Positions 1-64,000 of a DNA stretch of 64,000 nt are shown piece after piece. Where the stretch lies: positions 124,001-188,000 of the forward strand of contig MDYQ01000111.1 in assembly GCA_003024175.1 (NCBI GenBank), read 5' to 3'. The notes below the pieces were generated by a model. That model ran no database searches, was not told the origin of the DNA, and saw nothing but the letters and a program-made list of their open reading frames with translations. The position numbers and the translations under genes were made by a program. The first letter of the stretch is position 1; every line of letters begins with the position of its first letter. The DNA comes from Planoprotostelium fungivorum. Lineage: Eukaryota > Evosea > Variosea > Cavosteliida > Cavosteliaceae.

Positions 1-3000
1 CGTCAGTCTCACACTGTAAGCTGAGCGATCTTCCTTCGGACTGATATGACCCGAATGAACGCAGCGAGAGAAACCGCAGATCTTGGCGAGTATGACATTC
101 CCCTCGATCGAGAGCAAGATCTATTCTTCCATCAGATGGTATCACAGATTCATTCGATCACCTTCTTTGGACAGATCTGATTGTGGACGACGTTGTTGTC
201 TTCCAGGTAAGACAGACCTTTAATCACATGGGAACCTCTGTCGAGCCGTTCAGCGATGAGATGCTCTTGGCGTGCTCACATATTGTAGGCCATCTCTGAG
301 TTCAGTTTGTGCCTTTCCATGTAGGCTTCTAAACTTCCACTGTTCATCCATTCCATCACAACGCGAGACACTGCAACGCCATCAACTGTCAACGTCTGGC
401 ATACAAACTCTACCTTCAGTGGAGAACTCTTGGTTGAGATACATGACTATGTTCGGATGATGGAAGCTCTATCACGCATCAATTCTGTTGACGAACACGA
501 TGATCTCACCCTCAACGATATCGCTTCTTCCATCAATCTTGCCCTGTACTCTATTTTTACCACCTTGATGGCCACTTGATTGGTGTCCGAATAGAGGCCT
601 TCCCAAACCGTACTGCAATTTCCATCGTAGATCTTCGATTTGTACTGAATTTTTCCAGCCAATTCACCAACGGTATCCAGAGATATATGGGATGCTCCTC
701 TTTTCATCTGGTGAGATCAGTAGGTCATTCGATATGTGATCATCATAACACCTTTCTCTTGTACAAAAGGACGATGATGACGATGACCATCACGATCGTG
801 AGACATCCACCTAATGCGGCACCGAGAATGATACCCAAGCCGTTATTAAGACCGGATAGATTTGAGACCATTGGATTCCCTCCATTTCCAGTGATGGGTG
901 TACTTCGATTTCCGTTATCATTTCCCTTCGAGATGATGGTGAAATTGGTCAAGTGATTGCAGTAGCATTTGTAGACGAGAGAGCTGTAGGTGGTATTGCA
1001 GCCTTCAGTGGACCATCTCAATAGAGACTCGTCCCAAAAGCCACAATGGAGAGCTATACATCATTCAGAGTGTAAATTTACGATTGGTATCTCACAATTG
1101 TTGTCTCGATCCATGTTGAACTGAATGATGATCGGAGTTTCGGTCTTCTTCACGATGATCTCCGAGCCGTTAGAGTGGTACAAACTGATACCAGCCACGG
1201 GTGCGAAGCTGATACAATCTCAATTGTCTGTCAAAGTCGAATGACTCACGTGGTCACATTCGTCTCAAACTCTGCAGGTATCTCTCTCGTCGTGTAGTAC
1301 AGCAGATAAGATCCGCTCGTCATGCTCTCAGGCTCGATCACACCAGGAGGCAGAGTCACTCCTCCCAGATGGGTCGATATTTCTGCAGTGACGTTCTGCT
1401 GTAGGGTAACGGCAGAGAGATTGAGACGATCAGAAGAGAATGTGACAGATCCGTTGAGCATGTAATCTGTCAAGCTTGGCACGAAAGTGTACAACGTGTT
1501 CACTGATATTGTCAGTCCGTCTCTAAACTGAACAGAAACTCACAGAAATCTTGCATTTGAACGTCGAATGCATCGAACGAGATCGTCCGTGCAACATTCA
1601 CTCCTCCCAACATAAGAGAAACTGGTGCATCCACCGCTGGCGCATTCAGTCTATGCGTTGTTCATCGATCTCACCCGTCAGCACCGAAGGTCTGAAAGTG
1701 ATGGCATTATCGCTTCTCGTGTATGTGGTGATCTTCTGTCCCTGGAATCGTAGATTCATTGTAACGGAAATTTCGTTGAGGTGATGGCCGCTAATTAGGA
1801 TGGTACCCCTTGTGTAATACAACTGATCGACGATAGCACCGTGGATGGGATAATAGAGGTGCGACGTCGGATCGGTCACACGTGTGGGAGAGCAAGATCA
1901 AATCGACGGTCGAGCCAGAGTCGCAAGGATAAATCGTGACGCCGTAGAGTCTAGAACTGGACGAGATGTCGTAAGAAGGATAGGTAATCGCCGTATTGTT
2001 CTGATGAGACGATGAGACGATGCAATTTGTAGCGTGAAACCTCACTCTGAAATCAGAGGTGACGATACTGCAAGAATTTGGTGAATAGATGCCTCCGCCG
2101 TCCAATGCATTGTTGTAAGAGAAGACGGCATCGGCCACGGTGATCTCACCTGCGTCTCGTCAATCTTCCGTCATCCACATTTTTCGATGACTCACGGATA
2201 GCACACACTCCGCCACCGTACAAGGCGTCGTTGTACGCTACATAACACTTTGCGATGCTAACGCTGTCTGCGTAGACACCTCCTCCCCCTATCGAACCAC
2301 TCTGACACCCAATGATATTCGAGTGATGGAAGCCCACTTGGCCACTGCCGTACACACAGCCCCCTGCCCCCGCGGCCGTGTTGTTACGGAACGAAGTGCC
2401 GTCTGCAATTAGACTTTCCACGTGAAGAGCTCCACCAGAGGCCCCCGCGGAGTTTCCGAGGAGGAGAGTGTTGTCAAGTAGAACGGTGTTTGCCATCATG
2501 GCTCCTCCGTTTCCGGCGGGTGACAGGGCAGAATTCGAGATGAATACGGCCCATTCGATTGTGACGTAAGCTCTTGGGGCATAAATGGCTCCACCGCTCT
2601 GTCCCGCCATGTTGTAGCTGATGTTGGACAGTCCCTCGTTGTAGATCATCAATGTACTGCCCACCATGTAGATGCCTCCGCCCAATCCAGTGGCGTTATT
2701 GTAGAGGATGTCGGTGTTGTTGAGTTGTAGAACGTCCCCTGCACAATAGATGGCTCCACCGTCTCCGGCTAAATTTCTGTAGAAGGTGGTGTTGTCTATG
2801 GAGATGTTCTGTCCGTATATACCACCAGCGTTCTTAGTGATGGATCTCATGACGGTGGAAGATTCTAAACGGATGTTTCTGCTGGCCCAGATGCTGCCTC
2901 CGTCACCGGTGGTGGCCGTGTTCGAGTCAAAATAACACCTCGTGCAACTGATGGATCCACCGTCTGAGTGGATGGCTCCTCCTTGATTAGCGGAATTTTG

Positions 3001-3724
3001 AAGAAAGTGGCCGTCGGTGATGGTGATGTTGTATCCCGCCCAGATCGCACCGCCGTCATTTCCGGACAGAGAGTTGTTATCAAAGGTGCTGTTGATGACG
3101 ACAAGAGGAGTGGGGGCGTTGTTGTGATATATGGCGCGTTGTGTGTTGGATGAAAAGGTGCAGTTGCTTACAGTGAGGGTTCCATTTGTCACTGAGAGGG
3201 CTGCGACAGTGTTCTGTTCTAGAATGCTTCTCAAGATCGTGACAACGGTTTTGGATGATGAAGATGAGATGTATAAGGGAGAGGTGGTAAAATTGCTGTC
3301 CGAGATAGTGACATTCTGAACTTCTGAGAAGGATATTCTTGCTCTTCTGAATGATAGGTTGAATATCTCTACCTGTAATGCATGAGATCCATCACGGTAA
3401 AATGGCGCTCCACCTGAGGTATATTGTTGAAATCTATAGAGCCTGTGACAATGCTGGTCTCGTACTGAGTCGAGAGAAGAAGCGTTAGGTGTCCTCGAGC
3501 TGACAAGCTGGTTGATTCAGGAGTATAACTGTCCACAATGAGGTCGAAGAGTGTGCACCCTGCATTCGGTGCATTGCTCCATGCTGTTTACAATGTGAGG
3601 TGGAATGAGATGATTCTCGATTACCATTGCTGATGCTCCCCGAATATTCAGAGGTCTGCACAGCACATATTGCGGCGTATATAGAATGCGATGAAAGCAA
3701 GAGAAGTAGAGCACATCTCATCAT
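1..3724 (-). CDS. Receptor-like protein: beta-helix ectodomain, TM, pseudokinase domain (partial)
   Basis: Probably a cell-surface receptor. The chosen start opens a signal peptide (MMRCALLLLLSS, 3724-3660). The ectodomain (about 3310-2000) is made of repeats with N-x-A-x-x-G-G-A-I-type turns, as in right-handed parallel beta-helix or Pmp-like proteins, followed by beta-rich sequence to about 1250. One membrane helix lies near 755-840 with a KRK stop-transfer. A kinase domain follows and runs off the left edge. The ATP-site lysine is present (VAIKVV, near 565), but the catalytic loop reads HNQICPKK (177-185 for HNQ) instead of HRDLxxxN, and the DFG site reads KICGFSR (64-84), so two catalytic aspartates are missing. 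A 41-base intron (121-161) separates these motifs in frame. First intron, near 3600: GTAATC to ACAG, phase 1. The family match is from motifs; the pseudokinase reading is inference. Confidence 0.75.
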
Positions 3725-4019
3725 CCTTTCGTCGTTTGGAGAAGGAAGTGACTGACTGACAGTCCCTGTATCTTTCGCTTCTCTGTCAGCACACAATCAC
3801 GTTAGCTTACCGCAGAACCAATCCTATTGTTCCTGAGCACCATTGTGCACTTTTTTCTTGTCGTGTGACATGTTTCGAGCGTAGAGGTGAATTTTCCAAC
3901 AACATCATCGAGATCAAAACGATGAAGAGAGATCGATTTCAAATATCGATTGCATTTTATACCATCCATTTGCAAATGAATGGGTGCCACATCTTCCCGC
4001 CAATTTCTCATGTTCGACT

Positions 4020-5941
4020 TTAAACCGTCACGACGGGAGAGCTCCTCGTGTTGTTGCCCTCGTTATGTTGTGATCTCACTTCCAATAGTGGTAAGACTGT
4101 CTCTGTCAGTCACTCATGTACCATGTGATGTGATGACGACTTCACCTTTCGGTTGAAACATCTCTGGATGCAGTACTTGGTGCAATCTCACAGACAGCTC
4201 TTGATTCTCTTGTAACAGTACAGCCACCTGTCATATTATCGTCGGTTTTAGGGTTTAAGATCGTACAGATCTGAGATAGAAGGTGCGTCGAGAATGGATC
4301 TCACCTTCTCGCCTGCAGACTTGAGTTGTTGCATGAGCTGTGTCTTCTGCTTGCTCAAATTCTCAATGGTCGCCCACTGTTGGTTCATCTTCTGCTCATA
4401 TTCTCCCTTCTCTTCTGCACTCACCGGTGTTCCATCCAACTACAACGAGCCGTCACCACCGATTTTCGTCGAATTTTCACTCACCCCCGTCGTTGTAGAT
4501 TCAATCTCTACCACTGGCTCGTTTTTCGTCAGACTTCTCAGCGTTTGTATTTCTAATTTTAGAGCTTCGTTCTGTGCCCTGAGGTCTCTGATGTTCTGCA
4601 TGGCTTCGATGTTGACCATCTCTTCCATCAACTCTTCTTCTTGCTCTTCCTTCTGCCGGATCAATTCGAGCTTGCCTTCTAACCTGGAGATGACTTTCTT
4701 CTGTTGTTCGAGCTGAGAGGGTGAGCGATTGTAGATGGAAGATTCGAAGAAAATCACCTGCTCTCGCAGCGATTCGATGGTTTCCCCGTTGTCACTGGAT
4801 GAGTTTGAAGCTGGTTCGACTGGCGTCGCATGAGATCTAAATTTAGCTTCTAACATGACTCACTAGGTAGGGTGGGAGAGGCTATTTTTGTCTGTACAGG
4901 TGATTCCACGCTCTTCGCAGCGATCTTAGATTCTTCCGTCTCGTCCGTTGTCGACGTCGACACTTGAGGAATTTTCGGTGAATTTCGAAGGGCGGGAGAT
5001 TTTTCTGCGGCTGCGACCGGAGATTTGTCTTTCGATTTTTCCGGCTCTTCGTATTGGAGGGGTGCAGGTGCACTGGTGGTGGATCTGCTCGATGAGATGA
5101 GACACGAAGAGTGATGAGATGAGACACGAAGAGTGATGAGATGAGACACGAAGAGTGATGAGAGCTCACGTGTCGACGGTCCTCCCTTCTCTCTTCTGCC
5201 TTCGGGCCTCTAACGCTTCTAATCTCATCCTCGCTTCTTCTTCTCTCTCTTTGGCCCTCTGTTTCTCGGGCGTGTTGATCTTTGGAGATCAGATGATGGA
5301 GATCAGATGATGGGAATCAGATGGATGTGTCATTACCTCTTGTGATTTATCTGTGGTTCGAATGGGTGTCGTGGGTGCTTTGATGAGAGAGGGATTTGAC
5401 AACTGTGCGGTCATTTTAGACGTTACATGGGCATGACTCAGCAAAAAGTTGGAAGATAGAGACAGATTGTTGTCAAGAGTTTCGACTTTTGATCGTCTTG
5501 ATAGAAGATTCGTGCGTATATTGGAACGATGATATTGATGATTGATTGGAATGGATCGACCAGCACCTTGCTTGGTGTCGGTTTTGGAATGGATTTCACA
5601 GTCTCTCTCGTCGCTTTGACTGCAGTCTTCTGCGTCGAATTCCCATTCGTTCCATTTTTCGAATCGGTCTCATCTGATCCTTTCGCCGATATATTGGTCT
5701 TCTTTACGTCTATCATTAGGATTTCAGCCACAGTAAACACCGGAGAGCGAGTTGCATATGGCATGGCGGGAAATGATGGCCCGATACACCCACCTTCAGA
5801 TGGTTGAGACTTGATCTCTGTTGGAGCTGGTGTCTCTTGCTTCGTCGCTGTGGGGGTCGCAGCCTTCGCCCTTCTCTTCTCTTCCATGATCTTCTTTCCA
5901 GCGGCAACAAGCTCTTCTCGGCTTCGACCAGAATCAGCCAT
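4020..5941 (-). CDS. Coiled-coil protein with golgin-like N-terminus
   Basis: The start was chosen at MADSGRSREELVAAGKKI because this resembles the N-terminal helix of golgins and USO1-like tethers (an EELxxAKKKLxE pattern); an upstream in-frame Met adds an unlikely Arg/Ser leader. A Ser/Pro/Thr-rich, charged middle (about 5800-4870) leads to a heptad-type coiled coil rich in Glu, Gln and Lys (about 4850-4150). The last exons give VLLQENQELSVRL and a tail ending VVTV at the stop (4020-4022). One intron ends at 4440 with the CGTTGTAG word as its 3' splice site. Another (about 5085-5168) is swollen by a tandem repeat. The Golgi tether role is a guess; the coiled coil is seen directly. Confidence 0.65.
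5091..5162. repeat. Intronic minisatellite, 22-base unit, three copies plus a part
   Basis: Three perfect head-to-tail copies of a 22-base unit start at 5091, 5113 and 5135, followed by the first six bases of a fourth. The unit begins GATGAGATGAGACACG. The array lies wholly inside an intron of the coiled-coil gene on the minus strand and explains why that intron is about twice the usual length. Confidence 0.9.
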
Positions 5942-6141
5942 GGCTCGTGTGTTCGATCTCTGCCTCGAATAGCCCGATGATGGTCGAACTCTCATTATTG
6001 ATTACGATCTACAACGGATATAACGGCGAATCCCATTTTTTGGTATTATCGCACTTTTGTGAGACATGAGAAGATTCAAGTCAACCTTCAACTACCCTCA
6101 CCGTTCATCGCCTTCTATGTATGAAACCATTCTCGATCCTT

Positions 6142-9100
6142 TTATTCTTTCCTCAAGCGCTCTATGATCTTTGCATTGGCAGCTCTTCCTTCCGTGAGAC
6201 CACGATTCACAGCCACCAAAAACTTGAGAGTGTCTTCTTCTGATCTCTTTCGGTCATCCATCATCCTCCTCTCTGCGATGGTGATGCGGCGGTTCAGACT
6301 CTGCTCTTTCGAATGCCACGACTTCCTCTCTTCTTCTAACAGCTGCTCGATCTGGAGGATCTTACGCTTGAGGCTGTCGATGTTGTAGACGTAGCTCTTC
6401 CTCTCCTCTTCAAAGTGTCTCTCGGTGGTTTGCATTCTGCGGTTCAGACTCTCCAGTGTGAGTTCGTGAGAAGACTTTTCGTCATCCATGGCCCTCTCCA
6501 TCTGATGTAACCTCTTGTTTAATGTGTCCACGATGAGCTCGTGTGTCTTCCTCTCTTCTTCGACTCTCTTCACGGACGTTCTCATCACTTCTTCCGCTCT
6601 CAACTCTAACGACTTCTTTTCCTCTCGATTGTGTCTCTCGACGCTGGTGTTGGTTGCTTTCATCTTCTCTATGGTCTGTCTCAGCGTGTGGATCTCCGTG
6701 GTGAGTGTAGTCTGGATGTGCAGGCTGCGGTTGACTTCATCGACGCGGGTGATGGACTCTCTCTTCGTCTCTTCCAACTGCTTCTGCACGAGGGAGAGCT
6801 CGATTTCAACGCCTCTCAGCTTCTTTCCTTCCTCATCGAGTTGACGTCTCATCAGATGATGAGCTGCTTCCGTCTCCCTCTTCTCCTTGTCCACTTCCTC
6901 TTGCAGTCGAGCGATGCGGTGGTTCAATTGGCTCTGTATGTCTATGCTCCTCTCGTTCTCTCTCTTCACGTGATCGTGGCTGGCTCTCTCCTCTTCGATC
7001 TGTCGGCTGAATTGTTGATTCAAAGTGGCCAACTCTTCTCTCTCGGCGTGGATCTTGTCCTTCTCTTCTTCCACCGTTTGCAATTGTCTCGTCAGGTCTT
7101 CTATCTTCTCATCGGCTCGTCTGCAGCTGTCCTCCAATTGTGATATCGTCTCTTGACTCTCTCTCGTGTGTTGCTGATAAAGACCTTTCGTCTCTTTGAC
7201 TTTCTCCTCTGAGTCATGAAGTGATCGGAGGAGATCATCGAGGGTGATCTGTGAGGCCGACTTTTGTTCTTCCATCTTTCTCGAGAACTCAAGGGTGATG
7301 TCTATGAGTTGCTGTTCGTAGGTGCGTTGGACGTTCTCTAATTTGGCTCGGGCCGATTCGAGATCGCTCTCCAGCTTCTTCTGATGCTCCTGCCATTCTC
7401 TTCTCTCTTGTGAGATGACCTCGTCTAACTGTGCGGATTGTCTCTGCATCTCTAAGATCTGTCTGATCGTGATCTGCACGTGCGTCAATTGAAATGTTAT
7501 TATCCTCCGGACTTTTATCGCAGAAGAATGGAAAGAAGATAGAGGCAATCGAAATGTAATGATTTCACCTCTTTTTGCGTCTCTGATGTCGATTGTCCTC
7601 CGTTCTCCACCACCTCAGATGCTTCCGTCAGCTCAGATAATCCCATCTGATTCCATGCGTCAACTTGACGATCACACGTTCCCCTCACCAGTGAAGTTAA
7701 TCCCTCCCTCAAATTCTCCATCTTACTGACATCTTCCTCTTCAATTCCTCCATCTTCTCTCGTTCCGTCAAAGGTACCGTTCAGATCCACGGCCACAGAA
7801 TGAACGTGCATCAACTGATCCAATGAGAAGAGAATCTTCAAGCAATACAACTCACCCTATCTCTCAACGTCTCATTCTCGTGGAGGATCGATTCACTCTC
7901 TTCGAAGGTGAGGACGTCTCTCGATTGTAGATGTTCGACCCGCTGGGAGAGCTCTTCGTTCTCTCTCCTGAGGTGATTCATCTGATCGACGAAGGCTGCG
8001 TTTCTCTCGCTCTGACGGTGGGGGCTGGAGATGGCAAAGTCTTCGACGACCTTGTGTAATCTGATGATCTAAAAGTTTTCAGATGATTCAAGTGATGATC
8101 GCGATGATCGTGATCATGATCATCATCACGTTGATGATGGTGACGGTGATGCTGATGATGACCTACCTCTGATCTCATTCTCTCGTTCTCCGCACGGATT
8201 GAAGAGTGGACTGCCGTTCGTGGTGAACCGAGGGGAAGAGAGTGTGATGGTGCGTGAGGGAAAGAAGGCTTCTTCGCTTCTTCTAGCTCTTTCTTGAGAA
8301 TTGTCTCTTCCTTCTTCAGTTGTTCCACTTGGTTCTCCCAGAATTGTCTCTCGCTATCCATCTACCTCGAATTCAGCATCTCATCGTGATGATCGCAATG
8401 ATGATCGCAATGATGATGGCAGTGATGATGTATCGAATGAGTGTGTACCTGTTGTCGCAGGGAGAGAATGTCACTCGATCTCTTATCTTGATCGTCAAAG
8501 ACATTCTTTCTGTTGTTCAGCTCCTGTCTCATCGCTTGATTCTGTCTGCGAAGACTGTCTAGATCTTCCGTCTACAACGAAATCTCAGATAGCTCTTCCA
8601 ACTCAAACGTCACCTGAGATTGATATTCCGATTGGATCTTGTGAATGAAAGAGTTTAGATCAGATGATTTGCATCTCTCCTCTTCGATCTGTCTAGTCAA
8701 ATCTTCCACTTGCCTCGAAAGTTCTTCGTGGACCTTCCGTTCGTTTCAGTTCGATCTTTCATCGCGTTTGATATCGACTATGTATTGAATCGTCATGAAT
8801 ACGTGAAACAACATTCTTCATCGTGATGATCAGATGGCATGATCGATGAGAAAATTTGCAGATTTCGATGGGATCACCTCTATGAGTGACAGATAGATGG
8901 CAGTCTGCCTCTCAGTCATCTCTGGCATCACTTCCTCCTTGCCGCTCGTCAATCGATCTACAATCGACTCCAGCGCGTACGTGTTCTCGATCTACAACGG
9001 TCGACAAATCGTCGACGTTTCTTCCTCACCTGCTCCTCCACGACTTGATTCAAAATCTTGGAATTTTCAGCGTCGACGGGTGTGGCCTCCTTCTCCGAAA

Positions 9101-12100
9101 TTTCCTCCTTCAGTCTATGAATTTCGTCGAGATTTCCCTGCTTCTCTTGCGTCAAGTAGTTGTTGAGGTCGATCGCAGCGTCTCGATCTACAACGGCCGC
9201 ATCTCTCTGTCGTGATATCTCCTCTAGATGTCTAGATAGGACCTCTATGTCGGCCGACAGCTTCCTCTTCTCTTCTTCTGTCTTCTCCCTCTCTTCCTTG
9301 TACTCTTCTGTCTTCCTCTTGACGTCGTGCAGGGTTGCCTCTCTGTCACTGGCTAGCTCTCGTAATTCTCCCGATAATTCCTCCTTGGACCGTTGTAGAT
9401 CGTCATGGTCTCGTTGTAGGTCATCATGGTCTCGTTGTAGATCGTCATATTGACGTTGTAGGTCGTCGTACTGTCGTTGTAGATCGTCATATTGGCGTTG
9501 TAGATCCTCCAATTCTGCCGATCTCTCCAAATTCTCTTCTACCTCTACGCCCCTTTCAGAGTTGGCCGTCACTTCTCTCAGATGTTGTAACTCTTCTTCC
9601 ATCTTCCTCTCCGTCTCCTCTCTCTCTACTTGTCTCTTGTCCATCTCCTTCCTCGATGCCTCCAACTCTCTCGTCAAAGATCGAATCTTCTCCTCTGCTT
9701 CTTCTCTCTCTTTGTCGTAGTTTTCACGTAGATTTCGATGATCGTTCGTGACTTGTTCCAGCTGTCGTGACAATTGATCCCTCTCCTCTTCCAATCTCTC
9801 CTTCTCTCGCAAGAATTCCTCTCTATCTCTCTCGTTGGCGAGTTGTAGATCCTCCGAATTTTCACGGGAAACTCCGTCGCTCTGCGCCCTCTCTTGCAGC
9901 AACTGATCCTTGTCTCGTTGTAGATCGTCCCTCTCGTTCATCAATCGCTCGATGTCTTCTTCTAAGCTTCCGGCCTCCTGTGTGGCCTTGACAAACTGTT
10001 CGATTAATTCTTCGTTCTTCAAGGTGAGCTCCTCCACTTCTCTCTTCAAAGATTCCACATCGAACTCTCCTTCACTTCCGTCTTGCGATTCTTGGCGGGT
10101 GGTAGATCGATCCGCGGCGAGTTGTAGATCGCTCATCTCCCTTTGGATCTCTTGGATCTGTACGTCTCTCTCTTCCAGCTCGTGTGTCATTCGGAGGATC
10201 TGGGCGGCATTTCTCTCGCTCTGCTCTTTGTAGTTTGTGCCTTCTCTCAGTAATTTGTCCTTCAGCGTCTCGTACTGTTTGATCTCGAGGGATAATCTTC
10301 TGTTCTCCTCCACCAACTCTGTGTTCTGAGAACAAGTCAGATGAACGTCCGTGCTCATCATGTTGATCGACGTTCGATGATGATGGTGTCGATGTGATGG
10401 ATGTCGATGATCATCACCTGTGGAGAGATGTTCGATGTCGAGCTGATGAGTCCGTCCAACTCTTTCATCAGGGTCCTCCTGTTCTTCTCCGCTGTCGCAA
10501 TGTCCTCTCGAATTTTCGACGAGATTTCGACGTCTTCGTGAAGGGCCAACTCTCTCAAAGTGGATATGCTCTGATGAGAGTTACGTAGGGTTACGATTGT
10601 AGATGGATAAACTCGTACCTGTTGGATCAATTCTGTGAAATCCTCATACGTTGGAATGGAGAAATTTCCAGTAGATTCTGTCATCTTGGGAGAGTTGATG
10701 TTGTTCAGATGGATGGTGATCTACAACGAGCCATAAATACAAAAATATGAAAGAATTACGTCGCACCTCTTTCATCGATCGGCTGAGGTGATTCATTTTG
10801 TGCTCTCTCTCTGTCCTCAGATTGCGCAATTTATCGTTGGGTACAACTGCTCGACGTCAATTCATGAATTTCTAAAAACCATTGTAGATTGTACGATAAA
10901 AGTGGGTTTCAAGGTTTACCTTCTCTCTCTCCATCATCAAGAGTCTCCTTCGTCTCCTCCTCCCTGATCTTCTCAGAACAAACTGTTTCATGCGAATGCG
11001 ACACCAACCTGCGTTGCTCCAGCTGTCTCTTGAGCATTTCCGTTTCTCTCTCATTCTCGGCTCGTTGTAGTTGTCCGACTTGGTTCAGTCTATCGATTTC
11101 TCTCCTGAGAGATTCCTCATTCGACTTGATCTCGTTCATCTCCTCGCTCATGCGTCTCGATTTCTCTTCACACATCTACCTCCGTTATTTGTGAAATCTA
11201 GTCGAAATTTCACCTGGATATGTACGTTCTTCGAACGAATCTGCTCCTCGAGTGATGATGTCATGGCATCATGCTCCGATGATGGATCACGATCGTCATC
11301 GTGATGATCTCTCAGACGTTCCATCTCTTCAAGCAACACCTTCTTCTCTTCGTTCAATCTGAATTTCTCCTCTCTGGCCATCTCTTTCATCTAAAGAATG
11401 TCATCATGCATCCATCATCATGATGATGTCACCTGATCGAGAGAGCGTAAGAGGTCCTCCTTCTCTTGGTTCACAATGTCCAACTGTTGCTGCAAGCTGC
11501 TGACTTGTTCGTTATCTGTGGATTCCACGGAAATTTCGGGTATCTCCCTCTCCTTCTCTTCCAGCTGTCGTGATGTTATCAAAATGTCGCGTTGTAGATG
11601 GATAATCTCACCATGACCTTCAGATCTTCCACTTGTTGCTCGAACATGGAGGACTTGATCGTTTCGTTCAGATAATTTTCCTCGTATTCGTCTCTGTCTC
11701 GTTGTAGTTGCTCATCGAATTCTTCCCTGGCACGTTGTAGATCCTCGTCAAATTTTTCTCTGGCTCGTTGTAGTTCCTCCTCCAGTTCGCTGATTCTCTG
11801 ATCGATGTCGTGCGTAATCTGTAATTTCATCAGGAGATCGAGTGAGTAGGAAAACCCACGGAAATGTCGTGAGTGGAGGATTGTATTTCTTCTCTGTCCT
11901 TGCTTCTCTCTTCCTCTAACTCTTTCATCAGTTGATTGTTCGTCGAGATTTCGTCTGATAGCTTCTTCTCTAACTCAGCGATGAGCTGTTGCTTCTCATC
12001 ATTATTCTGTTATACTTCAGTCACTTTCGTTCATTCTTGAAATTTGATCCACGTCTGATCGTCACACATAAATCACAGTTAACCAGTCTTTCATAAAGAT

Positions 12101-13124
12101 GAATGATCATGATAAGATGGAGGATGAAAGTGAGACCACTCACCAAGAGCATCTGATTGTTCATCGTCTGGTTGATATTAAACAGTTCTTGTCTCGCTCT
12201 CTGTTCTTCTCTCAACTTGGAGGACTTATCGGCCATCTTATTTTGCAAGTCTTCCACGAGCAATTGACAGTCGCTCAACTTCTGATCCAACTTGTCCTTA
12301 TCGATACGAAGTTGATCCATCTCCATCAGCTGACTGTTCTGTCTGATCAGCGTTGTTTCTATCTCACTGCGGCTCTGCTGGGCGTGAGCGATCATCTACA
12401 ACGAGCCGAAACAGGTCGAGCTCCATTCGATCATCACCTGTGTGATCTTGTTGAGTTCTCTCTCCAGCTCAGCAACTCGAGTTCGGAGAGTCCGATTCAT
12501 GGTGGTGAGAGATTTGACCATGGAGACACCCTCTCCCTGTGGGCTTATGGTGTCATGTTGCAAGATCTCCACTTTGTCTTGATAGGCCTTGATGTCATCT
12601 TGGTGTCGTCGATCTTGTTCTTCGATGTATTTCTCCTTTTCCAAGAGAGCGGTCTGGACGAAGTGTCAGGTATGGATATGATGATTTGATTGTCACCAGT
12701 AGAAGTTGGTGATTGGAGGGAAGGGGAGCCGAAGAATCCTTCGAAAGCTTTCGGTACTGTTCAAGTTCGATCAACAATTTCTTGATTTGTTGTTGCATCT
12801 ACGAAATCTGTCAACATCCTATTGAAAGAATGCTTTCTATCACCTCTTCTCTCTCTGATTCTAATTCGTGGATATATTTCTGGTTGTGATCTGTCAATTC
12901 CAATCCACCGAACTAAAAGGTCACATCAGTAACTCAAACAGATAGATTTGCGTCAACGTAATTGCGAATAGGTCTTATCGACGATGGCGATCTCAAATGG
13001 CTACCTGAGAGTTGTTCGTGTTCAACATCCCATTTCCATTGTTGGGTGTCGTTCGTGAAGGTGAATCCACACCGTTGGAACGATGTGGTGCTTGCGGTGA
13101 GTAGTGCTGTCCCTGATGCATCAT
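6142..13124 (-). CDS. Giant coiled-coil protein
   Basis: Start MMHQGQHYSPQAPHRS at 13124; the stop follows IIERLRKE at 6142. The N-terminus is polar and disordered, rich in Asn, Pro and Ser. Almost all of the rest, around 2000 residues in many exons, is heptad-repeat coiled coil rich in Glu, Lys, Arg and Gln with no globular domain that I can recognise. The exons at 8958-10361 and 6142-7460 are the longest. A block at about 9395-9510 encodes tandem (Y/H)DDLQR(Q/D) heptads. Introns are 40-60 bases; several end in CGTTGTAG (near 8574, 8992 and 12397). Golgin-, myosin-tail- or centrosome-like roles are all possible; the sequence alone cannot decide. No motor domain is visible at either end. Confidence 0.7.
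9395..9510. repeat. Coding tandem repeat (DDLQR heptads)
   Basis: Seven near-identical 18-21-base units, each carrying CGTTGTAG followed by (A/G)TC(G/A)TC on the plus strand. On the minus strand they encode YDDLQRQ or HDDLQRD heptads of the coiled coil. The units differ mainly at third positions. Confidence 0.85.
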
Positions 13125-13374
13125 CGGGTCGCAAAAAAGATCAAGATGAAACGCAGCGGTTGTAAATCAATGAAAATCTGCCAGGTCATGCTTGAGAGAA
13201 CACAGACAGAGATCATTCGCTCATCCGGCTCAATATGCTATTGGCATAGTTCAGAAAATGGATACGTATGCACGATGATGGATTTCCTTTATTCTCGTTT
13301 GTGAATACCGGTTCAACGAATCGATGCGGAGGTGTATCATCATTTCACAACCAACGAGACAGCTACCTGCGAGG

Positions 13375-14203
13375 ATGAGTACCCGAGGAAGAAATAACAC
13401 AAATAGAGGAAGGTGAATCTTTTCAAACGCATCTCACGACCTCTTAACATCATATAGAGGCGGTCAAGCCGGAAGAGACACACAACGACCAAACTTCTTC
13501 CTTTCCATTCGAATATCTGATCGAACCATCTTGGATAAGTTGGAGGATATGCAAGAGGAGATGAAGGCTCGATTACCTCAGGCACCCAACAAGATCTTCA
13601 CGAAATTGCATAAGTCTCACCTCACACTAGGGGTGTTCTCCATCTATAGCGAGACGGTGTGTCTGTCACGTCCATTCACGACATCATCTGACTCCATTGT
13701 AGGATTATCAAACCGTCTTGTCGGCTTTAGAAGACGCGTGTCATCGACAAAGGATCAACATGCCCCCAGCCATCACAGTTGGTGGACTGGGTGACTTTCG
13801 CACAGTCGTTTGGGCTGGCATCGAACAAAATGACAACAGAGATCATCTTCTAAATGGTGTCCATGCCCTCCGTCAACATCTAGAAACCTTCCAAGGCATG
13901 GAGAAGATCGTCAAGAGGGAAGACTTTGAACCACACATCACCCTCATCAAATCAAGAGGCAGATCAATGGACATCAAGTGGCTACCTCAGATGCAATCAG
14001 AGAACCCAGAGGCATTTGGAGAACAACCAGTGGAGGAGGTGGAGCTCTTAAGCATGATGGATGAGGCGGAGGATGGATATTACAAGTGTGTAGCCAAGCT
14101 GAAGCTACCAAAGAGACAAGGAGAGCAGCACACGCTCGAAATTCTGTCTCAATGGTCGAATGCAAGCACGAAATCTAGAAATGAAGATGATGATAAAGAA
14201 TGA
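13375..14203 (+). CDS. 2H phosphoesterase, AKAP7-like, with RGG-type N-terminus
   Basis: Exon 1 begins MSTRGRNNTNRG, a short RGG-like basic tail; after a 45-base intron (13413-13457) the domain opens RPNFFLSIRIS. Two H-x-T-L/I signatures of the 2H superfamily are present: SHLTLGVF (about 13617) and PHITLIKS (about 13930), with AKAP7-like spacing and the partner strand AITVGGLGDFRTVVW between them. A second intron (about 13659-13704) ends in TTGTAG. The two histidines are expected to form a phosphodiesterase-type active site acting on RNA ends or 2',5'-linked oligonucleotides. The C-terminus is acidic and lysine-rich. Family assignment is from motifs; the substrate is unknown. Confidence 0.8.
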
Positions 14204-14370
14204 GATCGCTGATGACGTCCTACGATCCAGTGTCTTGAGAACTAAAATATTCCTCGTAGATACATACACAGAACCAGTGACGTCAACACGTTCAACAAAA
14301 ACGAATCGCAGGCAGCTCTGCGGCACCTGCCGTAGAGAGGAGACGTGTTGTGAAAACAGAATCAGCCAAC

Positions 14371-15436
14371 ATGAAATCACGAAAGATGAAGTACGTTGCC
14401 AAAGCCCTCGACCCCGTGGTCGTGTTAAATTCGACCGAGTTTCAACTATTCTGGAACGCATGCGATGATGCGAAGCGACAGCAGATTGCCCGTGCTGATC
14501 TGTTACCCGTCATGAAGCGTCTGAAAGAGAGACACAAACATAAGTGCACAGCCAAAGACTGCACGTGCCACAAGGTGAAAGACGCATCATCATCGTGATC
14601 ACGATCATTGACTCTCGCAGGTCCCATACTACGACCCCTTCGTCGTCTATTTCGAAGACATCATCACATGTCTGAAGAACAGTGGTTTCTGTGAAGTCTG
14701 TCTGCCCTTCACTCTCTCGCGTGATCAGTTTCATCCTCTACCGTCCGAGCTGACAGAGAGTTATCCGCGACGGTTGAGACAGCTGATGGGTGATGTTGTG
14801 CGATCGAAACCAGAGCACCTTCCAAAGACGTGGAAGCTGAGCGAAGAAGAAGAACACGACAAGCGAGTGCAGGCCAGAAGGGAGATGACAGCGTTCATCG
14901 CTGCGGGTGAGCGACTCCGTCAACAAGTCGAGATTCTCAATGCATTCAGCCATCGTGGAGAATCTGGAGAGAGAATGCACGTTATCAAGAGGGTACGATC
15001 GATCCTTGAGAGCGATGAAGTCTCTCATGCATACGAATTCGGCGTCCACCGGAAAGAAGATGAAGAAGATTGTCAAGAAAGATATCGTCCTACCTCTCAC
15101 AGTTACAAAATCGACCCAGATAGAAGATACCTCAGAGAAGACGAGTATGTCTCACGACGCGGATGGTCGTGAGTCACGTGAGATCGATGATGATGAAGAA
15201 GGTGACAGTGATATCACCCGTACGCTAATTTGACACAAGCAGGATGGATGGTTGTGGGACAGGCTCAATCCAAAGAGATCACAGCAGAAGAGCAGCCACA
15301 GAAGCAGTCCAGCTTGTTCTACTTTGAAGAATTCGGAAAGTGTCAGGATCCACATCATCCAACCATCTACTGTTATCACACCAACTGTTTCAGTCTTCCC
15401 GCTCTCCTCTCTCCTGCGTGGAGCCTTCGTATATAA
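14371..15436 (+). CDS. NST1-like stress-response protein (putative)
   Basis: Four exons join in frame: introns 14575-14620, about 14908-14950 and 15169-15242. The first exon has EFQLFWNACDDAKRQQIAR followed by a Cys cluster (HKCTAKDCTCHK), which resembles the EFW...R...I and C-C-x-C core of fungal NST1 and related proteins. The second exon continues PYYDPFVVYFEDII. The middle is helical and charged; the last exon holds a Cys/His patch (KCQDPHHPTIYCYHTNC) that may bind zinc. The start at 14371 is the first ATG in the open frame. Match to NST1 is from memory of the pattern and is moderate. Confidence 0.55.
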
Positions 15437-15487
15437 AATGTACACTATGTGAATCTCTTCGAAAACTATAATACATATTTATTTCTA

Positions 15488-18026
15488 TCATTCGACAGAC
15501 TTCTGTTCGAGGAACTCCTCAACACTGCTGAGTGCGCCGTATCTAGTTTCTCCATCGTTTGTAAGCTGTCTCTCTTCCATCTCTTCTGTATCGTAAGCCT
15601 TGGTATGGATGGGTGCTCCATCAGATAGCCAGTTGCAGATCTGAAAGAAATCGGGCCTGTCATCCGGTGACGCCATCCACACTCCTGCGTGACAGTCAAT
15701 AAAATATTTACAAGGACATTCTCTCACCCTTCATGATAGCCTGTAGTGTGGGCGTAGTATCTGCCGGTATAGTCAACCTGTTTCATCACATCAGCCGATC
15801 GATAGATATGACGTGCATCCTCTACCTCTGATCGCCGATGACGTTGATGGCAACTTCTACCATGGGCACATCAGCCCATGGCTCTTTGCATGTCAAGATC
15901 TCCCAGATCACCACACCGAAAGAGAACGCTGAGTCAACGTCAGTTGAATGCCATTGATAGCAGGATGGATGAGTCACCATCAGATTTGGTGCTGTACTCT
16001 CGCTTTGAGATGGCTTCAGGTGACATCCACTTCACAGGTCCGATGTTACTGGCAGTTGTCGATGCACTGTCTTTCGTCTGCACCTGTCTGGACATGCCAA
16101 AGTCGCTCACTTTCGCCTCTAGATGCTTACTGTGCTCAATCAGTCGATATTTGATGTCATTACGGTATGATACACAAATGATTCGAAGCTTACGAGAGTA
16201 GAATGTTTCTGGCAGCGAGGTCTCTGTGTATGATCTGTTTCACATCAGTCGATGTGTGGCGATGGATGCTGGATGATGGCGTTACCTTCTCTTGATGTAG
16301 ATGCAGCACTCCTTTGGCTATTCCCAGAATGATGCCGTCCTTCTTCTCTTGTGTCACATCATCTCCGTGTGTGCTGAGATAGTCCAGCAGACATCCTCCC
16401 TCACAGAATTGATTGTACCCCAACACTAGAAACTGGAACAGAATTCAGCGATATCACGCGAAACAGAACGTATCACCGTCATGTGTTTCAAACTTTTGAT
16501 GTCAGGAGATATGACACCGGTGAATCGATTATTACTCATGAAGAGTAGCTCAAGATTTGTGCATCGATAGATCGATGGAGGAATTTCTCCAGTGAAGCTG
16601 TGATCTCTCAATTACGACGGCTCTGACTCGACTCACTTGTTGGCGTAGACAGAGATGTCGACTAAACTCGTCATCTGATCCCACGTGTCCTATCATTCGT
16701 CAGAGTCTCTTCAAGAGAATGACGGATCACCGGAAGCTCTCCGTTCATGTTGTTTCCAGACACGTAGAAATAGAATAAACTCTTCATCTGACCGATAGAC
16801 GGAGGTATAGTACCGGTCAGAAGATTATTCGTCATGGTCAACGAGAAAAGATCGGGCAGAGTGATCGTCCACTCGGGGAACTCGCCCGTGAAAGAATTCG
16901 AATCTAACAAGATCCACTGTAGAGCTGGATGAGGTGAGATGGGGGGGGTGAAGAAGGATCACCAGTGCAACGGCTGAGATCAGGAATAGGTCCGTAGAAT
17001 TTGTTGCCGGCCATAGCAAAGTCGATCAACTGTGCACGTGTTCATGGGACGTACGGCGGATGATTTACCTTCGGAAGGTTCAATGTACCAATCATTTGGG
17101 AGAGGTTTCCACCGAAGTTGTTGTGTCCGATTTCGATGTACTCTAATTCCACCATGTCATCTGGCGATCATCAATCCCGAGGCGATGAGCACGAGCTCTC
17201 ACTCAGTCGAGTCAGATTTATGGATGTGAAGCTGTTTGCCCACAGACCGAGAACTTTGAGATGGATCAACTTCATCCAAGAGTCCTGAGCGAACGTCAGA
17301 GGAACGTGTGAAACACCATCGTCATCACCGGTACAGGACCGTAGAGTCCACCGCCGCGGTCTGCGCCGACCGAGAAGTAAGTGAGGTTGACCAAGTTGCC
17401 CAGATCGTCAGGCAGAGTGCCCACAAAGTAATGATTGTAGAAGTCGATGTACTCCAAACGTGTCTTTGTGACCCAGTCAGGGAAGGGCCCTGTAAGATAA
17501 TTGGGAGGAAAGATAGTGCTGTCGAATAGATAGGTATTGAAGTAACCACTTCCACCACCAAGATCGAGAACGGTGAGATCTGGGAGCGGATGAGATGATC
17601 ACTCGATGCGTTACATATGGCGATGCGGGTGAGCGAAGGACTCACGAGAGAGGTCAGACAGATCGGGCAGTTGACCCGTGAGGTTGTTATCTGCCGCATC
17701 GGATGAGATGGTTACCCACAAGTCAACTGGATCTCAGTCACGTGTCCCTCTCCGTCGCAAGTGATGCCAAAGTAACTGTATGATGGTGAGGGGGATGAAC
17801 TGCGGTGGGATCGATAAACACCTGCAATAATTGGCGGTAGAATTATCCCACTGGGTGTTGTTTATCCAATGTTCACCTTCGCATCTCCATCAGTTTTTTT
17901 TGTCTCTCCTGTTTTCACTCACCTCCCATATCGTCAAACAGGAGTCGGAGGGCATCCGATTCTGCCTGGAACAGAGCGGCTGCTGTTGTACATAAAATGA
18001 GGAGGACAAAGAAGAGAGTGGTTCTC
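15488..18026 (-). CDS. Deleted LRR receptor kinase: ectodomain fused to kinase C-lobe
   Basis: A signal peptide (MRTTLFFVLLILCTTAAALF) starts at 18026. LRR exons follow (for example SFTGEIPPSIYRCTNLELLF, near 16570) down to about 16440. There the frame passes from an LRR (FLVLGYNQF) straight into the kinase hinge (CEGGCLLDYLS) at about 16410. The C-lobe is complete: HRDLAARNILL, AKVSDFGMSR, WMSPEA and a C-terminal tail, stop at 15488. Compared with the paralogue at 21011-26884, the remaining LRRs, the membrane helix and the kinase N-lobe with Gly-loop and VAVK are absent. The protein would be secreted and unable to bind ATP normally. It may be a pseudogene or a decoy; no stop interrupts the joined frame that I could see. 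Confidence 0.75.
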
Positions 18027-18055
18027 ATCGCGTCTCTGGTGTCTGTGATAAGTGA

Positions 18056-18135
18056 GGAGATGCTGTGCACCATGTTTGTATGACACAAAGAAGAGCGGGA
18101 TCTCGTCGTATGACACACATGTTGTCGGCGATGCT
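18056..18135 (-). promoter_or_regulatory. Upstream repeat block of the deleted LRR kinase gene
   Basis: Two copies of GTATGACACA lie 30-110 bases upstream of the start codon, separated by AAGAAGAGCGGGATCTCGTC. The same block with three copies is found upstream of the paralogue at 26884, so it is either a shared promoter element or simply part of the duplicated unit. Confidence 0.45.
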
Positions 18136-20039
18136 CCTTTCGACTCTAAAGGGGTGTTGTCGGGTCACACGGGTCAGTTACAAAAGGAACCTTTTCTTTC
18201 ACTCAATCAATATATTCGATCTTTGTGATCACCATGGTGTCTATCCGTCAGTCGATACTTCGCATGACTTCGCTTCCAAACGTGAACATTTGCTCGGGCC
18301 GCAAAATAGCAGACGGATGTAAAATAATCGATCCAAGTTGTTGTTGACGTTGAGCATCTCCCATCACGACATTTCATCCCACAGCTACTTTATCACCTTA
18401 AGAAGTACCACATGTCAGCCCGATTGGCATGGCAACCCGACTGACCCGTACATACAGATGGACAAACCCACATTTCAGCTCGTTCCATTGTTTCCATCCT
18501 TGTTGTATTGGTGAACTGTGCGTGCTGGACAACGCGGACAGACTCTCTCAGTGACATTTTCTGGTTCAAATACCATATCGAACAATGTAAACGATAGCAT
18601 CAGATCGAACTTTATCGATCTAAATAATACCATAGGAAATCCGTGTGTTCTTTGGAGAAGACATCGACATACATGCTTTCCCCATTTTCTCTTCTCTACG
18701 GAGTTATATTATAGATAATCGATTCCGCCGATTGTGCTCCTGAAGACGTAGTCGGTAAGTCGTAATTCGATCCTGTTGCTGGAAATCAGGCTCGATGGGT
18801 GCATTGGGATGATAACGATCACAGCTTTTGAATCTGTGTACACCACAGATGATGCGATCCCTGTCCACCCGAACCCAAATGTATGACTCACTCCTCATCT
18901 TTCCTATCGTCAGCAGCTGCTATCATGCACCTGAACTCACTGTTCTCACCTGAAATTTGAACGGAGGCATCTAGAACGCACCTCAGCACTTGAACTCGCC
19001 GACGAAATCTTCCTGCAGTATATCAGATCGCACATCAAGGTCATCATTGGCAAATAGTCTTCCTGATGCAGACCTGCATTGAGATCAGAGGTGATCCACC
19101 ACTGCATCATTAGTGACATCATCGACGTCTCTTCACCCCTTTCTCGGTCCCTGTAGTGTGATTAGAGATCGACTCCATCTCCAACATCATCAACCATATG
19201 ATCGACACCAGACTCACCTTTCACCTTTCTTCGTCCCAGCGACGCTGCTTTTGGGTCTCGTTGATCATTGATCTGCACCGAAACCAGAGGTCAACATCAC
19301 CTCTCAGACCTCATCGTCAACGACAGATCTGTTACATTCATCTGCGAAGATCCCTTAAAGTGCAAGCCAAATCTCGTCCAGAGTTCGATTGCCTGAACTG
19401 AGATGAGAAACCCCCTCTCCATCTCTCACCGACTCTGTGCAAAGAACACCCTGACCAGGCCGTATAATTGTGTTCCAATAAATCTGTGTCGCTCGATCAA
19501 ATCACCCTGACCCCACGTTTTCAAGGCTTGACACATTCTAACGGCAATCGCCGTGAATTGATTCTCAACGAGTCCAAACCAGCCCAGCCCTTTGATGAGG
19601 GTTCAATCGGTCTATCGAGTCTTCGTGACCTGTTCGAAACAACAAGAATATTGACTCACACACTGATGCGAGACAGATGACTCAAACCCAGATCACTGGC
19701 ATTTCTTTGGGTGCATGATTACAGCGAGCGGTTCTCATCCGTATCAACAACATGTCCTCTCAAACCGATGACGGAAGGTATCACATGATCTGAGCTGATT
19801 TGATTCTACATCGAGAGTTGAACGTGTGATAGTCGATTTCTGTCATTTCACAACATTTCTTTTGACCATCACATTCAGCACCATCATCAACACCGCTTGT
19901 CCATCAGGTTATATATCAGTCCACCTCTCATCACCTTCAGCCATCGCCCCTCAGATCACCTCCGATCGGATCGAGAACAGGGACGTCGCGGGTTTCATCA
20001 CCTCCCACGTCATTCCCTGTCAGATCTCTTCTCATCTTT
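18136..20039. other. Long stretch without a recognised gene
   Basis: Short open frames occur on both strands but none shows a family signature, a clean start or a chain of splice sites that I can defend. Plus-strand pieces near 18990 (DEIFLQYIRSHIK) and 19300 (VNDRSVTFICEDPLKC) look protein-like and may be decayed exons. It lies between the two LRR kinase copies and just before the anoctamin remnant, so it may hold further remains of a displaced gene. Confidence 0.4.
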
Positions 20040-20788
20040 CACCGCGAGTAGCTCGATCAGAGAGTTATCACCGCACATGGTCCCAGGGACAGACTCATCC
20101 ATACTTTCGTGTACACGTCAGAAATTTCGGCGAAAATCACGATGTGGAACATGTACGTCTGGGCTGGGAGAGGCTGGTAAACGTTTTCGTCTTCCAAAAC
20201 ACCTCATCGCCCACAGATTCATCAACTTCATGCGACCAGCGACCATCATCGCTGCCATTTTGGGCTTCGTTGGCATGTCTGTGAGTCCCTGAATCACCTA
20301 CGGCCAACTTACATCCATCAGATCACCATTTTAGATGCCAAGGCAGACAAAGAGGTGACCGTCTGCCGCCCTGGCTGGTGCTCTCCTAATTTGGATACAC
20401 ATCAAAGCAGGCCGGAGGTTGAGAGCATGGATGCTCTTCTTCACCTACACCTTTCCCGTCACCCTGGTGAGTCCCAAATTTGAAACTTTAAAATGATGAA
20501 TAAAAGGTGGCCACCCTGTGTCTCATCTCGGGATCCGTCATCATCGAAGGCTCCCATTTTTTCGACATCTTTGTTTGGCTCGAATCGGAATACATATACT
20601 ACGTCCGTGAGTCACACCACCCATCGACACGATTGACCGAATCAGTGTATCTGGGCTTCGTGCCCGGTCTGTTCAGTCACACCGTCTTGAACAGCGTCGT
20701 CAAGTTCTTAGACTCCGTCATCATCTCCGCTCATCGGTACCGTACTCGGATGTTTCATAGGAATTTCTTCGGTTCCAGGAAAATGTGA
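20040..20788 (+). pseudogene. Anoctamin (TMEM16-like) remnant
   Basis: Plus-strand exons encode, in order, pieces that line up with the anoctamin membrane core: a W...VRNFGE segment like the conserved YFGEK turn (about 20085-20135), MWNMYVWAG, PATIIAAILGFVGM followed by a Cys-containing loop (EVTVCRPGWC), then FFTYTFPVTLVATLCLISGS (about 20435-20545) and a helix ending LNSVVKFLDSV with HRYRT, at the position of the usual ENHRT. Neighbouring pieces lie in different frames that I could not join cleanly with ordinary introns, and both the N-terminal part and the last membrane helices are missing. The 3' end could read on to about 20939 through a splice at GTGAGT. Scramblase or channel function is unlikely. 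It sits between two tandem kinase genes. Confidence 0.5.
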
Positions 20789-21010
20789 GTCTACAGAAAT
20801 CTCTGTACAGGGTAGAGAGGGTTGAGGGTAGTCTACCGTCTTGGATCGTCAACGATGATCATGATATTCGATCCATCGGTAGAGAAGGTGAGAGGGTGGT
20901 GCGTCGTGATCATTTCATTGAAGGTCACCAGGTGATATAATTCCGTGAGGGTTCACAATGACGGTATATGAATCGAAGACATTTGAAGCAACGATCGATC
21001 TTCATTTCTC

Positions 21011-24000
21011 TCATTCGACAGGTTTCTGCGCGAGGAAGTCGGCAACAGTGCCGAGTGCATCGTATCTGGTCTCTCCATCGTTTGTAAGCACTCTCTGTTC
21101 TATCTCTTCTGTATCGTACGCCTTGGTATGGATGGGTGCTCCATCAGACAGCCAGTTGCAGATCTGAAAGAAATCGGGCCTGTCATCCGGTGACGCCATC
21201 CACACTCCTGCGTGACAGTCAATAAAATATTTACAAGGACATTCTCTCACCCTTCATGATAGCCTGTAGTGTGGGCGTAGTATCTGCCGGTATAGTCAAC
21301 CTGTTTCATCACATCAGCCGATCGATAGATATGACGTGCATCCTCTACCTCTGATCGCCGATGACGTTGATGGCAACTTCTACCATGGGCACATCAGCCC
21401 ATGGCTCTTTGCATGTCAAGATCTCCCAGATCACCACACCGAAAGAGAACGCTGAGTGGACGTCAGCCCACGTTCATCACATCGAATGAAGGGGGTTTAC
21501 CGTCCGACTTGGGGCTGTACTCTCTCTTTGTGATCGCCTCAGGTGACATCCACTTCACAGGTCCGATGTTACTGGCAGTTGTCGATGCACTGTCTTTCGT
21601 CTGCACCTGTCTGGACATGCCAAAGTCGCTCACTTTGGCCTCGAGATGTTTACTGTGCACAGTCAGTCTATATTTATTCGATGTGATGACGGTATGAGTA
21701 CATATTATGTGATTCAAAGCTTACGAGAGGAGAATGTTTCTGGCAGCGAGGTCTCTGTGTATGATCTGTTTCACATCAGTCGATGTGGTGATGGACGATG
21801 GGTGATGACATCACCTTCTCTTGATGTAGATGCAGCACTCCTTTGGCTATTCCCAGAATGATGCCGTCCTTCTTCTCTTGTGTCACATCATCTCCGTGTG
21901 TGCTGAGATAGTCCAGCAGACATCCTCCCTCACAGAATTCTCTTCCGCGTATTTCAGTCGATCGCATCTACGCCGTCGATCTCACGTGACGATAGACAGT
22001 GGATCGGGCGGAAAGGTATATCCCATGAACAGCACTACGTTCTGCATATCATCAGTCTCTTTCTCACATCCTCCTTTTCTCACTGGATGAGGCCTCATGC
22101 TCTGTACTAATGTCGCCTCGTCCTATCATCTGTCAGTTTGTCCGTATTCCATCAGATGATCACCAAGAAGCTCTGCATCTGATCTGTGTTGATGTGTTCG
22201 CTTCGGACCTGTCGCTCATCAATACGCCATAATGTCATCCTCTCACCTGCTTGACAGCTACCGTGTTGCTTCTCCAGCTGGCCTTGTAGACAACTCCATA
22301 TGCTCCTGATCCTATCATCACTTGTTCTTCTAGCTCGCTGAAAGGGATCTGATTCGTGTCAATCGATGTGATATGAGATGAGTTTGTGGATGACTCACCA
22401 CACTCTTTAGTGTGGCGTTGTTGTTGATCTGCGTGAAGTCTACCAACTCGAAATTTGCCTCACGGACGCGTCTCTTTCTGGTCAATAAGAGGACGATGAC
22501 TAAGATGAAGACGCAGAAGATGATACAAGCGATGACAATGCCAGCGATGGCTCCTGTGAGGTATGAGGCAAAAGAACAACGATTGGGCATGCATAAGATG
22601 ATAAGAATGGCAATTCACCGGTAGAGAGTCCGGTAGAAGCAGTAGTCGCATCGGGCATGATTGAGTCAGACACGCTCAGCACAGTGATGTTCATCGAACT
22701 GTATGCTGACGATCCCACTTGATTGAGATAGGACACAACTCTCGATGACGACCCTTCGCTTGATCCTTCTGCCGTGGCGTCAGACTCATCTGAATACATT
22801 GGAGGTAAAGATGGCATCACCAGCAGGAGGAGAGAAAGACAGATCAGCGATCACACTGCCTACTCTTGTTCTTGTGACTTTGATTCTGTCTCTGCTAATG
22901 CCTGCGATGGTAGCCACAGACTGAATGAAAGATGCAGAATCGAAGGATGAGACGTTTCCTTCCCTCTTCAGCTCGTCATTCGATGACTCATCTGTCACCT
23001 GCTACTCTGATGCTCATCTCAGCCGATCGATAGTTGTCTACTTGACATCTGGCTTGACACAGACGTGCTGACTGAGCTGGCAGAGGGCATACAAAGGTCT
23101 GATGAGTCAGATCGCAGAAAGAGAGAGAAGGGACGTTGACCATCATCATGGCATCAGTCAAAGTGTTGTAAGAGAGATCTAAAGCAGACAGAGAGGTGCA
23201 GCCGGTCAAATCAGGTACAGATCCGTTGAGCTGATTGTGACTGAATATTTTAATTTTATATCGTTAAAGGGACATCACCTTGCATCGAGATATTGTAGAT
23301 TGAACAAGCCTGCATCGATTTATGAGACAACAACATCGATTTATATCAATCACCTGACAGAGAAGGGACGGATGTAATCATGTTATGGCTAATATCTACA
23401 GAAGCCAGCCCTCTCATTCCATTCAGCGTCTTGATCTTTCCGCTGAATGCATTTCCTGTCGCTCTCTCAGTCCCCTCCATCGACAAGACAAAATGATGAT
23501 CACCGCTGAGGTTGAGATGAGTGAGAGAAGAGAGCGTGTCTAAGAAGCTGAGCAGTCCACTCAGGTCATTGCTGGTACAGTCAATCGTCGAGATCATGAC
23601 AAGATGGTCACCTGGACAGATCGATGATCTGTGGATCTGATTTCAATGGATATGGCATTTGTCCAGACAATCGATTGTGAGATAGAGACAGCACTCTCAG
23701 GTTAGTCTGCTTTGCTGACACAGTCTCAGCATCAACGATGCGAATGGCGATCTTACCGAGACCAGCTGGTATCGATCCCATAAGATTGTTATGCGACTTG
23801 TATCCATGTCAATCGATGACGCAGTAGATGATCACTCACAAGATCGATCATCTGTAGTCCTGTTGATCCACTGATGTCTGGAATGTTTCCGTTCAGATTG
23901 TTGCCAGAGACGTTCAGCGATATCAGATTAGGTAAGCTGAAGACGTCTTGCAGTCCTCCCGTCAGTAGATTGTTTCCCAGCGATAGGGTTGTCAACGAGC

Positions 24001-26884
24001 TGGGAGAGTCAATGGCGGATGTATCGCATTACATTACCTCGATTTACTGACCGAGCTCGGAATGTCACCAAAGAATTTGTTGTTGTCCTATACTCGTCAT
24101 CATCACGAAAGAAGAAATTGAAACTCACAAAGTTGAGCTGAATCATCTGAGGTAGTCCTATGGCACCTGAGTTCATTCAGACTCGATGTGATTCGTGTCA
24201 TGTTCTCACCAGGTGGGATCACTCCGTTGAACATGTTATGAGAGATATCTGTACGATGTCACACAGCGATAGCTTACAATCACTTACCAAAATACTGTAG
24301 CTGACTCAACTGGGCCAGCCTCGATTCAAGATTACCTGTCAACTGATTTCGGCTCAAATTGAGATAAGCCAGAGATCCCAGACTATAAAGATTCAGTCGA
24401 TGACATGAAACGCCATGATTCACCTTCCGATGGTGTATTCTAGGTTACCTGTCAGTTGATTTGAGCTAAGATCGAGGTGATACAGAGGCATCTTCAGTGA
24501 ATAGTTCTGCGCATGTCAATGTCTTTGTCGAGAGAAAGAGAGTGATCACCGGTGGGATTCTGCCTGTCAGCTGATTGTTCGACCAGTCACCTGTACTCGG
24601 TCAATACTTCGATAGACAATTTCTCGATGATCTCTCACAGTAAGTCATGTAGTTACTGTGTGATGTCAGATGGTGATGTGATGATGTGGTACTCACAGCT
24701 GAGTGACAGAGCTGCAGGGACCAGAGAACTGATTGTACGAGATGTCCAGCAGCTGGATCTGCGGCATACTTGACATCCAAAAGACTGTGCCGTTGAAGTG
24801 ATTCCTCTGTATCTGCAGCTTGAGTAAGCTGGAAGGCAGAGATGGCATTGGACCGGACAGCTGCGGATGAAATTATTAAATCATGACAAGGTGAGCGAAC
24901 ATGACACCTGGTTATCGTTCATTTTGATCTGTAAGATCTGTGTGAGGCCCGCAATTGATTGAGGGAAACCACCCGTGAACTGATTGTAGGAGAGATCGAG
25001 AACCCGCATACCTGACATACGGCCAAAGACATCTGGAATATCTCCCTCGAATCTATCGGATTTGTCAGCCATCTCTGCAATGACTACATTCATTCGCAAG
25101 ACACACTTGTTCTGTCCGATTTGTAGAGAGGCAAGGTCGGTCATCTGCGATGCCCTGGACGATAACCTTCCAGTGAATTGATTCGACACGACATTCAATT
25201 GAATCATCGCCGTGCAGTTGTACAATTCCTCGGGTATATTGCCAGTGAATAGATTGTATCCTAGCACCAGAAACTGGACCAAGATTTCAACCATAACCAC
25301 GAGAGATGCACCACATCACCATCATATGTTCCAAATTCTTGATGTCAGGAGATATCGTGCCAGTGAATCGATTATTATTCATGTAGAGGACCTCAAGCTT
25401 CGTAGATCTATAGATCGATGGAGGTATCTCTCCGGTGAAGCTGCGATCGCTCAATCTCGACGATATCTTTCGACTCACTTGTTGGCGTAGAGACCGATCT
25501 CTACTAAGCTCGACATCTGATCCCACGTGTCCTATCATTCGTCAGAGTTTCTTCAAAGAAATAGATGATCACCGGGAGATTACCGTTCATGCTGTTTCCA
25601 GACACGTGAAAAAGAGCTAGATTCTTCATCTGACCGATAGACGGAGGAATCGTGCCGGTCAGCAGATTATTCGTCATGGTCAACGATAATAGATTGGGCA
25701 GAGTGATCGTCCACTCGGGGAACTCGCCCGTGAAAGAATTCGAATCGATCGTGATCAAACGTATAGCTGGATGAGGTGAGATGGGGGGAGCGAAGAAGCA
25801 TCACCAGTGCAACCGCTGAGATCAGGAATGGGTCCGTAGAAGTTGTTGCCGGCGACTTCGAAGTTGCTCAACTGTGCAGGTATTCATATTACGTGCGGTC
25901 AGACGACTGACCTTCCGAAGGTTCAATGTACCAATCATTTGGGAGAGGTTTCCACCGAAGTTGTTGTTTATCATTTCGAGATACACTAATTCCGCCATGT
26001 CATCTGGCGATCGTCAATCTCAAGGCGATGAGCATGAGCTCCCACTCAGTCGAGTCAGATTGATGAATGTGAAGCTGTTTCCCCACAGACCGAAAGATTG
26101 AAGATGGATCAACTTCATCCAAGAGTCCTGCTCAGACGTCAGAAGAGCAAGTGGATCACTGTCGTCATCACCGGTACAGGACCGTAGAGTCCACCGCCAT
26201 GGTCCACACCGACAGAGAAGTAAGTGAGATTGACCAAGTTGCCCAGATCGTCAGGCAGAGTGCCCACAAAGTAATGATTGTAGAAGTCGATGTACTCCAA
26301 ACGTGTCTTTGTGACCCAGTCAGGAAAGGGCCCTCTCAAGTAGTTGGGGGGAAGGGAACTGCTGTCGAACAGATAGACGCTGAAGTAACCCTCTCCCCCA
26401 CCAAGATCGAGAATGGTGAGATCTGTGGGCGGATGAGATGATTACACTTGACGCATTGCAGACGGCGATGCGGGTGAGCGAAGGACTCACGAGAGAGGTC
26501 AGACAGATCGGGCAGTTGACCCGTAAGGTTGTTATCTGCCGCATCGAATGAGATGGTGGCAGCATGATCTTCTACCCACAAGTCAACTGGATCTCAGTCA
26601 CGTGGCCTTCTCCATCGCAAGTGATGCCAAAATAACTGCACTATGGTGAGAGGGACGAGATGGGATTTCCGATAGACACCTGCAATAACTGGCGGAAGAG
26701 TTGGCCCACTGCGTGTTGTTTATCCAGTCTTTACCTTCGCATCTCTATCACTTTCTGTCTCTCCCTGTTTTCACTCACCTCCCATATCGTCAAACAGGAG
26801 TCGGAGGGCATCCGATTCTGCCTGGAACAGAGCGGTTGCTGATGTACATAAAATGAGGATGACATAGAAGAGAATAGTTCTCAT
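21011..26884 (-). CDS. LRR receptor kinase (TKL-type, intact)
   Basis: A signal peptide (MRTILFYVILILCTSATALF) starts at 26884. A long ectodomain of plant-type LRRs (repeats such as NxFTGxIPxxI) is spread over many small exons to about 22820. A Ser-rich juxtamembrane part leads to one membrane helix (GIVIACIIFCVFILVIVLLL, near 22480-22560) with an RKRR stop-transfer. The kinase follows: Gly-loop GSGAYGVVY, VAVK, an alpha-C exon, hinge TEFCEGG, HRDLAARN, AKVSDFGMSR and SPEA; stop at 21011. All catalytic residues are present. The AAR in the catalytic loop is a tyrosine-kinase feature, so dual specificity is possible. Ligand unknown. It is the parental-type copy of the deleted gene at 15488-18026, with which it shares sequence blocks identical even in introns. 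Confidence 0.85.
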
Positions 26885-26940
26885 TGCGCCTCCGATATCT
26901 GTGATAGGTGAAGAGAAGCTGTGCGCTATGTTGGCGGGAT

Positions 26941-27041
26941 CGTCGTATGACACACAAATTGTCTGTGTACACTTCATCTCGCCGTATGACACAAAGAAGA
27001 GTGGGATCTCGTCGTATGACACACAAATTGTCAAATTGTGC
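26941..27041 (-). promoter_or_regulatory. Upstream repeat block of the intact LRR kinase gene
   Basis: Three copies of GTATGACACA, two of them extended by CAAATTGTC, lie 60-150 bases upstream of the start. The block is conserved in shorter form ahead of the deleted paralogue. Confidence 0.45.
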
Positions 27042-27489
27042 TCCTTTCGACCAATGAAATAAAGCCTAAGGTCATGACGACAGTCTCGTTAGTGCCGCAC
27101 GTGTCGGTTACAGAAGAAACAACATTGACTTTTCTTCGATTCGATCAGAAGTTCGTAAATCGATAACACCATGACCTCGAGAAATTTGACCATCTCCTTC
27201 ATCGCCTGCTGCTCCTGTGCGACTTTTACGCGAGAAGTTACATCTGGAAGCTGTCATGGATCAAGTCTTCGTTGAGTCCATCATGAAACTTCATTCAACG
27301 ATTCGGTTCTCAGACAATAAGTCATGGATCTTCTTTAGCAAAAACGTCAACGTTGAAGCAGGCAAGGCTTCGGAGTTCCCAGAGCATATGCTGATGAACA
27401 ACTAGGATAGTGCAGAAGTGTAGATCTGTTCACGACACACACATCGTATATGATCGTCTTGCCATTTGTTGACTGAATTCAATACGTAC
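27042..27489. other. Gap between LRR kinase gene and tRNA
   Basis: One open frame (27217-27405, plus strand) reads MRLLREKLHLEAV and on but has no recognisable domain or splice context. I see nothing else that can be supported. Confidence 0.4.
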
Positions 27490-27562
27490 ACCCGGTTAGC
27501 TCAGTTGGAAGAGCGACAGCCTTCTAAGCTGTAGGCCTTGGGTTCGAACCCCAAATCGGGTG
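27490..27562 (+). tRNA. tRNA-Arg (UCU)
   Basis: A full cloverleaf folds: acceptor ACCCGGT pairs with ATCGGGT (one G-T), D stem GCTC/GAGC, anticodon stem ACAGC/GCTGT with loop CTTCTAA giving anticodon UCU (reads AGA), five-base variable loop, T arm TTGGG-TTCGAAC-CCCAA, discriminator G. There is no intron. A run of four T at 27570-27573 is a likely Pol III terminator. The internal A box (TAGCTCAGTTGG) and B box (GGTTCGAACCC) are intact. Confidence 0.96.
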
Positions 27563-27569
27563 GTGTATC

Positions 27570-27573
27570 TTTT
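27570..27573 (+). terminator. Pol III T-run after tRNA-Arg
   Basis: TTTT eight bases after the tRNA 3' end, the usual Pol III stop. Confidence 0.6.
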
Positions 27574-27751
27574 GCTAATTTATTATCGTGTTTGTTGTCC
27601 TGCTCACTGCACAGTCTTCTTGCTTCGGGGAGTTATCATTTTCTCGTGCGGTTCCTGGCCAACCGGAGAATTACAATTAGGCCTGGGTGACTGACGCGCC
27701 GCACGAGCTTCACGCCCAACATGTTGGGATTGGATCATTTTCATCGTGAAG

Positions 27752-28532
27752 ATGGTTCGCTCAAGAGCCATTCTAAAGTCGGCCATTGGCTGTTTCGGTG
27801 AGTGCCCATCACATTGCAGCATCAAACTATTCTAGCTGCTGGCTTCTTGTGTGAGATCTTTGCGCTGTATGCCATGCCTTATGATTTCGATCCTGCTCAC
27901 GCACAGTGGTCGGAGGCAACGTGCATTATCAAGGGTGAGTTCTGTTATCACATCACCCAACTGACCGAAGAGTAGATAGAAGTATTCACAACTATACTGC
28001 TGGGGGTGAGGATGTATTCTGGCGGCCTGGCATCCTATATGAGCTGGTCTATAATGTAGATGTGATCGATGGACTGGAGGTGGTACACAATCGTACCGCT
28101 CTGCTGGGTTTCTCCTCCAGCTCTTCACCCGATTATTATCTGAAGAGGTGGCGACATCGACGAGAAATCTCTCCTGACCTAATGCAGTGAAGAGGAGGCT
28201 TCACAGAAGAACATAACGATGGATTCAAGAATCGACTGCCAAGTTAACGATGCCATTTCACTGGAAGAAATGTTACCTTATCCATCCGTAAATCACACGT
28301 ACTACGGGTGAGAGTTGATGATGTGACCATCATCTGACGTGTGTACAGCCAGATTTACATCGCCAGTTCAAGAAGAGTCAAAGAGGCTCAGACAGAGCTG
28401 CAGATTCGAGCTGTTCTCTATCACGTCCTCATCGTCCCCCCATCATGCTTGATCCTGCTGTCTCTTGTCCTCTTTGTGCGATTCGCTCACATCGAACAAA
28501 AAGAACAACGACTTCGCCTGGCTTCAGTGTAA
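27752..28532 (+). CDS. Two-helix membrane protein, unknown
   Basis: Five exons join in frame from MVRSRAILKSAIG. An N-terminal hydrophobic helix (CFAAGFLCEIFALYAM) is followed by a loop of about 130 residues with four N-glycosylation sequons (NYT, NRT, NIT, NHT), and then a second helix (VPPSCLILLSLVLFVRF) before a short charged tail ending RLASV. The loop has a Cys on each side (TCIIK, IDCQV) that could pair. The topology, both ends inside with a glycosylated outer loop, is like small accessory subunits, but I recognise no family. Introns are 35-60 bases. Confidence 0.65.
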
Positions 28533-28766
28533 GGTTGATAAATTTTTGTATCATCGATCTGTTTATCTTTCATCAATGTGGTCATCAGCTGGATCACCAC
28601 GGTGCAGCTGTACAGGCATTGATTAAAACGATCACCAACACATGAGTATATAATACAGTCTCCTTCACAGTGGAGACGATGTGCTGTCATCTTGTCTTGG
28701 GTCAGGCAGCGGCAGTTGTAGGGAGACAATTTCATTTTTGCTTTTCATTCTTTTCCGGTGATTGAG

Positions 28767-29355
28767 ATGAGGGATCTGGACGGTGTGGAGCGTGGTCCTT
28801 GTGAGACACCGGGATGTATCTGTGTCGACTTTGTTCGACCGCTCAAAGATGCATTCGGAAAATGCGACTACTGCACGCACCATGCATCTCAGCACAGAGC
28901 TGCACCCGTGAAAGCTAATACATCATCACAACATGTAGTCTCTCCTCAGGTGAGTCTTTTGAACAGATGGAATGACGTCGCATTTTGAACATCCAATAGC
29001 CGGCGGTGAAAGATGCACCTGTTAAAGCAAACAACAGCAACAGTTCTTCGGGAGGTAATGGTGCCTCCTATTCAGATAATGCCTCGAACAAAAAGAGCGT
29101 ATATACGAGTGTCAATGCACCGAACAACGCCTACGTTCGTGAGTCAACCAAGTTTCGTTCTCTTCACTCATGAAAGCACACATCTGAAATGCATCACAAC
29201 ACGGCATATCATCTCAAAGTGTCATCTGCATCATTGAATTATCTTACCGTACGCAGAGACGGCAGCCCGAGCCCAAGGACCAAAGAAAACCATATTAGAC
29301 GATCTCAAAAACCCTAAGATATTCTTTCGGGATTTAACAAAGAAGAAGAAGGAAT
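28767..29355 (+). CDS. Small Cys/His protein, unknown
   Basis: Three exons give a protein of about 140 residues starting MRDLDGVERGPCETPGC. The first exon carries CETPGCICVDF and, 16 residues later, CDYCTHHASQH, a CxxxCxC...CxxC-x-H pattern that probably binds zinc and resembles the short Cys/His modules common in amoebozoan and oomycete proteins. The middle is Asn/Ser-rich and low in complexity. The tail KIFFRDLTKKKKE is strongly basic. Function unknown. It converges with the next gene, whose stop is 18 bases away. Confidence 0.6.
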
Positions 29356-29372
29356 AGTTCACGTCGTACACA

Positions 29373-29676
29373 TCACAGAACAATTTGAAGGGAAGCAGCT
29401 AGGCCGTGAGGCGCTCGCAGTAATGCATCGTAATGAAGGGATACATCACTCTTTCGCATCACTTTCATCATATCATTCTGTGTGAACATAACCAGACGAT
29501 CGACACCATCATCGAGTAGACCATCAGCATTCGCACGAATGAGTATCAGCGTCTTCCCTTCCTGTTTCATACTAGCAAAAGAATCGTGAGTCATGATCCT
29601 GCAGACAAGTTGCATGGCTTCCTGCTTCTTCGTATGTATACTGTCCAGGATGGATAAGCAGGCCAAAATCGATCAT
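29373..29676 (-). CDS. Small protein, unknown
   Basis: Exon 1 starts MIDFGLLIHPG at 29676; a 43-base intron (29599-29641, GTATAC to CTGCAG) restores the frame into IMTHDSFASMKQEGKTLILI and on to the stop at 29373, giving about 87 residues. The second exon alternates hydrophobic strands and helices (DGVDRLVMFTQNDMMKVM) and looks like a small alpha/beta fold. I recognise no family. A TATA-like box precedes it. Confidence 0.5.
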
Positions 29677-29728
29677 GTTTGCAAAGAGCTATGCAACATA
29701 ACAAGACGAGAGAAAAGTTTGACCGTTC

Positions 29729-29738
29729 TTTTTATATG
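29729..29738 (-). promoter_or_regulatory. TATA-like box
   Basis: CATATAAAAA on the minus strand, about 55-60 bases upstream of the start codon at 29676, a plausible core promoter position. Confidence 0.4.
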
Positions 29739-29825
29739 TGCAATGATCAGCTGCGAGCTGTAGCGGCAGTGGCGTGGTCCAAGCACGCCAGAGAGGAGAA
29801 TGGCTTACATGGTGTCCGTGTCTTC

Positions 29826-30335
29826 TTAAGCGTCGGCGGTCAGAGAGGCAAAGTTCTTCTCGATGATCTCCATCTGGTCGTCTTCGGCTTGTTCCTCCTC
29901 ATCTTCTTCCACCTCATCGTCTGAAGAAGAGAAGAAAACTCTGGTTCCGCACCACTTGGCCTCTCTGGTGGGCTCTCTAATGGTCCACAGGTCGGCCTCT
30001 CCCTCATTTTCTTCTTCCTGAGGAGCCACATTCTCATCGTTCTCGTCTTCGAAATCCTCGGTGGCGTCGACATCGGAGGCAGAGGAGTCCGTCTTCACGA
30101 GAACTGGGCTGGAAAATGAGAAGGTGGTCTCTCCCAGAGAGGCAGTGTCCACTGGCTCTCCCTTCTCGACTGAGGCAACTTGAACGTCCTCAGACTCAGC
30201 ATCGTAGCGGATGTGTACTCCGGTCCATGCAGATGCCACGATCCTCTTCTTGATTTCGGTGGCCTTCTTGTCGTTGGTGTTGGTGATGTCACGTCCGAAG
30301 GCGAGGGGAGCGGCAGTGGTTGAGATGGTGGCCAT
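29826..30335 (-). CDS. Acidic protein, unknown
   Basis: A single exon of about 170 residues from MATISTTAAPLAFGRD at 30335. The first half is mixed and may be folded (KRIVASAWTGVHIRYD). The second half is highly acidic (stretches of Asp and Glu around 30060-29850) with one hydrophobic patch, EAKWCGTRVFFSS. The acidic tail suggests a nuclear or chaperone-like protein, but I recognise no family. An upstream in-frame Met at 30395 would add an Arg-rich leader and is less likely. Confidence 0.6.
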   Translation of the reverse strand: MATISTTAAPLAFGRDITNTNDKKATEIKKRIVASAWTGVHIRYDAESEDVQVASVEKGEPVDTASLGETTFSFSSPVLVKTDSSASDVDATEDFEDENDENVAPQEEENEGEADLWTIREPTREAKWCGTRVFFSSSDDEVEEDEEEQAEDDQMEIIEKNFASLTADA

Positions 30336-30459
30336 GTTGGTCTGAGTGCTTCTGGTCTCTGGTCTCCCGAAAAATGAATCTCTCCGGCAGAACACGTCAA
30401 GCGACTTTTGGCGGGAAAAAAAAGAGGTTTTGAAAAAGACGAATGCGCGGGAAAATCGT

Positions 30460-33062
30460 TTATGCGGGAAGCTCTATCTTTTGTTCTGACTTGGACTCTG
30501 ACTTCTCCGTCTTCGGATCAGAGACGAGGATGAGACTGGCTGGTGATACAAATGGTTTCTGGAGAGTCTTTCGGTAGTGGACGATGAGGGAATACAGATC
30601 TGTGTATGACTTGCCATTCTCATCGGATGCTAACTGCCAGCCCTTGCTATCTCGCTTGATGAGACTGTTCTTGATCTGAATCGTTTCGTTAGAACGGTTG
30701 AACGGAGATCATGTGATGTGATATGGTGGAACATCGAAGATGTTTTGTATGACTCACCCTTCCTTCCACAACCCACGTAACGGCAAAACTGGTTGATTCT
30801 ATGACGGTTCGGATCAAAAAGGTCTCTGCAAGATGTTCAGATCTCAAACATCATTGCATCATCGCCCTCACTGTCTGGCTGGCCCAACAGACTATCGGCT
30901 GCCTCCTGCAGAGAGATATCACCCCAAAACCAGGACTCAAAGGGAATCGTCGTCAACAGGGAATTCTTAAAGATGTCTCTGCTCATCCATCAGATCATGC
31001 GATGTCAAATGACTCTGGTCACCCGTTAGAACGTATGGCTTCCGTGATGTTCGTGTATCTCTTCTCCTTGCCATGGCTGTCCGTCACTGTCCTCCTTCAG
31101 TCTCTCATCATCATCGCATGCGTCTCACAGATGACTCCGTCCATGGTAGACGAGACGAAGAACTGACAAAACCTCTTCTTACTGTCCGTGTAATTGATCT
31201 CCATCGCTCCAGGAGTCGTCTGCCCCTATCAATATCCATCTACACCGTTGTAGTCTGACGTCCCACCTTCGAGATACGGCAGAGGAAAGTGCCGGGCCAA
31301 GTGTCTGCCAGTAGGAGAGCAGCTTCGTTCTTTGACAAGTAACCGTAGAACCACTTGCATTGGAACATGCCCTTCACCTGATCCATCGTTCAGCTCGCAT
31401 TCCACGGTAAGAGACGTCGACGGATACGGTACTTGACGTGAGATCACCTGTTCGACGCAGTTGCCGTTGGAAGTGCGAATGGGGCCGAAAAAATGCAAAA
31501 AACTCTCGAAAACGGTTCGATTTACAACGTCCAGGTTACTGTTATCTGACGTGGGGTCAGTCTTGATGTCACCATTCTACATCGTTGTAGATCGACTCTT
31601 GCTCACCCAACAAAAATTTGAGAATGGACTCGATATCAGGGCGAATGGTGATGTTCAAAAATTCAGCCAACGAGTGAACGAACGATTTCCAATTGATGTA
31701 CAGCTGCGTCAGCCGCGTCAGCTCGATCTACAACGTTGTAGACGGTCACCTGAGTTCCAAAGTATAACTTCCAAAATCCGATGGAGGACGCCGAGGTGGG
31801 TGAATAGAGAGGAGAGTCGTTCGAGTCTTCTGACTCATCATTCAACGTCTGATACTTGCGATATGCATTCAAGTTGTACGACGTGATCTTCATTCTATAG
31901 GTAGAGCGATACGTGTTCAACACCGAAGCCAAGACACCTGTTTCGAGTCGGTTCCCGCCCGAAAAGAAGGTTCAAAATTCGAATTCTCACCGGAAGATTG
32001 GAGGTTGTCGACGAACATGTGATAGTCTCGAATTGCGAGTCTCAAATCTTTGAGCAAGTGATCGGGAACGCCTTCGAAAGTCAGTTTAAAATCCTATTTT
32101 ATTCTTTTATTCTCGATGTGTCTCACCTGCTTTCAGCCTCTCGAGCATGTCTAAACCGTTGTAGACGCTCGTCATCGCCACGGTGTATTCCTCCGAGCAG
32201 TCTGCGTCTGCCTCTCTCAACATCTTTGCAGTGATTAGCGAGATGTCTTACGCTAACAAACACGCTCACCTTCAAGATTCGATTGCATTTCTCCTTGCAC
32301 TGCAATAGATCGACCTGTGTTCACATCAGAGATGATGACAAGATGGAATGCATACCTCATGTTGCGTGGTCAGTCTCTCTACCTCTGGTAAGCTCTTTCG
32401 CGATCCTCTCAGTATCTTCAAGATGCTGAGACCTTGATCGGTTCCTGAGCCCGATGAAGATCGATGGGTGATCTCTTTTCCGTATGCGGCAGTCTCTCTA
32501 TAGTCTTTCTCTTTCAGAGCCTGCTTGTAAAGTTCCTCTGTCACGGATTCAGGGGAGATGAAGACATCTCGTGAGACTCACCGATATACTGTCTATATTC
32601 TACGCTTTTGATGAATTTTGGAAACGAATCCATGGTCAGAAGGTTCAGGACAGCAGCGGAAACTTCGTTGAAGGCATCACTCTTGAGGTTTTCCGCATCG
32701 AGGATCCTGGCACTCATTGATTTTCTCGTTTCAGAATCTACATTGACTTGGGTTTCTGCGTCTGAGGAAATGAAGGTGTCATAGATGAGCTTGGCTCTTT
32801 TTCCTCTTTCCTCGGTTGTCATCTCTCCCGCTGCAGATTGAAATGAGATCAGCTCTCTATAGCAGTCGAGGTTTTCCACTGAGAAGGTCCTCCTCAAGAA
32901 TATTACGAATAGATCGTAGAGCTCCTCCAATCGTATCAGGACCCTCTTATCATTACATAAAACCGAAGTAGTCCGCCCGCTGACATCTCCCAAGATCTCA
33001 TCCAATCTCGGTGGATTATCCAATGTCAGCTGCGGCGGTGAAGCTGTCTCCGGCTGGGGCAT
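30460..33062 (-). CDS. RGS domain + Cbl-like TKB module + tandem SH2
   Basis: Exon 1 (33062-32580) starts MPQPETASPPQ and holds an RGS domain: LYDLFVIFLRRTFSVENLDC, then DSFPKFIKSVEYRQYI at its end. A helical part follows (VDLLQCKEKCNRIL; EEYTVAMTSVYNGLDMLERL; 32310-31670), then FWKLYFGTQ ... NWKSFVHSLAEFL and VFESFLHFFGPI, which match the FW-x-x-x-FG, WKSF and VFEFDIFTRLF landmarks of the Cbl TKB region (four-helix bundle, EF-hand, SH2). The first SH2 follows directly (WFYGYLSKNEAALLL, PGTFLCRIS, about 31370-31250) and a second one ends the protein (WFWGDISLQEAADSLL, KTFLIRTV, about 30930-30540). Both have the pTyr-binding Arg. No RING is seen. Expected roles: G-alpha GTPase activation and phosphotyrosine binding. 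Several introns carry the CTACAACG palindrome. Confidence 0.75.
31727..31742. repeat. Perfect 16-base intronic palindrome
   Basis: TCTACAACGTTGTAGA in an intron of the RGS/SH2 gene, directly behind its 5' splice site. Imperfect relatives with AC or AT at the centre lie at 31237-31253, 31576-31591, 49182-49201 and 61686-61703. Confidence 0.95.
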
Positions 33063-33575
33063 GAGAGCTGATGGCCCCAGCTCTTCGATAGGGGAAAATA
33101 TTTGATATGCGCAACGAGCTGCTTCGAGGTCACGTGACCTATATATGTGTGGAACTTGTCAACTGTACTGCGAACGCTCTGCGTCTTTCATTCCCGCGGC
33201 CCAACCATACAGGGCACAGCAACTCATGAAGCCACTCACCGTGTCTGCCAGAGTCACACATTAGAGGTGCAAGTAGAGGAGGAAATCACAGGACCGCGAT
33301 ACAGCGAGATTCGAGTTCTATTAATAAAATATCGATAGGCTGACGGTCTGGGTAGAAGAAACTTGTATGAGACCTCTACAGATCTCGGAAGACAGGCCTA
33401 CGTCCGGGCCACGAGAGCAGAGAGACAGCGCGAGACGATGACATTGGAGTTTGTTGTGAGTTCTCAAACTCTAAAGTCATGTTGCAAGAGGAGCCCGCGC
33501 GACATTATCGCTAGATCTCCGGGTCATTGCCGTGACGGAAGATATTTTGCATCACAATGTGGAACATGATGCATC
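33063..33575. other. Gap between RGS/SH2 gene and coiled-coil gene
   Basis: It probably holds the promoter of the minus-strand RGS/SH2 gene and the 3' end of the next minus-strand gene. Two short plus-strand frames (33147-33338 and 33363-33569) have no domain or splice support. Confidence 0.4.
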
Positions 33576-34943
33576 TCATCCTTTACTCTTCTCCTTTCTC
33601 GCTTGGACGAGTTGGGCGTAGACCGTCACCATCTGTCTCTCTAATACCTCTACTTTCTCCTCTTCATCTTCCACTTGGTCGTTTGTTTGTGTGGATAACC
33701 CGTAACATTCTTGTGTCACTGTGTCCCTCTCAGTACCGCTTTCCATGTTTCTGCTCACTCTGCATGCCCTTCTGTCTTCGATTCAATCTCTGTTGAAGGT
33801 TCTCGCATGCCTCCTCCAGCATCTTGTTCTTCGTCTGTTCGTGTTTGATGGTAAGATCTTTATCCCACAACAGCCGCTCGAGAGCTTGCATTCTCTCTGG
33901 ATCTTCTAACGGTTGTGATCCACCCATCTAAGATGATCAGCGCGTGAGAGGAGGAAGAATAAAAGGAAAGCATCCGATTTTAATCATTTCCCCAGTCGCT
34001 CACCTCGTGACGTCTCTGTACTTCTTCCAAGTTTGTCCTCAGCATGTTGTTCTCTTCTTTCAATATGGAGATGTCTCTGGACAATTGAGGTTCGCTGACA
34101 GACTGCTCCCTGCCTCCCTCTTCGGACCATCGTCTTCCATCACGATCAGAGGCGAACGATGAAGAGCACTCACCTTCTCAGTTCTTCCAGAGAATCGAGT
34201 TGAATGTTGATAGAGGCTTTGACGTCCACCAACATCGTCAACCTCGATCGAGATGAGACGTATGAGATGAAAGATGAGATACCTCTGAACTTCCTGTTCT
34301 AACGACTCGATTTTAGCTCCGCTCAACTGCAACTCTTCTTCCATTCTCGGGCAATTGGTGCATTGATGTACTTCTCTGGATAGTTTCTTGTCTATGCTTT
34401 GTGGATCGGTACCATGCAACGGAGACGCTCATACTCACTGATGGGTTGTCCATCTAAAATCTCACGGATGGCGGATAGTTGTTCTTCGTACGATTCGATG
34501 CGATCATGTAACGATCGATCTGTGGAATGAATCTCGTCATTATGCAGAACATCGGTGCATGCCGGTGCAGAGACTCTTCGTTTCTTTCTGTGTCTATCCA
34601 TTACCGCACGATTGGCATTTGTCTTCACAAATCAGTACATTCAACATCTGTTTCAGATGATTGTAAATTTCACCTTGTTCTCTTTGTCTTTGTTATTCAC
34701 TTTATCATCTGTGTCTTTCTCCTCCTTCTTCTTCTTGGGTGGAACGAACGTCATTTCAGGCCTCAATACACCACCATCTCGTTTGAGAATGTGTGATGTC
34801 TTATCTGGCTCTTGAGGTATAGGTGACGTTTTCTTCTTTCTAAATGATTCTGAAGATGATTGTCTGCTCAAAGAGTAGAAATCCATTTCGAGTTTCGTCA
34901 GTTTGTTGGGTGAGGCACCGTTCTTATTTGGTGCCGATTTCAT
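33576..34943 (-). CDS. Coiled-coil protein, unknown
   Basis: Start MKSAPNKNGASPNKLTKLEM at 34943; the N-terminal third is basic and disordered (RKKKTSP, PPKKKKEEKDTDD). Later exons form coiled coil (LHDRIESYEEQLSAIREIL; MQALERLLWDKDLTIKHEQ; LEERQM-type heptads) to the stop after QARKEKSKG. The last intron, near 33719-33758, joins KGMQ to TQECYGLS in frame. Expected to be a cytoskeletal or membrane-tether scaffold; no known family recognised. Confidence 0.6.
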
Positions 34944-35193
34944 CTTGTGGTGATGATGATATGCGTTTTCCGATGCGATGTGATGTGATGATGGTAAAAA
35001 GAAAACCAAAAGGATCCAAGCACTCATACAAATGTTTTCGTCAGATCAAAGATAGTCAAGAGTAGCAAATATTTTTTGAAATCATCGTGCTAAAGTCCTC
35101 CCAGCCTGCCTGATACTTTTAGGGTCGACCGCACAAAAATCGACAACTTAAATATTATGGTACGATATTCGAGAATAAAATCGATTTATCTGA

Positions 35194-37082
35194 TCATATC
35201 ACATTCAGAAGAGGTACTGCCGATTGCACCGCAAATTCGACATCGTACGCGGCGTCTCCTCCACCGTAGCACAAGTAATACTTTCCCTTCTCCCTCACGC
35301 TGATCGTCGTGATCGTCTGGTTCAGAGACACCTTTCCTGTGAACGCTCCAGTGCAGAGCTTGTCCCCCGAGAAATAGATCCACCCAGTGGAGCTGGAAGC
35401 CTTGAAGCGAAAGGAGGTGGGAGTGGCTGTTCTCGTGACGTTGGGCTGCATGGAGCGGATGACATCATCGGACGGAATGTTGTGAGTGAATGCCATGGCG
35501 GTGGTAGAGGGAGTCGAATAGAATCGGCTGTTGAATGCGGACAGACTATCATCGTCATCACCATCGTGTCTTCTCGTATGTCGATCTCACGTGAATTGGT
35601 ATAGAATGTGTGTGTCGAGGCCTTCGACCGTGAGTTGGTCGTTCAGGACTTCGTTCACAGACACGTTGAAACTGTAATATCCACCATCGGCCGGTCCAGA
35701 ATATTCTACGACGTAATGTGTGATCTCGTACGGATAACCACTATCATCGGGGCGGTTCCACCTCAATTGAACTTGAGAAGAAGACAACACTTGCGCCTTG
35801 ACGTTCGATGGAGAAGAAGGCACCGGCAGTATCAGCTGACCTCCCCACGTGATTTCGGCGCTGCGGTATGCATTGTGATTTTCGACTGCACGAAGTCAGA
35901 TATAGACACCGCAGGTCTCTACAAACTCACGAACGAGGACGTAGCTGTCATCGTTGAGACGGTAAGTTGTCTCTTGGCCTTCGTAACCGTTCGAAGAGGG
36001 TAGCAAGAGACGTTTACCGTCACCACCGCAATCGCGATCGGAAGTGTAAGAGTAATCCGTGTCTTCCACGACGAAGACACAGACGGAGACGGTGTCCGGA
36101 GAGGAGATCTGTAGGTGGAGGGTGGTGCCCTGATCGAGTGAGATGATGTGATGAGTGTCGCTCGATCTCACCATGTCCACGTTCGATAAGGTGTATTGGA
36201 CTTCGTCGTACACACTCAGGGTCATCATCTCCATGTCTTGTTGCATGGCACAATTCTGCGCAGATTGCGATCGGGATCTACGTATCGCTCAGCATTTGAA
36301 AAAGTATAAATATCTCACCTCAATACATCGACGTATCCGCTCATACTGTGCAGCGTGAGCCAATTGAAAGGTCCCCACGCGAACATCCCTCCACATCCCG
36401 TGCAATCTACATCCTGCCTCTCCCCCATATCCGGCCACCCCGGCGGTAGACTCGTCACCACATCCTGCTGCGTCCCGTACGTCTTGACGTACCTCACGTA
36501 ATCTACACCGTAAGATTGGAAGGTGGAGATGAATTCAGCATCTCCGACACGTGGCTGACCGAACGTCACGAGGCCGTCTACGTTCTGTCCCTGGGTGAGA
36601 CGGTCCAACGAGTACAACACGGCGAGAGCTCCCCCGAGACTGTGACCTGTGACGAAGATCTTGTACTTGTCCAAGTCCCTCGGTATCCTCGTTCTGAATT
36701 GTCCGAGGTCTTCGAAGGCCGAGAAGAAGCCACTGTGAACGTTTCCACAAGGTGCGCCGTTCAGCTGGCATGGGATCTGGGCGGCGTCGATGTCGGTGAG
36801 ATCATTGTTGAGATTCTGTATGACGGTGCCACGGAATGAGATGATGGCCCAGCCAAGAGAAGATGATGCGAACAGATCTCCACGAGCTAGAGGAGAGTCC
36901 ATGGTATTGAGGAAGGTGAATCGGTGGCACTTTCCTTGATAAGTCCACTGGTGGTCGGTGGCGTCAGAGTATGAGCGTGATGCGAAGTAGGCCAAGAGGG
37001 CGTCACGATCGGCGGAATTGCATTGGACAGCTGAGAGGAGAGAGAGAAAAATACAGAGGGAGGCGATTGTACTAAGCTTCAT
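35194..37082 (-). CDS. Secreted class 3 lipase with C-terminal FN3 domain
   Basis: Start MKLSTIASLCIFLSLLSAVQC at 37082 is a clear signal peptide; an upstream Met adds an unlikely leader. The alpha/beta-hydrolase domain (about 37020-36315) has the nucleophile elbow TGHSLGGAL, the oxyanion-side SFRGT, VDGLVTFGQPRVGD with the probable catalytic Asp, and a C-terminal His (LTLHSMSGY). A 40-base intron after VDVLR continues the frame into a beta-rich segment (36280-35860), then a fibronectin III domain (VQLRWNRPDDSGYPYEIT to the 35600s) and a beta-rich tail to 35194. Expected to hydrolyse lipid esters outside the cell or in phagosomes. The added domains may bind substrate or surfaces. Without the splice the lipase would end at 36315. 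Confidence 0.8.
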
Positions 37083-37399
37083 CGTGAAGCGATCTGATTG
37101 AAGATCACGGAGCAAGAACAGCCATTGGGCTGGTGAAGCAGAAGTCACCTTAACGGAACGAGAAGTTTGATTACTTGAATATTCTAAAGGAGTTGGCGTT
37201 GGTCTCAACGCCAACGACGCATTCAGCTCTGTCGTTTGACTGATCTCATTGTCGAGATTGTGTGGTCAGTGCCTGACCTTGAAGTTGGGGAGTAATTGAA
37301 TGGCACGAGTGTCCTCAAAGTCATCGTCGTTGTGAGATTTCATTCTCACGTGACTTCGGTCTCGTCACGTGGACATTTGTTACAAATACATAAACCACG
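37083..37399. promoter_or_regulatory. Divergent promoter region with perfect 10-base inverted repeat
   Basis: This gap separates the lipase (-) and the EEP phosphodiesterase (+). At 37192-37215 GTTGGCGTTG and CAACGCCAAC form a perfect inverted repeat with a four-base loop, either a symmetrical protein site or a hairpin. Nothing else stands out. Confidence 0.4.
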
Positions 37400-38279
37400 A
37401 TGACGAAGAAGAAGAAGCCCGTTTTACAATACGATGAGCCAGTTGATGAGACACCTCTTCCACTGCCTTTGAAGACATGCAGTTGGAACATCATGACTTC
37501 CAATTTCAGGACGGAAGGTGACACAGACCATGTGAAGAGGAACGAGGGAATCATCGACCTTCTCGATCAACAAGATTGTGACTTGATCTTTTTGCAAGAG
37601 GTGTGGCACATCACCTTCGATTCGATTGACAATCATTCAGGTCGACGAACTATTCCTCAACGTTCTGAACGCCCACTCCATTGTCACAGACAAAAATTAC
37701 CACGTCTACGTGACCGAATCATTGGATCCCTACGGCCAAGCCGTCCTCTCTCGACCAGAGCTGAGTAGTCGAGGATACTTCCGTAACAAGGGAGGAGAGA
37801 AGCAATTCCTCATGGTAGAAGCCTCCAACGTCCAATTCTTCAACGTCCACCTCATCGCAACAGACGAACAGCGAAAACAGAGACAAGGACAGATCCGAGA
37901 CCTCGTCAAGTACTGTGTCGACGAGGGTAGAACTGCTGTCATCTGTGGCGACTTGAATTTTGCCACCGAAGATGAAGTCATCGAGGGGTGGAAAGAACTA
38001 TGCCCACCAAACAAGAGAAAGGCCACGTATGACGTGAACAACCCGATGACCATCACCGAAGAGAGCTACCGTTTCGACAGGTCAGCGTGTCGTTCAGGAT
38101 GAGATTGTGAGCTGAATGGCTTCTGCAGGTTCTATTGCTCGGATGATAGTTTGGTTGCAGAGGAATACAGCCTGGTAAAAAACGAAGGTCTTTCTGATCA
38201 TTATGCCGTACGATTCGTACTGAACTATAGGAAGAAGAAAGGGTCAAGCAGTGAAAACGTGACGCTGAATAAACCATGA
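37400..38279 (+). CDS. Endonuclease/exonuclease/phosphatase (EEP) family phosphodiesterase
   Basis: Three exons from MTKKKKPVLQYDEPVDE. EEP landmarks in order: CSWNIMTSN (Asn), DLIFLQEV (catalytic Glu), FNVHL, VICGDLNFA (Asp and Asn) and LSDHYAVRF (Asp-His). The intron after LQE (about 37598-37640) and the one after RFDR (about 38092-38138) restore the frame. All metal-binding and catalytic residues of the family are there. No signal peptide or membrane helix is seen; the N-terminus is basic. Substrate could be phosphoinositide, sphingomyelin, cyclic or DNA-linked phosphodiesters; the short form near 260 residues resembles TDP2- or nSMase-like soluble members but I cannot choose. Confidence 0.8.
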
Positions 38280-38414
38280 TGATGTGTATCGAGGAGGTAT
38301 TTGTGATCATCATAATCAATTCGTGGAATACAAATGGTCGTAAACAGATTTGTAGAATGAACGGAAAAAACGGAAGAATTTCTATCTTCCCATTTACATT
38401 TTACACACAACATC

Positions 38415-39515
38415 ATGTCGGCAGCATCAGGTGCAACGAAGAAGAACTTCGACTTGGAGATTAAGAGCGGTTATGCTATTCTCAGTGAGTGCAACTTTCC
38501 CTTAACTCATGATTCACATCACCTCTTCAGCCCTCTGCTCCGAACCCGTCAACACCATGACGATGTCGATGTGGAAAGAACTCAATGCAACTCTCGAAAA
38601 GTTAGAGAAGGACTCCTCCGTTCGAGGTCTGATCATCACATCTGGTCTGTCCAAGAATCTCTTCTCCGCAGGAAATGACATCAAAGAGTTGTACGCCCCC
38701 AACACAAACGAAGAGAGGTACACGACCTTCCACAAGGAGTCGAATCGCTTCCTAGGTCGTCTCTTCTTCAGTCGTCTCGTAGTCATCTCGGCCATCAAGG
38801 GTGTGTGGCGATCTCGTCTCGTTGATCATGTTCCGTAATGGTATCATGTAGGTGCATGCCCGGCCGCTGGCACTTGTGTGGCCATGGTATCTGATATCCG
38901 CATCGTCACTCCCGACACCTGGATGTCTCTCAATGAGGTATGTCACATCTTCCATTTCAAATCGTCGCACCTCCATCACGATCGTCATCTCACCTCCATA
39001 CAGGTATCCATCGGTGTCCCCGTTCCAGAAGTGTGGATCAAGGTGAGATCGTACTTTCATCTCATGATCTGAATCATCTGTGCAGGTGTTGGCCTTCCAC
39101 CTCGGTGCATCAAGAGCCGACAAGGCCGTCCAATACTCCCAAAAGATCGACGCCCAATCCGGAAAGGACCTCGGGTTCATCGATGAGGTGAGTCCATCAT
39201 CTTCCATCGCACCATCCATCATCACACGTTCACCGTCATCACCTCTAAACTGAAGACGACCAGATCGTCAACGATGCGGCTCTCCTCATTCCCGCCGCCG
39301 AGATCGCGATGAAGACCATCTTGAAGTTGTCCGATTCCGCCAGAGCTACGACCAAGCAGTTGTCTCGCAGAGCTCTCGCAGAAGAGTGGTTGAACGAGAG
39401 CCGATTGGACAAGGAGGGTAGAGAGGGCTTCCACAAGATCATCAGCGCCGAGTCCACCGTCAAGGCTCTCGGAGCCACTCTGGCCAGATTAGGTGGAGGA
39501 AAGAGCAAGATCTGA
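38415..39515 (+). CDS. Enoyl-CoA delta isomerase (ECI1-like)
   Basis: Crotonase-fold enzyme of about 265 residues in six exons, MSAASGATKKNFDLEIKSG at the start. Landmarks: NTMTMSMWKELNATLEKL, KNLFSAGNDIKELY (oxyanion hole and ECI-type loop), AIKGACPAAGTCVAM (second oxyanion Gly pair) and SLNEVSIGVPVPEVW, which in ECI1 carries the catalytic Glu. It fits 3,2-trans-enoyl-CoA isomerase, which moves double bonds during beta-oxidation of unsaturated fatty acids. The C-terminus ends SKI, a possible peroxisomal targeting variant; no clear mitochondrial leader is seen. All introns are 40-70 bases. Confidence 0.85.
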
Positions 39516-39670
39516 ATGAAAGAACGTCTTCTCTTTTGTGATCTCCATCATGAGATGATGATCGTGCGTTATTTTTATTGAAAATAAATGGTAAATCTTG
39601 TTTACAACGGAAAAGTACGGCGGCTCCCGTCACAACTTTTACGTTCTTGAACGTACTGAGAGACACGAAC

Positions 39671-41510
39671 ATGCAACAGTGGACATTCATAGAAGAGGAA
39701 GATATCTCTAACGTCACGATATTCGTAGATCCTCCATTTGAAACCGTTCAAAAGGAAAGCCATCTTTTGGCACTGCCCCATGATGGTTGCCCGTTATCCG
39801 TAAGAGTATATCCAAAAGAAGGATATATCTTGCACAAGATATATTCTCTTGGTGGTGGAGTGAGAAATATACGAGGTGGTTACGACCTTACTCAGGGCAT
39901 CATCTCAGAAGGTACACACGTCGTCACGGTCCTGCCCCTCTTCCAGAGATACGATCGAACCACCTTCTACCTCTACATCTTGTGTACACTGTCCACCGTG
40001 CAAGGTCCGATGAGAGATGTCATCTTCCGCTCTCGGTTCTCTCCAACACAAGGAGATGAACCGTCATCGCCAGACTCCGACCTCGTGTGGACACCTGGCT
40101 TCTTATTACAACAAGACGGAGACAAGAGTTCCATCTTAGGTGAGACATCGATGGACGATGAAGAGAAGAATCACTCTGAACAGGCTCGATACGTGATCCA
40201 AAGAAGCTGGCGGCCATCTGGCCCGGTTTCATCTCTACGAGAGATGTCACAAGGTTATCCGGTGCTTATCAAGAATGCATATTGGGCTCTCGAGTGATGC
40301 ACGAAGCGGCCGATCGATTGGAAAAGAACGAAATGTCCCCGTCAGAGTACCTCATCTATAACGTTATACTTAAGTGACTGAATCGTAGGCTGAGCGCCAT
40401 GAGTCCGGACATCTTATCGTCCCTACTGCCTCTTGCGATAGACTTGGGATGTTCCGTGAAGCTCCTCCGGGTCATCGCTCAAACCACATCCACAGAGAAA
40501 TTGAATCTACAACCAGCCCTGTTTTCGGCAGTGTGTGCCAAGCGAGAGGAAGTCGTCCATTGGTTGACGACAGAATGCGGGGTGGATCCAACGGCTGATG
40601 ATGGTTTCATCATCTTCTGTGCCAGCTACCTGGACGATCAGTCCGTGGTCAAGTGATGTCATCGCACGTGCATCGACTCCATCACTCACCCGTAACAGAC
40701 TCCTACTCAGCTGTGGTTGCCGAGCTCGTTCAATTCTCCCGTGGGTAATTCGAGTAGAATCCACGTTACGTAGAGAGCTACCCGTTCCATTGCGGCTCAC
40801 CAGCTCTCTCGACGGACCCACTTCCATCACCCTCCGTACATCTACAACGAGCCACATCGATTCTCCCGCCTCACCAGAGACGACCCCGGACAGAGAGGAA
40901 GATGAGAACCACGGACACTTTCGATTCTATTCGGCACCCGTCAAGCCACATCAGAGAGCTTCTTACGAACACACGCCGAGACGCATGTACCTCATCGATG
41001 GAACGAAGGACGTCATCATCGGTGAGTGGTGGATAGAGGACGTCGTGTGATGTGCATCAGGTAATCGGATGGGATGTCAATTGTGCTTCTCTTCCGTCTT
41101 AGTTCTCATCGACATCCCTCCCTGCCTGGAAGGACCTACAAAATTGCAGATGCCTCTCGATCAGACCTCCCCCGCAGCTTTCAAACTGCCCGCTCTGACC
41201 TACCGCGTGAGACAAACAAAGATACACCATCATCTCGATTCTCACGGACGTCTAACAGATGAGACCTTCATTCTGGGGGAAAGATGTTCGCATCGTCTTT
41301 CGTATCTTCGCCGATGTGATGGATCCAATCACAGGGGAAATCACCATGATTCACGAAGAGCTACCCACTCATCCATTCTCGGTCTGCAGCAATCCGGCCA
41401 GATTGAAGGCGAAGAACAACCGAAAGATGATCGAGCCATCTGCATTCTGTGGAGGATGCATCCTCGATCACCGTGGAATAGCCTCACCCCCCTGCGATAG
41501 CTACCAATGA
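39671..41510 (+). CDS. Unknown protein with beta-rich ends and ankyrin-like segment
   Basis: Start MQQWTFIEEEDISNVTIFVD. The first exon is beta-rich (DRTTFYLYILCTLST). Introns near 40141-40184 and 40339-40380 join it to a helical part (LSAMSPDILSSLLPLAIDLG, then AVCAKREEVVHWLTTECGVD and VVKLLLSCG), which looks like two or three degenerate ankyrin repeats. The last exons give a second beta-rich domain (KDVRIVFRIFADVMDPITGE, THPFSVCSNPARLKAK) and a Cys-containing tail (FCGGCILDH). The PFSVCSNPARL element recalls the end of immunoglobulin-like DNA-binding domains such as Rel or CudA; this is weak. AATAAA follows at about 41521. Confidence 0.55.
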
Positions 41511-42313
41511 GAAGTGAAAGAATAAAGAACACTTCTTTCAGGATGTCTTTCATGATGGACCGTCGGTGCGCGGCTCATTCCCGCCAAAACTTCGCAGAAT
41601 TCAGACGGGAGATTCTGCGCGGATGAGATCAGTTGCAATGTTCTCCAAAGAGTACGAAGGGCCAAGCGTGGTTGAGTTTCGCTCCCCCTTGGTCTTTTCA
41701 GGAGAGATGATTACACCAAGAGCAGATATTTGAAACGTATGAGTCTTGAGCCCATGCTTTGAAAATACTTTCAACGGATGATCTTCAGTGCTTTCATAAA
41801 GAGAACATATTGCAATCCTTCCTCTTCTTCATTAAACAATAGTGATTAACGTCTAAATCGTGATGGTGATAGGGAAATTCCCTGCTCTGTAATTCACACG
41901 AAGGTACACAAAGAAGAACGATTCTCTCCCCTAACGTGTATAGAGATCAATGTCTGTAGTCATTTGAATACTTTCATCTTCAAATAGGGTGCGAAATGCC
42001 GTCGGTACAACGAAACTCACGCTGAATCCACATGATTGAGCTCAAGTGTGGAATTGTATCTCAGCGCAAGTGATGCAGTGTGGATTAGTGAGGTGGAACT
42101 CATCAGCTGAGTATGGACTCATCTGACGGTCGTGTTGACCATTCTAATCGAGTGTGCAAATCATTGGAGACATCCATAGAAAGAATACATCCACCTTGTG
42201 TTCAAAAAGGCCAAAGTTGATGGACGAAGATTCGAAATATAAATCCGGCGCGAAAAAGTTCCACTACAACGAAGGGTTGGGCGACATCAGATCACCTGTG
42301 TGCACACTTCGCA
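41511..42313. other. AT-richer intergenic stretch
   Basis: About 800 bases with no coding frame I can support. It holds a possible AATAAA poly(A) signal just after the preceding stop and should contain the Nup54 promoter and 5' leader. Confidence 0.5.
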
Positions 42314-44323
42314 ATGGTGAGTATGATTCTGTATTCGAACCTAATCTCATGCAGTTTGGACAACCTGCAGCTGGTAATCTACATCCTTTGTGAATATTGT
42401 TAGAATATCTCATTAACTTCTCCCAGCACCATCCTTCGGTGGATTCGGTAATACTAATACGCCATCGACTCCAGGTGATGTTATATCCGTAATAGAAATC
42501 CATCACCTTCGCGATTGCATCTGTATACAGATGTACATTCTGTGTATACATCATTTCGACTTTGGCTTCCCATCCTCCCATCTTAAATATCTGATCCGTG
42601 GATTCACATTTCAATCACACCATCATCAATTCTCGACCCTTCGAACATCCACCCATCGATCGTCGAATGACAATGATCCACAGCTTTCGGCGCTTCACCC
42701 TTTGGCGCACCCGCCAGCACACCTGCCTTCGGCGCACCTGCTAGCACACCTGCCTTCGGTGCACCTGCCAGCACACCCGCCTTCGGTGCACCTTCCACCG
42801 GTTTCGGCGCCAGCACATCTACCTTCCCCTCTTTCGGTGCACCTGCTGCCAGTACACCTGCCTTCGGTGCTGCCAGCACACCTGCTTTCGGTGGCGCCAG
42901 TACACCTGCCTTTGGTGCTGCCAGCACACCTGCCTTCGGTGCTGCCAGCACACCTGCCTTCGGTGGCGCCAGTACACCTGCCTTTGGTGGCGCCAGTACA
43001 CCTGCCTTCGGTGCTGCCAGTACACCTGCCTTCGGTGGCGCCAGCACACCACCGTTCGGTGCATCGACTGGAGGCTTCTCTGGATTCGGTGCATCCACAC
43101 CAAGCTTCGGCTCCCCCTTTGGCGCCACGCCCGCCGCGAATAATCTACCACAGGCACCCTCCACACGTGATTACCATTACGATGTCACGGACGATATCAC
43201 ATCGACACCGGCTGATCGTTACAGCGTTGGGTGCTAACGCGGGATACGGTCAAGCTCAGTCCTTTGTGATCACACCTCAACATAGAGTCAATGCCATCCA
43301 AGAAGCTTACAATACGAACAGTCCAAACTGCAGGTTCCGGTACATGCTGTACAATGAAGTCAATCCGTCTGACGTGAGCGTTTTGGCGGGAGATTTGAAT
43401 TTTAAATTGGGCAGGTGGCGTCGTTTCGTAAACCGGACAATGTGAGTCAGAAGGCGTGGAATGATGCCATAGAAAATAATCCGGACCCCACGCGGTGAGT
43501 TACATCTACAACGAGCCAAACCTGACCTCCCCCAGCCTCGTTCCCGTGCAAGCCAACGGTTTCACTGAATTACAAGAGAGAATGGAGGGACAACAGAAGA
43601 GGGCAGAAAGACACAAGACCATATTGAACAATATCAGCCAACAGGTCACATTTTTTCCTACATTTTTCTCACGTTTTTCTCAGAAGTTTCGTGGAATTCT
43701 TCTGACGTTCACCAGGTGACAGACATGCAGAGGACACACACTCTTAGAACTCTCGGTAGAATCGAAGAATACAAACACGCTCACATGCTCATGGCTCAAC
43801 GCATCCTCAACCTCGTCAAGAGGATGGAGGTGATCCACCATCTACAACGTTGTAGATGCAGTCACGTGACCTCCGACAGACCATCCGATGGCAGGGACTA
43901 CCACTTCCTGATGGGCCGGAAGTTGCATTCTTTAACCGAGTGTGGGAGGCAGAGCAGTATCTCGTTCAACCAGACTCTATTCGAGGAAAACTGAGCGAGG
44001 TGATTTTATTCTATTTTATTTCTACGATCATCACGATGTCCATCACGATGTCCATCACGATGACTGATGATGGGGACAGTTGGCGGCGCTCAGTTATCAA
44101 GAGGACGACGGTATCATCGCGGAGGAGTACAGAATCGAAGAGTCGGAGTTGAGGAAGGTCCACGAGGTGATGGATGAGACACGTGATGTCCATTCTCATC
44201 TTGATGCAGTTTCTGTTGCAACAGGCCGAAGGGATCTCGAAGATGATGAAGGCCGTCGAGCAGTTGAACTCGGACACACAGATCAAATTGGAGGGAATCC
44301 AACAAATGAAGAGAGACTATTGA
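42314..44323 (+). CDS. NUP54: Nucleoporin Nup54 (FG-Nup of the central channel)
   Basis: Exon 1 contributes only the start codon (42314-42316), followed by an intron from 42317; exon 2 begins FGQPAA. An FG domain with many AFGAASTP and AFGGASTP repeats (about 42685-43075) is followed by the conserved helical region: [51 protein letters not shown] and the C-terminal coiled coil [20 protein letters not shown]. This order and the VPV-x-A-x-GF-x-x-L-x-x-R signature identify Nup54, partner of Nup62 and Nup58. The introns near 43494 and 43832 carry the CTACAACG word; the latter has a perfect 20-base palindrome. Confidence 0.88.
42685..43075 (+). repeat. 24-base tandem repeat encoding FG repeats
   Basis: About a dozen units of GCCTTCGGTG(C/G)(T/C)GCCAG(C/T)ACACCT, each encoding AFG(A/G)ASTP, with slight drift at both ends. 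Near-identity at the DNA level in the centre points to recent expansion or homogenisation. Confidence 0.85.
43839..43858. repeat. Perfect 20-base intronic palindrome
   Basis: CATCTACAACGTTGTAGATG equals its own reverse complement. It lies 8 bases after the 5' splice site of a Nup54 intron and is the fullest palindromic form of the recurring intronic word. Confidence 0.95.
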
Positions 44324-44505
44324 TTTCTATCGTCTCTTCTTCTATTTCGTGTCTTCTCTTCTTTCGAATCGTCGTGAAAATGAAATAAAAAGATTTACAT
44401 ATTATTATAAATAATGATTTATTTTTTTCAATAAAAAAGAATCAGAGATGATGAAAACAGATCAATTTCAATCTTTTATCGAACATAAATAGTTGGGTTC
44501 AAAAT

Positions 44506-45401
44506 TTAGAGGGCGAGAGGAGCAGCCTTTCCCTTCATCGACTCGCTTTGGACGATGACCTTCTCTCTTGTGATCTCTCTCATGGGTAGCTCTTCACGGA
44601 TGAGAACGGCGGCCTCGACGATCTTCTCGTAGATGGGCTTCGTCTCTTGGATGAGAGTGGGTACGACGGTGTCCTTCTCCAATACAGGTTGCACCTCTTC
44701 GATGACTGTCTTCTTGATGCTGCACAGCGTGTCAGAGGATTTCATTAGAGAAGATGAAGAATGACTCACACTTCGTTGACGATGGGAGCGTGCATCTCAA
44801 CCGATCGGAGGGTGGCATCGACATCGACCGATGGAAGGACGACGTTCTCTGGGATGGGAGCTGCCTTCTCCACAACGACCTCTCTGACTTCAGGGGCCAA
44901 GTCTCTCTTCTCGATCAGGGTGGGCTGGATCTCGGTCTCATGCAGTCTCTCTGTGATCTGCTTGACTTCCATCTGCTCGCGTTCCCTGAAGATGACGGGT
45001 TGGATTTCCTCCTTCTCTACCGGATGGATGTGTTCGTGCACCACGACGTCCTGATGACTGTCGGCTCGTTGTAGATGAAGAATCTATGTCACCTTCTCCA
45101 CGTGCTTGATGTTGAGAGGCTCTACAGTGGTGGTGGCTACAGCAGGCTCGACGATTTCGACTTTCTTGACTTCGACGGGTACTAGTACTTCCTTCTTCGT
45201 CAGAAGCTCATCGTGCACCTCTTGTCTCTGCACGAGCTCGGCGGCAGGCACGGGCTGTGTCATGACGGGCTCGGATGTGGGCAGTCTCTCAGGCTCTCTG
45301 TGACGGTGGAGGAGACCTCCCAGTGTGTGATGATGTGTGGTGTTGCTGTCAGTCGTGTTGGTTTGGTTGGTGTGGTGGATGATGTTCTTGATCTTCTGCA
45401 T
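44506..45401 (-). CDS. Hydrophilic repeat protein (IQPxIxxE-type), unknown
   Basis: Start MQKIKNIIHHTNQTNTTDSN at 45401; an early His-rich stretch (THHHTLGGLLHRH) precedes three exons full of degenerate repeats with a core like V-x-P-x-I-x-x-E (EIQPTLIEKRDLAPEVREVV; EEVQPVLEKDTVVPTLIQE). Nearly all charged and aliphatic with no Cys. Such proteins occur in fungi and protists as abundant, probably stress-related hydrophilic proteins; I cannot name the family. The intron near 45055-45090 (35 bases) is mostly CATCTACAACGAGCC in the sense direction. Confidence 0.6.
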
Positions 45402-46011
45402 GGTTGTTCGTGTGTTGTGTGTTGTGTGTTGTGCTTGGTTGTGTGAGGTGAATGATTCTAATGCAGGAAAGAACGTGTGAAAGTGGCGGAGAAATCGTGT
45501 GGATCGCGGAACAATGTCGGAACAATCTCGAATTTCGAAATTCCCAGTTTTCTCTATGTGTGGATTTGAAACCTCTTCTTTGCGAATGATGATTACAAGT
45601 CGCATCCATTCGAATGTAGTGTTCTAACGCTACATGAGCATCCAGCTGCCTGACTCTACTCAAACAAGTTGGAGGAGGATATTATTCTTACTCGTTCCTG
45701 GTGAATGTATGGATGTAGAGTGGCAGGTCTGATCGATCAGCGGAGAAGGGAAGACGTATAATACGATGGATTGTCGAATACATGTCAAGGAAGGCATTGT
45801 TATGTGAAGATGGTGCATGAACTCCTTGTCGTCAACTCCTCTTGCTCAATCAAACGAAAAACAAATCAAACTTACCCAGATCTCAACAAAAATACAAAAA
45901 TTTTGTCGAAATTTCACCCAGTTTTCCCAATTTCAGAATGCCGATTTGTGATGTCACCCACACTATCTAAGACATACGACATCAGATCGACCACGAGCGA
46001 CAACGACACCC
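45402..46011. other. Divergent intergenic region
   Basis: It separates the hydrophilic repeat gene (-) and a small gene (+). Frames here look non-coding. A TATA-like TATAATAC occurs near 45760. Confidence 0.4.
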
Positions 46012-46403
46012 ATGCCGAGCAAGAGCCAAGCCTCAAAAGCCTTCCACCCAGAATCTCTCTTCCATTCTCTCTTTGGATGTAACGATTTCTACTCCCCCTT
46101 CGTGTACGACCAATCTCTCATGCCATCGATCGACGATCAAGAATGGAGTGGCAAGTCTGTAAGCAACGGCACCGAGATAAATGAGGGAGAATCCAAGTTG
46201 AAGATGACGGAAGCACCGAAGGGTAGAAGTGAGTGACACCACTATACGAAAGGATGAATAAAACTCTTTTCTATAAATATAATTAGATAGACATGCTGAA
46301 GGCGGATGTGGTATCGAATCGGGGCCACTGTGAGGCACCGACGACGACCACTGGACAGACATCACGAGAAGGTCACCACACGAAAGGAATCGAAGCAGCA
46401 TAG
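46012..46403 (+). CDS. Small protein, unknown
   Basis: Exon 1 starts MPSKSQASKAFHPESLFHSL; an intron beginning GTGAGTGACACC near 46230 and ending ATTAGATAG joins in frame to MLKADVVSNRGHCEAPTTTT and the stop at 46401. About 110 residues, aromatic-rich at the start, polar afterwards. No family recognised; a frame on the minus strand overlaps it but lacks splice support. Confidence 0.4.
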
Positions 46404-46736
46404 ATTTACCCGTCTTGAGCACTCAAGAGTTGAAGACGTTCACGGGAAAGCGTATAAAATGTCAATGTCGCATCATTGTGAGATGCGTGTCGATGATGTC
46501 TCACGTGTACTACTCTCCTCGCGTCTTCATCGTACGTTTTGCAAGGTTCATTCTATATACAAGAGCGAAGCTCACCTTATGAAATGATGTCGCCTCAGAA
46601 ATGTAAAGACAAATATGCAAATGGAACCGTTGTTTTTTGTGGTCTCCCACATCGGTATCCGATCGTACACCACATCGGCAGGAGGTTGAGAATCGAAGCG
46701 GTCGGCGGTATTCAGGATCGTTAGAATCCAATCATC
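46404..46736. other. Gap upstream of the PI3-kinase gene
   Basis: Holds a TATA-like GCGTATAAAATG near 46450. Short frames present have no support. Confidence 0.35.
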
Positions 46737-51504
<4,768 letters not shown>

Positions 51505-51991
51505 AGAAGAGGAAGGACAGAAGAGGAAAGAGGAGGAAGAAGGCTCTCGTTGTGACGGAAGGATTGAATAGACGACGCCTCTTGTGGTATCGATCGAATG
51601 AGATGATGGAAGATGATGCGAACGGTTCTCGTCAGAGGAATACGAACGAGCCTCTTGTTTCAGATGATTGCCAGGACGATGAATGAAATAGTACGTGGAA
51701 GATGTACCACGATCTGGGAGATCTACAGATCGCCCTCTTTGGGGTGTGTTTGATGCCTCTTGGGATACACCGCTACTTCACGCAGCAACGCGGCGATCAA
51801 TCCAATGGAAAGCTGTAACACAGAGAGACACACGGCTAGAGGATCAGTTGTCGATACAAGTCTCTTTGTCTCTTCCTCTCTTTCATCCGTGGGTTGGTGC
51901 TTCCTCACACCTTTGGTTGCGTTGAGGTGATTTCACCTGTCAAAAAGTGAGATCTAAAATAGCGCTAGAATCGAAAGAGAACGGAGTCAGC
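51505..51991. other. Gap between PI3-kinase and receptor kinase genes
   Basis: Frames here (for example the Lys/Arg-rich one from 51501) continue from the preceding exon region or are random. Nothing further can be supported. Confidence 0.4.
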
Positions 51992-54900
51992 ATGCGGCCT
52001 CACCTGCTCCAGTTCGTAGTGCTCTTGTATCTTATCAGTGGGGCAGGTTCGACTCAAGTAAAAAAATAGATGTAGCTATTGAGATCTCACTGTTACAGGC
52101 AAGAGACACGAACATGATATCGTCACCACCATCAACGCCTCACAGTTCATCGGTATGATTTTTATAGTTGTCCACTCCACTGAATTGAGCAGATGTATTT
52201 ATATATATTACCTACCATTGCAGCGGTTGGTGTAATCGTATTATTTGTATTCAAGGCAGTCACTGAAGATATAACTATCTATTCTGCTGTTTCCAAACGG
52301 GCGTCCGCCGCAAGGACATCATCTTCTATGACACCAGAGATGATGGAAAGAGGCAATACGACTGGCAGCTCTGACAACGAACCGATGACCGATTCTTCTC
52401 TGGTCTACGCAGCGAATCCTCTCATGGTGATTCAATCGTTTCTGGTGGAATCATCCAGATGTTGAGTGTATCTTCAGAACGATAAGACATCGACTCACAA
52501 CGACCGGTGGCGGAAATTCGTCTCCATTCCAACTGTCTTCATCGTGGCCGTTCTCGTCTTCATTGCCATCATTGCCATCTCCATCACCCTCCTCAGCTAT
52601 AACGCACAGAACAACATGGTAGAAGATCTGACGTCACAGATTCAACAGGAGATCAGCAAGAGCTATCTGAGCCAAGTCAACGACGCATTCGAAGAATACA
52701 AAGAATGGGGGGAAGAGAGTGGGTCATCATCATCACCTCCATCACCTCCGTCTACGATCGATCGGATGTTATAAATCGTCTCACAATTTCTCAGTCGCTG
52801 CCTTTGTCGGCTATTACATACCACCCAGTACAACCCCGCTCGCGCTCAACGAATCAGCTTACAGGCAATACCCACACATCTTTCAATATCTCATCTCTTC
52901 CATGACACACCGCGACATCGGTTCCGGCTTCAACATCGGAGTGAGATCATCATCCGATCATCATATCATCACCCTTCACATTCGATCTACACGTCTGGAC
53001 GTGAGAACATAACACTCGTGCTGATCTCGCTCCAGTTTTCAAACGGTAAGAGCTTCGGTGGAGGCTACGAATTGTTCGGTGTCGACATTTATGACACCGT
53101 CGTCATCAACGATACGAATTACATCTGGGTCAGCATCCTTCCACCCAGCTTAAATTTCTCCACCATAGATTATCCAGAGTGGGCCTTTCTTCATCACAAT
53201 CATCGCTGACGAGAACAGCCCTCACCCTTTTTATCGTTTCTCGCTGGGACCAGATCTGACCGTACAAGATTGTCCCACGGACAGCTCCACCCGCTACTGG
53301 AGCCCACTACAACCCACGGTGAAGATTGTACGTTGTGTCGACGCTGACCCTGTCGACAGCCTGTGAACGCCACCTCAATCGAAATCGCCGTGATTCGAGG
53401 AGTCAGAATATGCTACAACAAGATGCTCTCTTATACCATCAATGTCACGGTCAAATTCACTCGATTTGCAAAGTTATTGCAACAGATGGTATCTCAAGCA
53501 CAGGGAAGAGCTTTCATCGTAGAAAAGAACGGTGCTCTGGTGGCATCTACAACGGGGTCCAAGCCTTTCGCCTTCACCTCTACTGGGTGACGTCGTCTCT
53601 CGTCACGATGACGTCATTGACTTTACCAGTGCGATCGTCCGATATTTCGCCAGCAATTGTACGGACGATTGGATTCGGGAAGCTTGGAGGCTATATATAG
53701 ACAATCCAACTGCATCACAGACCACCCACACGATCGACGGGGTAGACTACTTCCTCTTACCCAGTTCATTCGATTCCGGTGACGGAATATCCTGGATCAC
53801 CCTCCACCTGGTAGAATCCGAACCGTACATCGGTACCATCCGCGTCTACAACAGGTGATGACGGATGATGACGTCATCGACGAGAGATTGACGTGACGAC
53901 AGGCGCACTGGTATCATCGTGGGGGTTGTCTGTGCATTTGCAGTGGTGCTGGCCGTGTTGGCTTCCTTCTGGATCACCCGTCCGTTCACTTACCTTACGA
54001 AACAATTGCAGAAGGCGGCCAGAATGCAGTACACGGAGGATCACATCTCCGCACCCGTCTTGTTCGAAGCAAGGAGGCTGCATCAAGCTTTTGAGACGAT
54101 GAAAGATGCGATGATGAGCTTCCAAAGATACATTCCGGAAGCACTCGTGAAGACGAGGGTGAGTCGTTCATCATCCGATCATGTGACATCATCTCCACAT
54201 CACCATGTTCATGATGATGACGATGACCTCTGACAAAGACAGATGGACTATAAAGATCTGAAACACCTCGTGGAGATCGGCTCCGGTGCATACGGTATCG
54301 TTTTCCGCGCAGGTATAACATTTAATCGAAATCGACTCAGACCTTTCAGAATGGAACGACGAGATCGTAGCCGTGAAGCAGATGAAGATGGACAGAATGG
54401 GAGAGACACAGATGTCCGACTTTCTATCTGAAGTCAGCATCCTCCAGAGGCTGCCACCACACCGCAACGTCGTTCTGTTCAGAGCGGCCACTTTTCCTCC
54501 CCAGCCACTCAGGTGAGCACGCATCATCATCATCATCATCATCAGGTTCATCGTGGGGATATAAGCTGATCCGTTATAGTATGATCACGGAGTTCTGCGG
54601 TGGTGGTAGTCTGTACGGTGAGGAGATGAAAATTCACGAGGATCTCACTCTTTCCAGCTTATCTAAGAAACCACCCTGGTATGCTACCGAACGAGAAATT
54701 GAGGCTCGTCACCGAGATCGCCAGAGGCATGCGTCACCTCCACCAGCAGAAGGTCGTTCACAGGTACAATATCACCTTTAAGACGTATCGTCTAACACGT
54801 GCACAGAGATCTCGCTCTTAGAAACATCCTCTTAAGTGACCAATTGGAAGCGAAAGTGTCTGATTTCGGTCTGTCGAGAGTCAACTCGAACGGGGACGGA

Positions 54901-55425
54901 TCGACCACGAAGAGTGACGTGGGACCACTAAAGTGGATGTCACCTGAGGCCGTCACGGAGAGCAGATACTCCACGAAATCGGATGTCTTTAGCTTCGGTG
55001 TCGTAGTGTGAGTTTGATGATGATCGAGACGGGATCTGATTGGATGATGATAGATGGGAAATTTTTGAAGAGCAGGATCCCTTTCCAGAGGTAACTGCAG
55101 TGGAGGCGGCCTTTCAAGTGGTAAACGGACAGAGACTAGAGTTCACTAACTGTCCATATCCTTGGCTCATCCGCCTCGTTCAATGTGATACGTGACACGT
55201 CCATCCATGTCCTGACATCAGGCAGCATGTTGGGAGAAAGAGCCGAAGAATCGTCCGAGCTTCAAGTACGTCCTTCAAGCCATGATCAATGAGGCCATAC
55301 CGGAAGACAAAGAAGTGGAAGACGATGAGGAAGTTCAGATACCTCTCGTAACAGTCACGGTGTCCCCGACACAGTATCATCACGTTTCAGTCGTGTCCAC
55401 GCCTCGTCATTCGACCTACACGTAG
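51992..55425 (+). CDS. Sensor receptor kinase: Cache-like ectodomain, HAMP-like linker, TKL kinase
   Basis: Start MRPHLLQFVVLLYLISGAG (signal peptide). Two hydrophobic segments (PTIAAVGVIVLFVF near 52215; VFIVAVLVFIAIIAISITLL near 52545) precede an ectodomain of about 400 residues (52620-53860) with Cache-like features: a long helix (QIQQEISKSYLSQVNDAFEE), then GYELFGVDIYDTVVIND and GRAFIVEKNGALVAST. A third helix (GIIVGVVCAFAVVLAVLASF) is followed by a P-containing HAMP-type linker (TYLTKQLQKAARMQ). The kinase has GSGAYGIVF, VAVKQMK, HRDLALRNILL (split by an intron), AKVSDFGLSR, WMSPEA and NRPSF near the end. Catalytic residues are complete. It joins a bacterial-style small-molecule sensor plan to a eukaryotic kinase. 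Ligand unknown. Confidence 0.8.
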
Positions 55426-55512
55426 ACATCATCATCAGAAAAAGGAATAAATGTTGTATGTATGTAGGGTTTGTAATTTGAGATATTTGTCCCGCACAGA
55501 AGGCGGAAGAGG

Positions 55513-56822
55513 ATGTCTTCAACAAAGCCTCGCATCGTGATCGGTTTCGATGGTGGAGCCACTAAGACCAATGTTGTTGCCATCGATGTCACAACGGCAC
55601 AGGTGCGTATGTCTGATCTCCTATGATTTGGAGATATGTTCTGAAAGGTCCAGGTTCTAGCTCACTGGAAAGGCCCTTGCACTAACTTCAATAGCGTTGG
55701 TCCAGCTGCTGTAAAAGAGACCATCAGAGAAGGAATTGTGAATGTCACTCGTGATGCAGGCAGCGACGAGTCGCACGGTGAGAGATCAGAATCCATCGAC
55801 CTCACGAAATGGAGTCTCAATTCATAATGCAGTACTGGGAGTGGGGCTTGGAATCTCAGGAATCGATCGCCCGGAAGATCAAGAGCTGGTCAAAACGTGG
55901 ATTCACGAGATGCTTCCATCCCATTCAGACATTGCCATCGGTATCTACAATGATGCCATCGCCGCTCTGGCCAGCGGCACGGATGGCATCTTGGAGAATG
56001 GAGTCGTTCTCATCAGCGGCACGGGAGTCATCGCATGGGGCTTCGACAAAGACAGAAAGGATCTACGTGCGGCTGGTTGGGGACCGCTCCTCGGGGACGA
56101 AGGCGCAGGCTATCAGATCGGCTACCACGTCTTAACTGCCTCCGTCGAATGTGCAGTGAGTGCATCTCATATCATCATTACAGGCGATCTGATGTTTCAT
56201 TCTCAGGACGGGAGAGGTCCAGAGACGACTCTACTTCCTGCTGTTTTAGAACAATTGAAGTTGAAGAAACCAGAAGATCTCATTCCATGGGCTTACTCGA
56301 GCGATCGCATCCAGTGGGCCAAGTTTGCTGATCTGGCACCACTGGCGGTGATTCACATGAACAAGGGAGACGCCGTAGCCACGAAGATCGTCGAGAAGAC
56401 TGTTCACCATCTGCTGGTATGTCATAGTTTCACGATCGCCATCATTACACGTTCGATCGTCATCGTTCACATTCACGATCAACTCGGACTTTATCACCAT
56501 TCGACAACAACTACATCATCACATCATCGACACCCCTCGATCATCAATCATCACATCATTTCCATCATCTTCACGAGAGAGAATAACTGAAAGACAGAAC
56601 GCCGTCTCCACTGTCATCCGTAGATTGAATTTAGACAAAGAGGAACAGTTCAACGTCGTTCTATCGGGTGGCAACCTCACTCATGATGGCAGCGTCTATG
56701 CAAAGCGGATTACGGAGGGGCTTCGTGGATCTTTTGGAGAGAAAGTGAAAGTGACGTTCCCAAAGATAGGGCCAGAGGTAGCGTTGGCGATCCTCTTGAC
56801 GAAACAAAATCAATTGCAATAG
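55513..56822 (+). CDS. NAGK: N-acetyl-D-glucosamine kinase
   Basis: BadF/BadG-type ATPase fold. Motifs: IGFDGGATKTNVVAID (phosphate 1), GVGLGISGIDRPED, NDAIAALASGT, VLISGTGVIAWGF (phosphate 2) and GWGPLLGDEGAGYQIGYHVL, then the C-terminal half ending VALAILLTKQNQ. Length of about 340 residues equals the animal enzyme. It phosphorylates GlcNAc to GlcNAc-6-phosphate for amino-sugar salvage in the cytosol, which fits an amoeba feeding on chitin- or peptidoglycan-bearing prey. The start MSSTKPRIVIG is the first ATG. The intron near 56416-56620 is the longest of the gene. Confidence 0.9.
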
Positions 56823-56986
56823 ATTCGATATGTATCGATCTCTCTTTCTTCAGATGATGATCGACGATGTGTGACTGCTATGCTTGAACGTGTCTCACTG
56901 GTCGATTTCTATTTCAGCAGTGAAAGAAAGATCACCGTTCTGGGCATAGGCTGGTCTGATGGTAGAAGAACAAGCCGATTTAATTC

Positions 56987-57521
56987 TCACGCCTCCTCTT
57001 TACGATTAAGCTTGCGTCCTGAACGCTTCCTCGTCTGGCGATGTCGATCTCTGACCATCTGAAAGACGTTCGATGTCAAGTTCATCTTGTGTCCTCCTAG
57101 GGTTTCATACTCGATCGAAAACCCCAATCGCATGCTCTTCCCCTCTATTTGCCCAGTCAACTGGTGTACGATGAGACCATGTCGCATCAACACACAGTTC
57201 CACACCTTTAAGAGGATAGGAGGCGTGCGGAGATAGTCTGGTAATAAGGTAGTCTCCTGACCGTTTGGACAGAAGAGGCAGGACTGCTCCTCGACATCGA
57301 GGGGTGAGCCATCGCCGTCCAAGAGTTTCACGGTCACAGTACACCTCGAGAGACAACCAGAGAGTGGAGACGCCTGTTCAATTGTGAGTCAATCCTTTCT
57401 GTCACCAGCGCACCTCATTCAGAATAATGATGGGCTTGGGGGACAGAAATCTGCTCTCGCCGTGATAAGACTTCCTCTGGTGAGCTCTGAGGGGCTCTAA
57501 AAGCTTGAACGATACAGGCAT
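56987..57521 (-). CDS. Beta-rich protein, possibly CudA-like DNA-binding domain
   Basis: Two exons joined in phase 0 by an intron from about 57371 to 57410 give roughly 165 residues from MPVSFKLLEPLRAHQRKSY. The sequence continues HGESRFLSPKPIIILNEA, then strands CTVTVKLLDGDGSPLDVE, a middle with two Cys (SCLFC) and MRLGFSIEYETLGGHKMNLT, ending in a basic tail RQTRKRSGRKLNRK that could be a nuclear signal. The start and the GESRFLSP-type element remind me of the conserved core of amoebozoan CudA-type nuclear factors; this is from memory and weak. Confidence 0.5.
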
Positions 57522-58157
57522 AGCTGAAGATAGAGGTGTGTCCAGAATCGACTGTGCCTTCTCTTCCCCCCTCCAGCGTCCACAGGTCGTCTATCCACTC
57601 CAAAACCAAGGAGAGTGGTGGTCCTTGTCCGTATGCCTCCATACTCGACGATTGTTTCGTGTGTTGGGGGTCGGCGTTGCTCTAGCAATCATCCAGTCTG
57701 ATTCTGAAACAAATTTTGACAGATAAACTCCGCTGTGGCGCGCTTGACGGATCATTTGTGTCATTCATCTAATCATGCCCCAAGTTCTCCATCTTTGATC
57801 TCCGAAGTACGCAGAACCTGATCGTTTTTGTCACCCTGGGGAGCTTCTTCAATGGTGCCCGACGAAACAGTGGTTCGTAATCTATCTGTTGTGGGACCGC
57901 ATCTCTTGATGTTTACGTGTGTTTCAGCCGAAAATGCAGACCGTTTACCTCATACAAAGTGGGCGGTAAGGCCCATTTTGCCGCGTAACCCGCTGGAGGA
58001 TTTACTTCACCTCCCTAACTTTACTTTTCCTTTGATTCTCTGATCATGCACTGTCAGAAAAAGGAGAAGGATAGGGATCTCGGGCTCTGCGAGAGAGGGA
58101 ACCGCTGGAAGTCAAGGTAACGGTACGTTTTTGAGCTCCTTTCAGAGGCTTTTATTT
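57522..58157. other. Gap without a firm gene
   Basis: A plus-strand frame (57828-58043) and small possible exons near 58060-58250 (ending with TPKTNLIDSVSIISLF) exist. The latter overlap, on the other strand, a hydrophobic stretch that may be the tail of the GH18-like gene. No assignment is made. Confidence 0.35.
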
Positions 58158-60098
58158 TACAGAGAGGCCAAGAAGCAACCCAGAACGACCACTCCAAAGA
58201 CCAACCTGATCGACTCCGTCAGCATCATCTCACTCTTCATCATCCAAAATCTCACTTGTCTCCGGCGTTCGGTGCGGTCGTGATGATTCCACTGTTGGAC
58301 GTAGATGCTTCAGTTTGGGAGGTAGAGAATGTCGCTTCTACTGTGTCTGAGCTTCCAGAAACCGAATCGGAATCGGAGACGGACGTCGCGGTGACCACTG
58401 GGTTGGAGCTCGTTGTAGACGAAGTCTCCTGGGTAGTTGTAGATGTAGTATCCTGGCTCGTTGTAGACGAAGTGTCTTGGCTGGTGGAAGAAGCGATAGA
58501 AGTCTGCGTACTCTGCGTAACTTCGGTCTCTTGCGTAGTCTCCGTATCTTGAGTAGTCTCCGAATCTTCTGTGCTCGATGTGCTTTGACTCGTTGTAGAT
58601 GAAGGGGAGGACGACAGAGATCGGTAAGCCTGGTGGATGTAACTGGGGAGGGTGACCGAATTGGCCAGAGTGTGGATGTGTACACCCGCCAATTGATGAG
58701 AAGCAAAGAAGGCGATCTGTGATGGATGAGAATGGCGATGACGATGATGGCGAATCACCTTGTTGTAGATGGTCACGTTGTTCTCCCAGCCGATCCAGTT
58801 GTCTCCTGGAGAGATTGAATATGGAAAGCGTTGGATGATGTCATGTGATGTTCACCTTGAAGGAGGTAGAATTGGTCTTGTGAGGTAGAATACACTCCAG
58901 TAGCTCCATCCGCTTCCAAAGAATCCAACTGCATCATCGTCAACACGATCGAGATGACATGTGATATGGTGCATCACCTCTCTCTGAGACAGTTGACCCT
59001 CTCCAAACTGAGTACTGAGGCATCCAGAAGGATTCAACTGGGCCACTGGAGAGCCCACGTCTGTAAGACTCGAATTGGCGAGCTGGTATGTGATGCCGGT
59101 ACCAGGGATGCCGACGACGATCTGATTAGAGGATGAGCGACGAGGAGACGCCTTCTCATCGACACACCTTCTGACTGGGGATCAATTGGACGAGCTCTTG
59201 GATGGTCCATTGCAATGATGAGAGGGGGGAGAGAGCGGATGTTCCGACCGTCTGGACCGTCCAGCTTCCGAAAAAGGAGATACTGTCCAAGATCATGTAA
59301 TCGACTGTGTCCGAATGAGATGTGATGCATCATACGATACACGAACCGATATTGGCCGTTTGGGTGTAGTTCAAAGTCTGGTACCAGTCACTGCGAACGG
59401 ATGTCCAGAAGAAGAGTTCCAAGGGCTCACTCTGGGCGGCGATGGCCGCTCGAACTGCGGTGGCGAGGCTCAGTGCTTTCGGCTGTGGAACATGATGAGT
59501 CCAGAGGTTGTGATGTTCGAGTCTATCTCACTCCATCGTCTTGACTCCATGTCCAGTGGATCTCAACACCCTTCATGCCATATTGGAGGGCGTATTGGAT
59601 GAGACCGGAAGCAAAGGAGCTAGTCTTTGTGGCGTTCTCATACAGAGTGTCCTGCAGATCAGTGCTGGTGAGGGAGGAGATCTACAGAAGATGGTGAGTC
59701 CGCGATATGGAGACGACTCCATCGAGGTGACTCACCACGAGCTTTGTGGTGGCATTCTGTTGGGTGATATCGTTGAGCATACCAGGATATTGCCAGGCTG
59801 TGGCGCGTCAACATCATTAGACAATACATCAGACTCACCATCCCCCTCTGGAAAGGTGTCCGAGGCAGTGTCATACGCGGCATTCTGGATGATGATGTGT
59901 GTGTACTGCGTGTAATCGATCTGAAGAGTCCCCTTAGTATCCACACTGCATGATGCTGGTGCTACTCACGGTGTCTGGGCTGACCGCACACAGACCACCC
60001 GAATAACGGAACCAATTCTGGTAGTAGGCCACGCTCAGGGGGGTACCAACGGTCGCCGCCAGGAGGCTCAAGAGAACGATGAGGGTCTGGACCTGCAT
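58158..60098 (-). CDS. GH18-like (chitinase-like) surface protein lacking catalytic residues
   Basis: Start MQVQTLIVLLSLLAATVG is a signal peptide, followed by SVAYYQNWFRYSG and IDYTQYTHIIIQNAAYD, the first strands of a GH18 barrel. Further landmarks: YALQYGMKGVEIHWTWSQ at the active-site strand (about 59550-59610), ISFFGSW, KIVVGIPGTGITYQL and, at the last strand, FFASHQLAGVHIHTL. The GH18 motif DGxDxDxE reads KGVEIHWT, so the catalytic Glu and Asp residues are replaced and the protein is more likely a lectin than an enzyme. A Ser/Thr-rich stalk (58620-58270) follows. The frame stops at 58252, but a hydrophobic tail (SIRLVFGVVVLGCFLASL, stop 58158) lies just behind and would make a GPI-type signal if a very short intron is removed. 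Confidence 0.7.
58270..58620 (-). repeat. Ser/Thr-rich stalk of low complexity
   Basis: Repeats such as TTSQDTTSTT and TEDSETTQDTETTQ, probably heavily O-glycosylated. At DNA level several copies contain CTACAACG or CTACAACT. Confidence 0.8.
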
Positions 60099-60700
60099 GC
60101 TGCCTCGGAAGAAATGGAAGGCTTCTCAAGATATCTAGAGCTCACCTTAGGTGATCCGACTCGGTCTAAGCGTGAGTCGGAGAAGTCTTAACGCGGTGGT
60201 CCTATGGCCTCACCTTTCAGGGAGAAGAGTCGCTGACGCCAACACGACAGTGGATGACAAGCGGAGAGACGACAGACTTGTCTCTGTACTCAGCATAACC
60301 GCGATAATTTTCCGTCGCTGATGAGGGAGCAGATGGCGATATCAACAAGAGGGAACAAAGTCTTCTTGTAGCTAGCTGCATTCGTGGATTGTTCTCTCTT
60401 GTGTGAATCAGATGCGATCCGATGAACGGAGCGTCGAGTGAAGGTGTCGTCGAAGATAGACTGGTGACGAGCGTGGCCACATCGAGAGCCGCTGTGGCTA
60501 TTAGTCTCGGCTTGATAAATTGAAAATCGATTTTATTTGAGGTTGATTTTTCAGCGCAAATCGGGTAGAGGAGCGGGATCTCGACACCATTGACAAAGAT
60601 CTCGTCTTTGCTGTAGAGCTCAATTGTAAATTAGTATACTGCCACGGCCTCGTCTCATCCTAAACCGTCAAACTAGTGATTCAGGAACAGACATCGTATC
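60099..60700. other. Divergent intergenic region
   Basis: It separates the GH18-like gene (-) and the SH2/VPS9 gene (+). A small hairpin (CCGACTC at 60156, GAGTCGG at 60174) lies near the GH18-like start. A minus-strand frame (60217-60480) has no ATG at its head, no recognised domain and no splice support. Confidence 0.4.
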
Positions 60701-63700
60701 ATGGAGGGTAAGTGACTTTCTTGCGAAGTCTAGACCTCCATTCGATCTCTGATCCTCGGTCGTCATCTTCTCAACTTTTGATTCATTTAATGCAGATTGG
60801 TTTCGTCCAACTATCAGTCGCGTCCAAGCGGAGGTAATGATTTTCTCTTCACACAATCGTTTGCACAAAGACTCACGATACATAGAACCTTCTGGCCAAT
60901 TTAGAAGTCGGAATGTTTGTCGTCCGTGGTTCCTCACAGCCCGATAGCTACGCTCTATCCTATGTGGACAGCAGCACCGATGTAGTGCATTCCCTGATCA
61001 ACAAGACGCCATCTGGTTTCATTTTGCCCGACATACCAGCCGCTGTATTTCCAACTTTAGAGGCTCTCGTCTCCGCTTGTAACTTTCTTATGCAAATTCC
61101 AAAGAAGAAGACGCTTCCTCATCAACAGCCCGCCTCCCCAGCTCCACCCAATGTCAATAACTACGCAGATCCATACCCTGCCATTGCAGCAGCAGTTGCT
61201 GGCGCCAGCACCACATCACCGACCAACATCCAATCACCCAATGTTCAATTATCAAATGTTCAAACACCCACACCATCCAACAACGCTCAAACACCCAACC
61301 TCCCTATCATCCAATCTCCCAAACCTTCGAGTGTCCAATCATCCAAGACCTCCAATGTCCAATCACCCGAAACCGTATCACACGATTCATCCATCGCCAT
61401 CATCTCGGAGGCGTTTACCGACAGAAGCGCAGCGGAGATCAAAGAAGCATTGAAGGCATCTCAATATGACGTTACCGCCGCCATCGATCTCTTGGTGAGT
61501 CCACGCGTCGGACTCATCGTCATTACCTCTTCTTCCCTTCTCATCATCTCCTGCCTTCTCATCTCGTTATCTCTTGTATGATCTCATCATCTCATCATCT
61601 CATTTGCATCAGCTGCGCACGCCCGCAGAGCCCAAGAAGATCGTCGAAGAGGCCCCCCGTGTCTCTCAGAAAATCGAGTGAGTCCGTCTACATCGTTGTA
61701 GATTGACTCATTTCCCCAGATCTCCACGATCCATTCCCGAGGAACAACCCAAGGAGAGGAAATCGTGAGAGAGTGGAAATTTCGCGGGAAATTCACGAAA
61801 ACAGGTTCAACGTGGTCAACGTCTTCCTACAGCACATCAAGACGAACGTAAAATACTCACCCGAAGTAAGATATCTCACTTGACACACATTTCACTGAAA
61901 TTTCTCAGTACATCGACGAGAACTGGGCCAGGCTGCCCAAAATTTTGGACCAGTCGAACGTCCCTGGTTCCCTGGAGAGTAACCTCCACAAGATCCTCCA
62001 GTACGTCGAATTTCCTCCGAAATTTCTCACCGTTCCAGGAACACAGACCACCCGTTGGGTTTGAAGATGGATGCCTTCATCAACAACTACAACATGACCA
62101 TCACCGTACCCTCTTACGGTGCAAGCAGAGCTCTCGCCGAGGCATCCAATTTCGTCACTTCCCTACAGAACATCATCTCGTCCAAGGTAACGACCATCTA
62201 CAACGCTTCATTGAAATGAAACAGGTGGAATCGTTCAGAAGTCCACTCGGTAGCCAGGTCGCCTGGAGGGTTATCGTTTCCGTCTTGTTGCCCAGAGTAT
62301 ACGAAAACCTCTTCCACATAGTTACGTCGGAATTCGCTGCGGTGAATTCCGATCGACTCCACAAGATGAAGCAGCTGGTCAATTGTGAACCCGCGGTCTT
62401 TCTCGGTATGGTTCGTTGTAGATGACCGGAAAATAACGGAAAATAGGGAGGTCGACGCCGGTGTCGAAGGCTCAGTTGGAGGAGGTCGCGAAGCGATTCG
62501 CGGAAATCAGTCGAACGATTCCGGTGCACAATCGATTGAGCCTCTTAGTTGAGATCGTGCAGGCCATCTCTGATCTGGCCCAACCAGCCGTAACGTGAGT
62601 TTTCATCTGATTTTCGTCGACATACATACTGACCCCTCATCCAGGAACGCCGATAGCCTCTTGTGCTATTTCTCCGCCGTGCTGTGTTATTCCGGATTAA
62701 ATTCTCCGATGGCCCACGCTCTCATCACTCGAACTTTCTCTCCTCCATTCGTCATCGAAGGCCTCGAAGGTGAGAAATTTCCGCGAAAGAGAACCGAAAT
62801 ATCGACGAATCTTCAGGTTTCGCCTTGACCGTGTTTGAGACTTCACTGGATTACGTGCACTCCAATTCTCAGGCCATTCTACCCGAAGTCACCTTCCGGT
62901 AATCACCCCAACTCGTACGTACGTAACCTGAAATCTCCCAGAAACGTCCGCGCTCCTTCCCTGGGTGTTCCCAGGTCGGCCGACGGCAGCCCCATCGTCT
63001 TGTCTTCCACGCGAAATCCCACGGTAAATCCGGCCAATTACTTATCGGTACGTATGGTAGCCAACCACTTGACGTCCTCCGACCCACAGCAATTGGCCCA
63101 GCAGTATCCTTACATCAGGAAGGAGACGAGGACAGAAGAGCCCCCGAAGGAAATCAAACCAGGTGAGGCTCGTTGTAGACGATCGGATGATGACGTCATC
63201 AGTCGAAGAGCCTCCGGTCGTACAGCCGGAGCCGAATTTTTCCGGTTACGGAAATCTCGATGATGTCTTTGCGGGAAGGGAGCAGGAGAAATCGCAGGCG
63301 CAGAATCCAGCTCCCGTGAGAGCGACTGCCACATTACCCTCCTTGAGTCCGAGCGTTCCCAGGAATCACGTGGTCAGTTCTCCGAATCTTCCCAGGATGC
63401 CCACGGCTCCCGCACCTTCTCCACCAGTCCCCGCCAGTGAGAGACCTGAGATTTCCGAGAAAGTTCTGACGTAGACTAGATGCCTCTTGGAGGGAACAGG
63501 CGAAGGTGTCTCCCTCGACTTCGACAGAAAAGGTCAATTTCCAATCTACAACGAGCCCCGTACCAGCCACTACGTCTGCTGCGAGCACTCCGAAGCAGCC
63601 TTTGAACCTGTACGGCTCGTTCTCTAGCTTGGAAGCTTCTCTCGCTACTCCTTCTTCCCCTTCTAAAAATAGCCCCAGCGAAACACCCACTCCGACACTT

Positions 63701-64000
63701 TCCCGCCCACCCATAGAGAGGACCTCTTCCACGGTGAGGCCCAATCGATCGTGCCGTCTCTATTCTTTGTGCCCCCGTCTCAAATGTTCGTGCCACCCGA
63801 CTCACACGATACAGACGAGCATGGATGACTCTGAGTTTGCCCTACACCGTGCCGAGATTGCGTATATCGCAGCTCTCAGAGATGCGCCCAGATCTGCGAA
63901 GAATCTGAACAAGCTGGCTGCCCACTACAACAACAAGCACAACTTTGCCAAAGCAGTGGAGCACACGAAGGAAGCTCTGAAGGCAGACCCGAACGATATC
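60701..64000 (+). CDS. SH2-CUE-VPS9-TPR protein, RIN-like Rab5-type exchange factor (partial)
   Basis: Start MEDWFRPTISRVQAENLL opens an SH2 domain with VGMFVVRGSSQ (pTyr-binding Arg) and TLEALVSACNFLMQ. A Gln/Pro/Ser-rich linker (61100-61380) is followed by a CUE/UBA-like helix set (IISEAFTDRSAAEIKEALKA ... VTAAIDLL). Helices (FNVVNVFLQHIKTNVKYSPE; LPRVYENLFHIVTSEF) lead to a VPS9 domain: RLSLLVEIVQAISDL, NADSLLCYFSAVLCYSGL and FALTVFETSLDYVHSN. A disordered Ser/Pro-rich part follows, joined at 63433-63475 by a 43-base intron, then a TPR-like start (LNKLAAHYNNKHNFAKAVEH) at the right edge. The plan suggests a phosphotyrosine- and ubiquitin-responsive activator of Rab5-type GTPases in endocytosis. 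Several introns carry CGTTGTAG and one carries TGACGTCA. Confidence 0.8.

Follow-up and report, generated by a model that had tools for sequence, protein, structure and literature searches.

The short DNA word RTCTACAACG occurs in thousands of copies across a 36.9-Mb amoebozoan genome. It is densest within tiny introns, and copies are also found in coding regions and spanning splice sites. With moderate confidence, RTCTACAACG can be considered a candidate half-site recognized by a sequence-specific DNA-binding protein. The protein would probably be dimeric, and its sites, mostly within gene bodies, would probably regulate or mark a subset of genes.

Copy number and form of the word

In the window, the whole 64,000-bp stretch of DNA analyzed, CTACAACG occurred 18 times in forward and 31 times in reverse orientation, giving 49 copies, while the window's own Markov model predicted 1.2 (order 2) to 3.3 (order 3). 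The reversed word was absent from the window. CTACAACGAGCC was counted 11 times and CATCTACAACGAGCC 4 times. Across the 36.9-Mb genome, CTACAACG had 14,371 copies versus 2,122 for the reversed word, CTACAACGAGCC had 1,323 versus 4, and the palindrome CTACAACGTTGTAG had 750 sites versus 0. These counts confirmed the recurrent word of the preliminary description as real and genome-wide, and those of its copy coordinates that were compared matched to about 10 bases. Citrate synthase points to Amoebozoa: in a listing of the best 120 of 8000 matches, the top match was a EukProt protein at 92%, and the first named ones included Balamuthia at 71% and dictyostelids at about 70%. An RGS-domain exon gave no match.

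The core of the word is sharp and the edges are soft. In 186,348 bp of non-coding DNA, ATCTACAACG occurred 59 times (reversed, 0) and GTCTACAACG 16 times, with only 0–5 copies for each single substitution at the eight inner positions. A whole-word full-text literature search for CTACAACG, CATCTACAAC, CGTTGTAG, and TACAACGTTGTA, which cannot see the word embedded in longer printed sequences, returned 0 papers, and none of the titles and abstract starts listed in topic searches dealt with the word.

The spacing of paired elements was investigated in 40 kinase loci together with a 314-kb sample. There, TCTACA-N4-TGTAGA was found 26 times at a gap of 4 and 0 times at gaps of 0–3 and 5–12, and its center was ACGT in 11 of the 26. 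Of 13 single-mismatch palindromes, 12 deviated only beside the center. CTACAAC-N2-GYCA was found 45 times, versus 1–4 at each of seven alternative spacings. Because GYCA coincides with branch points or donors when intronic and with codons when exonic, this partner is partly not independent and is partly splice- or codon-driven. The ACGT-centered TGACGTCA and TCACGTGA were likewise denser in introns. One perfect palindrome CTACAACGTTGTAG (31728..31741, unstranded) lies in DNA without a gene model. The palindrome flanks genome-wide were A/A 287, A/G 300, and G/G 31, where independence predicts 309/256/53. The site reading offers no explanation for the A/G flanks above independence.

Location of the copies

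According to unmasked gene models, which are our own predictions with no transcripts of the species behind them, the 49 window copies were distributed over introns (18), exons (21), and other DNA (10). The earlier statement that most copies sit in introns therefore holds by density only. When genes were predicted in the 314-kb sample with the motif masked, CTACAACG occurred 49 times in introns, 55 times in exons, and 52 times elsewhere, or 167, 43, and 33 per 100 kb. The word was the most over-represented one in introns of about 40 nt on both strands of this sample, and CGTTGTAGA was observed 24 times in introns versus an order-2 expectation of 0.07.

Equal density in intergenic DNA had been named as a refutation of the observation and was not found: introns had 175 copies per 100 kb versus 18.5 in divergent gaps (2 matches in 10.8 kb) and 17 in convergent gaps, the two gap values together representing only 3 matches in 16.6 kb. 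Intergenic DNA still carries some copies. Over the 400 bp preceding predicted starts, 21 matches were found in 44,098 positions (48 per 100 kb), and DNA downstream of stops contained 24 in 38,935 (62 per 100 kb), densities that may include missed exons and introns. The last 100 bp ahead of predicted starts had a density of 75 per 100 kb (9 matches in 12,014 positions). Both this stretch and the divergent gaps were above the reversed control and below the introns, with no strong promoter peak. First introns were not preferred (11 of 112 carried the word), leaving a first-intron element unsupported.

Some genes are rich in copies, and others have none. The pair statistic for clustering by gene was 154 versus 48 (p < 0.001). 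The sampled region C1:1-110,000 is poor in the word (1 of 92 introns, versus 61 of 360 elsewhere in the sample), a scarcity for which the site reading does not account; outside this region the clustering held, at 154 versus 63 expected (p < 0.001). The gene at 46737-51504 had copies in 8 of its 16 introns.

Two introns of a PI3K-type kinase gene on the forward strand carry the word. The 40-nt intron at 50941..50980 contains the reverse copy CGTTGTAGAC at 50951 and GATCACGTGATC. The flanking ORF (50484-51341) matched Pfam PI3_PI4_kinase, and splicing out the intron joins 14 residues that we take to be the kinase motif. The 44-nt intron at 51090..51133 reads GTGAGTC-CATCTACAACG-ATGACGTCATC, with a forward copy at 51100 joined to the TGACGTCA palindrome. 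Among other predicted introns of the forward strand, the 66-nt intron at 49850..49915 has three reverse GTTGTAG copies, the last of which (CTGACGCGTTGTAG, 49908) is the 3' splice site, followed by exon AT. The 46-nt intron at 49169..49214 has the near-palindrome GATCTACACCGTTGTAGATG and, at its 3' end, TGATGACGTCATCAG; the intron at 49023..49066 has TGACTCGTTGTAGATG at 49044, and its acceptor may be the word's TAG or the AG 15 nt further. A forward copy at 48552 lies in the 119-nt intron at 48539..48657, a perfect palindrome, CATCTACAACGTTGTAGATG (core 43842-43855), in the 50-nt intron at 43830..43879, and a near-palindrome, CGTCTACATCGTTGTAGATTGAC (61694), in the intron at 61678..61804. The 40-nt intron at 63163..63202 contains GTGAGGCTCGTTGTAGACG and ends in GATGATGACGTCATCAG. 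The 41-nt intron GTGAGTTACATCTACAACGAGCCAAACCTGACCTCCCCCAG at 43495..43535, also on the forward strand, is our own reading, the gene model's donor lying further upstream (43415). On the reverse strand, forward copies were found in predicted introns of 42 nt (45051..45092, CATCTACAACGAGCC) and 47 nt (11565..11611, CCATCTACAACGCG at 11590). The 45-nt predicted intron at 4440..4484, on the same strand, has the word as its 3' splice site (GGCTCGTTGTAG), with TT rather than AT next to it, and the exon upstream contains a second inverted copy at 4491.

Part of the copies assigned to exons may really lie in antisense introns or in wrongly called frames (by our own reading, e.g., 40842 and C1:155,225). 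Of the 21 exonic copies in the window, 12 belong to coding repeats: six at 21-bp spacing in a coiled-coil repeat (DDLQR; 9391..9503, reverse strand), three at 33-bp spacing in another (LQR; 11700..11773, reverse strand), and three in a Ser/Thr-rich stretch (58411-58598). Among 196 pieces of interior exons, CTACAACG was present in 15 (mean 4.15 and maximum 8 in 100 synonymous shuffles) and CGTTGTAG in 5 (mean 0.33, maximum 3). The reversed controls GCAACATC and GATGTTGC were present in 2 and 1 (shuffle means 1.64 and 1.18). The excess appeared in all three phases. Since exons hold more copies than synonymous shuffles predict, strict intron specificity was given up.

Explanations of the word

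A sharp core with graded edges and a fixed half-site spacing are as expected of a transcription-factor binding site. Together with the GYCA partner and the gene clustering, they suggest that a protein, probably a dimer, recognizes the word. Among the three meanings proposed in the preliminary description, a genome-wide protein site is the best supported; we infer the binding by a protein, its dimer state, and the regulatory role. RTCTACAACG would be the half-site, and the full site would be TCTACA-N4-TGTAGA, its center most often ACGT, or TCTACAAC-NN-GYCA. Sites would be born by point substitution within genes wherever the sequence is free, that is, in the middle of introns of about 40 nt, at acceptors already AG|AT, and in codons with synonymous choice. 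Outside C1:1-110,000, acceptor copies were present in 15 of the 51 predicted introns followed by AT versus 1 of the 309 others. The sites would serve as intragenic cis-regulatory DNA. Their uneven distribution, with many copies in some genes and none in others, suggests that a subset of genes is probably marked or regulated by them.

Several enriched palindromes have ACGT at their center, which gives no more than a lead to bZIP-like factors. The ACGT-core elements of bZIP factors include the C-box TGACGTCA, the G-box CACGTG, and the T-box AACGTT, and ACGT is likewise the center of the palindrome here and of TGACGTCA and TCACGTGA. Unlike these elements, the word has the half-site TCTACAAC with a GYCA partner at N2 spacing, for which we know of no bZIP arrangement. 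Comparable intronic cis-regulatory sites include YY1 sites in the UbC 5'UTR intron (PMC3680475) and those of plant intron-mediated enhancement (PMC5216049, PMC7411622). Here too, short intron words with site-like degeneracy would act on the host gene; unlike there, the word has no first-intron bias, occupies up to half of a gene's introns, and exerts pressure on codons and acceptors.

It is also possible, though doubtful, that a eukaryotic gene-body "genome word" has a chromosome-level or gene-marking role (e.g., licensing, compartment marking, or biased recombination). Such a word would be read on DNA whatever the transcript orientation, and would be strong enough to capture splice acceptors and skew synonymous codon choice in many genes. 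A non-regulatory word, spread by molecular drive or a chromosome-level process (recombination, repair, segregation, or DNA uptake) and piling up in permissive gene positions, is unlikely. The sharp 10-mer core, thousands of copies in both orientations, inverted pairs at one spacing, occupied permissive positions (codons included), and a region nearly without the word agree with it. However, clustering by gene is strong even outside that region, and gaps and gene flanks are less dense than introns; therefore, a gene-linked role fits better. We know of no such process in amoebozoans and of no uptake system. The cyanobacterial HIP1 palindrome is also an iterated genome-wide word, of unclear role, whereas the word here is mostly a half-site and biased to genes and introns. 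A word of this kind would formally resemble bacterial DNA uptake sequences (PMC2346458, PMC1939737), which are also short words with hundreds to thousands of copies, inside genes too; the differences here are a eukaryotic host, tiny introns, and gene clustering. Inverted pairs are a further likeness to uptake sequences.

An intron element acting on RNA is quite improbable, whether as a hairpin of UCUACA-tetraloop-UGUAGA, as a particular kind of 3' splice signal (CUGACUCGUUGUAG|AU), or as both. Outside C1:1-110,000, GTTGTAG ended 16 of 360 predicted introns. Introns ending in the word were shorter than others (median 40.5 vs. 50, p = 0.007), which the site reading does not explain. The palindrome could fold into a hairpin (6-bp stem, 4-nt loop), and no other spacing of the inverted pair was found. 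However, internal non-palindromic intron copies were 16 forward and 19 reverse, without the strand-specific placement expected of a splicing enhancer; acceptor copies are all in one orientation by construction. The TAG form TGACTCGTTGTAGAT was counted 553 times versus 1 for the CAG acceptor variant TGACTCGTTGCAGAT, though acceptors overall had a CAG:TAG ratio of 344:63. Arm covariation expected of a hairpin was not found in the palindrome flanks, where mismatched pairs (300) were as common as matched A/T pairs (287). No other arm was comparable at N4 spacing (TCTACA 20, next 4), and the only similar inverted repeat was TGATGA-N2-TCATCA (11). Because of the neutral orientation, the CAG-variant count, the unmatched arms, and the coding excess in all three phases, the intronic splicing enhancer proposed earlier is unlikely, and orientation, flank-pair, CAG-variant, and arm-sequence counts disfavor both the hairpin and the splice signal.

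The tiny intron-creating element proposed earlier, an introner or micro-transposon with the word at its ends that created introns or inserted short elements, is contradicted and very improbable. It would fit the high copy number, the palindromic pairs, the preference for introns, and the 19–25 bp around the word common to some motif introns. However, among tyrosine-kinase paralogs the word is present at some and absent at others of the same old intron positions: 18 of 22 loci had the residue-18 intron, which carried the 8-mer in 5 of these 18, and intron gain together with the word was not found in this family, the only one tested. Introns with an internal copy were not longer than others (median 47 nt, n = 46, vs. 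50, n = 299; p = 0.66). Among the 65 motif introns of 452, none of the 128 motif-motif matches covered 80% or more of the shorter intron; once the word was masked, the only matching pair was one locus predicted on both strands. Apart from 13 palindromes, forward-reverse neighbors within 250 bp (11) were no more frequent than reverse-forward ones (15); inverted pairs beyond the palindromes were not in excess. In the sample, 33 self-alignments reached 120 bp or more, a large share of them from a single coding repeat, and all were free of CTACAAC/GTTGTAG. A mobile origin was rejected on these results. Acceptor copies inspected by eye showed no duplication. Introners are introns alike up to near both splice boundaries (PMC9860276). 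Many introns share sequence here too, but the similarity stops short of both boundaries, and in the one family tested the introns are older than the word.

An artefact of composition or annotation, through CATC-rich introns or codon bias, has almost no probability: CATCATCA is common in introns too and codons for IYN, LQR, and STT generate the word in exons, but the intronic count of CGTTGTAGA, near-zero reversed controls of longer words, and excess over synonymous shuffles contradict it, with Markov models up to order 3 as composition controls.

Implications

The results suggested that a word common to many introns need not imply introners. If RTCTACAACG is indeed a protein recognition site, a DNA-level site, a 3' splice signal, and codons would form three information layers on the same few bases. 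With thousands of sites in 36.9 Mb, multigene paralog families, and tiny introns, this genome would be a natural system for determining the birth rate of binding sites and for finding a heavily used candidate DNA-binding protein in Amoebozoa.

Copy number and structure of the word

The assembly (36,859,091 bases, 471 contigs) was searched for the word RTCTACAACG, with the window at C47:124001–188000. Matches to its citrate synthase place the source in Amoebozoa. The window contained 49 copies of the 8-mer form CTACAACG (18 forward and 31 reverse) against 1.2–3.3 expected, 11 copies of CTACAACGAGCC, and none of CTACAACG written backwards. Across the genome, CTACAACG occurred 7,188 + 7,183 times and its reversed control 1,037 + 1,085 times; for CTACAACGAGCC the counts were 679 + 644 and 2 + 2. 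The palindrome CTACAACGTTGTAG had 750 genome sites (control 0), and 1,728 with one mismatch permitted (control 19). The recurrence in both orientations noted in the preliminary description is therefore real.

The word has a sharp core and a purine at its edge. In 186,348 bp of non-coding DNA, ATCTACAACG occurred 59 times and GTCTACAACG 16 times; single substitutions at the eight inner positions occurred 0–5 times each. The inverted half-site TCTACA-N4-TGTAGA was found 26 times, 11 of them with ACGT at the centre, and gaps of 0–3 and 5–12 gave none. Twelve of 13 one-mismatch palindromes deviated only beside the centre. A second fixed-distance partner, CTACAAC-N2-GYCA, occurred 45 times (other spacings, 1–4); the 314-kb sample had 39 GYCA cases, of which 12 were GTCA antisense in introns, most overlapping a branch point or donor, and 13 were GCCA in predicted exons, so this partner is partly due to splicing or coding. 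Palindrome flanks genome-wide were A/A 287, A/G 300, and G/G 31, while independent arms would give 309, 256, and 53. Mismatched A/G arms were in excess of this expectation; that they were not avoided is evidence against stem pairing.

Sample and gene models

The continuous sample of 314 kb comprised the window and C1:1–250,000, from a second contig of the assembly, and was later extended by 40 short kinase loci. Genes were modeled with our own small hidden-Markov gene finder. All CTACAAC/GTTGTAG copies were masked during training to keep the motif from shaping the predictions. In the 314-kb sample, 432 (masked) or 470 (unmasked) introns were predicted, with a length mode of 40–41 nt; acceptors among the 470 were CAG 344, TAG 63, AAG 40, and GAG 21. 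EukProt protein P0121, aligned over C1:201,400–203,700, gave nine introns, of which two, 41 and 45 nt long, carried the word. Protein-guided introns of a tyrosine-kinase family also carried the word, an independent check on the models. By reading, the PI3K-domain gene in the window (46737–51504, plus strand) was consistent with its predicted word-bearing introns.

Other features were observed in the sampled DNA. C1:50,001–70,000 had lower GC (0.41 and 0.44), almost no predicted exons, and 0 predicted introns. Within the window, dispersed duplications paired 15475–18076 with 20998–21939 and 25247–26932 (91% and 85% identity), and a 24-bp tandem repeat at 42699–43062 lay in a long open frame.

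Location of copies

With masked models, RTCTACAAC density per 100 kb was 175 in introns (49 copies; reversed word 3.6), 45 in exons (54; 2.5), 66 in same-strand gaps (20; 6.6), where missed introns are probably hidden, 18.5 in divergent gaps (2; 0), 17 in convergent gaps (1; 0), and, in long stretches lacking annotation, 25 (30; 0.8); the gene finder under-predicts genes, so part of the "elsewhere" class is unannotated gene. On the sense strand of 452 introns no longer than 170 nt, the counts were 24 for CGTTGTAGA against an expectation of 0.07, and 20 for TCTACAACG against 0.08. No first-intron preference was found in the 314-kb sample with masked models: the word was in 11 of 112 first introns, in 5/87, 5/62, 6/47, 6/33, and 3/21 at ranks 2–6, and in 7/47 at the seventh and later. 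Gene flanks were also enriched, at about one third of the intron level: 21 copies in 44,098 positions within 400 bp upstream of predicted starts (48 per 100 kb), with 9 in 12,014 in the nearest 100 bp, and 24 in 38,935 within 400 bp downstream of stops (62 per 100 kb). With no bias towards first introns, and with gaps and flanks less dense than introns, a classical promoter site appears less likely.

Exonic copies appeared at first sight to be ordinary codons (IYN, LQR, STT). As a control, the synonymous codons of 196 interior exon pieces (67 kb; 6 that contained stops were left out) were shuffled 100 times. CTACAACG was in 15 pieces (shuffle mean 4.15, maximum 8) and CGTTGTAG in 5 (0.33, maximum 3), with no excess for the reversed words (2 vs. 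1.64 and 1 vs. 1.18). Exons therefore favor the word too, in all three phases, and a few pieces may be mis-called. Of the intron bias described previously, the highest density in introns held, but exons and flanks share in the enrichment. The flank densities soften the intron preference and leave the odds of the readings unchanged: a protein site that regulates from within genes is on balance favored, and a non-regulatory genome word is unlikely.

Clustering by gene

Copies clustered by gene (pair statistic 154 vs. 48 expected, p < 0.001; excluding C1:1–110,000, 63 expected, p < 0.001). The word was in 8 of 16 introns of the PI3K gene, and in none of five genes with 8–11 introns. It was also in 5 of 12 introns of the gene at C1:143,730–145,910 (minus strand), whose predicted protein we take, by reading, to be a candidate telomerase reverse transcriptase. 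By reading only, no functional theme was found among ten motif-rich genes. The word was in 1 of 92 introns of C1:1–110,000 and in 61 of 360 in the remaining sample.

This 110-kb block (L003–L013), with introns almost without the word, adjoins a rich block (L014–L027); TGACGTCA and GAAATTTC were likewise scarce in its introns. In the window and C1, TGACGTCA, GAAATTTC, and TCACGTGA were denser in introns than in exons (for example, window introns 49169–49214, 51090–51133, and 63163–63202). Motif-free introns of motif-rich (85) versus motif-poor genes (154) held GAAATTTC 10 vs. 0, TGACGTCA 6 vs. 6, and TCACGTGA 4 vs. 1 times. TGACGTCA was often present as GATGACGTCATCAG at the end of window and C1 introns, and three of the frequent palindromes had an ACGT centre.

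Splice acceptors and intron creation

The reverse-orientation word can form the intron end, as CTGACTCGTTGTAG followed by AT. Outside C1:1–110,000, GTTGTAG formed the end of 15 of the 51 introns that are followed by AT and of 1 of the 309 others, and introns ending in the word were shorter (median 40.5 vs. 50 nt, p = 0.007). The pattern does not reflect selection for acceptor quality in itself, since CGTTGCAG ended 0 introns and CGTTGTAG 15 in the 314-kb sample, and TGACTCGTTGCAGAT occurred once and TGACTCGTTGTAGAT 553 times genome-wide. In the simplest reading, an AG/AT junction already present would supply four bases of the word free, so that fewer substitutions would be needed to complete it.

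The tyrosine-kinase family is large, with a copy at C1:183,749–188,673 and 153 matches to a kinase fragment, on many contigs; by reading, the genes predicted beside the C1 copy appear to encode beta-helix (PMP-like) ectodomains and a membrane segment. Twenty retrieved loci were compared with the C1 and window copies. The phase-0 intron preceding ISDFG was in 18 of the 22 loci (in one, L041, the alignment began at residue 19); CGTTGTAG or CTACAACG was present in 5 of these 18. The 8-mer lay in a spliced-out stretch in 10 of the 22 loci, and in 1 of 20 further kinase loci, mostly of another subfamily. In one pair of close paralogs, L030 and L035, ATCGTTGTAGAYGGAG was kept and the remainder of the intron had diverged, by reading. 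Introns with an internal copy were not longer (median 47, n = 46, vs. 50, n = 299; p = 0.66). Some motif-introns shared 19–25 bp around the word; with the word masked, similarity was found only in one pair, a single locus predicted on both strands. None of 33 self-alignments 120 bp or longer, many of which came from a single coding repeat, contained a copy. Paralogous introns with and without the word in this kinase family, no added length, and no similarity once masked apart from that one locus make the intron-creating element suggested earlier very unlikely.

The word is a feature of the DNA sequence, is largely orientation-neutral and bipartite, and sits in existing genes and old introns. 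Recognition by a DNA-binding protein, probably dimeric, is inferred, and this putative protein site may have an intragenic regulatory or gene-marking role.
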